Of a stretch of 64,000 nucleotides of DNA, positions 1 through 64,000 are shown piece after piece. The notes beneath the pieces were generated by a model that was not told where the DNA came from, made no database searches, and worked only from the letters and a program-made list of their open reading frames with translations. Source of the stretch: Chloranthus sessilifolius (taxonomy: Eukaryota; Streptophyta; Magnoliopsida; Chloranthales; Chloranthaceae); contig CM037591.1 of NCBI GenBank assembly GCA_021018995.1, forward strand, positions 7,880,001 to 7,944,000. Direction: 5' to 3'. The translations under genes were made by a program, and so were the position numbers. Numbering within the stretch: the first letter of the stretch is position 1; the number at the start of each line of letters is the position of its first letter.

Positions 1-1596
1 ATAGCTGGAATTTTTGCTATGACCTTGTAAGCACACCCAGTGAGGCTGATCGGCCTGAAGTCCGAGATGTTGATAGCCCCCACACACTTTGGAATGAGAG
101 CAATAAATGTGGAGTTAATACTCTTGGCTAACTTGCCAGACGAGTGAAACTCACCCAGAAAAGTCATAAAATCAGCGCTAATGATAGGCCAACAGGATCT
201 GAAGACTTCCATGGTAAACCCATCCGGACCCAGAGATTTGTTGCTGCCCAACTTCTCCATTGTGTCCTTTACTTCCTCCTCCGTGAACCTCCGTTCGAGG
301 TCCCTAGCTTCATCCAAACCAATAGCATTGAAGGAAATACCATCCAGCAATGGTCTACTCCCCTCTTCCGACACATACAATTGCTTATAGAACTCAACAA
401 TCTTCACTTGCACCACATTAGGCTCCACTTACCTGGTCCCTTCAATATCAATAGTCGAGATCCGGTTATGTTTCCTTCTTCCATTAGCGACCGAATGGAA
501 GAATTTAGTATTTTCATCTCCTTCCCGCAACCAATGAATCTTAGATTTTTGCCGCCATAGTTGTTCCTCCAATACTTTCGTGTTGTACGCCAATTTTAAC
601 ACCAACCTGATTTCCCTATTCTCGTCGGAAAGCGGAAAACGTTCGTCCATTTGATCCACCATCGCTATTTCGGCAACAAGACCTTGCTTCATCCAAGACG
701 TAGACCTGAAGCTATCTTTGTTCCAACCCTTTATCCGAGTTTTCAGGTTTTTCAATTTCGATGTGAAAATGTATGATGCCATATCAGTAATCTGTTCCTG
801 ATTCCACCACCCTTGGATTTTTTCTTTAAACTTCTCATACTGGAGCCACGCATTCACAAACCTAAACGGACCAGGGCCACAGCCCGGAAGCTAATTCTCG
901 GGACAAGTTAGCGTAATCGGTTTATGATCAGAAATCGTCGTAGGCCAAAGTTGAACAGTAGCCTCGTCCATCATATCCAAAAAATCAACCCCACATAAAA
1001 ATCTGTCTAGTCTGCACAAGATGGGATTGTCCTGTCCGTTCGTCCACGTAAACCGTCCCCAGATTCTCCCATATCAAACAGCGCACCTTGCGAAATGTAC
1101 TCCTTGAATAAGTGGCTGTAAGATCTATAGGACTTCTATTTTTCTCATTCCCATTACAAAGGGCATTAAAGTCCCCCCCCCCCAACACAAACAGGAAAAT
1201 CCCATTTGTTATTGATGACACTTAATTCAAAGAAGAACTCCCTTGTAAGCCTATTAACCGAAGGGCTGTAAACCGTAATAGCCACCCACTGATTCCCATT
1301 CTTGCAATCTTGAATGAGGCAGCTACCAAGAAGCTTCCTATCTCTGCGTCCACCGGTTTAAAAATGTTGGAGTCTCAAGCGAGAAGCACACCGCCCCTAC
1401 TTCCTACCGCATCGAGAGCCAACTAATCCCAAGAATTAGCTCCTATAACTGAACAAACCATAGAATCGGTCACCTCTTCCCTCTTAGTCTCTTGTAATCC
1501 GATCACCTCCAATTTCTTACCTCTAATGAAAGATCTGACTAGGGACCTTTTGTCCTGATCTCCCAAGCCTCTCACACTCCAGTTCAAGAACTTCAT
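1..1596 (-). pseudogene. LINE ORF2: endonuclease plus start of reverse transcriptase
   Basis: The chosen start at 1596 gives the canonical apurinic-endonuclease opening MKFLNWSVRGLG, followed by the motif LQETK. Further on come GGDFN (about 1160) and SDHKPI (about 930), both endonuclease active-site motifs. The linker before the RT contains WRQKSKIHWLREGDENTKFF (about 500-560), typical of plant LINEs. From about 430 to 1 the RT fingers region is readable, with LGSNKSLGPDGFTMEVF (about 210-260) and ISDFRPISLTG (about 30-70). The YADD catalytic motif would lie outside the window. Several frame changes break the gene. Confidence 0.9.
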
Positions 1597-1699
1597 AAAC
1601 AAAGGAAGGAAAAAAAACGGCCCACTAGCAGAGATCACTAGCATCCCTCCTACGTACTCCCATAAGGGGAGCATTGTCCCTGAGCCTCTCCCTCTTTGA

Positions 1700-3994
1700 C
1701 AATCGTTCTTCTCTGCCCCTTCCTATGTCATGAATAGTATAAACCCCATCTGGATCTGACCTAGACCTTTTTCCCTCTAAGCCGCTCAACCTTTGACATC
1801 TGTTTCCCTTTCTCTAGAATGTCACAATAGATTTTGAGGAGACGTTCATGACTCCCGTTAAAGGAGATCCCTAAAGATTTGCCCAACGTAACCAGCCGTT
1901 CCCCTTCCAGCCCCTTAAGCCCTGCCTTGAAAGCGTCAGTGGACTCACCTACAGAAGTATACTGCTCAATAGAGTCGGAGTCGTTTGAAGCATGTCCAAC
2001 CACAACATTCCTTGCAGTCTGAGAAGGGGCTTGATGCGATGGGGAGTATCGCTTACAATCGGACCTGCACACGGTTCCACTACATCTGCACTCAAGACCC
2101 AGACATATTAGTAAAACAGGAATTCAGCCCCGGCCCTAAAGGCTCGGGCTGTTTAACAGAATCAGCGTAAATCAAAAGTCCAAGAGCCAGCCTGCAAACA
2201 GTAACATCGTCATTGGGCCACGATCCAATGGGCCAGAAATTATTCCTATGGTCCATACAGTAATCCTCTCCAGCAGACCGAGCACCATTGCTGGAATCCG
2301 TGCAACTCACATGAGAACAGGAATCGTTGTCACTAGGGCCCCTAACTCCACCACGTGTCTGCTGCGATTTGTCTGAGATGATAGGCAACGGCATCCTTTC
2401 CACCCTTTGGTCTGAAGTCAGATTCAACATGAGAGGCGATGAGGAAGCCCTTACTCTGCTCATTTGTCTCCTCGTAATGAGGATGGGGTCCACATAGTTC
2501 ACACGCGCCACCAACCCCACTATTGTCATTAATCCCCAACAATAAATCGAGCCGTCTTTTCTCTAGCCATGTGCCTGCGAGACGTATTGGAGCTCAAGTT
2601 TGCATCTGCCGTTCCGCCACGTGTGGCCAAAAGAACAGGGGTTATCAATGCATCCTCCTCGGGAAGCTCCTCTGCTCCAATCTGTCTCCTCCCGCCATAA
2701 CTGTGCAGTGGTTTCGTATTTCGAGAGAGCCGAATGTGAAGGGTAAATCGGAGCCCTCCACTCCCCCAATCGATGGCTATAAAGCATACCCTGGTCCATT
2801 TGAGCTTGTTGAGCTTCGGAGAATGCCAAAGTTCAACGGTCCAACACCTTCTTAGTCTTTCGGTCCATTTGAGAATCCCACAACGTTTCGATTGGGCGAT
2901 GGCCCCCCCAACGGAGCAGTTCGCTATCGCCATCGTACACCAGTCGGTATGGAGCCGGTTGGAATTCTGGGAGCTCCGTCGGTTTCCGTCTCTCCCATTT
3001 CCCATCAGTCCCTCCCTCCTTGTGGGCAACTTTATTTCGTCTGATCACCGGCCCATATCCGTCTAGCTCGTACTTCGCTGTTATCAACAACCAGTATTTG
3101 TTTACTCCAATCCACTTCAATCCAACACCTGTAGCGGCACCTGTTGATGAGGACATCTCCCCTTCACGGTATCTAATTGGCATAACTAGAGCGCACCGAG
3201 ATCCTCGCGTACCGGATATCATCCCGGCAGCAGTAGAAGAGTCGGTCCCGAGGAAAGTCCCACACTGTCTACCGATTCCACTTACCGCCTCGTTGGTCCA
3301 GGCATGAGGGGGTAGACCGTGGATCCGCAGCCAAATGTCCTCTTCTTCATTTTGAAAGGAGGTTCTGTACATACCCTCCTCCCACCGGAAGAAGCGAACC
3401 TTCGTATCCCCCCATTGGGCAGTGCCAACCTTTTCCAAGGCCTCCACCTCCGAATAGTATTCCTCGGAGAATGCTAGCAAGAAGCTGGCTTTGGTTAATT
3501 TAGAAACTGTAAACCCCTTTTTGTAATGGTTGTCGCCTTGCCCCACCATTAGCGAAAGGGTGGCCTGTAGGGGGAGCTGCCATAATACTCACCCCCGGGC
3601 ATCGGACCTTACCCTCATTTGGCATGTCGGGGACTCTACTGTGGTTTCCAGTGTGATTCTGCCTGCTCTGGTTTCCGGTAGGAACAACCTGCGATTGGTA
3701 GAACTGGTTGACCCTCTTAAAATGTTTACCCGCAATATTCCATCCGTTGCGAAGATCTCTCCGTTGCCGCTGCGAAATGATCGTCTGCTTGGCACCGCCC
3801 ATCCTTCCTCTGCTGCCGGAATTGACATTAATACAATTAGTAATAGCAACTCTGGTGCTCCAGTGGGCATCACACTCTCGAGCGTGGCAGCGAATCCGTC
3901 TCTTAAAATTGGGATTACGACATCCGTAGTACATCCAATCCCCATTCTGAAGCACCACTGGTGCACCGCCATTGCCAGATGCCGGATATGCCAT
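1700..3994 (-). pseudogene. LINE ORF1: zinc-finger and DUF4283-type nucleic-acid-binding protein
   Basis: ORF1 is broken into several frames. The first piece (3994-3500) contains QNGDWMYYGC...NF, close to the W-C-x-N-F layout of RanBP2-type zinc fingers seen in some plant LINE ORF1 proteins, but the first Cys is replaced by Tyr. The second piece (3549-2833) reads ...SFLLAFSEEYYSEVEALEKV and later EEDIWLRIHGLPPHAWTNEA, the signature of DUF4283. The remaining pieces down to about 1760 show no domain I recognise. The protein is expected to bind element RNA. DUF4283 is a firm call; the zinc-finger reading is an inference. Confidence 0.75.
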
Positions 3995-4110
3995 ACCCCG
4001 ACTCCCGGAATCCTTCGCTCCACGGGATGAGATCTGGGAGCATACCCACGCTTCCCCCGTTCGCCGACTCCTTCACCTCTCTGCTCTCACCGCTCCATTT
4101 CCAATTTTTT

Positions 4111-4789
4111 TTCTGAAAGGAAAAGTTGATGCACCACGAATGGTGAATAGAAAAGGTAGTTGGCCAGCAAAAGAGTCAACACTTGAATTCTTGAATTGAA
4201 CATCTGGTATTCATGTTCGAAGGTATGTAATAGCTCTAGTTATATGATAACCTAACCGCTATATGTCGATTTGGTAGATTGAGTGACAATGAGTTGTCGA
4301 TGACTAAATCACTACGTTTCCTGCATTTCTTGAATTGAGCACCTGGTGTTTGTTCTCGCAGCTACACAGTATCGTCAGTATAGGTGATAACTCAATCATT
4401 ATAAATGGGTATGATAAATTACGTATAAGTAATTATAGTAACGATAATTTTATAAGTACGTGTTCAATAGATTTTTGTGTTCTAATCAATTTTCTATAGT
4501 TATAATTGAGCAAACATCTGATTTTACATGTTTGTTTTATCTGTATCAACTACCTGATTTCACATGCTTTTTTTAGCTGCATTAGACTACAACGAAATTT
4601 GACTTGTTGGGTTGTTTTTCAAATACCCACCAAATACTTTTGCTAAAGTGAAGTAAGAATCAAAGTCAGGGAAGATCGGATTTATCAGACAAAAGGAAAA
4701 AGTCAACTCAATACAATAGTTGTAAGGAAATTTTACTTTCGGCTTCAGTTGTACTCAAGTATTTCTACGATTTGTTGTCTGTTCTAACT
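4111..4789. other. Unassigned AT-rich DNA between LINE and copia remnant
   Basis: No coding signal or RNA gene is recognised. A short phrase with the pattern CTTGAATTGA.CA.CTGGT.TT occurs twice (about 4190 and 4330), suggesting an old small duplication or repeat remnant. Confidence 0.4.
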
Positions 4790-7700
4790 TCATGTTGTCA
4801 GGTCCTTTAATATGATGGAGCTCACACCTTTAGGCTTGCGTACATGGAATTCAGGGAGTGAAAGATGACCGTGTGTGTAATAGATAAGTCCATGAGAGGG
4901 GGTTAGACTTAATATATTAAAGAACAAGATGACAACGACAAGATGTGGAGCACATGGAGAATCAATAAATTTGCTCACAAAACTAACAACAAAAGTAATA
5001 TCTGGCCATGCAAGAGTGAGATAAATCAGATGGTCTACAAGACGTTGATGCTGATAGGGATTTGGAAGAAGATCACACTCGTTATCACGCAGAGAAAGTT
5101 TCAGATCCATCAGATAAGTGGAGCGTTTGCACTCACTCATACATGTGTCATGCAGAAGATCAATGGTATGCTTTCGTTGTGAGGAAAATATCCCTTTCTT
5201 AGAGCAAGCAACCTCGAGCCCAAGGAAATACTTCAAGCTCTCCAAGTCATTGACTTCAAAACTACAACCAAGATCATGCTTCACATGAGATATGGAGGAA
5301 CCATTGCCTGTGAGAATAATATCACCAACATAAACTAGAAGAATGGTACGACCTATGCACCAGAACGCATGAAAACTGTATGATTAGAGTAACATCTCTG
5401 AAATCTCAAACTAAGCACCACTCCATTGAAACAATGAAAGTAAGCGTGAGGCGACTGCTTCAAACTATATATAGATTTATGGAGGTTGTATCCTTTCCCA
5501 GATTCCCCATGATGCAGGAAGCTGGGAGGGGGATCCATATAATCCTCCTCAGGGAAATGCCCATGAAGAAAATCATTCTTTACGTCTTACTACTAAAGGG
5601 ACCAAGCTTGATTGGCCATAATGGAAACGACTACTCTCACTAAAAGTCAACTTAGTTACTGGAGCAAATGTGGCATCATAATCAATACCATGAGTCTAAG
5701 TAAAGCCTCGGGCAACAAGACATGCTTTATAGAGGGCAACACGGCCATCAGGGTTATGCTTCCTAGCAAAAATCCACTTGCATCCAACAATCTTTTTCTA
5801 GCATAAAGGGGAACCATATCCCAAGTATAATTACTCTTGAGGGCATTCATTTCCTCCACCATAACTTTTCATGCAGGATGAGAAGGGCTGCACGAACAGT
5901 ACGTGGTATAGTCATAGTGTCAGTAGCAAAAAGAAGCCTTGTAAGGAGATACCACCTGATAACACACATGCTTAGCAAAAGGGTAAGAAGTAACACATTA
6001 ACGAACCCCCTTGCGAAGAGCTATAGGAAAATCAAGATCAGATGTAGGATCAAGAGTATGAGGAGGATTAGTCGTAGAATGCAAGGGGATAGAGCTGCAT
6101 ACAGGATCAACTGACATGGAGGATAGAGGCTATGGTATGACCGAGGGGACTCCATGTTGATGTTTGCGAACATAAAAATGTAACTCCTGCTGTTGTAAGA
6201 GGTTGAGCCAATGAGAAACAAGCCACTGTCACAGGATGAGCAAGGGATGAAAGCGATGGAGGAGCAATAAGAAGAGGTAAAGGAATAAGAAGAACTGAAG
6301 TACCGATGAGACGTGTGGCCATAACACTTGTATCCTTAGACTTACTTAAGTAACCAATGAAAACACCTTTAATGGAGTGGTCATTTGATTTTTTTCAGCT
6401 AGGATGAAGCTCTTGAATAAAAAAAGTGCACCCAAAAACACGTGGTTCAATAGGAAACATATAATTAGTAGGGCGCAAGGTTAGAAAAGCACTATCACTT
6501 CCTAAAATCCGAGGCATATGCATCTCTCAATAAGTCGTAGGCATATTCATCTCTCATAACAAAGATCGAATTATACCAATGAGATGACGGTGCTTAAGCT
6601 CCGAAATACTACTCTTTGAGGGAGTGCAAGGACAGGAAAATTGATGGACAATGCATGTGCCAAAAGACGTTGAGCAAAGGGATGAGAGGTGCACTTGCCA
6701 CCATTATCAAAACGAAAAGCTTTAATAAGAACACCGTATTGAGTATGAACCGTAGAATGAAATTCTTGAAACTTAGAGACCGCTTCATCTTTCGACTTCA
6801 TGAGATGAACACAAGTAACACGAATGTAGTCATCAATGAGAATTATTTAATATCAAACTCCCTCAAGAGAAGTACTAGGGGAAGGAACCCAAACATCAGA
6901 ATGGACCAACTCAAAAGGAGCACTGCTCCTATGCATGCAAGAGAGAAAAATAATTTTGTTTGTTTAGAGAGCACAAATATCACACTGAAACTTAGCAGAC
7001 TTACAAATGTTTGTAAAAGATGGAATCAAGCTGCACAAACTATGAAACCCACATTCCCCAACTTGGCATGCCATGAAGAAAGAGTATCAAGATTAGCAAC
7101 AATAGGAAAAGAAGAACTAAAAGAACAAATGAAGGACCGCTAAAAAAAAAAGAACAAATGAAGGATTTGCAGCAACTATAGCAACAGGAGGGAACTCATG
7201 ATTCACATCCAAATAGTGAAGTCCTCTCTCAAAATTTTTGCCTATAATCCTCTCGGTGGTGCGATCCTAAAAAATAAAATAAGAAGGATAAAGTGAGACA
7301 GAACATGTGATTTTTTAACAAGACTAGTAATAGAAAGAAGATTGATTGATAAAGGAGGAACATGTAACACACCAGACAAGCGGAGAGTGGGGGATACAAG
7401 AATGGTCCACGTTCCAACAACTGACGTAGACGAACCATCGCTAAACGAACCTGTGTGAAGGTGGAAGGTGGAAGGAGGAGAATACAATGAATACCCTGAT
7501 AGTCTCCTGTCATATGATCTGTAGCACCATAATCGATAACCCAACATGAGGAGAAGCAGATGGGTGTCCCTAAGAGATCTCCAGTTACTCATGAGAACTG
7601 GAAAAATGATCATAGCTAATACAATAATTTTATACTGTTGGCAACAATCCATGATAGGGACAGAAAAAGGCCTCTCAAAAAAAAAAACCACCACCCTGAT
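4790..7700 (-). mobile_element. Ty1/copia retrotransposon remnant (pol)
   Basis: Minus-strand copia pol, read from right to left. Protease region at about 7545 with WVIDYGATDHMTG. Then GAG-pre-integrase with WHAKLGNVGF (about 7070) and integrase with HSDVW (about 6905), LMKSKDEA (about 6795) and RFDNGG (about 6710). The reverse transcriptase begins near 5862 (MVEEMNALKSNYTWDMVPL), continues through IYSLKQSPHAYF (about 5470), and shows LKYFLGLEVA (about 5230) and RLVDHLIYLTLAWPDITFVV (about 5050). It stops in the HL/HGL region before RNase H. There are many frameshifts and no LTRs were found, so it is a truncated dead copy. The protease motif, normally D-S/T-G, reads D-Y-G. Confidence 0.92.
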
Positions 7701-8424
7701 TCCAAATCAACATTGCTAAACAACAATAATTATAAGTGTAGGAAAATTCCATGGAGTTATCCACTCAGCAGAGGATAACTCGAATTAACGTTGCATTATA
7801 GCAGCCCATACCTCACACCTTAGGTACAACTCCCGACACATGAACAATCCAACTATGTCTTCAAACAAGCTTGATTAGACTCAACAAACAGAAAAATTGC
7901 TTCTAGTTCAACATGGGCATGCTGCTATGGCCAAATCATCAAACAAACTAAAAAAATATCACAGGCGAGCCACAACTCATGGTAAAAAACATTTCATAAA
8001 TGCTTCAATAATTGTCCAAATCATACGAAATCGTATTCAAAAGAAAGGTGAAGCAAAATTGATCCAACCCCAGCACATGAATCTGTTGAATCATTGTCAC
8101 AGATTGCAAGAACTACAATAAACAGTGAATATGCCTGTTTTTGTGGTTTTGAAAAAAACTCAACAAATCTCCTTGGAAACACTTTAATCCGGCAAACCAC
8201 ACATGAGAAAAATTAATGGAAGGATTTCGGCACTCGAATCATGTGTGTTGCCTATGCAAAATCCTTTTCCTCTTCATTTTTATTTTATCATGTTTCTCCA
8301 TGTTTCTTTTTGCATTATTGGTATCAACAATTGTTACTCCTGTTGAAGCTGACAAATATAATTTAAGGTCTATCAAGTTCATATCACCATAGAAGCAGTA
8401 TATTCCAGATTCTAGCTACATCAT
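7701..8424. other. Unassigned region upstream of the copia protease
   Basis: This is where a copia gag would be expected on the minus strand, but I cannot read a gag protein or a zinc knuckle. No other gene or RNA is recognised. Confidence 0.35.
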
Positions 8425-8432
8425 ATTGTAAT

Positions 8433-8708
8433 CATAGTGACAAATTTCATTATCGGCAATATTTCGGTGGGGGGCGTTTTGGTTAATTTTGGATAAATTT
8501 CGGGAAAATTTTGGGGAGTACAAAAAAATACTGAAAACATACTATTTAATATTTTTAAAAGGCCAAAAATAACGAAATTTTGTTTAGTGCGCCGAAATTA
8601 ATGAAATTTTAGCGAACTCACCGAAAATTTGCTAAAAGTTCCACCCGATGACTGTTTCGGTGAATTTCGGCAAGATTTTGGCAGATTTCACTGAAATTTG
8701 TCACTATG
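8433..8708. mobile_element. hAT-type MITE, CATAGTGAC family (copy 1)
   Basis: The 276-bp element has terminal inverted repeats CATAGTGACAAATTTC at the left and its complement at the right. It is flanked by 8-bp direct repeats ATTGTAAT (8425-8432) and ATTGCAAT (8709-8716), 7 of 8 identical, the size expected for hAT-type insertion. The interior is rich in the words CGAAATT and AATTTCGG, which pair with each other. It has no coding capacity. Related copies lie at 60327-60665 and, more decayed, 60690-60975. Confidence 0.85.
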
Positions 8709-8753
8709 ATTGCAATTACTGAAGTGATCCTAATTTTGTGGGGATCATTTTGC

Positions 8754-9092
8754 AGTCACAAAAGTTCGCAAATTGGGGTGACGCCGAACCATTCAGTGAA
8801 TAAACGGCAAATTCGCCCAAATTTGGTAAATTCGGTGAATTCGCCCAAATTCGGGCTGAGTTCTTCTTTTTTTTTTTTTTCTGTTCTGAATTTGACCTCA
8901 AAATCATGCCAATTTTGCACATTTCATTCATGAAATTGATTATTTCTAACGTTAAATATGTTAAAATATATTTTTAATAATTTAAATTTAAATTATTTTT
9001 TTTCCCGAATTTGACCAAATTTTGACGAATTATGCCATTTTTCCCGACTTATACCCTTGCCGATTTATTGCCGAACCCGAATTTGTGACTAT
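8754..9092. mobile_element. hAT-type MITE related to the CATAGTGAC family
   Basis: Termini AGTCACAAAAGTTCG and CGAATTTGTGACTATG form an imperfect inverted repeat. Flanking 8-mers CATTTTGC (8746-8753) and GATTTTGC (9093-9100) match at 7 of 8 positions. The interior has repeated AAATTCGCCCAAAT words and a T-rich stretch. It is non-coding. It sits 37 bp from the related MITE at 8433-8708. Confidence 0.7.
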
Positions 9093-9150
9093 GATTTTGC
9101 ATAGGCAACACATGATTCAAGTTCTAGATAGATATTGTTGCCGCTGAAGC

Positions 9151-9365
9151 ATGGATCAAAATATCGTCCGATACCGATACGTATCGGATGATACGTATCG
9201 GTATTTGACTAGGACGATACGGTACATTGATGTACCGTATCGTCCAATTTGTATGGGAAGGCCCGGACGATACATTCAATGTATCGTCCGGTAAGTTACT
9301 ATTCCGATACGTATCGGTTTGGAGCTCGGACGATACGTATCGGAAAGGCGAGATTTTGACCCTTG
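9151..9365. mobile_element. Palindrome-rich Mutator-type MITE (copy 1)
   Basis: This 215-bp element runs from ATGGATCAAAATATCG to AGATTTTGACCCTTG and is flanked by the perfect 9-bp direct repeat CGCTGAAGC (9142-9150 and 9366-9374). A 9-bp target duplication is the Mutator-superfamily hallmark. The interior is packed with the palindrome CCGATACGTATCGG and the words ATACATTCAATGTAT and CGTATCGTCC. It has no coding capacity. Confidence 0.88.
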
Positions 9366-9374
9366 CGCTGAAGC

Positions 9375-9959
9375 ATGTATGATCATTGATGGAGAGGTAG
9401 TTGGATTACTACTTTGATCAGATGTGAGATACATGAGGAAATTTAACATGTGGTCTTGGGATGTTGAAAACATCATATCAAAGACTTTTTTAATTTCAGT
9501 GACTTTGTAATATTATCTTTGCATTGCCCATCAAAAAGAAAATATGAGGGTAAGAACACCATCATAACTGTGCATTATTCAGTGTATTTGGAAGGAAATG
9601 AAGAAGTAATGTAGAAAGTGTTAGAAAGTTTAAAGAGTTGTGAACTCCAAAAGTGTACAACATTTTACTGAGAAAGGGGACTACTAGAAAACATATATGA
9701 GGAATTTATTTTCTTTCCTTGAGATGGAATATGTCCATTTGTAAGTTCTAAAAATATCTTGATGTTTAATGACTTTCTTAGGATATGAAGAATTATTATG
9801 ACATCTTGACAAAGATATTATGGTAACGAAATAGTGGAAATAACTTACCTATGGAGATTGTGTCCATAAAGTGAAACTTCCAAATTTGAACTTCTTTTGT
9901 TAATGGGTTCGTGGTTCATTTCTCAATAAGTATATTTCATAAGTTATTGAAAGAGGTCC
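9375..9959. other. Unassigned AT-rich DNA
   Basis: No gene, RNA or repeat structure is recognised here. Confidence 0.35.
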
Positions 9960-10310
9960 GGGACTATGCATCCTATATCCGAACCAGCTGGGCACCCATC
10001 CCGAAGATTGGGTGCCACAGCAAGTTGCCCAAGGTTGATCAGCCACCATACAAAAAAAAAAGGTGTTTATCCACCATTAAAATGCTGGTCAAAGGGGGAA
10101 AAAATTCAATGCACCAGGTTTGTTTCGCGGATGGAAAGTTTGAGTTTCTTATTTGAAGGTCAAAATGCTCCGAAAAATAAAATTTTTTCTCTAAAGCCCA
10201 AAGAGGCTGGGTGAACCCTTAGAGGATGGGTGTAATGCAGATCATGTGCCACGTGATACTTGATCTGCATCCGGATGCAGTGCACCATCGCTGCATCCAG
10301 ATGCATTCTC
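9960..10310. repeat. Dispersed non-coding repeat (copy 1)
   Basis: This segment shares an order of words with 26519-26863: CCGAACCAGCTGGGCACC versus GAGCCAGTTGGGTGCCACC, GATCAGCCACCA versus GATCAACAATCA, an A-run followed by a TCCACC or CACCTG block, then GTGAACCCTT, CACGTGAT and GCAGTGCACC. The two copies are diverged. No target duplication is visible here, unlike the second copy. Confidence 0.6.
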
Positions 10311-10358
10311 CTGCCGCTCTTATTGAAAATAGAATTAATACATACTATGCTACTACTC

Positions 10359-10553
10359 ATGGTTCAAAATGCCAGACGAAACCGATTCTTATCGTCCGAT
10401 AAGTGTCAATTTCGGAGGTCTCTGGGTTGATACATTGAATGTATCGGCTAATATATATTGGTATGTATACATACCAATGTACCGTCCAAAACTGTTATAT
10501 ATTGGTTTTGGAGCTGGCCATTACATACCGGAAAACCGAGATTTTGAACCTTG
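10359..10553. mobile_element. Palindrome-rich Mutator-type MITE (copy 2)
   Basis: It starts ATGGTTCAAAATGCC and ends GAGATTTTGAACCTTG, an inverted repeat. Flanks CTACTACTC (10350-10358) and CTACTACTA (10554-10562) match at 8 of 9 positions. The interior has ATACATTGAATGTATCGG and a GGTATGTATACATACC palindrome. Non-coding. Confidence 0.85.
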
Positions 10554-10562
10554 CTACTACTA

Positions 10563-11489
10563 GTTTTATATGATGCGCTACACATAATATATGGACAATT
10601 AGATAGATTAAATGAATGGTTTACAATTGACATTGAATCCACAGTTTTAGGGGATTATTATAAAAATGCCGGCATAGCTACTGTAGGGAGATGCTGAATT
10701 TTGAATAAAAAATTAGCATTCTGGCGTGCTTTTACTTGCTTCCGCCGAAGGGTTGAACCCCAGCACAAGTGGAAGTCCTTCCCCGACAGCAAAAGGGAAA
10801 CAAGAAATGGGAGCTATTCATCGGAGAGAAAAGACTCGTGGAGTTCAACTCCACAGAAGAGTACGCATGCTAGCCGTATAGTAGCCTGCTAAAATATGCT
10901 AGCTTGCTAGCTAGCACAAACTTATATTTGAATGGCTAACTTCACTTTTGAAGCTCCCCTCGCTCCCTCACCTTGCTTGCTTAGCATTCCACTTGTGATC
11001 CTAGCTGCAGTGGAGGATTTTGTTAAGTGCGTCCGAATGTTCTACACACCGTCTCTGAAACTATCGATGAGTTTTCCTGTAACTCCTGAATCCTTGTTCA
11101 TTTTTTTCTTTCTGAGTCGGGTGAATTTTGGAGAATGTGAAGTAGGTTTGGTAAGTTTTTGAGCAATGGAGTTATCAGAAATACAGAATCGTAAGAGTAA
11201 ATTGTTTAAAATTAATTTATATTTGTTCCTGATATGAACAGGTAACTATTGTTTTCTACTTTTCTTCATGCTATCCTCTGTGAAATTTTTTATTAACTTA
11301 ATTTATAAGCCATCAATATGCATGGAACTCTCTGTTAGAGAAGATAATCAGAATTCGTTTGTCTATGTCCCTATATGGCAGTTCATGAGACATTGTAGTT
11401 TACTATTTTTATAATTTTTGCATGAGATGGTATTGAAGCAATACTACTATTAATTGATTTCTATATCTTTTGTTTTTTGTGGTATACAG
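10563..11489. other. Unassigned DNA immediately upstream of the first recognised SAC exon
   Basis: I searched for the exon that should precede the SYLKRGVN exon and did not recognise one. A GC-richer patch (10720-10920) contains GCTAGCTTGCTAGCTAGC. The stretch 10932-11160 has an open frame starting with ATG but no resemblance to a known domain. The segment probably belongs to an intron. Confidence 0.4.
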
Positions 11490-14400
11490 TTATTTGAAAA
11501 GAGGAGTCAATGATCGGGGAAGGGTTGCAAATGATGTTGAAACAGAACAAGTAGTACTTGATGATGAAGCTGGGTCATGTAAGGGACAAATGAGTTCAGT
11601 TGCGCAGATGCGTGGTTCAATTCCTCTTTTCTGGTCTCAAGAAGCTTCTAGACTCAGTCCTAAACCTGATATAATCTGTAAGTGTATCCTTTTTTTCCTT
11701 CAAAAAAATTTGTGCTGTTTGGATTGGATTTTTGCCATGTACTGTTGCTCTTCTCGTCATGTTTGATCAGGATAGCACTAGCTAACAGAATGCTTCTTGC
11801 CTCTTCTTTTCTATTTGGCCTCAGTACAGAGATATGATCCTACTTATCAGGCAACAAAGTTGCATTTTGAAGACCTGGCTAGGAGATATGGCAATCCAAT
11901 TATTGTTCTTAACCTAATCAAGGTGCATTTCTGAAGTTGAGCTTTGAATACGTTGTTTATTTTTTATATTGTTTGAGTATACACACATACACACACACAC
12001 TGATGCGAGAACTTACTAAATGCAATGCGAGGGTTGAGATTAGGATTAAAATTAATTTAATCAATTAAAATAACAATTTCTCATAACAAATTAGCATGGA
12101 AATTTCTAGAAATTCAATTAGGTGATTTAATTCCGGCCCAAAATAGCGTTACTTTCGTGTACGTTCCCTATCGCGAATCTAGAAGACTTGGGTTCTTATG
12201 AATGGCTAGATCTCCGATAGTTTTAGGGCATCGAACGAACTCACAAGCGGGTTCTCTCGATACCGAACAAAATTAAAAGGCTGATAATGATTTATAATGA
12301 ACAAATAAGTTGATTTTGGATTTTATGAAACAAATAAAATAACTAGGGTTACGCTACTTACGCAAACCGTAGATCTAAAGAAGATAGAGATGCGAGAAGA
12401 GTTGGCCTTGCATCAAATTGCAAGTGGGAATCGAAGAATCGCTCTCAATTTGAGAGAATCACACCCTCACGAAAGTTTAGAACTCTCAATTTTGCATAAA
12501 TTATTTTCATTAACCAAAAAGTAATAATAAAGTTGTTTACAAGCCTTTAAATAGGCTAACAAATGCATAAAACTAAAAATCCTAGTGTAACTCTAATTCT
12601 TAGTTCAAATAAAAGAAATATCCTAATTCTTCTAAAACAATAAAATAAAGTCCTAAAACAATAAGGAAATTAATCATATTTCTAATAAAAGCAACAAATC
12701 CTATTTTCTAAAATAAAATAATAAAAGAGACTAATCCTAATTCACTTAGGATTCTTGAAATTCGTCACTTCGGTGCAACTTTTGAAAACTGACCATAACT
12801 TCTTCAATACTTGTCGGAATTGCACGTTGTTTGGCTCGTTCGAAAACTACTTTGATAAGCTTTCAAATATGATCAATTTCGTATCAATCCGACTTTGTTT
12901 GACACTTCAAAATAGGTCAAACATAAAAGTGACAGGATTAAAAGTTGAAGACCCTAATAAATTTTGGATTTTCTTCTTTTTGATCACACGCACACATAGA
13001 TCATAGCATTTATATTTCTTGTTTATGAAAACTCGCCTAAACGATAGATCATAGCATTTATATTCCTTCTGTGTTAGTTGATAACCAATGAAGATGCACC
13101 TAATAGCTTTGGGATCCAACTTATCCTAATAGTCAGTTGGGACATGAACAAAACAAAGAGAGCCAAATATGCGAAGAGGCACAATAAATAAACGAGCATT
13201 TGGATATAACAGCTGAAAAGAATATTTATTAAGAAAGCAGCAGTAAGTACCCCCCCCCCCCAACCAACCACCACCATCATCCCCACAAACGTGTGAGAAC
13301 GTTCATTCATACAAGCAAAGCATGAACAACTTCAAGGAGGTAATGATTTTTCCTTTCCGCCACCCCATTTTGCTGTGAGATGTAGGGCACGTGATTTGCC
13401 ATTCAATTCCATGAGTGCGAAGAAAAATTGAAGGTAGGAAAATCGTTGCCATTCTACTGGTTTATGGAAGATAGGGAAAATCGTTGCAATCTTATCCTTA
13501 GATTTCATCAAGAACAACTGATGCAGGACAAATGCTAAAACCCTTACAATAATTAAGAAATGAAAAGATAGGGATCCAAGGCTTCACACCAAGGATTTCG
13601 AGGCTCACGCCAAGGATGTGCATCGGCTTTGCACCAAGCGCACGGTAAAACGAGAATTCACTCCTCGAGTTTTGAAAGATTCAGGCTGCTTATGACATAG
13701 CTCTTTGCTAGCCCCTGCCACAACAGAGTTCACCTGCTTTAGTTGGTTTCCATTCTCTTTTCTAACTCCCTGCAAAGGAGGATTTACCTGCTCTAGCAGT
13801 AACCTCCCTACTCTCCACTAACTCCCTATCAGAACAAATAAAATCTGCTCTAGTAAGGAGTAAAAAGGAGGGTGGAATTGCTGAACAGGTAAATCCTACA
13901 TAAAATCTTGCTATGCAAGGAGTTATCAAGGAGAAGGGGTACTTGCTAAAGCAGGTAGCAAGATGTTAGCAAAGGGGATGGGAATCTATTAAAGCAGGTG
14001 AACTCTGCTATGGCAAGGGCTAACAAAGAGCTATGCCATACGCAGCCTCACTCTTTCGGTTGAAAACTTCTCACAAGTTCTCTAAGGTTTGCACAAAAGC
14101 AAGCTCTCAATTTCATTAATCAATCACCTTCTCAATTGTTCTTTTCAAAGCCTTATATAGGCAAATAAAATCCTAAAACGAAATTAGAAAGTCCTAATTT
14201 AACTAAAACTAGAAAAAGTCAAACTTTCGTCCAAAATTTGAACTCCGACAAAATTCTCGCACGGATTTGATCGATCGAGTTTAAGTCTCGATTGATTGAC
14301 GATGGTGTCATCTCAGGATGGCTCTCGGGTCGATCGAGGTTCAACTTCGATCGATTGAAGGTGGTCAGAACCCCTTTCGTTTTCTGAGTGTCTTCTGTGC

Positions 14401-17400
14401 TTCCTTTATATATCCGACCATGATCTCGGTGTGTAGGCTTCGATTCTGCATCAACAACATAGTATGGCAAGTACAATTATCAATAAAAGTTAGAAAGTAA
14501 TGAAAACCATAGAAAGAAACAATTGGAGATGCTCCCCAAACATCAGAATGAACAAGCTGAATTGGAGTACCAGTTTTGCTTTCTCTAATAGGATAAGAGC
14601 TTCTATAATGTTTTGAATCTTGACAAACTCATATTTAAATTGAGGCAATTATATCCATGGTATCAAATGTCGGCCGATACCGATATGTATCGGCGATACT
14701 TATCGGTATTTGGCAAATCAATACCGATATCACCCCGATACCAGTATTAGGGCCGTATCGGTTTTTGGTATTGGTTTTGGCCGATAAAGGACCGTATCGG
14801 TCAATACGTATTTGGTATCGGCCGAGACCTTCATTATTTGAATTTTCTTTTTTATAAAACATGTATCGGTCCTCCATGGATCGATACCCAATACCGAGAC
14901 TGACTTCAACACCTTGATTATATCCCAATACTGGTTTTTGCTGGCAGCATTGAGGGCATCATCTCATGCTTAAATTCCTTGGATAGATCCTCTTTCCCTC
15001 TCAGGTTCATCTCAGACTCCAGTTAAGTGATGAAAATGGATGTTAGCACATCAGAAACCAGATAGATGCCTGTAGGTGTCCCAAAGTCACGGTTCCTGTA
15101 TAGAACCAAGAGGCAATGATAGAAAAATCAATAAAATATGTATCAATTGTGCCCCAAAGTGCACGAGACCACAACAGAATAAAAGAACAAAAGTTCTATC
15201 CCAAACCAGGCCATAAAATTGGATCAAAAGCAACACAGAGAGTGGTGTCTCAGAAAAACGTGAAACCAATGAGAATCTTAATCTTAAAAAAAAAAATCAA
15301 ATCCACTCCTACTCTCTTCGACTCACCAAATAAATCCAAAATAAGACCCAAGGGACAAATCCGATTCATTTCCATACTTCAAATAGGAGTTTGTAGTGAC
15401 ATAGAGGGTTGTGGTTGGGAAACACATGAAAATGAGATTTCCTACAAAAGCTCTCAAAAAATCCTCAGACTCCTCAAATCCAGAAACTTCATATATTCAA
15501 GTTGTTCAGATTGAAAATATTAAAACCATTTGACCTTTATCCTCATTCAAAGTCAACACTTACACTGTATTGTCCTTAGTGTGATGTCATGCTGACATCA
15601 ACGTAAGTGAAGGTGACATAAGCTTGACTGCATAAGTCATACCTTCAATACCTTTGCTCCAATATGGAAATAAGAATAAGCTAGGAGATAGTTTATTAGG
15701 CTTAGGATAAGAAGCCCATGTATACCAATAATGCGCACATATGCATATTAGAATAATTAATGTCACACCCAACTAACACTATAGATACACCAACAACATT
15801 AGCTTGGGAGATAAGTGGAGAAAATGGATGAAAAGCTGCTATTCCTCTTCTAGATTTGCAGTCCTTATCATGGCTCGGCCAATGGGCATGCATCCCGCGA
15901 GGATTGAGACAAGGAGACTTCTGTCCCATACCTTTTTGATGTCCTTAGTGAACTAAGCAAGCTAATGAAGAAGGCAACAAATCTCGATCTAATTAGCAGT
16001 TTCCAGGTGGCCAGATGAAGTGTTCCAAGCACACATTTACAATATGTTGATGACACACTGACGGGGACACCACATACATGGAAATTGGATTCGGATCACA
16101 TCGTTTCTACCGATGGCGGAAGAAGCGGAATGGACATCAGAACTAGGCGAAAAGGAGACGAAATTTGGCGAATTGGAAGAGGCTGCAAATTTTGATCGAT
16201 CGAAATATAAATTCGATCGATCGAAATACTTGATCGATCGAAAACTAATTTCGATTGATCGAACATCCTAGGGAATTATATAGTTTTGGAGTATATAATT
16301 CGATCTATCGAATTATATACTCGATCGATCGAGTTTCAAATTCGATTGATCGAATTTCTGCGGCGATATATTGATATATAGGTGTTTCGATCGATTGAGT
16401 TTCACTTTCGATCAATCAAATTTAAATTTCGATTGATCGAGCTTCACTTTCGATCGATCGAAATCGCGCAGAGGTGTTTTAGTTGTTTTAAACTTCTAAT
16501 TTCGAACTTTAGTTTAGGGGCTTATTTGTCTTTTAGTTAATACTCGTTTTAGAGTTTTCTTTTATTGTAAGACCTCCTATAAGGTCCTTAAGATAAACAA
16601 TGTGATTAGTTGATTGATTATTGAATGAGAGCTTTGCTTTATGAAGAGAGAGTCTTCTTCCCCGTGATGGGTTTGGTGTGAGACCAAGGGAGTGATTCCC
16701 ATATATCTTATTTAGCTTTGTCCTCAATTTGCATTGTTCTATTATATTTGCTATCTCTCGATCTGTGTTTGCTTCCCTAAACCTTAGATTAGTTGTTCCT
16801 TTCGATCCGAAAACCCTCAACCTTTTGAAACCCTAAATCAAACAAAGCCAACACCCCTGTCCAAACCATAATCCGATCCGAAAACCATAAGCCTAACAAA
16901 CCATAAATCCCTTTCACAACCTTATTTGGAAACCGTGAATCTACATCGGACTGAAGACGAGTGCCTAAGCCTGGAAAAGCCAAAGTTTTATCTCCAGGCC
17001 GATCTCGCCTCAAATCTAAAAGTACTTGCGCATCAGACTGGATCCTATTCGGATCTCGTGTGATCTACCGATCACAATTCTCCAAACCCTAATGTTTTAA
17101 GATAATTTTGCAATTAAACTTGAATTAATTTATTTAATTTCGGCAAAATTCGCATCAAAATTATATTCACGCATTTTAGGGTTACCGTCCCACGTCACAC
17201 ACTAAGCTTCTACAGGCTGGATAAAAAGAGGTTCCAATTGTAGGAATAATTTGAAATGATATGAGGCGGTGTCTCGGTAGCTAAAAAGTTCTCGCAAATC
17301 CACGATGATGGGTATATGTGCTAAACAAAATGTGATCTCGGTCTTGCAAGGCAGCTTGGTTGTGGCGGAGGATCTTTACCAACAGCATATCTAGGCTTCC

Positions 17401-20400
17401 CTTTTTGTTGTAGTAAACCACATAAAACCTTGTAGGATCCAATGATAGAAAAGATGGAAAGAGACTGGCCACATGGAAACAGAGACTGCTTTCTCTGCAT
17501 GGGAGGCTTACTGGCCCTATTGAAAGCTACTTTGGCCAATCTTCATGTCCACTTTGTATCCATGTTTCAATGCCCCAAAATGTATCAAAGTGAATTGGGA
17601 AGATGAAAAGAAATTTCCTATTGAGCGGAGGATCCGTGGTAAATTGGAAGGGTGCCTCTCTCCCAGTAAAAAAAATGAGAGCCGAGGGATAAGAGTTATT
17701 GAGGAAATGAGTGTTGCTCTACTGAGTAAATGGTTCTGGAGATTAGGAGATGACCCGAATGTGCTCTGGGCTGCATAATTAAATTCCAAGTGTAAGGTTT
17801 GCGTAAATGGATGAGACATCAGGAGGGCTGGTTTATCCACTGCCTTCACATTGGTGGAAAGGAATTCTAGAGATGGGAGTTATTTAGCAAAGGCATCAGT
17901 TTAGCAAAGGCAATCGTTGAAGGTCAGATTCAGCTCCATATATAGAAACAATCCATGCCTGCTAGATTAATAAAGCTTTGCATGCACCAATAGCAAGTAT
18001 TCCCTATATCTATTGCAGTGCCTCTTTTCACATTCATATGGTCTTGAAATTCATATGAGGTGATCACATCCTTCTGCTATGGGTTTTTTTTTATAACCTT
18101 CTGCTATGGTTATTTTCAAAACTTACAGATTGTAATTATTTTATCTCTTTCAGAAGGCTTTCTTCACAGTGCAATTCTTTTAACTTAGTATTGTATGCTA
18201 TCATCTATTTCCATGTGTCTTACGTCTAGTGGATAAACATTGCAGACTGTGGAGAAAAGGCCTCGAGAAATGATGCTACGGCGTGAATTTGCAAATGCAG
18301 TTGGGTACCTCAATCAGATACTTCCTGAAGAAAGTCATCTGAAATTTATTCACTGGGACTTTCATAAATTTGCAAAGAGGTTAGTAATAATCATGTGCAT
18401 ACATTCTTATCGTTGCTCGTGATAAGCCCCCATCCCTGCAAGCTAATGATTCTGTTTCCTTTCTTATGTAATAGCAAATCAGCGAATGTTTTGGCAGTTT
18501 TGGGTGCTGTAGCTAGTGAAGCTCTTGATTTGACAGGTTTCTATTATAGTGGAAAGCCTGCTGTGGTTAAAAGGAGAGCAACTCAACTCAGTCGAACAAG
18601 CACTGGAAGGTATTTTTTTTTCTTGCCTTTATTTTTCATGTGCATATAAGCTTGTTTGTAGAATCGGAATTCAGAGTTTTTAGAACATCAAGAGAAATGA
18701 TGTTTAATATATTTGCTAGCGTAAAGTGAGAATTTTTTAACACGGTCCAATGAATGAAAATCTATATCTCATGCTGATATAGGTAATGGGAGCTCACAAA
18801 TCACAATTTCATTCTATTTCTACTGCCGAGATACTTTGGGTTACCTATTCTTAGTTTTTTGGATTTTTTAATAAAATCCATTAATTATAAAAAAAGTGGT
18901 CTTTGTAACATGAATTGATTTCCTGAGAAAAAAGATGTTTTGCTGTTTTATAATTCATGCAAATGTATCAAATGGAGTAATTATACCTGTAATAAGTTCT
19001 ACAGAAAGTGCTAGTGTAGTTATTAGTTTTTCATGAATCATAGTTATCATTGGGTAACATCCTTTGAGATGGAATAATACCATTATGATGCATGTGGTCA
19101 GCGTTACTTTTTGTACTTTTTGTCAATTTGCACTTTAAAAATCTTCAAAGCCCCCTAAGCTATATATTCTTTAGGTTAACTACTTCATGCTGCTAATGGA
19201 TGAATGTTTTCCCCCATACAGGGATTCTTCTCTAGGGGATCTTAGAGCAAATTCAGGTGATATTGCGAGGATGGGAAGTAATAATGAAACTTTAAACTCC
19301 GTGATTACCCGAGACAGAGAGGCTGAGCTGAATCAACAACTTAGGAAAGATAATGATAGTAATACATCACCTCGTTTCCAAAGTGGGGTTCTGCGCACTA
19401 ATTGCATTGACTGCTTAGACCGCACTAATGTTGCTCAGTATGCCTATGGCTTAGCAGCTTTAGGTCGCCAACTCCATGCAATGGGGTTGACAGATGTGCC
19501 CAAAGTTGATCCAGATAGTAGCATTGCTGCAGCTCTCATGGATATGTACCAGAGTATGGGAGATGCTCTTGCTCAGCAATACGGTGGCTCTGCAGCTCAC
19601 AATACTGTGAGATTTTTTTTACATGTGGCTCAGCTGTTTGGATAAATATCTTGATTATCCTATTCTGATTTATTTTTGCTGCACTTTCTTGCGTTACAAG
19701 TCAAATATTGTAAATTGTTTGTCAACACTAACAAAATTTCTTGACTTCAGTTTTGTGTTGCTTATGTCAGGTTTTCACTGAGAGGCAAGGAAAGTGGAAA
19801 GCTACGACCCAATCTCGGGAGTTTCTGAAGTCTATCAAGAGATACTACAGCAATGCTTACACAGATGGCGAAAAGCAAGATGCAATAAATTTGTACTTCT
19901 TCCTCCCCACTATTTTCTTTAAACACTTGAATGTAACACATGGATTTTCAATTTTTGCTTGTATAAGTCCTCTTTTAGTAGTTCTGTTTCATCTTTTGAT
20001 TGGTTAACATGCTTTAATGGATTTTCATTAAATGATGGTTACAATCACTTGGTTCTGACTCGTTCCTCTACCATCATTTTTCCTTTTTTTTTTTAAATTC
20101 TTTTTTTGTTGGATACACATACCAGGTTTTTGGGTTACTTCCAACCACAAGAAGGAAAACCTGCTCTCTGGGACTTGGACTCAGATTATTATCTTCATGT
20201 TTCAGGGATTGGGGATGAGCCAGTTCCTGATAATAGGTACAATTTACTTGAGTTGGAAATATTTACCATTTATCATTGTTTAGAAGTATGTAATAAAATA
20301 TATTTTTAGTGATTGGGATTTTTTTTCTACTCTGTGCTACATATCTCTCTAACCTAATTCCAAAAGTTATTTTACATTTTTCTTTTGCAGTTTACCATTT

Positions 20401-23400
20401 GATGCTAAACCAGTGGTAGGAATAGGAACTGCTCTTGCACCTATTCCAGCATGCAAAGAAGACTTCTTGCGAATGAAATTGACATCATTTGATAAATTAA
20501 TAGAGAGAACATGTAGTTCGATAAAGAATGTAAGGCTTTGCAGTGAACCTGATCTTAAATTCGGTGTTGGCACCGGAAATTCTGGAATGGCAGCTGATGC
20601 AGCGTAAATATTGCCTCACTCTGAGCAATTTAGTTTTTATTATATTGATTTCATCCCATTTTCTGATCGTTCAAATTGTTACTGCAAAACTCATGCATAT
20701 TTTTCTTATAAAGAAAATTGCCTTTAAAACTTACTTTAATTATTCAGTTCTATATAATTCTCAACAAATCCCCAATTCCCTCTCCCTCCTAACCAAGGGT
20801 TAAAAACACAGTAGCAAAGGTGGTATCAGCCAATCCAAACAGTCTACAACCTCTTCTTCCATCCGATCCTAATAACATCCTGTACCAAATTTTCATATAC
20901 TTGCAACGATTTCTTCCCCCGAAATGATTTTCTTCACTATACTTTTCTGATATCTCTTATTTTCACTTAATCTTCTCTCTAAAAAAATGATTAAAACACG
21001 GTATAAGCTACTAGCTCAGCGAGTCTCCAAACATGACAGGGTTGAATAAAAACAAGTATGGATTTCAAAATATAAATGTATCATCTCGGTTCTGAAAATG
21101 ATCATTTAAAAGCATGCTGTGACGGACTGTCAAAACTTAACTCGAAACTACGAGTCTTTCCAAATATTCCTCAAAGAGTTTTAGTAATCGGATGTATATA
21201 AGTTAGTTGGTCATTTGTCAGTGCAGTAATCTTGCTACAAGTTCTCGTAGGCAGACATAGGATCCAGTAAATCAGTTGCCCATCTAGGAATATAATCATG
21301 AGTTGTTGTAACCATATATGAGGTTCAATAGTTCAGATGTACGTTCAGTAGTACCATTCAGTTTTCACAGCCAGATATAGTCCAATTATAAAAATAAAAA
21401 TTATGATTATGACATCTCAGGTAAAATAGCCTACAGATATTGACTGTAGATCATCAACTCAATAATTAAAAATTAACCTATTTACAGATTTCAAGTTGAT
21501 AGTAAGGCAAAAAATCAGATTCATTATATATATATATATAGTCAGTGCATATCTAAACTTAGTTATAAAATATGGTTTATTTGGAATGAGAGGAACAATA
21601 GAATATTTGAAGGGTCTTCCAAGCATAAACAGATCTTGTTGAATGCTTCTGTGCTTGATGTGAACTCGAGGCTGGATGGTATGTAAGGTGAATACAGATG
21701 ATGGGAGCTGGACAACAATTGGGAAGATGCGGGAGCTGATTCTACGTTGCTGGTTCCCTCCTAATGAGCAACTCATAAAGATGAATACAGATGGGTTTTT
21801 GCTAATGGAAAGGCTGGTTTTGGAGGGCTTCTGAGAAATAAAGATGCAGAGATACTTGCTGCCTATTATGGACCGTCCAAATACAATGATATCCTATTGA
21901 TAAAGCTGGATGCGATTCTCAAGAAACTGAGTATAGCAGCGGATTTGAACATAACATGTCTTCAAGTGGAATCAGACTCCAAAATTGCTGTGGATATTCT
22001 CAAAGATACAAGTAAAACAGGCCTTGGAAAAGAATCTGCCTGGTGGAAGAACTAAAGGTGACTAGAAGAAAGTTTGAGTTAGTTCAGATACAACATGTTT
22101 GGCGTGAATGTAACCAGTGTGCAGAGTATTTATCCAGCACGGGTTCAGACACAAGTACCGTGGTTCAGTGGGACGATAACAACCAATATGCTCCCCAATT
22201 AACCTCTCTCGTATATGAAGATTTGATTAAAATGTTTCATCGTATTATGTAATCTTCATTCTTTTTTAATAAAAGGGAGGGGACCAAATTAATGCCGGTA
22301 GCATGTATGTAATTTTGATAAAGAAATAATCAGTGTACAGCCTACAAAAGTTCATTTGAAATTGAAATTTTCTGAGGCTTATTCAGGTAAATTTTGTCTT
22401 TCCTCTTGTTCCCTTCATTACATCACATTCATTACAGTGTAGGCTTGTAATTTCTGCAATTTCCCTGTACTTCCATTTTGTTCCATAACATAAATCTTTA
22501 ACTCAAATATAAATCCACTTTCGTCATTGTAATTACTTAAGAAAGGATATGATGCCACATTATAGCAAGACAACCTAACACTTGGAGTTTTTGGTCTTCC
22601 AAAAGAGGGTTCAACTATCAGTTGTACTTAGTATGATTTGATTTCTTGTGTCGAAAAAAGAATTTACTACAAACAAACTGTTAAACATCTTTAGGTAAAT
22701 CAACACTTGCCCCATTTTCAGCATGACTGTCCATAATATAATGCTGTAATAAGGAATCAAACTAACTCCTTGGCGAAGAAGCTACTTTTGAGCAGCTGAG
22801 TCGGTTATCGAGATTTACAGTTTGCGTACAATAACATGGGTCGGCTTTGCAAGTCTTATTTCTCCATTCAATGTTGTTCGGGGTTAAACTCTTTGTTACT
22901 TGATCATCCTTCATTTCGTTTCGCAATACCTCTCTCAAAGTTGTATCCTTTCAATCCTTCTTACATGGGCTGTTTCAGGTCTCTGTTCGACCTGCCCAAA
23001 CCATCCCAAGCGAAACTCTTGAGCTGATTTTTAAATTTCTTATGTATTCGGTTCTTATTCTCTTGTTATTCCATGTGTCCACCTTTGCATATTCATCTCA
23101 GCCACATGGACTGTCTTCTACTCATTTCTTCGGAATCCAGCACTACTCCATGCTCGGATGCAGGCCTTACCACTGTTTTGCAACAATGTCCCTTCATTCA
23201 AAGTGGCACTCAATCACATAACAAACCACTATCTCATATGCACTTCGTCGGCCCTACATTAATCCTGCTTGAGATATCCTCCTTGAACCCACCATTAGGT
23301 TGGCTGTAGAGCCCAAATTCCTAAATCTAAAATATTGTTGTATTAAATGATTTTTTATTTTGACCAGATCATCCTCCAGGCTCGTGTTCACTAAACTTGC

Positions 23401-24820
23401 ATTCCATATATTCTGTCTTTGTTTAACTTATCTTTAAACCCCTTAATATGGTTTCTTTTAATCACAGAAAGTCTTTGTGAGGATGAATCTTGTTCATTCC
23501 GCACAAAAAGATAAGGCTTGCATATATTGCTTTCCACAGTGGTTCGACTAGATTTTCTGGCAAGAAATTTTTATTTTTATTTATAAATCTTGAAAGCGAT
23601 GCACATTTTTGGAGATCAAATGCCTCTGGTGTGGGTCTAAATTTTTATCCGTGTTGCAGTGAGATACAGCTCAAGAGCCCAAATTGGCTCTTTGGCCAAA
23701 GGAAGTATGATGAAAGTGGTTCGGCTCCAAAAGTTGGTGCACAAGAAAATGCAATTGGAAGGTCTCAAGAAGAGACAAGCGTTGGCGGTTACTGTGACCT
23801 GAACTGGCTTTCTTCTAATGGTGATATCTGTGACGAGGATATCTTCCAGAGGTACTTCTCTTAAAACATAATCCTTCTTTGATGTTTTTTTTCGTCAGCC
23901 ATGTTTTGATACTTATTCATGTTTTTATAGATCTGTAAGTAAATTGGTGTTGTGGGCACTTATACAGGTGATAGTAATCAACTCAGTAAGTACTGATTAG
24001 TGCTTATGTTTTGAAGTAGCTATTTTAGATTTGCATGACTGAACCTTGTGCTGGTCATTTAAATGAGCAAGTAAGGCTATCCAATCAAATGGACAAGTTG
24101 GATTGGTCCTCAATCACTACCAAAGAAAGAAGATAAGAATTTGAACTTTAGAGTTCTTTATATTATGTGATAATAGGAGATAGGCATCTTAGATAGATTG
24201 TACTCTAATTATGGAATTATTCTACCATTGTAAAATTCCTTCTCAAAATATTCTGGAGCTTAGATGGTAGGTTTGCAGAAAAGGTCACTTGCAGAATAGC
24301 TTCTATATACAATAAAGAAAGGGAAAAAAATAATATAAGTTTAATTTCAAATCCCTGGTTCAATGTTCCAGTTTTTTATGCCAGGACCCTGCTGAAATCC
24401 CCGCAGTTGGAACTATGGTGCTTATTTCTTTATGAAAAAAAATCAGAGAATTTTAAACTAAATATTCAAAAGAAAGGATTGATATTTGTTCGGATCAGTT
24501 GCAATAGTCATATGTAAATTGGATTCCCATAATTCCATCACTTACAGGAATCAAGCATGTGTCAAGTGGGTCTAAGAAGATCCCACTGATATTAGGATAG
24601 ACCTTTATTTTGGAGTTTATAGGTGGGAGATAAATGAAAGTTCTAGTTTGGTTGAAGAAATTACAGATTAATTTTTTTACTGGCAGGTATCTCTCAATGA
24701 CCTCAGTCAATGAGGCTAATGGTTGGTATGGTGGAACACTACTGTATGATCAAGATGAAAGCAGTGACATATACAGGCACTATGCTGAATTGTGTCAGGT
24801 AACATATCATTTTTATTTCG

Positions 24821-24856
<36 letters not shown>

Positions 24857-26209
24857 TTCATTCCTTTATGACAAGGATTGTGCAGCGTTTAAAAGAATTA
24901 CCTAATCCTTTTGGAATTTGTTTGTTGGGGATCATTATTGCTAAACATATATATATATATATATATATATTCTTTGTGAGTGATGGAAATTCCAAAAATA
25001 GTATTCACTCATTGTTTACAGGTTGAGTGAAGTAATGTTTATTAGCCAATCTACTAATATTATTATGTATTGACCCTTCATTTCTCCAGAACAGCAACTC
25101 TTGGACCCTTTTCGTACACTTAGAAGACTACAGACAATATTAGTAACTGTATTTTCATTAATATGATATAAGGATCACATATGATATCATTCATTCGTAT
25201 TATCTCTGTTTTTATGCTTTTTCATTAATATTTTGTAGGAAAAAGTCATCCTTTTTTTTTTCCAGAAATGCCCTTTTTCTTATGGACTTGCAGTATCTAG
25301 CCTTCTAAATGTTTAGGAAACCGTTAGCTTTTAGGTCAGTCACACAATAACTTACCTGTAGGTATGGTTATAGTTGTTAAATGTGCTAGGTGGTAGACCC
25401 CTTGGAGCTAAGCGAGGCTAGGAAGGTTTAGGCGGTGAGGCTTAGTAATTTCCAACTATTATTTCCTCTTCTTGTAATAATCTATAGACGATTTATATTA
25501 AATGATAAGCATGTGAAATAACAAATAATGATAAAAACACAATTACTTACTCTTTAAGCATCAGTCATCACATAAAATTGTAGGTTGAAAGCGTAAAATA
25601 ACAACTCAGAACTAGCAAGCAACCTTTAACAAATTAAACAGACGGAAAATATTAAGTAGATTATTTGGTTTGAAATTATAGTAGTTTGAGAATTTTTGGA
25701 TTTTAAAGACATTTGTTGGTAGATGATGGTCAAATCTAAATTTAATCCGATATAGTTGAAATTTTTTTTGAATTTTTTTTCAAAATAGTGACATCATCTA
25801 ATTTCATTATGATTAATCTATAAAAGATTAAAAATTGGGTTCTTAAGGAATTGGACCTAGCTTAAGTGGTGACGACATGTAGTTTGAGGTTAGGGGTCCA
25901 AATTGCAATGCATAGCTATGATTATTTTTGTTAAAAAGAAATAAAACAAAAATCAAACAACTTATAATGCTTGGTTTCACTGTTTATCATCTCACCTGAT
26001 ATCTTGTAGTGGTCTTTAGTAGCTCCATGTAAATGCCCTCTAGAAGTCTAGCATGTCTCCTTATGACACCTAACGCGGGTTAAGCGTAAGCGGCCTATGC
26101 TTAGGAGGTCATCTTCCCCAAGCGGGGTCTAGACGGAAAAGCGAAGCATAGCTTTTGACAACATAGGGTATAATAGCATGGCAGTTGAGTTGGCATGAAC
26201 ATATCTTTG

Positions 26210-26257
<48 letters not shown>

Positions 26258-27227
26258 TAACATGTACTCAAAGCCTAGATCATCCATTGGCAGGTCACCA
26301 CATTTACGTTCCACAGGTAGAAATAACCTAGACCAGATGATCCTAGCCATCAACTCCAAAATTTTGTAGGCCATCTGTTCAGTGCAAACTTCTGATCACG
26401 TTACAATCATATCCAAGGCTATGATATTTGGTTGTGACATGTATATTTGGTGATTTGCCATGTGGATAGCCCTGATGATCTACACGTCTCTCTCTCTCTC
26501 TCTCTCAATATCTATATGAGGCTCAGGATTGAGTGCAGCACCTGGTGCTGCACTCGAGCCAGTTGGGTGCCACCAGAGCACGTGTACGAGGTCGATCAAC
26601 AATCATTCAGGAAAAAAAAAACACCTGTATCTACACCGTCAAAATTATGGTTAATGGTGTTTAAATTCATAGTTGAACTTTTTCAAAAAGAAACAAAATA
26701 TATATTTTGATCTGTGAAATCATGGCCATACAAGTGTCATTGAATTTTTTTTCTAAAAACCAAAGGGGACTGATGAACCCTTGGAAGAACCACATGCCAC
26801 GTGATTTAGCACTGGAGTGCAGCTCTTAGGCACTGCACCTCAGCATATGTTCCCCATTTTCCTATATCTATATGGAGACAGAGACAGAAATAGAGAATTG
26901 GGAAGATGGGTTCGAACGCACTGCTTGGGCGGTGGGTTTGAATGCTAGATCATGTGCCACACATGGCACACTATTGCTAGTTGTTCCATATCCTCTAAGG
27001 GTTCACCAATCCCTCTAAAGTTTTAGAAAAAGAAAACTTGGACTCTTTTTTCACAGGTTAAAGATATAGGTCTTTCTCCAAAAAAATTGCAATTGAAATT
27101 CTTTACCTTTGACCATAAATTCAATGGTATAAAAGAACTCTTTTTTTGGATAGTCATTGATCAACCTTGGGTATGTGTACATGGCACGCGATCCTTGGTT
27201 CGAACCTGTACTCCTGGGACTCACACA

Positions 27228-27298
<71 letters not shown>

Positions 27299-27458
27299 CA
27301 CTAAAATACCCCAAAAGTTGTTTGGACCTAAAATACCCCCCGAAATTTTTACCATTAATAATAAATTTATAGGGTGAATTTTGTGTAAATATCTTGAAAA
27401 CCAAGGTACACTTTCATTCATCATTTTCAAAATTTAAAACACACCTCGGTTATCTGGA

Positions 27459-27495
<37 letters not shown>

Positions 27496-27771
27496 CTAAT
27501 TCTGGATTCCTTGAACCAGCAGGGACCTGCTATGGAAGCCTTCGAGCATGATTTTGAGAAAGAGAAACACTATTCAGATGTTTTTAACATGGGTTTAGAT
27601 GAAGCCGAAGACTCCCTTATTGAAGCAGAAATGGAAGCCGCTCTTAAAGAGTACAATCTGATTGGAGCCGATCTTGGAATTGTTCCCAACTGTAAATCCC
27701 TTGCCGACGATCCGAGCAGGTTGACAAGATGGATTATTGGAGAAGAAAGGATGCAAGGCAAGATAACTTAG
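11490..27771 (+). CDS. SAC: SAC-domain phosphoinositide phosphatase, SAC2-5 type (5' exons missing)
   Basis: Eleven exons join in one frame: 11490-11677, 11825-11922, 18246-18379, 18475-18609, 19222-19606, 19771-19892, 20126-20236, 20391-20603, 23660-23851, 24687-24798 and 27523-27771. All junctions are GT-AG and phase-consistent (1939 nt, 645 residues plus TAG). The first exon begins mid-codon at Y-L-K-R-G-V-N, inside the SAC domain, so N-terminal exons lie further left and were not recognised. Conserved stretches include [37 protein letters not shown] and the catalytic CX5R-T motif in [12 protein letters not shown] (exon 5). The C-terminal third (exons 9-11) carries NEANGWYGG and an acidic region near the end. 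By family knowledge such enzymes dephosphorylate PtdIns(3,5)P2 at the vacuolar membrane. The substrate here is inferred. Introns 2, 8 and 10 are 6.3, 3.1 and 2.7 kb and hold transposon remnants or microsatellites. The coding exons look intact. Confidence 0.93.
12001..12988 (-). mobile_element. Possible LTR (solo or truncated) in SAC intron 2
   Basis: It starts TGATGCGAGAAC and could end at TTTTTGATCA, giving a TGAT..ATCA terminal pair. On the minus strand it has an AGCCTATTTAAAGGCTTG promoter-like patch resembling the one in the solo LTR at 13519-14453. The flanks CACAC and CACGC are only 4 of 5 identical and lie in a CA-rich stretch, so the call is weak. Confidence 0.35.
13519..14453 (-). 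mobile_element. Solo LTR inserted in copia integrase
   Basis: The 935-bp segment begins TGATGCAG and ends CTGCATCA, an 8-bp terminal inverted repeat of the usual TG..CA type. Both sides carry the 5-bp direct repeat ACAAC (13514-13518 and 14454-14458). A minus-strand TATA-like patch (GCCTATATAAGGC, near 14155) suggests the LTR points left. No internal coding region is present, so it is a solo LTR left by LTR-LTR recombination. A hairpin MITE (13684-14047) accounts for 364 bp of its length. GATCGATCGAG-type palindromes occur near 14270-14350. Confidence 0.9.
13684..14047. mobile_element. Harbinger-like hairpin MITE (GGCTGC family, copy 1)
   Basis: Long terminal inverted repeats of about 60 bp: GGCTGCTTATGACATAGCTC at the left and the near-complement ending GCAGCC at the right. 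The flanks are the 3-bp repeat TCA (13681-13683, 14048-14050). The internal phrase ACAAATAAAATCTGCTCTA also occurs in the element at 62734-62981, so both are one family. It is nested in the solo LTR. Confidence 0.85.
14657..14916. mobile_element. Palindrome-rich Mutator-type MITE (copy 3)
   Basis: This 260-bp element is flanked by the perfect 9-bp direct repeat ATTATATCC (14648-14656, 14917-14925). The termini ATGGTATCAAATGTCGG and CTTCAACACCTTG are an imperfect inverted repeat. The interior repeats CCGATACCGATATGTATCGG-like words. It lies immediately upstream of the copia fragment. Confidence 0.88.
14926..15840. other. Unassigned intronic DNA, probably retroelement-derived
   Basis: The sequence lies upstream of the minus-strand copia fragment and may be its eroded gag or leader, but no protein domain is readable. 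No gene or RNA is recognised. Confidence 0.35.
16059..17197 (+). mobile_element. Solo LTR inserted at the YVDD box of a LINE
   Basis: The 1139-bp element starts TGACGGGGAC and ends CCCACGTCA (imperfect inverted TG..CA ends). It is flanked by the 5-bp repeat CACAC (16054-16058 and 17198-17202). A CTCCTATAAGG promoter-like patch lies near 16570, suggesting plus orientation. No gag-pol is present. The first third carries an array of TCGATCGATCGA palindromes (16190-16460). Confidence 0.87.
16190..16460. repeat. TCGATCGA palindrome array inside the solo LTR
   Basis: Roughly ten copies of the word TTCGATYGATCGAA or close variants occur in 270 bp, spaced by 8-40 bp of A/T-rich sequence. They lie in the presumed upstream (U3) part of the LTR, where promoter or enhancer elements would be expected. 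Confidence 0.75.
17791..18245. other. End of SAC intron 2
   Basis: No further element is recognised. The intron ends at the acceptor TTGCAG (18240-18245) before the TVEKRPRE exon. Confidence 0.6.
20604..21559. other. First part of SAC intron 8
   Basis: AT-rich intron sequence. It contains a (TA) run at 21523-21540. No coding or RNA feature is recognised. Confidence 0.5.
21560..22320 (+). pseudogene. LINE 3' end with RNase H domain, in SAC intron 8
   Basis: The plus strand carries the C-terminal RNase H domain of a plant LINE. KMNTDG (about 21780) holds the first catalytic Asp, followed by [27 protein letters not shown]-like [14 protein letters not shown] (about 21960-22005), and [14 protein letters not shown] (about 22095-22135). 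One frameshift separates the two halves. A short 3' tail follows (to about 22320). The RT is absent, consistent with a 5'-truncated insertion. It is in the sense orientation within the SAC transcript. Confidence 0.88.
22330..23659. other. Rest of SAC intron 8
   Basis: No confident feature. A more C-rich stretch (22830-23310) has open frames but no domain I recognise. The intron ends at GTGTTGCAG before 23660. Confidence 0.4.
24822..24970. repeat. (TTA)n and (TA)n microsatellites in SAC intron 10
   Basis: A TTA trinucleotide run lies at about 24822-24857 and a TA run at about 24949-24970, just after the donor at 24799. Confidence 0.9.
25385..26165. repeat. Possible degenerate inverted-repeat element in SAC intron 10
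   Basis: The left side reads GTTGTTAAATGTGCTAGG...GCTAAGCGAGGC and the right side ends AAGCGAAGCATAGC..TTTTGACAAC. The two are loosely complementary (TTGTYAAA termini, AAGCG and CTAGACC words). No target duplication was resolved. Confidence 0.35.
26213..26508. repeat. (TA)n and (TC)n microsatellites
   Basis: A long TA run (about 26213-26256) and a TC run (about 26487-26506) sit in SAC intron 10. The second is just left of the repeat at 26519. Confidence 0.9.
26519..26863. repeat. Dispersed non-coding repeat (copy 2) with flanking direct repeat
   Basis: Related to 9960-10310 (shared words listed there). It is bounded by ATATCTATATG on both sides (26508-26518 and 26864-26874), an 11-bp direct repeat that may include a Mutator-like target duplication. 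The left part contains the near-palindrome GCAGCACCTGGTGCTGC. Non-coding. Confidence 0.65.
27225..27299. repeat. Composite palindromic microsatellite (TC)n(TA)n(GA)n
   Basis: A run of TC, then TA, then GA dinucleotides forms one perfect inverted repeat able to fold on itself. It lies in SAC intron 10, followed by a TC run at about 27458-27492 that merges with the polypyrimidine tract of the last acceptor. Confidence 0.9.
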
Positions 27772-28262
27772 TTCAACTGCATTTTGTACAATTTTATGTA
27801 CACATCTTCTTCTTTTTTTTTTGCAAGGTATGCAATTTTAATTGTTTATTATATCTTATTGCCCTCTTATCATAGTTAATTGGTTGCCTTATGCCATATT
27901 TTCAATAGGGTTTTTACTGTTATAAAATTTCTTAGGACTTCAGAACTTCGAATATGACAACTTAGCCAACTTGATAGAAAATGGATACTGTGGTGTGAAA
28001 CATGTGACCATTATGTTGTAGAGAAGAGTATTAGATGACCATCTTGATCATCAATGTCGGTGATTGGGTCATCGGTTCTATCCACCTGGCACCATTTTGG
28101 CACCGGGCAGTGTCATTTGGGCATGTGGTCATTTCCTTGATTGCATTAGAAAGATATTTCTAGGATGTGATAGAGCGCCTAAAGTGCAAAAAAAATAAAA
28201 TTGAATGGCTACAATGTGATTGCTCAAGTCTGTTTTAGCAATTCATTTTTGGCACTTGTAGG
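27772..28262. other. 3' flank of the SAC gene
   Basis: No coding feature. The 3' UTR and polyadenylation site should be here, but no signal is distinctive enough to place. Confidence 0.5.
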
Positions 28263-28442
28263 CAAGGATTAAAATCTTGGTTTTCCAGTAACGTATAGGG
28301 CAGCTCCAAAAACGATTTGTATCGAACGACACATATCGGTTTTGGATGATAAATTGGTATGTATCAGCTGACACATTCAATGTATCGATTCGGTGATCTT
28401 CGAAACTGATGCATCTCGGTTTTGTCCAGAATTTTAATCCAT
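28263..28442. mobile_element. Palindrome-rich Mutator-type MITE (copy 4)
   Basis: It starts CAAGGATTAAAATC and ends GAATTTTAATCCAT. Flanking 9-mers ACTTGTAGG and GCTTCTAGG match at 7 of 9. The interior has ACACATTCAATGTATCG, as in copies 1 and 2. The orientation is reversed relative to copy 1. Confidence 0.75.
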
Positions 28443-28482
28443 GCTTCTAGGCTCTTAATAATGCGGGAGAGAGTATTTTGAT

Positions 28483-28652
28483 CAAGGTATACAAAATCGG
28501 CCCATACAGATGCGTATCGGTATCCCAACTCGGATACCCGATACGTATCGGTTTGAGCCCAGTTTTACAGTTCTTTTAAAAAATAAAAAATAAAATAGGC
28601 CGATTCGTATCGGTATCGGCCAATACCAATCGGCCGAGTCGTATCGGTTTTG
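28483..28652. mobile_element. Palindrome-rich Mutator-type MITE (copy 5)
   Basis: It starts CAAGGTATACAAAATCGG and ends TATCGGTTTTG. ATTTTGAT flanks both sides (28475-28482 and 28653-28660). It contains CCGATACGTATCGG. It lies 40 bp from copy 4. Confidence 0.75.
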
Positions 28653-29096
28653 ATTTTGATGCTATCTTAGGGCTGAATCCCGATCTAGACAATGACCTTC
28701 TGCACCACATGGCACCAAAAAAGGTGCTACGTATGCAGAATTGATGTCCCGATCACCTATGTAGGTGATTGGGACTGTCACCGAATACTAGCTCTATGTT
28801 ATAGCCCTTCTAATGATGATTTTTGAACTAGCATTTGGGAATATTTTATTACATGCATTTGGAGAGGCCATTTGTTATATGTTGCTGCGGTACTATAAAA
28901 TTCGTATGTTTATTAATTTATGAATAATTCCAGAGTTTTCAATAAATCATGATTTTTAATCTTTTATACTTTTTTTTCCGCTGAATTTTTTTCAAACGTA
29001 CAGAATTTTGCTGGATTTTTTCAAATAAAAAATTTTAACCTTACTGAAACTCCGGTTGAGAAGGAAGACTCGTGATATAAATTTAAGATACCCTAA

Positions 29097-29310
29097 AACC
29101 AAGGTGTCGAAATCGGTATCGGACTCAGGTATCGGTCCATGGAGGACCGATACGACTCGGCTGATATGTATTGGCCCATTTTAAAAAAAGAATAAAAAAA
29201 TAGAGATATCAGCCGAAACTGATACCGTATCGGCCGATACCGAGTTGAGATACTGATACGTATCAGGGCCGATACATATCGGTTTGCCGAGAAAAAAAGC
29301 ATCTCTACTT
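29097..29310. mobile_element. Palindrome-rich Mutator-type MITE (copy 6)
   Basis: The left end CAAGGTGTCGAAATCGG matches the family. The interior repeats CGTATCGGCCGATACCG words. The right end is less clear and no target duplication is resolved. Confidence 0.65.
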
Positions 29311-29819
29311 TGTGACTCAAACATCTTAAAAATGAACAGTTACTATGGGAACTTTCAAACCTATTTTAGTCGTTCATTCTAAATACACCCCGCTTCAATT
29401 ATTTATATGAAGATGTTTTTTCGATGGAATCTTTATTCCACTGGATCATAATGCCACATGTATCCAATCAGTAACTAGTTTTCCAGTATGTTACCTAATC
29501 ATATCAGTGTAGCATCTGATATCAATTTTTCGGTATCGGGTACCCTACATGTGCACCAAGGGCAATTCATGGGTTACCAAAGTGGTCAAAGTTTAGGAAG
29601 GGAACAAATATTTTCTCTTTTTCGATGACGGGGTATTCAGGCTTCTTGAAACAACCGACTAAGTCCACATGCACGTGCAAGACCCGCACATCACACGTAC
29701 CGGGTAAGTAGGGATAAATCTATGTGAATTGCCAATAGGGGGTGGGATTTGAACTCATGACTTTTGCTTCTTGCGGCGGAGTCCTGGCCATTATGCCAAT
29801 ACCTGATGGTTAAGTGAAC
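29311..29819. other. Unassigned flank left of the composite element
   Basis: No gene recognised. The stretch about 29600-29800 has GC-richer text with CACATGCACGTGCAAGACCC and resembles 61995-62060 (CCCACACATCACAGGTACC..GTAAGTAGGGATAAATCTATG). It is therefore another dispersed repeat. Confidence 0.45.
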
Positions 29820-29828
29820 TACTATTTA
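29820..29828 (+). repeat. Left 9-bp target-site duplication, TACTATTTA
   Basis: It abuts the GGGAAATTTGCAC terminus of MULE A. The same 9-mer in the same orientation follows the outer terminus of MULE B at 57638-57646. Confidence 0.85.
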
Positions 29829-30144
29829 GGGAAATTTGCACTTTCGGCCCTATATGTTTGCGTATTTACAGAAACAGGCCTATAGTTTCAATCCTTGCAT
29901 AAATGGCCAGCTCCAAGCCTAGCCGCGTGCACGTCAGATATCTATATATATGCTTCTCTATGCAAGTATTGAATCTAGAATTTTTATATCATTTTTTAAC
30001 AATTTTTATCTCTCTTTGAAAGCGATTTCGAGATTCCATTAAAGGTCGTATTTCCCTAGAGAATACAACAGGCTAGGTAAGATATCGAGTACAATATCTT
30101 TTAAGTTATTGTTTTCCCAATTTCTCAAAACATTGTAGGTAGTC

Positions 30145-30342
30145 CAAGATATCGTCCGATATCATAAGTTATCGACCGATATCTTAAGTTATCGACCGAT
30201 AACTTAAGATATCGACCGATATCTTAAAAGGTCTTTTTTTTAAGTTTTTGGATTATGGTTTACGTTAAAAGTCCATCCATCAGCTATATATCTTAGGATA
30301 TCGGCCCGATATCTTAGGATATCGAGCGATAACCTATGATTG
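30145..30342. repeat. MULE A palindrome array 1, in the putative 5'-leader intron of mudrA
   Basis: Cores such as ATCGTCCGAT and ATCGACCGAT are spaced about 20 bp, joined by linkers like ATCTTAAGTT. There are four cores plus two more after a spacer. The array lies between a donor-like CTAG|GTAAGA (about 30075) and an acceptor-like TATTGTAG (about 30468), so it is probably intronic. Confidence 0.85.
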
Positions 30343-30473
30343 ACAAAAACTCTAAAGTTTTTATTCCTTTAATTTTTTTAATAATATTTTTAAACAATTG
30401 TAGCGCTAAGTCAAGTATAACTCTTTATAAACAACTAATTTTAATTTTAATTTTATAAATATTGTAGGTTGAA

Positions 30474-33067
30474 ATGGATGTTCCTCTTCTTTGCCATTTT
30501 GATTTCATACGCGTGAGAGATAATACTTACAACGGAGGACATCGGAGGATTGTCACTGTCACGGAGAATATATCATTTGATGAGTTAATAGAGAAAATGT
30601 ACAAAGTCACAACTTGGAAGAACATTCTATTACACTTCTTGTTTCATTACGCATAGGGAATGAGCTTGTATTTGCCAATTGTCCGACTCAGATCTTACAA
30701 ACTTATTTAGAGCATATCGTATCGGTGATGGTGTTATAAATATTTATATCGAAAAATCATTAGTCACTACTGTAGCAGAAATTTTGCCGTCTTTAGAAAC
30801 ATTTCAACCGTTTAAGGAAACAAACGAAGATGATCATGGTGTGGGAACAGAACATTTGATTGAAAATCAAGGAATACGGTATGAAGAGGAGAACATTGTT
30901 ACACCGATAATAGAAATATAAATATAGGATTTCGCCCCTACAGTAAACTTCCAGAGCAACCCTATTCAGACATTCCGATGAGTGAAGGCGATGAAGATCA
31001 AGGATATTCTCATCAAATGAATCTGATGCATGATACATCTCAATTCAACTTCGATTCGGTAAATCAGTGGGAAACGTTTTTAGTCGGCCTTAGTCCATAT
31101 CAATGGCCTTCCGAACAAATAGCTTCGGAGCCAACGATAATCGAGCCTTCAACAGAACAACCTCTCATACATCAAATATTCTCGCATCGGCTAACATCAA
31201 TTCAAACAACTGCACATCAACCAAGCGTACATCGACGGGCTCAATCCCAATCACGTAATAACCATCCAGTCGATGATGGTGATAGTGATCCTGAAAATAA
31301 TGAAGCCCCGCCGTCTCCCACTTCGCGTGTTTATACTAATAGGGGAATTGATCAACCTCTGGTGGACGAAGACTATCAGCTTAATGACTCGGAAGGGGAG
31401 TATATGGATTCAGACGATGAGGAACTGTATGAAGGGGGAACGATTACCATTGGTCAGGCGTTTAGAAATAAGAAATCATTTCAAAAAGTTCTTAAAGAAT
31501 TTGCGATGACAAATAATTTTCAGATTAAACCAATAAAAATCAGTCATCTTCGAGTAACTGCGAGGTGTGTTGAAGTAGGATGTGCTTGGCGAATACATGC
31601 ATCGAAATTAGTAGGCGTAGACACGTTTGCTGTGAAAACTTTTCACCCGGAACACACGTCTATGAATGCCGCTTTGAAGCGGACATCGCCAATGTACGAC
31701 ATCGTGGATAGCTTCATTCGTTAGAGATAAGCTATTAAAGGATTTTGATGACACTCCTGCTTCAATAATTTTGATATTGAAAAAATACAGATAACGAGTT
31801 CTTTGGAAAACATGGAGAGGGAAAGAAATGGCGTTGAATGACATCCGAGGTAATTGGAATGAGCAATTTAAGTTGTTACCGTCCTATGTTGCCGAATTAC
31901 AATGGTCGATCCGCATATTCTGACCGAATTGTGTCTCGAGCCCGATAATGCATTTAGATTCTTCGTGGCATTCGGACCTTGCATTGAGCTTTCGTAATAC
32001 TTTAAGAATAATTATGTAGATGGAACGCATTTGCATGGACGATATAAGGGAGTGTTGTTAATAGCTACGGGATAGACGGAATAGACATTTATTTCCTATA
32101 GCGTTCAAGCGTATCGAAGAAAATGAAGACCATTGGACATGGTTTCTTGATCTATTAGGAGACGTGTAATCGGTGAATTTGAAGAAACGGTTTGTTTTGA
32201 TATCGTCAGTAAAGGTTTGATGGAAACAAAGGAAAAGTTTTTCCTAATGCCTTTCACACCATCAGACACTTGATAAATATAAGGATACAATCTCTAGACC
32301 GCTTTTCTAGGTTGTCTTTGCGCATTTTCGAAGCAAAATTTAAAAGAATTATGAAAAATAGAAGACGACGCCTACCGAATGTACAAAATGGATTAAAGAA
32401 ATTGGTGATCATTTCGGCACGCGCTTATTTCAAGGGAGGCGTTATGATATGTTGACAACTAATATAGTGAAAGCATAAATAGTGTGTTGAAAATAGCAGG
32501 AGGAACCGATTGTGAGCATGTTAGAAACTATTAAAAGTAGTCAAATTTTATCTTCGTCGTGGAGGAAGGAAATAAAATGACACATGTGTTAACAACATGG
32601 CGTAAAAAACACATAAAAAGAAATTCAGGATGGGCCCGTCGAAAAAATGTCATACCATATGGTCGTGATATATTTCAAGTTAAACGTGGTGATTACACTC
32701 ACAGTGTCGATCTAGAATCGCGAACATGTACATGTAGACGTTGGGCTATTCTTGGATTACCATGTTCACATGCGATTGCCGCATTATCGCTACCAAAAGA
32801 AAAGAGAAGACCCAATTTTGTGAACACTGGTTTACCAATGACTTATTTAGGGAAACTTATAAAGAACACTTTGTCCCGACCGTTGACAAGCGCCAATGGA
32901 CTTCGCAAATAAAAGACATTCAAGTTTTGCCTCCCCACAAAATACGTCAAGCCGGCCGTCCGAAGAAAAGGAGAACAAGATCTATAGGGGAAGTTCGACC
33001 ACTACAATGTAAAAATTGTAACAAGTATGGTCATAATCGTCGCTCGTGTAAATTTGTTAATATTTGA
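30474..33067 (+). pseudogene. mudrA: mudrA-type transposase, MULE A (broken)
   Basis: The start MDVPLLCHFDF lies just after an acceptor. An acidic, low-complexity N-terminal part follows. Next is the MuDR DNA-binding domain, ITIGQAFRNKKSFQKVLKEF (about 31440-31500) with CVEVGCAW and later H-P-E-H, a WRKY/GCM1-like zinc-finger layout. The catalytic domain is only patchy here (VDGTHLHGRYKG near 32020). The C-terminal part keeps the SWIM zinc finger CTCRRWAILGLPCSH (about 32725-32775) and a CCHC knuckle CKNCNKYGHNRRSC (about 33010-33050). Frameshifts occur at about 30610-30700, 31680, 31900 and 32400. Unlike copy B, it keeps GEYMDS at about 31400 and GRYKG at about 32040. Confidence 0.9.
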
Positions 33068-33408
33068 AATTAACTTATATTACATCAAAGGTTGAGATTG
33101 AAAACAGATTTAGATTAGATTAGACCTAGTGGCAATCGAGCTTCCAAATGATCTCATTATAGAAGAGTATTTTTTTTTCTCTTTTTCTTTCCTTCAATAT
33201 AAACAGATTAAACCTCAATAAAAGAGCGATCAACATCTACCAATTAATTAATATATTTTTTTGGAATTGTGATTAAAATATATTGTTGTGCTTCTTAATA
33301 AATCATTCATTCATTCAAACAGGATTTGAAGTTGCCAAATTCGCCCCTAATCTACTAGTGATTGGCATAAAGCCAAACCAAAGATATCAGGCTTCACAAT
33401 TCAGAAAG

Positions 33409-33690
33409 GTATATCTTAAATCATCGGCCGATATTTTAAATCATCGACCGATGATTTAAAATACCGGCCGATGATTTAAGATATCGTCCGATAACTTAAA
33501 ATATCGGACGATGATTAAAGATATCGGCTGATAATTTAAATCATCGGCCGATAATTTAAATCATCGGCCGATTACTTAAAATATCGTTCGATTACTTAAG
33601 ATATCGGCCGATGACTTAAATTATCGGCCGATGATTTAAGATATCGGACGATGATTTAAGATATCGGCCGATGATATAAGTCATCGGCCT
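33409..33690. repeat. MULE A palindrome array 2, between the convergent genes
   Basis: Fourteen units with a strict 20-bp period, consensus core ATCGGCCGAT with linker NATTTAARNN. Most cores are ATCGGCCGAT, with variants such as ATCGTCCGAT and ATCGGACGAT. The array lies between the 3' ends of mudrA and the Ulp1-like gene. Confidence 0.93.
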
Positions 33691-33854
33691 ATTGGAATTG
33701 CTTCAAGAGAGGAAGGCTCCATTGATAAATCAGGCAAGGTGATACAAATAAGATAAATAAATTGATAACAACGAAAATGAAAATTATACAAGTTAATAAA
33801 AATTAATAAAATTAAATAATTTACAATTTCATCAAAAAATATCTTTACAAAACA

Positions 33855-36800
33855 CTAAAATTTTTTACAGATATTAACTCTTCTTCCCAAACGTGCACAT
33901 TCGATGTCCGATTTCGGCTCTAAATTGTTGCATATGTTTATCGTCGAAATCAATAGGCCGCTGTTGGGAGAAGTATTCTATATACTTTAAAACGTATACA
34001 CCGCAATCCCAACCGTTTTATTGGATCGGGAGAACGACACTGTTGAACGCCGATACCTTCCACTGTTGATCGAAAGCTGACTTCAAATCGATAGTGTAAA
34101 GAAGGCGCGGAAGGTGATTCAATAGACATTCTTTATGCGCTTCAAACCTTTTTGAGCACTCTCGGTCTGCTGGATCAATTAACTTAATTTCTCGATCAAC
34201 TACTGAAATTATAGCCAACGTCCAATGGCTATGTTTTTGGCTATGCATCGGAAGATAAATCTACACATAAACGGAACCGAAATTTTAAATAATAAATTTT
34301 ATTTAAAAGCCGTTAAATAAAGCGAAGTTTAGTATTCAAAAACGTACCGTTCCACAGTCGATCGCGTGAATTCCGCGGATATTATTTGTCAATAGTGGTT
34401 CCATCGGCTTTGAATTGTTACGAACATTCCATTCGTCACAATAGGCCTGCCACCTATCGAGGTCGCTGAGCGCAGCAATACCTTCATTATCGATATATTT
34501 TTTAAATTTTTTCTCGTCTGCCATAAACAAGGTCTGAAACAGGATAATGTAGTAAGTAAATAAATTAGAAGAAGTTAATCAAGAGTCGTGATTGAAAAGA
34601 CAAATAAAAGAAACAAACGAACTTCCAATAAATATTTGAAACCTTACCAGGGCAGGAACCGAACCACTTTTTCGGCATTAGCCGTAAACATTGAATCGTT
34701 TATAACTTCAAGGACTCTCGAGTATGCGTCGATGACTTCATTGTCGAGCCACGAGCGTCCTTTGAGAACCTTCAAAAGAGCAACTGTGATCTCAATACCG
34801 CTGATAGTATTGACGATCACATTGTTCTCGTTCTCCGGCCGATTCCAAAAACTAAGCATATACTTTTGCTCCATTGATATTGCCTCATCCTCCTCCTCCT
34901 CTACAGCCAATCTTAGTTTTTTTATTAATGCTTTATTGGTCGGAGACTTTCTCTTCTTACGAGCACGCAAGTCATAACCTTCGGCTTCATTTTTTGTAGA
35001 TGATAGTTTCACTATAATTGGTTTTAGTGATGTCGACTGTGACTCACGAGAAGGCTGCGTAAGAGGAGCACCATCATCACCCACATCAACCAAGGGTTGT
35101 TTAGTAGGCTGAGGAGCAGTAGGTTTTGGGGCAGCGGGTTTAATGGCAGTAGATTTATTTGTAAGTTGAGGAGCGGCGGGTTTTGGGGCAGTTGATTGTT
35201 GTCTAGGTGGATGAGCAGAGGGTTTTGGGGCACTTGACTGATGGCTTGGTTGAGGAGCAGTTGGTTTTGGGGCATCGGATCATGGCTTTGTTGAGGAGGA
35301 GCAAGGGTTTTGTTGATGAGTGGTGGGTTGAGGGACAGTTGATTGAGGGTAAGTGGGTGAAGGAACGAAGGTGTCAAAGAGCACAGAGGTTAAAATATTA
35401 TCCTGCATAATTGCAAAAAAATATACATTACAAAAAATAAAAAATAAACTGCACTATCGACGGATAATTTAACTAATCGGTCGATAATTTAAATAGTCGA
35501 TCGATAATGTACATTATCGGTCGATAATTTAAGTTATCGATCGATAATTTACATTATCGACCGATAATTTAAATAGTCGGTCAATAATGTAAATTATCGA
35601 TCGATAATTTAAATTATCGACCGATAATGTAACTTATCGTCCGGTAATGTACATTATCGATCGACTATTTAAATTATCGGTCGATAATGTACATCGTCGG
35701 ACGATAAGTTCCATCTTCGGACGACAAGCTAATTTTGCATTAAGTTGTAAAGAAATGATTTTGTTCTAAATTTGAAAAGTCTTGATTTGATACCTTTCTT
35801 AAATGAGAGATGACCGCATCAAGATCCTTCTGTATTGCTTTATTTTCTTCTTGTAAGGCCTTCTTATCTCTGCCTAGTTGTTCAATGGTGAGTGCTTGCC
35901 CTTTAAGCAGCGTAAATGCACGCCGGAATTCTTTTTTCATTTCTTTTACAGCCATGCGGAGCGTCTTGCATTTTTTTCTTAGCTCCGTTACTTCTTTGGT
36001 TAGGTGCGGTTGCCTAACTGGCTGCTCTCTTGTTGGCTCGGGCCTAATTTCTGGTTTGCCCTTTGGTTGACGTACAACGACTTCAAAATCATCGTTATCG
36101 TCGCTATAATCTTCGTCATCCTCATTGTCGTCATCTCGGCTAATCGGCTCTTCGGCTTTTTCTTCCGGACGTGTTGGATGACTTGGGATATCATCATATT
36201 CATCTATATTTTCTTCGGAGTAAGGCTCTTCTCTTTCTTCGGTCTCTTCCTTCTTATTTTCCATTTCTCTTCGAATCAAAAAGTATCGAACCTATTTATA
36301 CTGTAATTCGTGCTTCTCAACTTCAAGCTCTATAATCACTTTAGACTTAAGAAATTTTTCTCTATATAAATTAGGATTACGGTGAATTTTGGCCTTCCCA
36401 TTTCATTAGCCTTGAAATGGTTCTTTAAGCCCAATAAGAGCGGTGGCATCGCAGAAAGTGCTCAAACGCCCAAATCAGAAGGCGATAGTGCATCCATAGA
36501 TATTGTATTGCCCTTTTCCGACCTTCTCGCCATTTCCTCCCGCCACTCGCTTTTGATATACTATCTAATAAATTATTGTAAACTATCGTGCCCCACGGTA
36601 ACTTGTTGAACTCTTCAATGTTATCTACTAATTTAAGTACTGTATCTACTTCGATATGTGTCCTAAGTAAAAAGAACATACGAAAAATAATAATGACTTC
36701 AAAAATCATCGTTGGATAAATCAACATCAATAATTTCTTCAATACGAGATCTTTTCACGGCTTCCCCAAAAGAATTTGTATCGAATAGTTGTTTCTCTTT

Positions 36801-37091
36801 TACTAAGCAACCTTCTCGCACTCAGTTCCACAAGATGTTGAGGCCTAAAATCAAGGCTATATCGATCCACAGGTGAGTACATTGGTGTTCTTGACCTTGA
36901 AAATATTCTCTTCAACCCAAAAACTTAAAATAGCGTCAACCAAGTCTCCAACGAAACCTAATTTCTCATTCATCCTAAATAGATGACCGAATCAATCATC
37001 CGATATTTTCTTTCTCTCTTCACATAAAGGTATGTAAAATTTCCTAACACCAACTCGAACATTTTCCGATGGGCTTTAGAGTCATGGTCAT
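33855..37091 (-). pseudogene. DUF1985/Ulp1-like cysteine protease gene, MULE A (broken)
   Basis: Minus strand, convergent to mudrA. A DUF1985-like N-terminal part reads NIEEFNKLPWGTIVYNNLL and AIQYLWMHYRL (about 36440-36680). Next come an acidic segment with EDDEDYSDDNDD (about 36090) and a coiled-coil-like stretch (about 35800-35990). A Pro/Gln-rich linker with NPLPQN-type repeats follows (35024-35377), then LRARKKRKSPTNK (about 34960). The C-terminal C48 protease region has HSHWTLAII (about 34210), IDP, the oxyanion Gln in LPIQ and the nucleophile in DCGVYV (about 34000). A TAA codon separates Gln and Cys. The acceptor of the leader intron is lost in this copy. Ulp1 proteins are SUMO proteases; such genes are known as passengers of plant MULEs. 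Confidence 0.85.
35452..35730. repeat. MULE A palindrome array 3, in an intron of the Ulp1-like gene
   Basis: About fourteen 20-bp units, cores mostly ATCGATCGAT, ATCGACCGAT and ATCGGTCGAT with linkers AATTTAAATT or AATGTACATT. It lies between the coiled-coil exon and the Pro/Gln-rich exon. Confidence 0.92.
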
Positions 37092-37185
37092 TTTCAATAA
37101 CTTAGTAGGAATGCAATATAAATAAAAGCAATTAATAAATAAAAGAAGTGATTTTGAAAAAAAAACTACTAATCTTTAACCTCGA

Positions 37186-37263
37186 TAACTTAGTTATCGA
37201 TCGATAATCTAAGTTATCGAATAATTTGTTATCTACGATAACTTAGATTATCGGTAAGTTATC
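37186..37263. repeat. MULE A palindrome array 4, reduced
   Basis: Only two to four recognisable cores remain (ATCGATCGAT and partial forms), against seven or eight in MULE B at 49878-50045. It lies in the putative 5'-leader intron of the Ulp1-like gene. Confidence 0.8.
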
Positions 37264-38145
37264 AGATTAGGTGGGAAACATTGGGGATGACTAAATGTGT
37301 TGAAATGTAAAAAAAATAAATTACCTGGAATTGTAATGTGACCTTTGTGACCTTTTACCGCGTTGTCGCCGCTAAGTCGCCGCTCTCTTGTTTTTTTCAG
37401 AAAAGTTAAACTTAAAAGTAACAGTAACTAATGAAATGTAAAAGTAGCTTTTATACTCTCTGTTAAAGGGCGGTGAAATTTTTTTTTATATATTATTTTA
37501 AATAGGTCCTTGCTGACGTGGAGCAGGCGGAGGCGGCTAGGCGTGGAGCTGATTATTAATGCAACGGTTGAAACTATAGGGCCGTTTCTGCAAATACGTA
37601 AACATATAGGGCCGAAAGTGTAAATTTTTCTTATTCAAATCCCATGCTTTTATTTATAACAAATATATAATTTATTTATTTTTTTATAAGGAATAATTAG
37701 AGAAATATGCCTCAAATATAAACTTTTTAGCAAAGAAGATCTAACTTCAAGTATTTTAGAAAAAAAGTGCTTTCACGGATTTTGGAACTTTAGAAAATCT
37801 TGAAAGAACCTTTTTCAATTAAAAAAAATGGGTTTTTTGCATATACCTCACTTGTTATGATAATATTATAAGAAACCCCCTGAGTTATGAGTATTTATTC
37901 TGCAACCCCTACTTTTGTATTTCTGTTTCATATAACCCCCTGCCATTAACTAGTCGTGAGTTTATGGACGGAAAGCCTATTTTGCCTTTAATGAAACCAA
38001 TATTTTAAAAGTACCACCATTCTAAAAGGCCCTTCATTCATCTATATTTACAAGTCATGCCATTAAAGTTTATCACCATTCTAAAAGGCCCTTCATTCAC
38101 CTTTATTTACAAATCATGCCATTATAATTTACCACTATTCTAAAA

Positions 38146-38767
38146 GGAGTACTTTTAAATCCACCCACAAAATCTTTGAGTTCACCCATGTTGAAACACA
38201 TCGACTGCATTGAATCCAACGATGGAGATTTTTATCGTCCCAATCTTTCATGAGATCGATCTTTAGATCATGGGTGTACCATCAGACGATCGACTTTTTA
38301 TTTCATGTGGTACAGACCCCTAAAAGTGACCTTAATATCAAATTTAAGCATGCACGTGATATTAAGGTCACTTTTTTGAGATGTGTGCCACATGAAATAA
38401 AACACTGGCCGTCTGATGGTACGATCATAATCTCAAGATGGAGATTTTTATCGTCCCAATCTTTCATGAGATCGATCTTTAGATCATGGGTGTACCATCA
38501 GACGATAGACTTTTTATTTCATATGGTACACACCCCTAAAAGTGACCTTAATATCAAATTTAAGCATGCACGTGATATTAAGGTCACTTTTCTGAGATGT
38601 GTGCCACATGAAATAAAACACTGGCCGTCTGATGGTACGATCATAATCTCAAGATCCATCATGTGAAAGATTGGGAGGATAAATGATCTCCATCGTTCGA
38701 TTCAATTCAATCAACGTGTTTCAGCGTGGGTGAACTTAAAGATTCAGTGGGTGGATTTAAAGGTACT
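38146..38767. mobile_element. Hairpin MITE with tandemly doubled core
   Basis: The ends GAGTACTTTTAAATCCACCC and GGGTGGATTTAAAGGTACTC are inverted. The core arms ACCATCAGACGAT and GTCTGATGGT, and AAAGTGACCTTAATATCA and TGATATTAAGGTCACTTTT, pair within each half. Units 38221-38436 and 38437-38652 are direct tandem copies of 216 bp that differ at about four positions. Non-coding; open frames across it are by chance. Confidence 0.85.
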
Positions 38768-38992
38768 CTTCTAAAAGGCTCTTCATTCACTTATAAGATG
38801 GGTGATTCTCCCATTAAAGCATGCCAACGTTTGGATGAATACTCAACCAATGGAGGATTTGTGACACACGATGCAATTATTCTTGAAAAGAAAACCTTCA
38901 ATCTACGTGTTCCACTCAAAATACTCTTTCCTCCAATTTCCTATATGATTCAAGACTCATTTTTAGGAATTGGATTGCCTAACAACGTCTGC

Positions 38993-39530
38993 TTCCATCC
39001 ACCGAATCTTTGAGTTCACCCACGCTAAAACACATTGATTGCATTGAATAAGACGATGGAGATCGTTTAGGCATACCATTAGACGATCAGTGTTTTATTT
39101 CGTAACACACATCTCAGAAAAGTGACCTTAACATCACATATACGGTTAAAATTAATTTTAAGGTCATTTTTTTGGGTGTGTACCACATGAAATAAAAAAT
39201 CAACCATCTGATGGTGCCACCATGATCTCAAGATCCATCGTGTGAAAGCTTGGGACGATAAACAGTCTCCATCGTCCGATTCAAAGGTAATCAACTGGTC
39301 GATGGTGCCACCATGATCTCAAGATCCATCGTGTGAATGGTTGGGACGATAAATGACCTCCATCGTCCAATTCAATGCAGTCAACTGTTTGATGGTGCCA
39401 CCGTGATCTCAAGATCCATTGTGTGAAAGGTTGGGACGATAAACGATCTTCATCGTCCGATTCAATGCAGTCAATGTTTTTCAGCGTGGGTGAACTCAAA
39501 TATTTGGTGGGTGGATTTAAAACTATTCTT
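38993..39530. mobile_element. Hairpin MITE, second copy, with a triple 90-bp repeat
   Basis: Same family as 38146-38767: GAATCTTTGAGTTCACCCAC at the left, GTGGGTGAACTC..GGTGGGTGGATTTAAA at the right. One arm is amplified into three tandem units of about 90 bp starting at 39210, 39301 and 39391 with GATGGTGCCACC. Confidence 0.8.
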
Positions 39531-40252
39531 TTTTGTAAGTGGAGGGGTGGATTTAAAATTACTCTTACCACGTGTAGAGGGTGGCAATTTAGTAATTTAA
39601 TTTTAAAAAGGATAAATATAGTATTTAAGCTATTCTTTAACGGCTGGTTAACCATTTAAAGTACCATCGTTAATGAATGTGTTTTATAAACACCAAAATG
39701 CTAACTCAGGGGGTTTAAAGCAAATAGCTATAATTTGGGGGTTATTTGTAATATCAACATAACTCAGGGGGGTATTTGCAAAAAACCCAAAAAAATAGTT
39801 TTAAAAAAATTATTCTTGTTTCTGAAGTTCCAAAATATGCAAAAGCACCATTCTTCTAAAATATTTGAGGTGAGGTCTTTTTTACTAAAAAGTTAGTTTT
39901 TGAGGCATTGTTTTCTAAAAGTGCCTTATATATAATTTAGAGAGCCCAAACGAGGTGGTTGAACTAGGTGAAGGGCCTAAGTCCAACTCTAGCTTATGAG
40001 ACTCTAAGTTCAGCCTGAGACCAACAATAACCTACCATGCTTGAATTCTTGCATCATACCTGAATTCAACAAGAGCTCCATTGGATTTGGTTCTTAAACT
40101 TTCAAAAGGGAAGTGGAGAATGTGTTTATACTTTATAGAGGAAGCATTCCCTCAATCTTATCCCTCCCCTCTCTAAATACTTTATGTTAATAATTATATT
40201 AGATCATATTTAATATAATTTATTCTAATAAATTATATCTCTATATTAGGAT

Positions 40253-40623
40253 AAAGGTACCCTGTTTCTAAGGACCATATAACATATCTGGTCCTAGATT
40301 AGTTTGATATCACGTGGCACCCAATCACATAATCGGATGAAATGTATAAGAGCGGCTCGATGATCATAAGTATTGTGAAAAAAGATAAAACTATATGAAA
40401 TTGTATGGTCAATGGTGTCAATTATGTGAAAAATGAACGATAAAATCAAATGTAATTTTATTGTTCATTTTCATGCAGTTAACTCAATTGACTGTACGAT
40501 TTTAGATAATTTATTTTAAAAAAATTCATAATATTATTATGATCATCAAGTCGTTCCTTTTTATGGCACCTGATCATGTGATTATGTGTCACATGATAGT
40601 AAACTCATGGAGTACACCTTCCT
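40253..40623. mobile_element. Hairpin MITE (AAAGGTAC family, copy 1)
   Basis: The left AAAGGTACCCTG and right GAGTACACCTT are loosely inverted. The interior words CTAGATTAGTTTGATATCACG, GAACGATAAAATCAAATGTA and ATGATCATCAAG pair with one another and match the larger host element at 59840-61783. Confidence 0.7.
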
Positions 40624-40755
40624 ATCAGTCCGCCTTTACACTTTTATATTAAGAGAGTGAAATCCAAAGTTTGGACTGCACTTGCTACACCACGTTTTAG
40701 TCTTCATAATTTTGTAGCTACATTGAATTATGAAGAGGAGATAATATTACCAAAG

Positions 40756-40955
40756 AGGCATTAGCCTAGTTGGTAAGCTCCCTCCAATGTGAGGGAGTAG
40801 GTTGTAACTTCAAAGTGTGGGTTGGGTTCTGGTAGTCAACCCTCATCACTATAGTTGGTGCTCCCTCACACTGCTCCGCAACTGTCACATGTGTATGCGT
40901 GTCTGTTCCTCGATTTTCGAGGTTGTCTCGGCCGAATGGTTGTTTCAAAAAAAAA
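40756..40955 (+). mobile_element. SINE-like repeat
   Basis: About 200 bp with an A-box-like TTAGCCTAGTTGGTAAG near the start, a B-box-like AGGTTGTAACTTC about 35 bp later, and a 3' A-tail (CAAAAAAAAA). This is the layout of a tRNA-derived SINE. No target duplication was found, and the B box is weak. Confidence 0.55.
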
Positions 40956-40975
40956 GTCATCTTAGCTTAGTTGGT

Positions 40976-41270
40976 AAAGCAATGGATCTTGAGACCATGT
41001 CCCCAACTATCAGACGATCAATTTTTTATTTCACATGTCATAAATCCTCAAAATATGCATTTCGTGTAATGGCACACATCACACTCAAAGGTAATTTTAG
41101 GGACATATTTTGAGAATATGTGACATGTGGAATCAAAACCTGACCGTCTGATAGGTGCGACATGGTCTCAAAATCCATTGTGTGAGAGATCAAGGTGAAA
41201 AATGATTGCCATCATTTGATCCAACCAATCAATGGGTTTTAAGGGGTCTCTGACTAATGCTTAATTTCAG
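40976..41270. mobile_element. Hairpin MITE fragment (CAGACGATCAATTTTTTATT family)
   Basis: The arms TATCAGACGATCAATTTTTT and CCGTCTGATAGG, and CCTCAAAATATGC and CATATTTTGAG, pair. It ends in TTTGATCCAACCAATCAATG, as in the other copies. Related to 38146-38767 and 58487-58888. Confidence 0.7.
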
Positions 41271-41499
41271 AGAATGCGTGGGTGCGAACAAAGCTACTCA
41301 TACAGGTGCCCTTGTATTTTTAAATTATGTGTGCAAAGGCACAAACCTTATGTGCAAGTAGTGACTCTCCCTAAAGAATTGCACGGAGCTCTGTGGAAAA
41401 ATTATTCATTGAGGCACGTGAAAGTTCTCTGTAAATGGACTTGTAAGCCTAGTAACTGGTTGCCCCATGCCAACTAGCCCTTCAAAATCTGTTGATTGC

Positions 41500-41820
41500 T
41501 TCAGATTAGGTGATGGAGATTATTTGTCACCCATATCTTTCATAACATGTAATTAGACGGTATATTTTTTATTTCATATGATACATATCTCCAAATATAG
41601 AGTGAATTAAGTGCACACGACACGAGACAAGATTCTATATGGCACGCCTGACGGTCAAATGAGGTGTTTTGGAGATTTGTACCACGTGGAATAAAAAAAT
41701 AAACCGCATGATGGTGCATTAATGGTCTCAGGATCCGCTATGTGGAAGATTGGGGTAAAAAAAAAATTCCATCATCTAATCCAATGGAGTTATTGGATTT
41801 GAGGGGTTCAGAACATTGGC
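41500..41820. mobile_element. Hairpin MITE fragment, degenerate
   Basis: It shows GGTGATGGAGATTATTTGTC at the left, TTTTTTATTTCATATGATAC in one arm and GTACCACGTGGAATAAAAA in the other, then TCTCAGGATCCGC. A decayed member of the same hairpin family. Confidence 0.6.
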
Positions 41821-42152
41821 GCTTTTGGAGATGGCGTGCTTGAACAGAGGTACCCGCAAGTAAAAGTTTATACTTTCTAATAAGATAGAAAATGACCTTA
41901 AGGAGACTCCATCAGTGAATCTTTCACGTATTTCATGGCTGGTGAAACAAGCTTTCTTATATTTTGTGAAATATAAATGGCCAAGTGGCAGGACATAAAT
42001 TGTCCTACTGATCCCTAACCCCCAGCAGGGTAACACTCAGCAACCATTCCCAGCCCACATGACACCCCCAGAAGATCCCTAACTCCCAGTCCACATGACA
42101 CACCCCGAAGGCCCCTAACTGCCAAACTCCACACCATGGCTCCCAAATTATG

Positions 42153-42160
42153 CCATATAA
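42153..42160 (+). promoter_or_regulatory. TATA box of the UGT gene
   Basis: CATATAAACC lies about 78 bp upstream of the ATG at 42232. Transcription starting about 30 bp downstream would exclude the upstream in-frame ATG at 42136, supporting 42232 as the start. Confidence 0.55.
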
Positions 42161-42231
42161 ACCCCAATGCACATCCCCCAACTCCCACCACCGAAAAAGA
42201 AACTACGCCCTGCTCGTCCAACTCGACTCAA

Positions 42232-43647
42232 ATGGCTACCCAACCCGAAACGCTTCATATAGCCATGTTTCCCTGGTTCGCGTTCGGCCACATAACCCCC
42301 TTCCTCCACTTATCAAACAAGTTCGCCAAGCGCGGCCACCGAGTCACCTTCTTCATACCCCCCAATGCAATCCCCAAGGTGGATCAATTCAATCTCCACC
42401 AAAACCTGCTCCAATTTGTCCCCGTCGATGTCCCCTGCATCGAAGGCCTAACCCCCAATGCCCAAACCACCGCCGACGTGCCACATTCATTACACCCCCT
42501 TATAATGACCGCAATGGATGAAACCTGTGACCAACTCGAGGCCTCCCTCAATTCCTTAAAACCTGACTTCGTCTTCTTCGATTTTGCTTACTGGGTCCCA
42601 ACCGTAACCCGCCGTCTCAACATCAAGTCCGTGCACTATTGCATCGTAAGTGCTGCGTCGGTTGCTTACCTTCTGGTTCCATCTCGAAAGCTCGAAAAGG
42701 GACAAAAATTCAACCCTTCAGAGCTAATGATACCACCGAAAGGCTTCCCCCAATCTGCTTTAAGGCTCCCTACTCACATTGCTGAAAAACTCGCGGCAAG
42801 CTCGCGTGAGTATGGTAGCGGAGTCTCGTTCCACGACCGGCTTATGATCTCCATGGAAGACGCCGATGCCATAGGTTTTAGAACATGCAATGAGATTGAG
42901 GCTCCCTACTGTGAATTCCTCGAGACCGAGTACAAAAAACCGATCCTACTATCGGGTCCAATTTCCCCTGAACAGCCTACCTCTCTATTGGAAGAGAGAT
43001 GGAACAAATGGCTCAATAGATTCCCTCCCGGCTCGGTCGTGTTTTGCTCGTTAGGGAGCGAGTGCACTTTACCAAAGGACTTGTTTCAGGAATTGGTTCT
43101 TGGGCTCGAAATGACAGGGAACCCTTTCTTCGTAGCTCTTAAGCCCCCTATGGGGGCTAATTCGGTAGAAGAAGCATTACCCGATGGGTTCGCGGAGAGG
43201 GTACTAGGCAAGGGAGTGGTGCATGGTGGGTGGGTACAACAACAACTACTGTTGGACCACCCATCGGTGAGGTGTTTCGTGAGCCATTGCGGATTCGGGT
43301 CAGTGTGGGAGTCTGTGTTTAGTGATTGCCTTATGGTTACGTTGCCCATGACCGGGGAGCAATTCTTGAATGCCAAGATGTTGTGTGGCGACTTGAAGAT
43401 TGGGGTGGAGGTGGAGAGGAGAGAAAATGACGGGTGGTTCGATAGGGAGAGCGTTTGTAAGGCGGTCCAAGCGATGATGGATACGAAGAGCCAAGTCAGC
43501 AAGGTTGCCAAGGGGAAAAAAGCCGAGCTAAAAGGGTGGTTGTATAACAAAGGTTGGGAGTCTAGGTACATTGATGAGTTTCTAGAGAAGTTGAAGGGTA
43601 TGCTTCATGGTACTGGTAGTAGTAGTGTTTCAATGAGTCCAGCTTGA
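42232..43647 (+). CDS. UGT79: Family-1 UDP-glycosyltransferase, UGT79-like (cargo gene)
   Basis: Intronless, 471 residues, uninterrupted. The start at 42232 (MATQPETLHIAMFPW) puts the catalytic His at residue 20 (AFGH), as in the family, with partner Asp at 117 (FFDF). The upstream in-frame ATG at 42136 would add 32 low-complexity residues and lies before a TATA-like box. The donor-sugar PSPG box spans residues 334-377 (exactly 44: W334 to Q377) and contains HCGFGSVWE, the variant typical of the UGT79/91/94 clade. Q377 is often linked to glucose use. By family knowledge, relatives add a sugar to the sugar of anthocyanins or flavonols in the cytosol. The acceptor here is inferred, not shown. 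It sits between the two inverted MULEs. The absence of stops or frameshifts, in contrast to every neighbouring element, suggests the gene is under constraint or arrived recently. Confidence 0.93.
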   Translation: MATQPETLHIAMFPWFAFGHITPFLHLSNKFAKRGHRVTFFIPPNAIPKVDQFNLHQNLLQFVPVDVPCIEGLTPNAQTTADVPHSLHPLIMTAMDETCDQLEASLNSLKPDFVFFDFAYWVPTVTRRLNIKSVHYCIVSAASVAYLLVPSRKLEKGQKFNPSELMIPPKGFPQSALRLPTHIAEKLAASSREYGSGVSFHDRLMISMEDADAIGFRTCNEIEAPYCEFLETEYKKPILLSGPISPEQPTSLLEERWNKWLNRFPPGSVVFCSLGSECTLPKDLFQELVLGLEMTGNPFFVALKPPMGANSVEEALPDGFAERVLGKGVVHGGWVQQQLLLDHPSVRCFVSHCGFGSVWESVFSDCLMVTLPMTGEQFLNAKMLCGDLKIGVEVERRENDGWFDRESVCKAVQAMMDTKSQVSKVAKGKKAELKGWLYNKGWESRYIDEFLEKLKGMLHGTGSSSVSMSPA

Positions 43648-45339
43648 GTAATGCCTATTCAAAAATCACAAAAATGTAAGCTAAATTAAGCACAAAAGGC
43701 CGAGAACCAGCATACTCCACAGGGGTGCGCCAAGCCCGTACAGATCAAGTGTAGTATCTGTTCTCTCTAAATTGTAACCCTTTTTTTTAATGATTCTACT
43801 AGTAAGCTCAATTCAGGGTTCTTTCAAATTTTCTTTTTTTTGGTTTCTTTACGAGCTATAATGATCTTCTGATTAGTTGGTCAATGATAGAACCAGCATA
43901 CTCCACAGTGATTTAAATTTATAATTAAATTTTTTATGGGTCTTGTTTTTTGGGTTCACAAGATTTTTTTTTTCTTAAATTGAGATGGCTCTGAGTTACT
44001 GAAAAATGGAATAGTTTTATTTTGTGGTGGTGTGGTCTATTTGAATGTTTGATGTTTACAATCTACACTAATTTTCAGCAACTGAGTCCTGTTCTTTGAA
44101 TCGAAACAGAGAAATTTCAATTAAAAATCGACTTCAGTTAGCCACCTAAAGAATCCATTTGGAAACCCACATTTTTGGAAATAAAACGTCAGGAAATCTA
44201 AATTTTTTTTTTAAATGGACATTTAATTTAATTTATTGGGTGTTGGGTTAGCTCTATTACTTGTTATTTAGCAAAATAAGTAACATTTTACAGATTTTTC
44301 AATCTATGTGATACCATTTTGCAATTAGTATTATTTTAGAATTGTTGTGATTGTTCATTTAAATGGTACCTAATCATGGATAGTAGATTGTAATCCAATA
44401 AATTCAAGGATCCAGGATCGGAATTGATGTTGTTTCATTGATCCCTGTCTGTGTCATTGATTCCTCCTAAACATTTCATTTCCATTGGAATTTGGTTATT
44501 CACGATGTCCAAGGATCCCCATTAAGCATCCATGGCTGAATGGTTAAATCGCCCAACTCGGTTATCCCACCCAATTGTCGTTTCATTTTTGGGCGGAAGT
44601 GGCCCTGTGGAATTGCTATTCGGTTCAATACGGAGAACATATTGAAATCAATGCCATCATTGTGAGGGCTTGGAGAATCTGGTTTCGTTTTGCTTCTTCA
44701 TCAAGGGCGAGATCAAATTGTGTAGATGTTTCACTGTATGTTTTTACCCTGAAGGGAACTTGCAGAAGGGTATGGATTTTGTTTTTAAGCAACATACAAT
44801 TTCTTTCCAAGTGCCAAGATCGTTATGGCTACCTACAATATTTTTAAATTGGTGTGAATCATATGATTCAATTTGGATGATTTTTGATTTGAAGCTTGTG
44901 ATTGAATCAAAATCCATAGAAAAAGCCTTAATTTATGCTGTATTTTATTTATTTTGTAGTCGAAAGTCCCATAAAATTTTAATATTGAAGTTACTACATT
45001 GAGGATGTTAGTTAGGAGTTTCATGGTGATTTGGCTTAAATAAAGATTTTGGTGATCGTCTACTGTTGAGCAAATTTCATCAGTTTTCCTTGCTTGCCAT
45101 ATCTTTTTGGTTATTGAAACCAAATCAACCATAATCAAAGCAAAAAAACTGGATAATTCTAGTAGCTCACCCAGTTAGAGGCTTCTTCTCACTATAGAAT
45201 TTTCGAAGTTTTCAGACTTAACAGTAACCTGATATAATGTTTTCTAACTTTCAAAGTTTGATTTAATTAGAGTCTCTACTAGCAAATGTGAGAAACTTTC
45301 CTTTCAATGTGGTGAGTGTTCTTTGCATATGCTGACAGG
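43648..45339. other. 3' flank of UGT and unassigned DNA
   Basis: AT-rich. No protein gene is recognised. A plastid-tRNA-like patch at 44525-44559 is listed separately. Confidence 0.45.
44525..44559 (+). other. Possible plastid-derived tRNA fragment
   Basis: GCATCCATGGCTGAATGGTT followed by AAA(T)CGCCCAACTC looks like the 5' half of a plastid tRNA, most likely trnI-CAU from memory. The anticodon arm and 3' half are absent, so it is not a functional gene. A short nuclear insertion of plastid DNA is the likely source. Confidence 0.45.
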
Positions 45340-45720
45340 AGTCGATAGAGACGTTTTTGGTTTTCATATGCATAGTGGCATACCTTGATTGGTAGCAGGC
45401 AATTTTCTCATGTTATGGCCAATGGAGGTCGTGATGTGTCTGACTAACTCCCCTGCTTTGATACCCACTACAACCTATTTGTGCACATTGATTTCGATGG
45501 CCTCAAAACAACTAAGAGTCTTTTTTATGTTAGAAGTTTTACTGGTACTTTCCCCAACTAATATGATATCATTATTAGTGAATTGGAGGTGCGTCCTTTG
45601 ATCCCATTGTTTTTGGTATTCAATCCCTGGAAGCATGCTTTGTTGATTAGCTTTCGTGATTAATACAGTTAAGGCTTTGGTGACAAAAACGAAAGCATTG
45701 CAAGACTGATCAACTACTCA
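45340..45720 (-). pseudogene. LINE reverse-transcriptase fragment
   Basis: The minus strand reads FVTKALTVLITKANQQSMLP, then RTHLQFTNNDIILVGES where HLQFADD is expected, then NIKKTLSCFEAIEINVHK and later KLPATNQGMPLCI. The order matches the palm and thumb of plant LINE RT. The catalytic DD box is altered (NND) and stops are present. Confidence 0.75.
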
Positions 45721-47415
45721 TAAACTATACTGTTATTTACACTAGTGCATAATATGGATGCAATGCTTGTACTTTGTAACTTCATGATGGAGTCCGAGGA
45801 AGAAGAAGAGATAAGGATGACGACAACGGCAACAATGTTGGCATGTAGAACATTAATGATGATTGAAGCTTTAAATGTTGTTTTTGTGAATTTTTTAATT
45901 TTTAATTTTGTTTTTTTGGAAAGAAAAAAATCAAGGACTTATTGATCAAAGGCGAGGGATAAAAACATAAAATCTTTTCAAAAGATGGCCAGTCGGAGGA
46001 TAAGAGGGCACGGTGGATAACCTTATGACTTTGTGTCTAAGAATTTGGTTGAGAAGTCGACCTGTTACTTTGGTTTATTACGTAGGTTTTAACATTGTGA
46101 TAAATATTATAGTCACTTGTTTTGGGTCATAGGGAGATATTATTGGAATATTTGCCAAATGTGCATGAAATAGTTTATGTGCCACCTGCTAAGGAAATTA
46201 GTATGTGTGGGTCTTATTTTAAAGTGTCAAAAACTATTAACGATGCGTTGGACATCTAGCACCATGTAAATATGGTAAATTTATAATTTTAAAATATTTT
46301 ACAAATTCATTTAATTTTCAATTTAAACTATTGCAAATTATATGTCCATAGACCTAGAAAAATTAGCATTTGCATAAATACTTGTAAAATGTCCTTAGCA
46401 AGTGGGATGAGTGTGGACATCCCACGCTAGGGCATGTCCAACCATCAAATCTTATAATGGTTAATTGGTAAATTTGAAATTTTGGTCAGATCTTTTTGTT
46501 TCATAAGCTCACAGTCCCTCTTAAATCCTAAACTCTAATCTATGGCAGATTTTCTTTTACGAAAATCCAATCATTGTTTTCTTATCATAAGAAAATCATG
46601 ATTTCTGGATAATTCTATTTTTTTGTTTTTCAATCATAAAGAACATTAATCAGATGCTGATAAATCTATGTTTTAATTTTTCATCAAGAAGATGAATATT
46701 GTTTATCTAATTTGTGAGGACAAATACCTCTACCCACTTTTATGGAAAGAAATTTATTCTCCGCTATGCTACATATTTCTTTTGTGCATGGGACTGCCTA
46801 CTTGTCTTCAACAAAGCACAATTAATTTTCTTTTATAGAATTTTTTATGTAGCCAAAAGGACTTGCTAGAAAAAAACATATTCGATTTTTATGCTCATGG
46901 AAATTCTTCTATTTCCATGAGCATAATTTTCAGATCAGTTCTATGTTAAGTCAAATTTTTTATATCATCATTAAGTTTCATAAGATGCATCATTATAATT
47001 TCATATGCATTCTTAATTTCACATGTTGATGGACGCATATAAAAGCATATAGATTAACATAATATAAAGGTGCATATATTATAAAAAGATGGAATATGGT
47101 ATTAAATAAAACACAAAAAAAAAAAGAAACAATTGATAAGGAGGATTTCATGATGAAAAAACAGATAAACGTAGAAAGGAAACCATCAGCAGCCAAATAA
47201 AAAAACATGTAAATAGCCACGTATAAGTTCCTATTTAAAACATTAAATCCAATTCATCTTATCTCAAAGGAGATTAAAAGAAAGTTTCAGCTCAATTTTA
47301 TATTGACTGATTAAATTTGAGAAATCAGCATGAGGAAAGAGATCTCAAATTCCAGGGATGCTGTGGTACCATGTTTCGTGAATCATCTACGATGATAATG
47401 CAAGAGATCTAAGAT
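45721..47415. other. Unassigned AT-rich DNA
   Basis: No gene, RNA or clear repeat recognised. A perfect GAATTTTT..ATGCTCATGGAAATTC/GAATTTCCATGAGCAT hairpin lies near 46890-46925. Confidence 0.4.
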
Positions 47416-47420
47416 GTAAG

Positions 47421-47881
47421 TGTAAGAAGTTTCTATTTTGGTGGCCATCACTATGGTCAAACCCGTTGACCGGTGAATGGTATAAGATCAACCTTAAGAT
47501 GTACAATTGCTATTCTGGTGAGTTTGAAGAGAATAGGCAACTGCTTATTGTGTCTTTCAGTTAAGGTATGATTGTGATTTCTAATTACACTATAATTAGC
47601 AATTTCAGTCCTTAATGGGATAGGACTCTTTGGCTATAAATATAAGGGGTGCCTGGTCCCAACGATAGCTCGACGTAATTCAATCCTCCCTATTGGCGAG
47701 AGCATCCCCATTGTGCTAGGAGACATTGAACGCGAGAACATCGTTGAAGATCGGCAACCATCAATGGCTAATGCTCAAGGTACGCATATTTATAGTTTGT
47801 TGGTTTTTGATTGATCATGCGCCTAGATCTTTAGGCTTAATTTTGGATGGTCGGATCGTCAGATCCATTTAGATTCCATCA
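47421..47881 (+). repeat. 5' LTR
   Basis: 461 bp, TG..CA. Promoter-like GGCTATAAATATAAG near 47631, followed by the presumed transcript start. Confidence 0.93.
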
Positions 47882-48618
47882 ATTGGTATCAGAGTCATGA
47901 TTGGCGTTATGATCGGTCAAAGCTTTAAAGTGAATTTTTTTTTTTTTTGTAATGGCTGTTTTATATAAAAAAAATTTTTTTGGGGTTCTCCCAGCCAACT
48001 TCCGTGGCGGGGCCGAATCCACCGTCGGCTGGTCACCCGGGCATGGTAGCGCGTTGCATGAACTAAAAAAAAAAATTTTTGCTTCTTTGGGCATCCGGGC
48101 CGCAAGTATTTTCCGGCAGAATGCGACGACCGGCCGACGAGACCAACAACCGCACCACGGACCGTCGGCGGTGGCGGGCGAGTGAGGGCGCTTCTGTAAC
48201 AAAAAAAAAAAAAAAAAAAAAAAAATTTGGGGTTTTTGTGGCCGACGGTCCGGCGCCGGTGGCCCTTTTCCGGCCACCGGACTGGCACCGGCCGACTTCC
48301 GGCGCCGGGGCCGATCGGCGATATCACCGGACGCAGTCACCGGTGAGGCGTGGGTTGGCTGAAGTAAATCTTGTTGTAACTAAAAAAAAAAAAAAAACTT
48401 GAAGAAGAAGAAGAAGAAGAAGAAGATATATTGACTAATGAGCGGTCATATATCGATGATCTGATATATTGACTACATTGATTCTGTGTTGAAATTCTCA
48501 CTGGACCGGACTGATAATAAAGACTTTGATTGAGATTGATTGTGACTTACCATTCAAAGAAAGTTAGCTAACATTGGGTAATCGGAGTTTATTGACATAG
48601 TTTGGCCAAGTGGGAGAC
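47882..48618 (+). repeat. Interior of the small LTR element: PBS, GC-rich modules, PPT
   Basis: After the PBS come a T15 run and three modules. Each opens with an A-run passing into T or G/T text (about 47968, 48065 and 48198) and continues with GC-rich CCGGC-type sequence. A (GAA)n run (about 48401-48427) follows. Open frames through it begin or end in homopolymers and look non-coding. Confidence 0.75.
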
Positions 48619-49079
48619 TGTAAGAAGTTTCTATTTTGGTGGCCATCACTATGGCCAAACCCGTTGACCGGTGAATGGTATAAGATCAACCTTAAGATGT
48701 ACAATTGCTATTCTGGTGAGTTTGAAGAGAATAGGCAACTGCTTATTGTGTCTTTCAGTTAAGGTATGATTGTGATTTCTAATTACACTATAATTAGCAA
48801 TTTCAGTCCTTAATGGGATAGGACTCTTTGGCTATAAATATAAGGGGTGCCTGGTCCCAACGATAGCTCGACGTAATTCAATCCTCCCTATTGGCGAGAG
48901 CATCCCCATTGTGCTAGGAGACATTGAACGCGAGAACATCGTTGAAGATCGGCAATCATCAATGGCTAATGCTCAAGGTACGCATATTTATAGTTTGTTG
49001 GTTTTTGATTGATCATGCGCCTAGATCTTTAGGCTTAATTTTGGATGGTCGGATCGTCAGATCCATTTAGATTCCATCA
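48619..49079 (+). repeat. 3' LTR
   Basis: 461 bp, identical to the 5' LTR except at two positions. Preceded by the purine-rich tract CAAGTGGGAGAC. Confidence 0.93.
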
Positions 49080-49084
49080 GTAAG

Positions 49085-49513
49085 TGGTAGAAAATATTTA
49101 ATGTACAAGTAAATAAAAAACCTACTTATGAACAAGGACATAGAGGACTACCAACTAAAAAAAAATCTAGAAATAAAGCTTATCCCTAGGGTGCATACAA
49201 TTGTAAGGCACACATGCATCCAAAACCCTCAAACATGTGTGCACACAGGCACATAAACAAAAGCTAAATAATCTCTTTCACATATACTAATTAGAGGAAA
49301 ATTACTGAACGACGTAGAATACCACCCCTAGAGATCAGAATAATGAAATAAAAGAATCTTATCTTGTGTACATGCACACATACTTTCGAGCTATTCATAG
49401 CAAAAGGCATAAGGGTGGAGTAATTCAAACCCGTTTTCCCTGCGAAGAACGCACTATTTTCCGCCATAAAAAACCGTTAGACTTCCTTGAATCAGGTGAT
49501 GGAGATTGTTTTT
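49085..49513. other. Right end of the cargo segment
   Basis: Continues the sequence interrupted at 47415. The last 30 bp (TTGAATCAGGTGATGGAGAT..) match the beginning of the hairpin MITE family at 41500, cut off exactly where MULE B begins. Confidence 0.6.
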
Positions 49514-49877
49514 GGGAAATTTGCACTTTCGGCCCTATATGTTTGCGTATTTGTAGAAACGGCCCTATAGTTTCAACCGTTGCATTAATAACCAGCTCCA
49601 CGCCTAGCCGCCTCCGCCTGCTCCACGTCAACAAGGACCTATTTTAAATAATATAAAAAAAAAATTTTCACCGCCCTTTAACAGAGAGTATAAAAGCTAC
49701 TTTTACATTTCATTAGTTACTGTTACTTTTAAGTTTAACTTTTCTGAAAAAAATAAGAGAGCGGCGACTTAGCGACGACAAAACGGTAAAAGGTCACAAA
49801 GGTCACATTACAATTCCAGGTAATTTATTTTTTTTACATTTCAACACATTTAGTCATCCCCAATGTTTTCCACCTAA

Positions 49878-50045
49878 TCCGATAAGTTATCGATCGATAA
49901 TCTAAGTTATCGGTCGATAACTTAAATTATCGACCGATAATTTAAGTTATCGGTCGATAACTTAGATTATCGGTCGATAATTATTGACCGATAACTTAGA
50001 TTATCGATCGATAACTTAGATTATCGGTAAGTTATCGGTAGGTTA
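49878..50045. repeat. MULE B palindrome array 4, in the Ulp1 5'-leader intron
   Basis: Seven or eight cores (ATCGATCGAT, ATCGGTCGAT, ATCGACCGAT) at about 20-bp spacing, with linkers AACTTAGATT or AATTTAAGTT. Confidence 0.92.
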
Positions 50046-50130
50046 GGGGATTAGTAGTTTTTTCAAAATCACTTCTTTTATTTATTAATTGCTTTTTATT
50101 TATATTGTAGTTCCTACTAAGTTATTGAAA

Positions 50131-53100
50131 ATGACCATGACTCTAAAGCCCATCGGAAAATGTTCTGAAGTTGGTGTTAGGAAATTTTACATGCACTGTA
50201 ACGAAGAGAGAAAGAAAATATTAGATGATTGATTGGTCATCTATTTAGGATGAATGAGAAATTAGGTTTCGTTGGAGACTTGGTTGACGCTATTTTAAGT
50301 TTTTGGGTTGAAGAGAATATTTTCAAGGTCAAGAACACCAATGTACTCCTGCAACAGATCGATATAGCCTTGATTTTAGGCCTCAACATCTTGTGGAACT
50401 GAGTCCGAGAAGGTTGCCGTAAAGAGAAAACAACTATTCGATACAAATTCTTTGGGAAGCCGTGAAAAGATCTCGTATTGAAGAAATTATTACGATGTTG
50501 ATTTATCCAACGATGATTTTTGAAGCATCATTATTATTTTCAGATGTTCTTTTTACTTAGGACACATACCGGAAGTAGATACACGGTACTTAGAATTAGT
50601 AGATAACATTGAAGAGTTCAACAAGTTATCGTGGGGCCTGATAGTTTACAATAATTTATTAGATAGTATATCAAAAGCGAGTGGCAGGAGGGAAATGGCG
50701 AGAAGGTCAGAAAAGGGGCAATACAATATCTATGGATGCACTATCGCCTTACAGATTTGGGCGTTTGAGCACTTTCCTGCAGTCGCCACCGCTCCTATTG
50801 GGCTTAAAGAACCATTTCCAAGGCTAATGAAATGGGAAGGCCCGAAATTCAGCCGTAATCCTAATTTATATAGAGAAAAATTTCTTAAGTCTAAAGTGAT
50901 TATAGAGCTTGAAGTTGAGAAGCACGAATTACAGTATAAATGGGTTCGATACTTTTTGATTCGAAGAGAAATGGAAAATAAGAAGGAAGAGACCGAAGAA
51001 AGAGAAGAGCCTTACTCCGAAGAAAATATAGATGAATATGATGATATCCCAAGTCATCCAACACGTCCGGAAGAAAGAGCCGAAGAGCCGATTAGCCGAG
51101 ATGACGACAATGAGGATGACGAAGATTATAGCGACGATAACGATGATTTTGAAGTCGTACGTCAACCAAAGGGCAAACCAGAAATTAGGCCCGAGCCAAC
51201 AAGAGAGCAGCCAGTTAGGCAACCGCACCTAACCAAAGAAGTAACGGAGCTAAGAAAAGAATGCAAGACGCTCCGCATGGCTGTAAAAGAAATGAAAAAA
51301 GAATTCCGGCGTGCATTTACGCTGCTTAAAGGGCAAGCACTCACCATTGAACAACTAGGCAGAGATAAGAAGGCCTTACAAGAAGAAAATAAAGCAATAC
51401 AGAAGGATCTTGATGCGGTCATCTCTCATTTAAGAAAGGTATCAAACCAAGACTTTTCAAATTTAGAACAAAATCATTTCTTTACAACTTAATGCAAAAT
51501 TAGCTTGTCGTCCGAAGATGGAACTTATCGTCCGACGATGTACATTATCGACCGATAATTTAAATAGTCGATCGATAATGTACATTACCGGACGATAAGT
51601 TACATTATCGGTCGATAATTTAAATTATCGATCGATAATTTACATTATCGACGAATTTAAATTATCCACGATAATGTAAATTATCGACCGATAATTTAAA
51701 TAGTCGATCGATAATGTACATTATCGATCGACTATTTAAATTATCGACCGATTAGTTAAATTATCGGTCGATAATGCAGTTTTTTTGATTTTTTATTTTT
51801 TGTAATGTATATTTTTTTGCAATTATGCAGGATAATATTTTAACCTCTGTGCTCTTTGACACCTTCGTTCCTTCACCCACTTACCCTCAATCAAGCCCCT
51901 CAACCCACCACTCATCAACAAAGCCATACCATCGCCTCAAAACCCATCGCTCCTCAACAAAGCCATCACAAAGGCTCCAAAACCAATCGCTCCTCAACCA
52001 AGCCATCATCAAGTGCCCCAAAACCCTCTCGCTCATCCACCTAGACAACAATCAAGCGCCCAAAACCCGCTCCTCAACTTACAAATAAATCTCGCCATTA
52101 AACCCGCCCCAAAACCTCACGCTCCTCCCTACTAAACAACCCTTGGTTGATGTGGGTGATGATGGTGCTCCTCTTCTGTGACCTTCTCGTGAGTCACAGT
52201 CGACATCACTAAAAATAATTATAGTGAAACTATCATCTACAAAAAATGAAGCCGAAGGTTATGACTTGCGTGCTCGTAAGAAGAGAAAGTCTCCGACCAA
52301 TAAAGCATTAATAAAAAAACCAAGATTGGCTGTAGAGGAGGAGGAGGATGAGGCAATATCAATGGAGCAAAAGTATATGCTTAGTTTTTGGAATCGGCCG
52401 AAGAACGAGAACAATGTGATCGTCAATACTATCAGCGGTATTGAGATCACAGTTGCTCTTTTGAAGGTTCTCAAAGGACGCTCGTGGCTCGACAATGAAG
52501 TCATCGACGCATACTCGAGAGTCCTTGAAGTTATAAACGATTCAATGTTTACGGCCAATGCCGAAAAAAGCTGGTTCGCTTCTGCGTCTGCCCTGGTAAG
52601 GTTTCAAATATTTATTGGAAGCTCGTTTGTTTCTTTTATTTGTCTTTTCAATCACGACTCTTGATTAACTTCTTCTAATTTATTTACTTACTACATTATC
52701 CTGTTTCAGACCTTGTTTATGGCAGACGAGAAAAAATTTGAAAAATATATCGATAATGAAGGTATAGCTGTGCTCAGCGACCTCGATAGGTGGCAGGCCT
52801 ATTGTGACGAATGGAATGTTCGTAACAATTCAAAGCCGATGGAACCACTATTGACAAATAATATCCGCGGAATTCACGCGATCGACTGTGGAACGGTACG
52901 TTTTTGAATACTAAACTTCGCTTTATTTAACGGCTTTTAAATAAAATTTATTATTTAAAATTTCGATTCCGTTTATGTGTAGATTTATCTTCCGATGCAT
53001 AGCCAAAAACATAGCCATTGGACGTTGGCTATAATTTCAGTAGTTGATCGAGAAATTAAGTTAATTGATCCAGCAGACCGAGAGTGCTCAAAAAGGTTTG

Positions 53101-53387
53101 AAGCGCATAAAGAATGTCTATTGAATCACCTTCCGCGCCTTCTTTACACTATCGATTTGAAGTCAGCTTTCGATCAACAGTGGAAGGTATCGGCGTTCAA
53201 CAGTGTCGTTCTCCCGATCCAATAAAACGGTTGGGATTGCGGTGTATACGTTTTAAAGTATATAGAATACTTCTCCCAACAGCGGCCTATTGATTTCGAC
53301 GATAAACATATGCAACAATTTAGAGTCAAATCGGACATCGAATACGTGCGTTTGGGAAGAAGAGTTAATATCTGTAAAAAAATTTAG
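50131..53387 (+). pseudogene. DUF1985/Ulp1-like cysteine protease gene, MULE B (near-intact but broken)
   Basis: Inferred exons: 50131-51438, 51831-52595, 52710-52895 and 52983-53387, each with GT-AG borders. Start MTMTLKPIGKCSE. A DUF1985-like region (about 50200-50800) ends in GCTIALQIWAFEHFPAVAT. Then an acidic stretch (about 50990-51150), a coiled coil (51235-51435), a Pro/Ser/Gln-rich linker, LRARKKRKSP (about 52266), and the protease domain: HSHWTLAII (about 53010), IDP, LPIQ (about 53213), DCGVYVLKYIEYF (about 53235). A TAA stop (53223-53225) sits between the oxyanion Gln and catalytic Cys. Frameshifts occur near 50215-50560 and 51900-52200. By homology a SUMO-type isopeptidase of the kind carried by plant MULEs; its role in transposition is unknown. 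Confidence 0.85.
51500..51778. repeat. MULE B palindrome array 3, in an intron of the Ulp1-like gene
   Basis: About fourteen units. It lies wholly inside the intron 51439-51830 (donor AAAG|GTATCA, acceptor TTATGCAG). Cores ATCGACCGAT, ATCGATCGAT and ATCGGTCGAT, linkers AATTTAAATT or AATGTACATT. Confidence 0.93.
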
Positions 53388-53551
53388 TGTTTTGTAAAGA
53401 TATTTTTTGATGAAATTGTAAATTATTTAATTTTATTAATTTTTATTAACTTGTATAATTTTCATTTTCGTTGTTATCAATTTATTTATCTTATTTGTAT
53501 CACCTTGCCTGATTTATCAATGGAGCCTTCCTCTCTTGAAGCAATTCCAAT

Positions 53552-53925
53552 AGGCCGATGACTTATATCATCGGCCGATATCTTAAATCATCGTCCGATA
53601 TCTTAAATCATCGGCCGATAATTTAAGTCATCGGCCGATATCTTAAGTAATCGAACGATATTTTAAGTAATCGGCCGATGATTTAAAATACCGGCCGATG
53701 ATTTAAATTATCGGCCGATGATTTAAATTATCAGCCGATATTTTAAGTTATCGGACGATATCTTAAATCATCGGCCGGTATTTTAAATCATCGGCCAATA
53801 TTTTAAATCATCGGCCGATATTTTAAAATATCGGCCGATAATTTAAATCATCGGCCGATGATTTAAGATATCGGCCGATGATTTAAGATATACCTTTCGG
53901 CCGATGATTTAAGATATACCTTTCT
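53552..53925. repeat. MULE B palindrome array 2, between the convergent genes
   Basis: About eighteen units, mostly ATCGGCCGAT cores with 20-bp period, against fourteen in MULE A. The last unit is duplicated with an inserted ATACCTTTC. Confidence 0.93.
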
Positions 53926-54262
53926 GAATTGTGAAGCCTGATATCTTTAGTTTGGCTTTATGCCAATCACTAGTAGATTAGGGGCGAATTTGGCAACTTC
54001 AAATCCTGTTTGAATGAATGAATGATTTATTAAGAAGCACAACAATATATTTTAATCACAATTCCAAAAAATATATTAATTAATTGGTAGATGTTGATCG
54101 CTCTTTTATTAAGGTTTAATCTGTTTATATTGAAGGAAAGAAAAAGAGAAAAAAAAAAAATACTCTTCTATAATGAGATCATTTGGAAGCTCGATTGCCA
54201 CTAGGTCTAATCTAATCTAAATCTGTTTTCAATCTCAACCTTTGATGTAATATAAGTTAATT

Positions 54263-56943
54263 TCAAATATTAACAAATTTACACGAGCGACGATTATGAC
54301 CGTACTTGTTACAATTTTTACATTGTAGTGGTCGAACTTCCCCTTTAGATCTTGTTCTCCTTTTCTTCGGACGGCCGGCTTGACGTATTTTGTGGGGAGG
54401 CAAAACTTGAATGTCTTTTATTTGCGAAGTCCATTGGCGCTTGTCAACGGTCGGGACAAAGTGTTCTTTATAAGTTTCCCTAAATAAGTCACTGGTAAAC
54501 CAGTGTTCACAAAATTGGGGGATCTCTCTTTCTCTGTTTCGGCGCGATAATGCGGCAATCGTATGTGAACATGGTAATCCAAGAATAGCCCAATGTCTAC
54601 ATGTACATGTTCGCGATTCTAGATCGACACTGTGAGTGTAATCACCACGTTTAACTTGAAATATATCACGACCATATGGTATGACGTTTTTTCGACGGGC
54701 CCATCCTGAATATCTTTTTATGTGTTTTTCTGCCATCGGTGTTAACACATGTGTCATTTTATTTCCTTCCTCCTGACGACGAAGATAAAATTCGGCTACT
54801 TTTGTGCGAATAGTTTCTAACATGCTCACAATCGATTCCTCCCTGGCTATTTTCAACACACTATTTATGCTTTCAGCTATATTAGTTGTCAACATATCAT
54901 AACGCCTCCCTTGGAAATAAGCGCGTGCTCATAAATGATCACCAATTTCTTTAATCCATTTTGTACATTCCGGCGGGGCGTCGTCTTCTATTTTTCGCAT
55001 AATTCTTTTAAATTTTGCTTCTGAAAATGCACGGGCAGCAACCCAGAAAAGCGGTCTAGAGATTGTATCCTTATATTTATCAAACAGATTTAGATCCAGG
55101 TGTCGCATACAGTAGCTGTGAAAGGCATTAGGGAAAACTTTTTTCACTGCTTCCATCAAACCTTTCTGTCTGTCTGATATCAAAATAAAATGTTTTTCAA
55201 ATTCACCGATTACACGTCTCCCTAATAGATCAAGAAACCATGTCCAATGGTCTTCATTTTCTATTTCTTGAGCGCTATAGGAAATAAATGTCTATTCCCG
55301 TCTATCCCCGTAGCTATTAACAACACTCCCTTATATCATCCATGCAAATGCGTTCCATCTACCACAATTATTCTTCGTAAAGTATTACGAAAACTTCGAA
55401 TGCAAGGTCCGAATGCCACGAAGAATCTCTGAAATGCATTATCAGGCTCGAGACACAATTCGGTCTGTATGTCTAGATCGACCCGTTGTAATTCGGCAAC
55501 ATATGACGGTAACATCTTAAATTGCTCCTTCCAACTACCTCGGATGTCATTCAACGCCATTTCTTTTCCTCTCCATGCTTTCCAAAGAACTCATCTTTGT
55601 TATATACCGTATTTTTTCAATATAAAAATTATTGAAGGTGAGTCTCGTCAAAACCCTTTAATAGTTTATCTCTAACGAATGAAGCTATCCACGATGTCGT
55701 ACATTGGCGATGTCCGCTTCCAAAAGCTGGCATTCCGCGCGTGTGTTCCGGGTGGAAAGTTTTCACAGCAAACGTGTCTACGCCTACTAATTTCGATGCA
55801 TGTATTTGCCAAGCACATCCTACTTCAACACACCTCGCAGTTACTCGTAGAGGACTGATTTTTATTGGTTTAATCTGAAAATTATTTGTCATCGCAAATT
55901 CTTTAAGAACTTTTTGAAATGATTTCTTATTTCTAAACGCCTGACCAATGGTAATCGTTCCCCCTTCATACAATTCCTCATCGTCTGAATCCATATACTA
56001 CCCTTCCGAGTCATTAAGCTGATAGTCTTTGTCCACCAGAGGTTGATCAATTCCCCTATTAGTATAAACACGCGAAGTGGGAGACGGCGGGGCTTCATTA
56101 TTTTCAGGATCACTATCACCGTCATCGACTGGATGGTTATTACGTGATTGGGATTGAGTCCGTCGATGTACGCTTGGTTGATGTGCAGTTGTTTGGATTG
56201 ATGTTAGCCGATACGGGAATGTTTGATGTATGAGAGGCTGTTCTGTTGAAGGCTCGATTATCGTTGGCTCCGAAGCTATTTGTTCGGAAGGCCATTGATA
56301 TGGACTAAGGCCGACTAAAAACGTTTCCCACTGATTTACCGAATCGAAGTTGAACTGAGATGTATCATGCATTGGATTCATTTGATGAGAATATCCTTGA
56401 TCTTCATCGCCTTCACTCACTAATGTCCGAATAGGGTTGCTCGGAAGTTTCTTTGTGGTAAAATCCTATATTTATATTTCTATCATCGTCGGCTATTATC
56501 GGTGCAACAATGTTCTCCTCTTCATACCGTATTCCTTGATTTTCAATCAAATGTTCTGTTCCCACACCATGATCATCTTCGTTTGTTTCCTTAAACGGTT
56601 GAAATGTTTCTAAAGACGGCAAAATTTCTGCTACAGTAGTGACTAATGATTTTTTGATATAAATATTTATAACACCATCACCGATACGATATGCTCTAAA
56701 TAAGTTTGTAAGATCATCAGAGTCAGACAATTCGGCAAATACAAGCTCATTCCCTATGCGTAATGAAACAGTAAGTGTAATAGAATGTTCTTCCGGTCGT
56801 GTCCGACTGACTTTGTACATTTTCTCTATAAACTCATCAAATGATATATTCTCCGTGACAGTGACAATCCTCCGATGTCCTCCGTTGTAAGTATTATCTC
56901 TCACGCGTACGAAATCAAAATGGCAAAGAAGGGGAACATCCAT
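54263..56943 (-). pseudogene. mudrA: mudrA-type transposase, MULE B (broken)
   Basis: The better of the two transposase copies. N-terminal part MDVPLLCHFDFVRVRDNTYN; a DNA-binding domain with GQAFRNKKSFQKVLKEFA and CVEVGCAWQIHASK (about 55800-55950); a catalytic domain with D in VDGTHLHG (about 55345), D in LISDRQKGL (about 55175) and a likely E in NIAESINSV (about 54885); SWIM finger CTCRHWAILGLPCSH (about 54590); CCHC knuckle CKNCNKYGHNRRSC (about 54300). Lesions: a 2-bp deletion near 56415, nonsense TAG after NDSEG (about 55998), TGA for CGA after THLHG (about 55338) and TGA after GDHL (about 54929). MULE A has the sense base at the TAG site and at the first TGA site. Confidence 0.92.
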
Positions 56944-57079
56944 TTCAACCTACAATATTTACAAAATTAAAATTAAAATTAGTTGTTTATAAAGAGTTAT
57001 ACTTGACTTAGCGCTACAATTGTTTAAAAATATTATTAAAAAAATTAAATGAATGAAAACTTTAGAGTTTTTATCAATC

Positions 57080-57315
57080 ATAGGTTATCGCTAGATATCC
57101 TAAGATATCGGGCTGATATCCTAAGATATATAGCCGATGGATGGACTTTTAACGTAAACCATAATCCAAAAACTAAAAAAAAAAATCTTTTAAGATATCG
57201 GTCGATAACTTAAGATATCGGACGATATCTTAAGTTATCGGTCGATAACTTAAGATATCGGTCGATAACTTAAGATATCGGACGATATCTTAAGATATCG
57301 GACGATAACTTATAT
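57080..57315. repeat. MULE B palindrome array 1, in the putative mudrA 5'-leader intron
   Basis: Six cores (ATCGGTCGAT, ATCGGACGAT) plus two decayed ones near 57095-57135. It lies between the ATG exon acceptor (about 56949) and the donor CTAG|GTAAGATATC (about 57392, minus strand). Confidence 0.9.
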
Positions 57316-57637
57316 ATCTTGGACTACCTACAATATTTTGAGAAATTGAGAAAACAATAACTTAAAAGATATTGTACTCGATATCTTACCTAGCCTGTTG
57401 TATTCTCTAGGGAAATACGACCTTTAGTGGAATCTCGAAATCGCTTTCAAAGAGAGATAAAAATTGTTAAAAAATGATACAAAAATTCTAGATTCAATGC
57501 TTGCATAGAGAAGCATATATATAGATATCTGACGTGCACGCGGCTAGGCTTGGAGCTGGCCATTTATGCAAGGATTGAAACTATAGGGCCGTTTCTGCAA
57601 ATACGCAAACATATAGGGCCGAAAGTGCAAATTTCCC

Positions 57638-57646
57638 TACTATTTA
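57638..57646 (+). repeat. Right 9-bp target-site duplication, TACTATTTA
   Basis: Perfect direct match to 29820-29828. It abuts the outer terminus of MULE B. Confidence 0.85.
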
Positions 57647-58486
57647 TGAGTACTTGAATCAATGAAAGTAGACTTTTAACGAGTGATTTGGTGCAACGAT
57701 CAAAATTTCGGGTTAAATTTTGTTTTTGGGAATGACCGAAACCGAAAACTGAAATTTCGGCCAAAATTTTGGAGTCCATACAAATCTGAACTTAGACTTC
57801 GGTTTCGTGCCGGGCATGCCCAAAACCGAATCGTATTGGCCTAAATTTTTTATCCATAATTTGGTGCTAAAATTATCAGTGCAACTCCTGAGGTTGTCAA
57901 ATTTTTTCATGTTTTAACAATGCCGAGTTATTGCTTAACACCAACTTAGTGACTATGGTTGAATTTTTAATACAACGAATGATATTCGGTATAAGAAGCG
58001 AATTGTCGAATTAACCCCTGCTAATTAGATTCATTTTAAGTTTCTTTTTAAATGATGGATTCATTTTAAGTTATAAATGAATAAAATATTAATTTGAACC
58101 TAAGATTTTATGTAATTAATAAATAATTTTAAAACTCATCCTATCCTATCAAATTGAATTTATTTAAAAATAGAAAATTCTGAATTGAGATTCCAAATTC
58201 GAATGAAACGAAGAATTAGCGAACTAAGTAACTTTGCTGGTGCTGATTACCTAACATGAGTGCCAGTTGCTATGCTTAGGTTAATCTCCATCTATTCACA
58301 TGGTTAAGCTGGGAAAGCTACAAAACAATTTGCGACCGAAAGTTGACCGTCCGATGATGTCAAGATCCATTTTATGAAAGATCGAGACAAAAACTCGATC
58401 TCCATCGTTAGTTCATAGCCATCAATAGTTTTTGTTGTAGGTGCCCTCAAAGGTTCGGTAGGTGTAAATAAAGTTACTCATTAAAA
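57647..58486. other. Unassigned flank with decayed MITE pieces
   Basis: 57690-57960 is rich in CGAAATTTCGG-type words and ends TTAGTGACTATGG, suggesting a decayed relative of the CATAGTGAC MITEs. 58330-58470 is a half copy of the hairpin family (GACCGTCCGATGATGTCAAG..CTCGATCTCCATCG). No gene recognised. Confidence 0.5.
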
Positions 58487-58888
58487 AAAGAGTATTTTTA
58501 AATTCACCCACGAAATCTTTGAGTTCACCCAGGGAGAAACACATTGACTGTATTGAATCAAATGATGGAGATCATTTATCCTCCCAAATTTTCAAACGAT
58601 GGATCTTGAGATCATGTGCATACCATGAAACAGTCAATATTTTATTTCCCACAGCACACATCTTAGAATAGTTACCTTAACATCAAGTGCATACTTAAAA
58701 TTTACGTTAAGGTCATTTTTTTGGGTGTGTATCATATGAAATTAAAAATCATCCGTCTGATGGTACCTCCATGATCTCAAGATCCATCTTGTGAAAGATT
58801 AGGATAATAAAGAATCTCCATCGTCTGATTCAATGCTTTTTAGCGTGATTGAACTCAAAGATTTGATGGGTGGATTTAAAGGTTCTCT
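58487..58888. mobile_element. Hairpin MITE, complete simple copy
   Basis: It starts AGAGTATTTTTAAATTCACC and ends GGTGGATTTAAAGGTTCTCT. The arms pair throughout: TTGAGTTCACCC with GATTGAACTCAAAG, and TTTTATTTCCCACAGCACAC with GTGTATCATATGAAATTAAA. This is the unduplicated form of the elements at 38146 and 38993. Confidence 0.85.
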
Positions 58889-58986
58889 TAAAAACAAAGG
58901 GTAAGCTTTATTTGCAGTGGATGAAACTTCAAGTGCAACCCACATAGGTTGGTCAAAGTAAAGAAAGATGGAAGCCTAAATAAAAT

Positions 58987-59068
58987 CGTCGCCTGAGAGA
59001 TTCGAACTCTCGCGGGGAAACCCCATGTACTTAGCAGGCACACGCCTTAACCACTCGGCCAAAGCGAC
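58987..59068 (-). tRNA. tRNA-Ser (anticodon GCU)
   Basis: 82 nt on the minus strand, starting GTCGCTTTGGCCGAGTGGTT. The acceptor stem GTCGCTT pairs with the 3' AGGCGAC. The anticodon arm is TGTGC-CTGCTAA-GTACA with anticodon GCT. A class-II variable arm (TGGGGTTTCCCC) and the T arm GAGAGTTCGAATCTCTC follow. A TTTT run just downstream (near 58983) suits Pol III termination. Internal A box (TGGCCGAGTGG) and B box (GGTTCGAATC-like AGTTCGAATC) are intact. No encoded CCA, as expected in a nuclear gene. It is probably functional. Confidence 0.95.
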
Positions 59069-59199
59069 AATTGATGCCTCTGAGGCCATCTTGTATTATT
59101 TAAAGGAATTAGTTTAAACAAGCCACAAAACCCAAACTTAATAATTGAAATAATGGCTCTAACCAACATTTAAATATGGTGTTTAAATTATCTGACACC

Positions 59200-59422
59200 C
59201 AAGGTATCAAAAGCGGTATCGGTCTCAGGTATTGGTTTGCCCGAGGCCGATCTAAATCAACCGATCTTGATACAGATACGTATCGGCCATTTTTTTATTT
59301 AAAGAGTAAAAGTCTAAACCGAGACATATCGGCCGAAACATGATACGTATCCGTGATACCGAGACATATCAGTTTGGCCAAAAACCGATACGTATCGGTA
59401 TCGGCCGCTTTTCGATACCTTG
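59200..59422. mobile_element. Palindrome-rich Mutator-type MITE (copy 7)
   Basis: The best termini of the family: CAAGGTATCAAAAGCGG at the left, CCGCTTTTCGATACCTTG at the right. Flanks TCTGACACC and GCTAACACC agree at 7 of 9. The interior holds GATACGTATCGGCC words. Confidence 0.85.
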
Positions 59423-59839
59423 CTAACACCATTAAAATATCACTTTTTATCTCACACCATTGAAGTGTGATTTATCAATGTGGCATGTGGCATACATCAA
59501 TCTAAATTGTTGAAGTAGCAATCTATCATTGGAACATGTTCGTGGGAAAGAATCATGCTTCTAAGTCGATGTAAACCATCGGTGAACTTTAATGTTAGTC
59601 ATCAAAAATAAGAACAATTGTTGGTATTAGAGTGCACACTTAGGATGGTTAGAATCTCTCAAAAAGTGTGAGTTTTGGACCCATAGCCCTTCAATTGATA
59701 ATATGTCACTTTGACGGTATGGATTTCCAAGATCATAAGCCAATAAATGATGTAAGATCGTTTAAACATGATTTGGTGCTTAAATGACGGTCGGGAGAGT
59801 TGGTTCCTTGATAATTACCTTTTAGTTATGGCCTTATAG
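59423..59839. other. Unassigned DNA
   Basis: No gene or repeat recognised. Confidence 0.4.
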
Positions 59840-60326
59840 GTAAAGGTAGCCTCTTACCACAGACCAGGTAACTTACCTAGTCCTACACTAATTTCCAGCG
59901 ATGTGATACCCAATCTCATGATCGGGTCTTATGGATAAGAGCAGCTCAATGATCCTAACTACTTTTTGATAATTAAAAAAAATAAAAAATAAAAAATTAG
60001 AAAAAAAAAAATAAACTGTGAAGTCAATGACATCAACCGTTGTGAGAAATGAACGGTAAAATCAATTGTGATTTTATAGTTCATTTTACGTGCAATTGAC
60101 TCTTTGACCATATGATTTTATATTTTAATTTTGTTTTACAAAATCATGATCATTGAGCTGCTCCTATCCATAACAAGTGATCATGTGCAGGGCCGGCCCT
60201 GAGATTTTGGGGGTCTAATGCGAGTTCCTAAAATGGGGCCCTCCTTCATATTAATCCAAAAAAAAAAATCGCGACAATATTTTTTTTCAAACAAATCAAA
60301 TAATACTCATTTCTCCCATAGTAAAT

Positions 60327-60665
60327 CATAGTGACAAATTTCTTTTCTTCTAACTTTACCGAAACAGGAGAGTCGAACGAAACTTTCAGCGAAATTTTGA
60401 TGATTTCTCCAAAATTGCTTAAATTTCAATGAAATTAAAGAAATTTTGCTGAAATTTAACCGAAATTAATAAATCTTTTCTAATTTTTGTCATTTTTTAA
60501 ATAATAAATAAAAATTTTATGAAGTTTAAATATAATTTGTATTTAATATTTTTTGTACTCTCCAAAATTTTCTCGAAACTTTTCAAATTTTTCTCGTAAT
60601 TTATCCGAAATGAACCGAAATGACCCCCTACCGAAATGTTGCCGAAAATGAAATTTGTCACTATG
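60327..60665. mobile_element. hAT-type MITE, CATAGTGAC family (copy 2)
   Basis: CATAGTGACAAATTTC at the left and GAAATTTGTCACTATG at the right are perfect inverted ends. The flanks TAGTAAAT and GTAGTAAT are only loosely alike. It is nested in the hAT element. Confidence 0.82.
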
Positions 60666-60689
60666 GTAGTAATAAATTTCTCTAATATT

Positions 60690-60975
60690 TTTCAAAATTT
60701 CGTTGAAATTTATCGAAACAGAAGTTAGAAGTAACTTTCAGCGAAATTTCGATGATATCTCCGAAATTGTCAAATTTCATTAATTTCGGCGAAATTAAGG
60801 AAAATTTGTCAAATTTAATGAACTTTCTTTTATTTTAGTCGTTTTTGCATAATAAATAAAATTTTAGAATGATTAAATATAATTTATATATAATAATTTT
60901 TGTACTTCTCGAAATTTTTCAAATTTTTTTCGAAATACTTGCCGAAATTGAACTTTGTTACTATGATTGTTCTTA
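60690..60975. repeat. Decayed CATAGTGAC-family MITE (copy 3)
   Basis: Same internal words as copy 2 (CAGAAGTTAGAAGTAACTTTCA, GCGAAATTTCGATGATATCTCC) and an end GAACTTTGTTACTATGATTG. The left end is not clear. Confidence 0.6.
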
Positions 60976-61896
60976 GATTACAAATATCTACATGTGTCAT
61001 TCTACTGTTTATAATTTGAAAAAATAATTAATAAGTTAACGAAAATATATATTAAAGGAAAATAAAATGCAAAAAGAGAAAAACTAAACAGTAAAGGGCA
61101 CCCCACACTAAGATATTTTTTAGCACTTTAATTGTCATTGAATCTTTCCCGCCATTTTTTAGCACTTTAACAGTCTCAAAAGTATTCCATAAATAGGTTT
61201 ATTGGATAACTCTCATCAAGTAGATCCAAATTGATAGGTCATTTGCGAAAAATTTAGCTATAACGAATACAAGATCATTGTTGTAAATTAAGTCATTCAA
61301 TAAGAAAAAATTTGTATATATATAAACAATCCGATCAAACAATTTTGGACAAATTAAAATGAAGCCAGAGAATCCACTGAGTCAATACATAAGGTCGGTC
61401 TAGCCTAGTGAGGCAAATGACCTAACCCATGAACAACACCAACAAAGTAGAGACCTGATCTAGCCCATAAAATAAATACAAATATAGGGAATGGGAAGAG
61501 TTGAACCCATAACTTAGTGGGTAGAAAGTAAAATAACTAAAGTAGGTTAACCAAGTAACCTATTGACCAAAATTTCTATTTTAATACATTCAAAATTATA
61601 TTAATTAATTGCCCTAAAGAACTAGGGCAATAGGGGGTCCCAAAAATTTGGGGGCTCTAGGCGGCCGCACCTTGCCCCAAGGCCAGCCCTGATCAAGTGA
61701 TTAGTGTCACATGGCTGCAAATTAGTTTGGACCAGGTAAGTTACCTTACCTTGTCCATGGTACCAGGCTACATGTACCCTTTAGTTATTACGAGAAATGA
61801 TCAAATGACTATGATTGTTGGACCGTTTAGATGGTCATGGTCAGTGTTGACTATGATGCTGCTCGAGTGTGACTCGAGTGAGAGGATCAATATCCA

Positions 61897-61897
<1 letters not shown>

Positions 61898-61937
<40 letters not shown>
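61898..61937. repeat. (TTA)n microsatellite
   Basis: Run of ATT/TTA units followed by TTTATTTATTTA. Confidence 0.95.
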
Positions 61938-61938
<1 letters not shown>

Positions 61939-62144
61939 TTTATTTATTTATTTATTGGTCAATTACAGGTTTCTCAACCTCTTAGAGCACCCAACTAAGT
62001 TCTCGAGCAAATGCAACACCCACACATCACAGGTACCAAGTAAGTAGGGATAAATCTATGGCCAATGAAGCATTTTTGTATAGTTTTAAGCCTAGAGCTA
62101 AAGACATCTGTGCTATGAGGATGAAGAGAATGGGGTTTTAAACC

Positions 62145-62480
62145 TAGAGTTGTCAATCGGTCGGGTCAAGTGAAGTCGAGCACAAATTTTGGCTGTACCT
62201 GACCTGACCCGATCAGCAATCGTATATGCTCGACCTGACCTGACCCGATGCTGGACCCGAAAACCCGACCCAACTAAAATCCTCTATTTTTCTGGAATTT
62301 ATATATATAATATCGGGTGGGGCCAACTGACTCGAACCAAACTTTGCCCAAGCTGCCCAGAGCTGAATGTCGGGTAGGATGCTTCATGCCCAACCTGACC
62401 TGACAAGTGAAGTTTATATGCCTGACCCGATAATAAGGTTAGGTCAGGTATTGGGTGGACCCAACCCATTGACAGCCTTA
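62145..62480. mobile_element. hAT-type MITE with TGTCAATCGG ends
   Basis: The left TAGAGTTGTCAATCGGTCGG and right (complement) TAAGGCTGTCAATGGGTTGG are inverted. The interior repeats ACCTGACC and CCCGACC words. Such ends are common in plant hAT MITEs. The target duplication is not clear. Confidence 0.7.
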
Positions 62481-62537
62481 GTCAAAACGGCACGTTCACT
62501 TTACATTTTAGATTTATCTTATTACACCCATTTCGAC

Positions 62538-63290
62538 TAGGGGTGGAAATGGGCCGGGCTACCCTAGCCCGGCCCAATGGATTTGAACTAGGCTCAAGCT
62601 TGGCCCAAGCCCATGATGGGATTATGACCCTAAGCCGAAGCCCGCCTCAGCCTGTCTAATTTATTTTCAAAATTACTTATTGAGTTCTATATTTATAGAC
62701 ATTGAGACATTGATATATTTCAAATATCTATTAGGCTGCGTTTGGGTTAGCTCTTTGAGGGTAAAGAACAGCTCTTTTGCTCTTTGGCTCTTTGACTCCG
62801 ACAGAAAAATGCTTTCATTTTTGATAATATAGCTCCTCGCCCCATTTTCTTTGATGGGAAGCTCTTTTAATTGATAAAATTGCTCTCTAATTACTCTCTG
62901 TCAATACAAATAAAATCTGCTCTACCAGAGAGGAGACGGAGAACTACTTTTGCTCTTATAATAGCCAACTCAAATACAGCCTAATAAGAAGTTAATATTA
63001 TTCTTAGGAATGCCTAAAGTTTAACTAAAATCTATAGTTCTTTAAGGGTTTTTTGAAAAAATAAATATTACAAGTAAATTTTTTTAATATTACAAAAAAA
63101 TTCAATATAAATATTATATATGAGCACCCACTAGGCCTAAGGACTTAAGCCCAAGCTTGTCCCAATTAAATTTCGGACTTAAAGTGCTGCTCAAATCCAG
63201 CTGACAGGATTTATGTCAAGCCCAAACCCTCCTTAAATTAGATCGGGTCTAGTGGGCTGGGCCGGGCTACTCAGCCCTTTTCCACCCTTA
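62538..63290. mobile_element. hAT-type MITE with TAGGGGTGGAAATGGGCCGG ends
   Basis: The left TAGGGGTGGAAATGGGCCGG and right GGCCGGGCTACTC..TTTTCCACCCTTA are inverted. Flanks ATTTCGAC and GTTTTGAC agree at 6 of 8. It carries the nested GGCTGC-family MITE. Confidence 0.78.
62734..62981. mobile_element. Harbinger-like MITE (GGCTGC family, copy 2)
   Basis: The left GGCTGCGTTTGGGTTAGCTC and right GCCAACTCAAATACAGCC are inverted. Flanks TTA and TAA. The interior AATACAAATAAAATCTGCTC matches the MITE at 13684-14047. Confidence 0.78.
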
Positions 63291-63859
63291 GTTTTGACCA
63301 ATGCTAGCGCATTTTGGTTAAGACTAATATTTTGAACCGTTTCGGTAATAAAAACGAGCCTAGCTAGAGCTGAGCACTCTATAGTTCAGCTAGAGTGGCT
63401 CGTTGACAGCACTACACATGGCACACAATCTTGTACCCAACAGATCTTGAGATCATATTTGGTTAAATTTTGATTCCACATGCCACATGTCCCAAAAGGT
63501 TATGTTTGATGTACGCTCATGATCATGTTCTTTTTTTGAGATACGTATGAGGTGGAATAAAACTTTGATTGTCGAATAATAAGCCCATAATCTCAAGATC
63601 TATTGTGCTCAAAGATCGTGACGAAAAATGATCTCCATCCTATGATTCAAAGAATTGAACGGTTTAAGTTTTAAGCACTTGAAACCCGGGTTGAGAAGAA
63701 GAATCTTGGGCAGTAATAAATGTACCCTGCAAATATAACGCCAAGAATAACTTCATTGCTTCTATATTTGGAAAGAAGATCTTACCTATCAATTGTATAC
63801 TAAATTTAGATATAACCATATAATTTTTAATTATTTCTTTTTGATTGATAAGCATACCC

Positions 63860-63893
<34 letters not shown>

Positions 63894-63929
63894 GTGGACT
63901 TCCACTTGGAACCTTCGACGACGGTGACC

Positions 63930-63967
<38 letters not shown>

Positions 63968-64000
63968 TTTTTGCTCTCTTATTTTTCCTCCCTCAGACAA
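63291..64000. other. Right edge: hairpin MITE fragment and TA/CA microsatellites
   Basis: 63440-63660 is a fragment of the hairpin family (AGATCTTGAGATCATATTTGG..ATCTCAAGATCTATTGTG). TA and CA runs lie at about 63860-63893 and a TA run at about 63933-63965. No gene recognised. Confidence 0.6.

Follow-up and report, generated by a model that had tools for sequence, protein, structure and literature searches.

Two inverted MULEs under one target duplication enclose a rearranged copy of a distant locus: a probable composite insertion in Chloranthus sessilifolius

In a 64,000-nucleotide stretch of the Chloranthus sessilifolius genome, the whole of which we refer to as the window, two MULEs stand inverted to each other around gene-bearing DNA. 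How could two full-length transposons and the DNA between them come to share a single insertion site? A preliminary description of the locus had offered two answers, namely that the elements and their middle moved as one intact block, or that the whole grew within one insertion by ectopic gap repair.

One target duplication around two elements

The outer boundaries and the two elements are as follows.

29820..29828, + strand: left copy of the target site duplication (TSD), TACTATTTA (sequence match)
29829..37630, + strand: MULE A, 7,802 bp, its L (transposase-side) end facing outward at 29829 and its R end, decayed at the tip, at 37630 (profile matches)
49514..57637, - strand: MULE B, 8,124 bp, R end innermost at 49514, L end outermost at 57637 (profile matches)
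57638..57646, + strand: right copy of the TSD, TACTATTTA (sequence match)

The same 9-mer indeed lies in the same orientation at both outer ends, joined without a gap to GGGAAATTTGCAC... of A and to its mirror in B, and the inner flanks are TTATTCAAA and ATTGTTTTT, as previously described. Comparison of the flanks of each element revealed that neither A nor B has a TSD of its own. In the family, an exact 9-bp TSD was found in 10 of 14 full-length copies, or 12 of 14 counting one of 10 bp (L023) and one with its end shifted by one base (L020); one further copy has a single mismatch (L014) and another only 6 bp (L021). The family has long TIRs, the L and R ends matching over 102 bp at 89%. Elsewhere in the window, TACTATTTA has an unrelated third occurrence at 8540. 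The chance of the TACTATTTA match was estimated at 3e-5 by composition and 2e-4 by position weights, and that of any two family 9-mers matching at 9e-4 (composition alone, n=16 family 9-mers). Cross-pairing the family flanks in the A/B geometry gave an exact match in 0 of 120 pairs and at most one mismatch in 1 of 120. These data support a single insertion flanked by one 9-bp duplication.

Profiles of a MuDR-type transposase (PF03108, PF10551 and PF04434) matched above cut-off, with the MuDR DNA-binding domain and SWIM zinc finger in A and the MuDR DNA-binding, MULE transposase and SWIM domains in B. The opposite strand of B shows plant-mobile-domain and Ulp1 (C48) matches, both below cut-off (Ulp1: PF02902, E 0.001, 19.4 bits against a cut-off of 20.7). 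Both outer ends are of the L type at the diagnostic columns (31 of 32 in A, 32 of 32 in B), which bears out the earlier view that the outer pair was used. The decay noted at the inner terminus of A was also recovered, with 3 of its outer 13 bases deviating from the family majority and none deviating at the inner terminus of B. Within the outer 63 columns the L and R ends show zero diagnostic differences between end types, and the tip of B could possibly derive from an R end.

Over their whole length A and B agree at 7,423 of 7,761 aligned bases (95.6%; 338 differences, 4.4%; 75 gap runs), so the 98-99% identity of the two longest arms is only local. They are sisters in a tree of 16 full copies (SH-aLRT 100) and exclusively share 16 sites, the highest number among 120 pairs (runner-up, 13). 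Because the 14 other copies were chosen by similarity to the 5' end of A, from the best 40 of 2,758 candidates scored, and B itself was missing from that list, this apparent sisterhood is provisional. Gene conversion between A and B was set aside, rather than rejected, as a reading of the identity mosaic; the two are strict mutual best matches in 5 of the 26 windows listed.

The interior and its donor locus

The interior (37631-49513, 11.9 kb) consists of the following parts.

37631..37639, + strand: inner flank of A, TTATTCAAA, single copy at the donor from C8:26886232 (read on the - strand), without a MULE
37631..43697, + strand: tract 1a, copied from C8:26880518-26886232 (- strand), with 149 differences over 5,704 aligned bases
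42232..43647, + strand: intact UDP-glycosyltransferase (UGT) ORF of 471 codons (ORF and comparison with solved structures)
43698..43760, + strand: 63-bp filler replacing 4,009 bp of donor, C8:26876509-26880517
43761..45921, + strand: tract 1b, copied from C8:26874349-26876508 (- strand), with 15 differences over 2,160
45919..45921, + strand: 3-bp GAA microhomology at the fusion of tracts 1 and 2
45919..49513, + strand: tract 2, copied from C8:26858622-26861048 (+ strand, reversed with respect to tract 1), with 19 differences over the 1,932 bases aligned outside the LTR element
47421..49079, no strand assigned: small LTR retrotransposon within tract 2, 461-bp LTRs 99.57% alike, 5-bp duplication GTAAG at 47416-47420 and 49080-49084
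49505..49513, + strand: inner flank of B, ATTGTTTTT, corresponding to a single ATTGCTTTT at donor C8:26861040-26861048, without a MULE

The preliminary description had called for a search for this segment elsewhere. The genome search found its only other near-full copy at C8:26.858-26.886 Mb, 19 Mb away on the same chromosome, with 37600-42000 compared with that donor alone (via L049). For the query 45600-49520 the best 40 of 3,234 candidates were dominated by the LTR element, and two shorter queries were used instead. Homology to the donor begins and ends exactly at the inner termini of A and B, which provides independent proof of a single unit. Between these points the interior is made of two donor tracts that are non-adjacent at the donor and opposite in orientation. 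In the reference assembly both donor sites, TTATTCAAA and ATTGCTTTT, are empty of a MULE (the donor was read on either side of 26862549-26873169). The LTR retrotransposon is missing from the donor and is a later insertion into tract 2.

Interior and donor differ by 183 substitutions in 9,796 bases (1.9%), unevenly distributed: 2.3% at 37631-42130, 4-7% per bin at 42131-43130 and 0.8% beyond. A paralogue on C14 shares about 1.5 kb of the donor DNA skipped at the filler break, so the donor order is the older one there. The reverse relationship, with the composite as ancestor and C8:26.86-26.89 as copy, was ruled out by the donor arrangement of this paralogue past 43697. On the 45921 fusion the C14 paralogue is uninformative. 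A genome search with 43690-43775, which spans the filler, returned only itself (1 of 1 candidate). A paralogous empty site was sought with a 587-nt query of joined flanks; the best 40 of 1,790 candidates comprised the query's own two flanks (100%) and, beyond these, partial matches to repeats at 77-86%, along with two short ones at 70-71%. One partial match (L029, 77%, query 71-316) spans the junction and was given little weight.

The intact gene previously reported inside the unit was recovered as the complete ORF within tract 1a. Among solved proteins it is closest to an apiosyltransferase and UGT79-type enzymes, which suggests a UGT79-like sugar-transferase gene. The UGT copies at the donor and on C14 are both broken, the breakage at the donor perhaps in part by assembly error. 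Many 1-2 bp gaps interrupt the donor UGT stretch, as expected of such errors.

Proposed alternative transposition and competing routes

We favour, at a probability of about 0.55, a composite insertion via alternative transposition, comparable to that of maize Ac/fAc but with two like MULE ends. Initially, two MULEs of the same family would have come to occupy C8:26.861 and 26.886 Mb, as judged from the junctions, in direct orientation and some 25 kb from each other. Transposase would then have paired the L ends of A and B, two different elements, and inserted them at one target 19 Mb off on the same chromosome, resulting in the single TACTATTTA duplication that is observed. Afterwards, DNA synthesis, putatively re-replication in S phase, may have run from the target through A into 11.9 kb of its R-side donor flank, and through B into 2.4 kb of its own R-side flank. 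Both forks would finally have aborted, the two ends being joined at the microhomology seen at the junction. The 4.0-kb deletion with its filler may date from the same time or later, and the LTR element, absent from the donor, would have arrived afterwards.

Several features accord with a composite insertion: one TSD surrounds two elements, each element is accompanied by its own flank while the donor locus persists, although a 4.0-kb internal gap interrupts tract 1, and the flanks meet at an end-joining junction of 3-bp GAA. Projected onto the donor, A and B would be direct repeats 25.2 kb apart, with tract 1 entirely between them. That both captured flanks would be the R-side flanks of direct elements at one locus argues for alternative transposition. 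As both donor sites stand without a MULE in the haplotype of that assembly, we infer the two-element precursor rather than observe it. Against alternative transposition count the need for two like ends in direct orientation, a usage that is hypothetical for MULEs, the 19-Mb distance, the possible R-derived tip of B and the uneven donor divergence, which a single event should not yield unless haplotypes were mixed, conversion or gene decay took place or the donor was misassembled.

The intact-block proposal finds no support in the reference donor, where the interior is not contiguous DNA between two elements but two non-adjacent, oppositely oriented tracts of a surviving locus. Because the tracts are inverted relative to that donor, a block could have moved only from an inverted donor haplotype. 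If a chromosome with A and B had undergone a 15.7-kb inversion (C8:26858622-26874349), the two would indeed lie inverted around exactly this interior, and the block could then be moved by its outer L ends. The 45921 fusion lies where the inversion breakpoint would fall, the one TSD and the L/L outer ends suit such a move, and the available part of PMC9910405 documents that a 28-kb Ac macrotransposon excised in maize. However, the inversion is absent from the reference donor, and the route takes two insertions, an inversion and a block transposition; we consider it unlikely, though a serious contender. An inversion between two separately inserted MULEs was ruled out by reasoning, as the outer 9-mers would then differ.

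Growth by ectopic gap repair is possible but less economical. Here the broken ends of a single MULE resident at TACTATTTA would have taken first A, next donor DNA with skips and finally B as template, switching from one to the other. The filler, the 4-kb skip and the microhomology switch are compatible with such copying, and gap filling is the favoured model for most single-copy Pack-TIRs in animals (PMC8277862, available text). Yet the right end would have to switch from R to L type inside the outer 63 columns, and, unless switching was local, two invasions must choose elements 25 kb apart among 2,758 first-look family candidates. Moreover, A and B differ more from each other (338/7,761) than the cargo does from the donor (183/9,796), which makes it improbable that B originated as a copy of A during the event. 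Overall we find this route rather improbable. An assembly artefact at the 8-kb inverted repeats is highly improbable: such repeats are hard to assemble and the donor UGT stretch has its many small gaps, but A and B are 4.4% different with 75 gap runs, and the interior carries a private LTR insertion and departs from the donor sequence in most bins. Two independent insertions around resident DNA, with a coincidental 9-mer match, deserve almost no credence. The A/T-rich family targets make such a match likelier (3e-5 to 9e-4), but the interior is a copy with ends matching both inner MULE ends to the base, and a TSD of its own, present in 12 of 14 family copies, is missing from A and from B.

Relation to known systems and meaning

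Huang and Dooner reportedly described Ac macrotransposons of maize in 2008. As presented in the available part of PMC9910405, these resemble the present locus in being large mobile units set by the outer ends of two elements, whereas the interior here is a rearranged donor copy, not an intact block. Zhang et al. (2014, PMC4270019) describe composite insertions of maize Ac/fAc, which arise with DNA re-replication when facing 5' and 3' ends undergo reversed-ends transposition. In the available text of that study, each of two elements brings its own flank under one TSD, and junctions either show 4 bp or 3 bp of microhomology, lack it, or arise by recombination. The sized insertions span 14.3-23.6 kb, except P1-rr-T24, an approximately 5.0-kb product with an intact Ac. 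The likeness thus lies in the same-family element pair, the fused own-flank stretches, the one outer TSD, the similar size and the shared chromosome. In contrast to maize, the TSD is 9 bp rather than the 8 bp of Ac/Ds, both elements are full length, the target is 19 Mb off against breakpoints 13 kb to 1.7 Mb distant, and the locus was derived from an assembly, not from screened alleles. The ends also differ: in place of facing 5' and 3' ends there are two L ends, alike and directly oriented at the donor, so the captured flanks are inverted to each other.

Among MULEs, alternative transposition was proposed for VANDAL21 in Arabidopsis met1 soma, likewise for two close elements with breakends nearly all on one chromosome; in the available text the elements are head-to-head and the somatic chimeric reads too short to resolve all events and TSDs (PMC12312487). 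Pack-MULEs, Pack-TIRs and multi-TIR MULEs (PMC8277862, PMC3310237, as far as available) also bear captured DNA bounded by TIR-element ends, many with junction microhomology. They are single elements, non-autonomous in Pack-MULEs, or have extra TIRs, and often hold gene fragments, whereas two full-length MULEs and a complete ORF are found here. The Ulp1/KIU-bearing MULEs (PMC2528002, PMC13317346, available parts) likewise combine a MULE transposase with an Ulp1-like stretch, on the opposite strand here; the KIU is described there in non-TIR MULEs, whereas the present elements have long TIRs and an Ulp1 match below the Pfam cut-off.

Flank-copying alternative transposition is documented in selected maize Ac/fAc alleles (PMC4270019, available text), and that of MULEs proposed from somatic reads with TSDs partly resolved (PMC12312487, available text); among the matches listed in the open-licence PMC literature, at listing level, we found no resolved MULE composite insertion. 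At the present locus, a natural MULE case, one can read the target duplication as well as both junctions, together with the internal fusion and the donor. It provides a search template for more cases: duplicated DNA edged by the inner ends of two MULEs under one outer TSD. We tentatively propose, at somewhat less than even odds, that MULEs can use two like (L) ends of direct repeats to generate composite insertions that are inherited and that duplicate entire genes together with neighbouring DNA. With the UGT79-like gene intact in the composite and apparently decayed at the donor, a transposon pair may have relocated a functional gene. The locus suggests a route of whole-gene duplication distinct from the fragment capture of Pack-MULEs.

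The two MULEs and their shared target duplication

The genome searched was the 2.17-Gb assembly (32 sequences), in which the window occupies C8:7880001-7944000. Its genes and repeats resemble those of a flowering plant. The main features are as follows.

29820-29828 and 57638-57646: target duplication TACTATTTA, touching the outer ends of the two inverted MULEs
29829-37630: MULE A, inverted relative to B
49514-57637: MULE B, inverted relative to A
30126-30247, 33331-33752, 35404-35785, 49839-50030, 51457-51790 and 53478-53979: tandem arrays of a 20-bp unit (ATCGRCCGAT-type), several in each MULE, one of them coinciding with an 86-bp gap in the alignment of A with B
37631 (first base past A) to 45921: tract 1 of the interior, matching C8:26886232 down to 26874349, minus strand
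About 45919 to 49513 (last base ahead of B): tract 2, matching C8:26858622-26861048, plus strand
42232-43647: UDP-glycosyltransferase (UGT) ORF of 471 codons, with a UDPGT match
47421-49079: small LTR retrotransposon, 1,659 bp, TG...CA, in tract 2

As the preliminary description had claimed, TACTATTTA adjoins the outer ends of both MULEs with no gap; no target duplication of its own was found for A or for B. MuDR DNA-binding and SWIM domains were matched in A and, together with a MULE transposase domain, in B, where the plant-mobile-domain (33.1 bits against a cut-off of 34.9) and Ulp1 (19.4 against 20.7) matches fell below threshold. Duplications of this family are 9 bp long and A/T-rich. Sixteen family copies were fetched, and among the 14 with both ends in the stretch, 10 carry an exact 9-bp duplication; the duplication is 10 bp in L023, matches in L020 once the end is shifted by one base, has one mismatch in L014 and is just 6 bp in L021. 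Unrelated family flanks paired across L (transposase-side) and R (opposite) ends matched exactly in 0 of 182 cases and with at most one mismatch in 3 of 182; for pairs in the A/B geometry, the counts were 0 and 1 of 120, respectively. Near the left insertion junction ends a dispersed repeat (29610-29813 and 61980-62060) with many further copies elsewhere in the genome at about 77-82%; it contains GGGATTTGAACTC, which we take to be tRNA B-box-like, and the repeat to be SINE-like.

Source of the interior

Genome searches with 42000-45600 (best 40 of 353 candidates scored), 49080-49513 (best 40 of 215) and 45900-47415 (7 of 7) revealed one other locus holding these interior parts together, the donor at C8:26.858-26.886 Mb. 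Beyond the window and the donor, 45900-47415 matched at 78% or less among its seven candidates, and 42000-45600 also matched, among its best 40 of 353, a gene copy on C14 (91%) and paralogues on C13 (80-81%). The proposed search for the 37.6-49.5 kb segment elsewhere thus succeeded for parts of 42000-49513, 37600-42000 having been compared with the donor only. No MULE is present at the donor site for A, which reads CATATA-TTATTCAAA-TCCC, or at that for B, where a single ATTGCTTTT is followed by DNA unlike the MULE. Both homology limits coincide with both inner MULE termini, which shows, independently of the target duplication, that the MULEs and the interior are one unit.

The two tracts are fused at GAA, which is common to both donor ends. 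Tract 1 lacks 4,009 bp of the donor (26876509-26880517) and has instead a 63-bp filler, which in a genome search matched the window alone (one of one candidate), lack of a match being no proof of rarity. Some 1.5 kb of this skipped sequence, next to the gene, is also found in the C14:11.62-Mb paralogue (85-87%), which makes the donor order the older one at this skip. Two donor stretches in C8:26859737-26860303 (locus L051), one partly repeated, are missing from tract 2, reflecting either donor expansion or copy contraction. The LTR element, whose LTRs are 99.57% alike and whose duplication is GTAAG, is absent from the donor and thus most likely inserted after tract 2 was copied. Its family is high in copy number, with 39 further copies among those scored, from 3,234 first-look candidates, at 97-98% over the inner part. 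The element contains TGGTATCAGAG, presumably a primer-site-like motif. A repeat of about 100-350 bp occurs in direct and inverted copies, about 66-97% alike, in the cargo (38137-39542) and just beyond B (58420-58890); the donor and the loci on C13 and C14 contain similar sequence too.

Possible routes to the composite

The preliminary description had A, B and the 11.9 kb between them either moving as one macrotransposon or growing inside a single insertion through ectopic gap repair. Judged against the reference donor, a move as an intact block is excluded, because the tracts are oppositely oriented and the 13.3 kb between them is missing. On the donor plus strand, the inferred position of B is 26861048 and that of A is 26886232. 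Separated by 25.2 kb, the two would form direct repeats, with their R ends low and their L ends high. Tract 1 is then the R-side flank of A, and tract 2 that of B. We favor, at slightly better than even odds (about 0.55), alternative transposition with copying; the odds of this and the two other routes are judgements rather than computed likelihoods. It calls for two neighboring MULEs and a single event, and would explain why both tracts come from one donor that is still in place, why they are R-side flanks, why they are fused at a microhomology, and why donor and composite share a chromosome. Macrotransposition is less likely and would require an additional 15.7-kb inversion. Slightly less likely again is gap repair at a MULE that must already have been resident: templates would have to be picked 25 kb apart, and the right end would have to turn from R to L inside the outer 63 columns, in which there is no diagnostic L versus R difference.

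For maize Ac, macrotransposons (PMC9910405) and composite insertions (PMC4270019) are established. The latter closely match the alternative transposition proposed here, but they use facing ends and involve distances of 13 kb to 1.7 Mb, so that both geometry and distance differ. For the MULE VANDAL21, alternative transposition was proposed in 2025, with somatic reads too short for resolving all events and target duplications (PMC12312487). In citrus, a MULE with dissimilar target duplications flanks a 2-Mb deletion, described by its authors as a mismatch with alternative transposition (PMC4334395). A limited search of the open-licence PMC literature found no resolved MULE composite insertion.

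Divergence and the cargo gene

Cargo and donor differ at 149/5,704, 15/2,160 and 19/1,932 aligned bases (total 183/9,796), against 338 substitutions, with 75 gap runs, over 7,761 bases between A and B. Provided that MULE and cargo DNA evolve at like rates, the A/B split would predate the copying of the interior. Cargo-donor divergence is patchy: it is 2.3% (97/4,185) in 37631-42130, reaches 4-7% in each bin of 42131-43130, where gaps of 1-2 bp are numerous, and is 0.8% (38/4,659; bins 0-2.7%) past 43130. Haplotype mixing, conversion, donor gene decay or donor assembly errors could each be responsible.

The uninterrupted UGT frame bears out the earlier claim of an intact gene between the MULEs. 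Its best solved relatives are an apiosyltransferase, UGT79B30-like enzymes, a phenylethanol rhamnosyltransferase and UGT79G15. The donor copy differs from it by 24 indel events (26 listed, two being end overhangs), with a longest open stretch of 223 codons on that strand, and the C14 copy is also broken. On C13, a cluster of UGT79-like genes (L041-L044, C13:1518036-1552258) shows 80-81% identity to the gene in the composite. Of three paralogues examined there, two have 472-codon open frames, stop to stop, and the start region of L041 is in a different frame. Changes at 1,372 sites were polarized with C14, or with C13 at C14 gaps, giving 4 on the composite branch (3 synonymous, 1 nonsynonymous) and 45 on the donor branch (10 synonymous, 35 nonsynonymous), with 2 ambiguous. 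Donor assembly errors being possible, these 4 versus 45 changes fit a history in which the predicted UGT gene was lost at the donor and kept in the composite.
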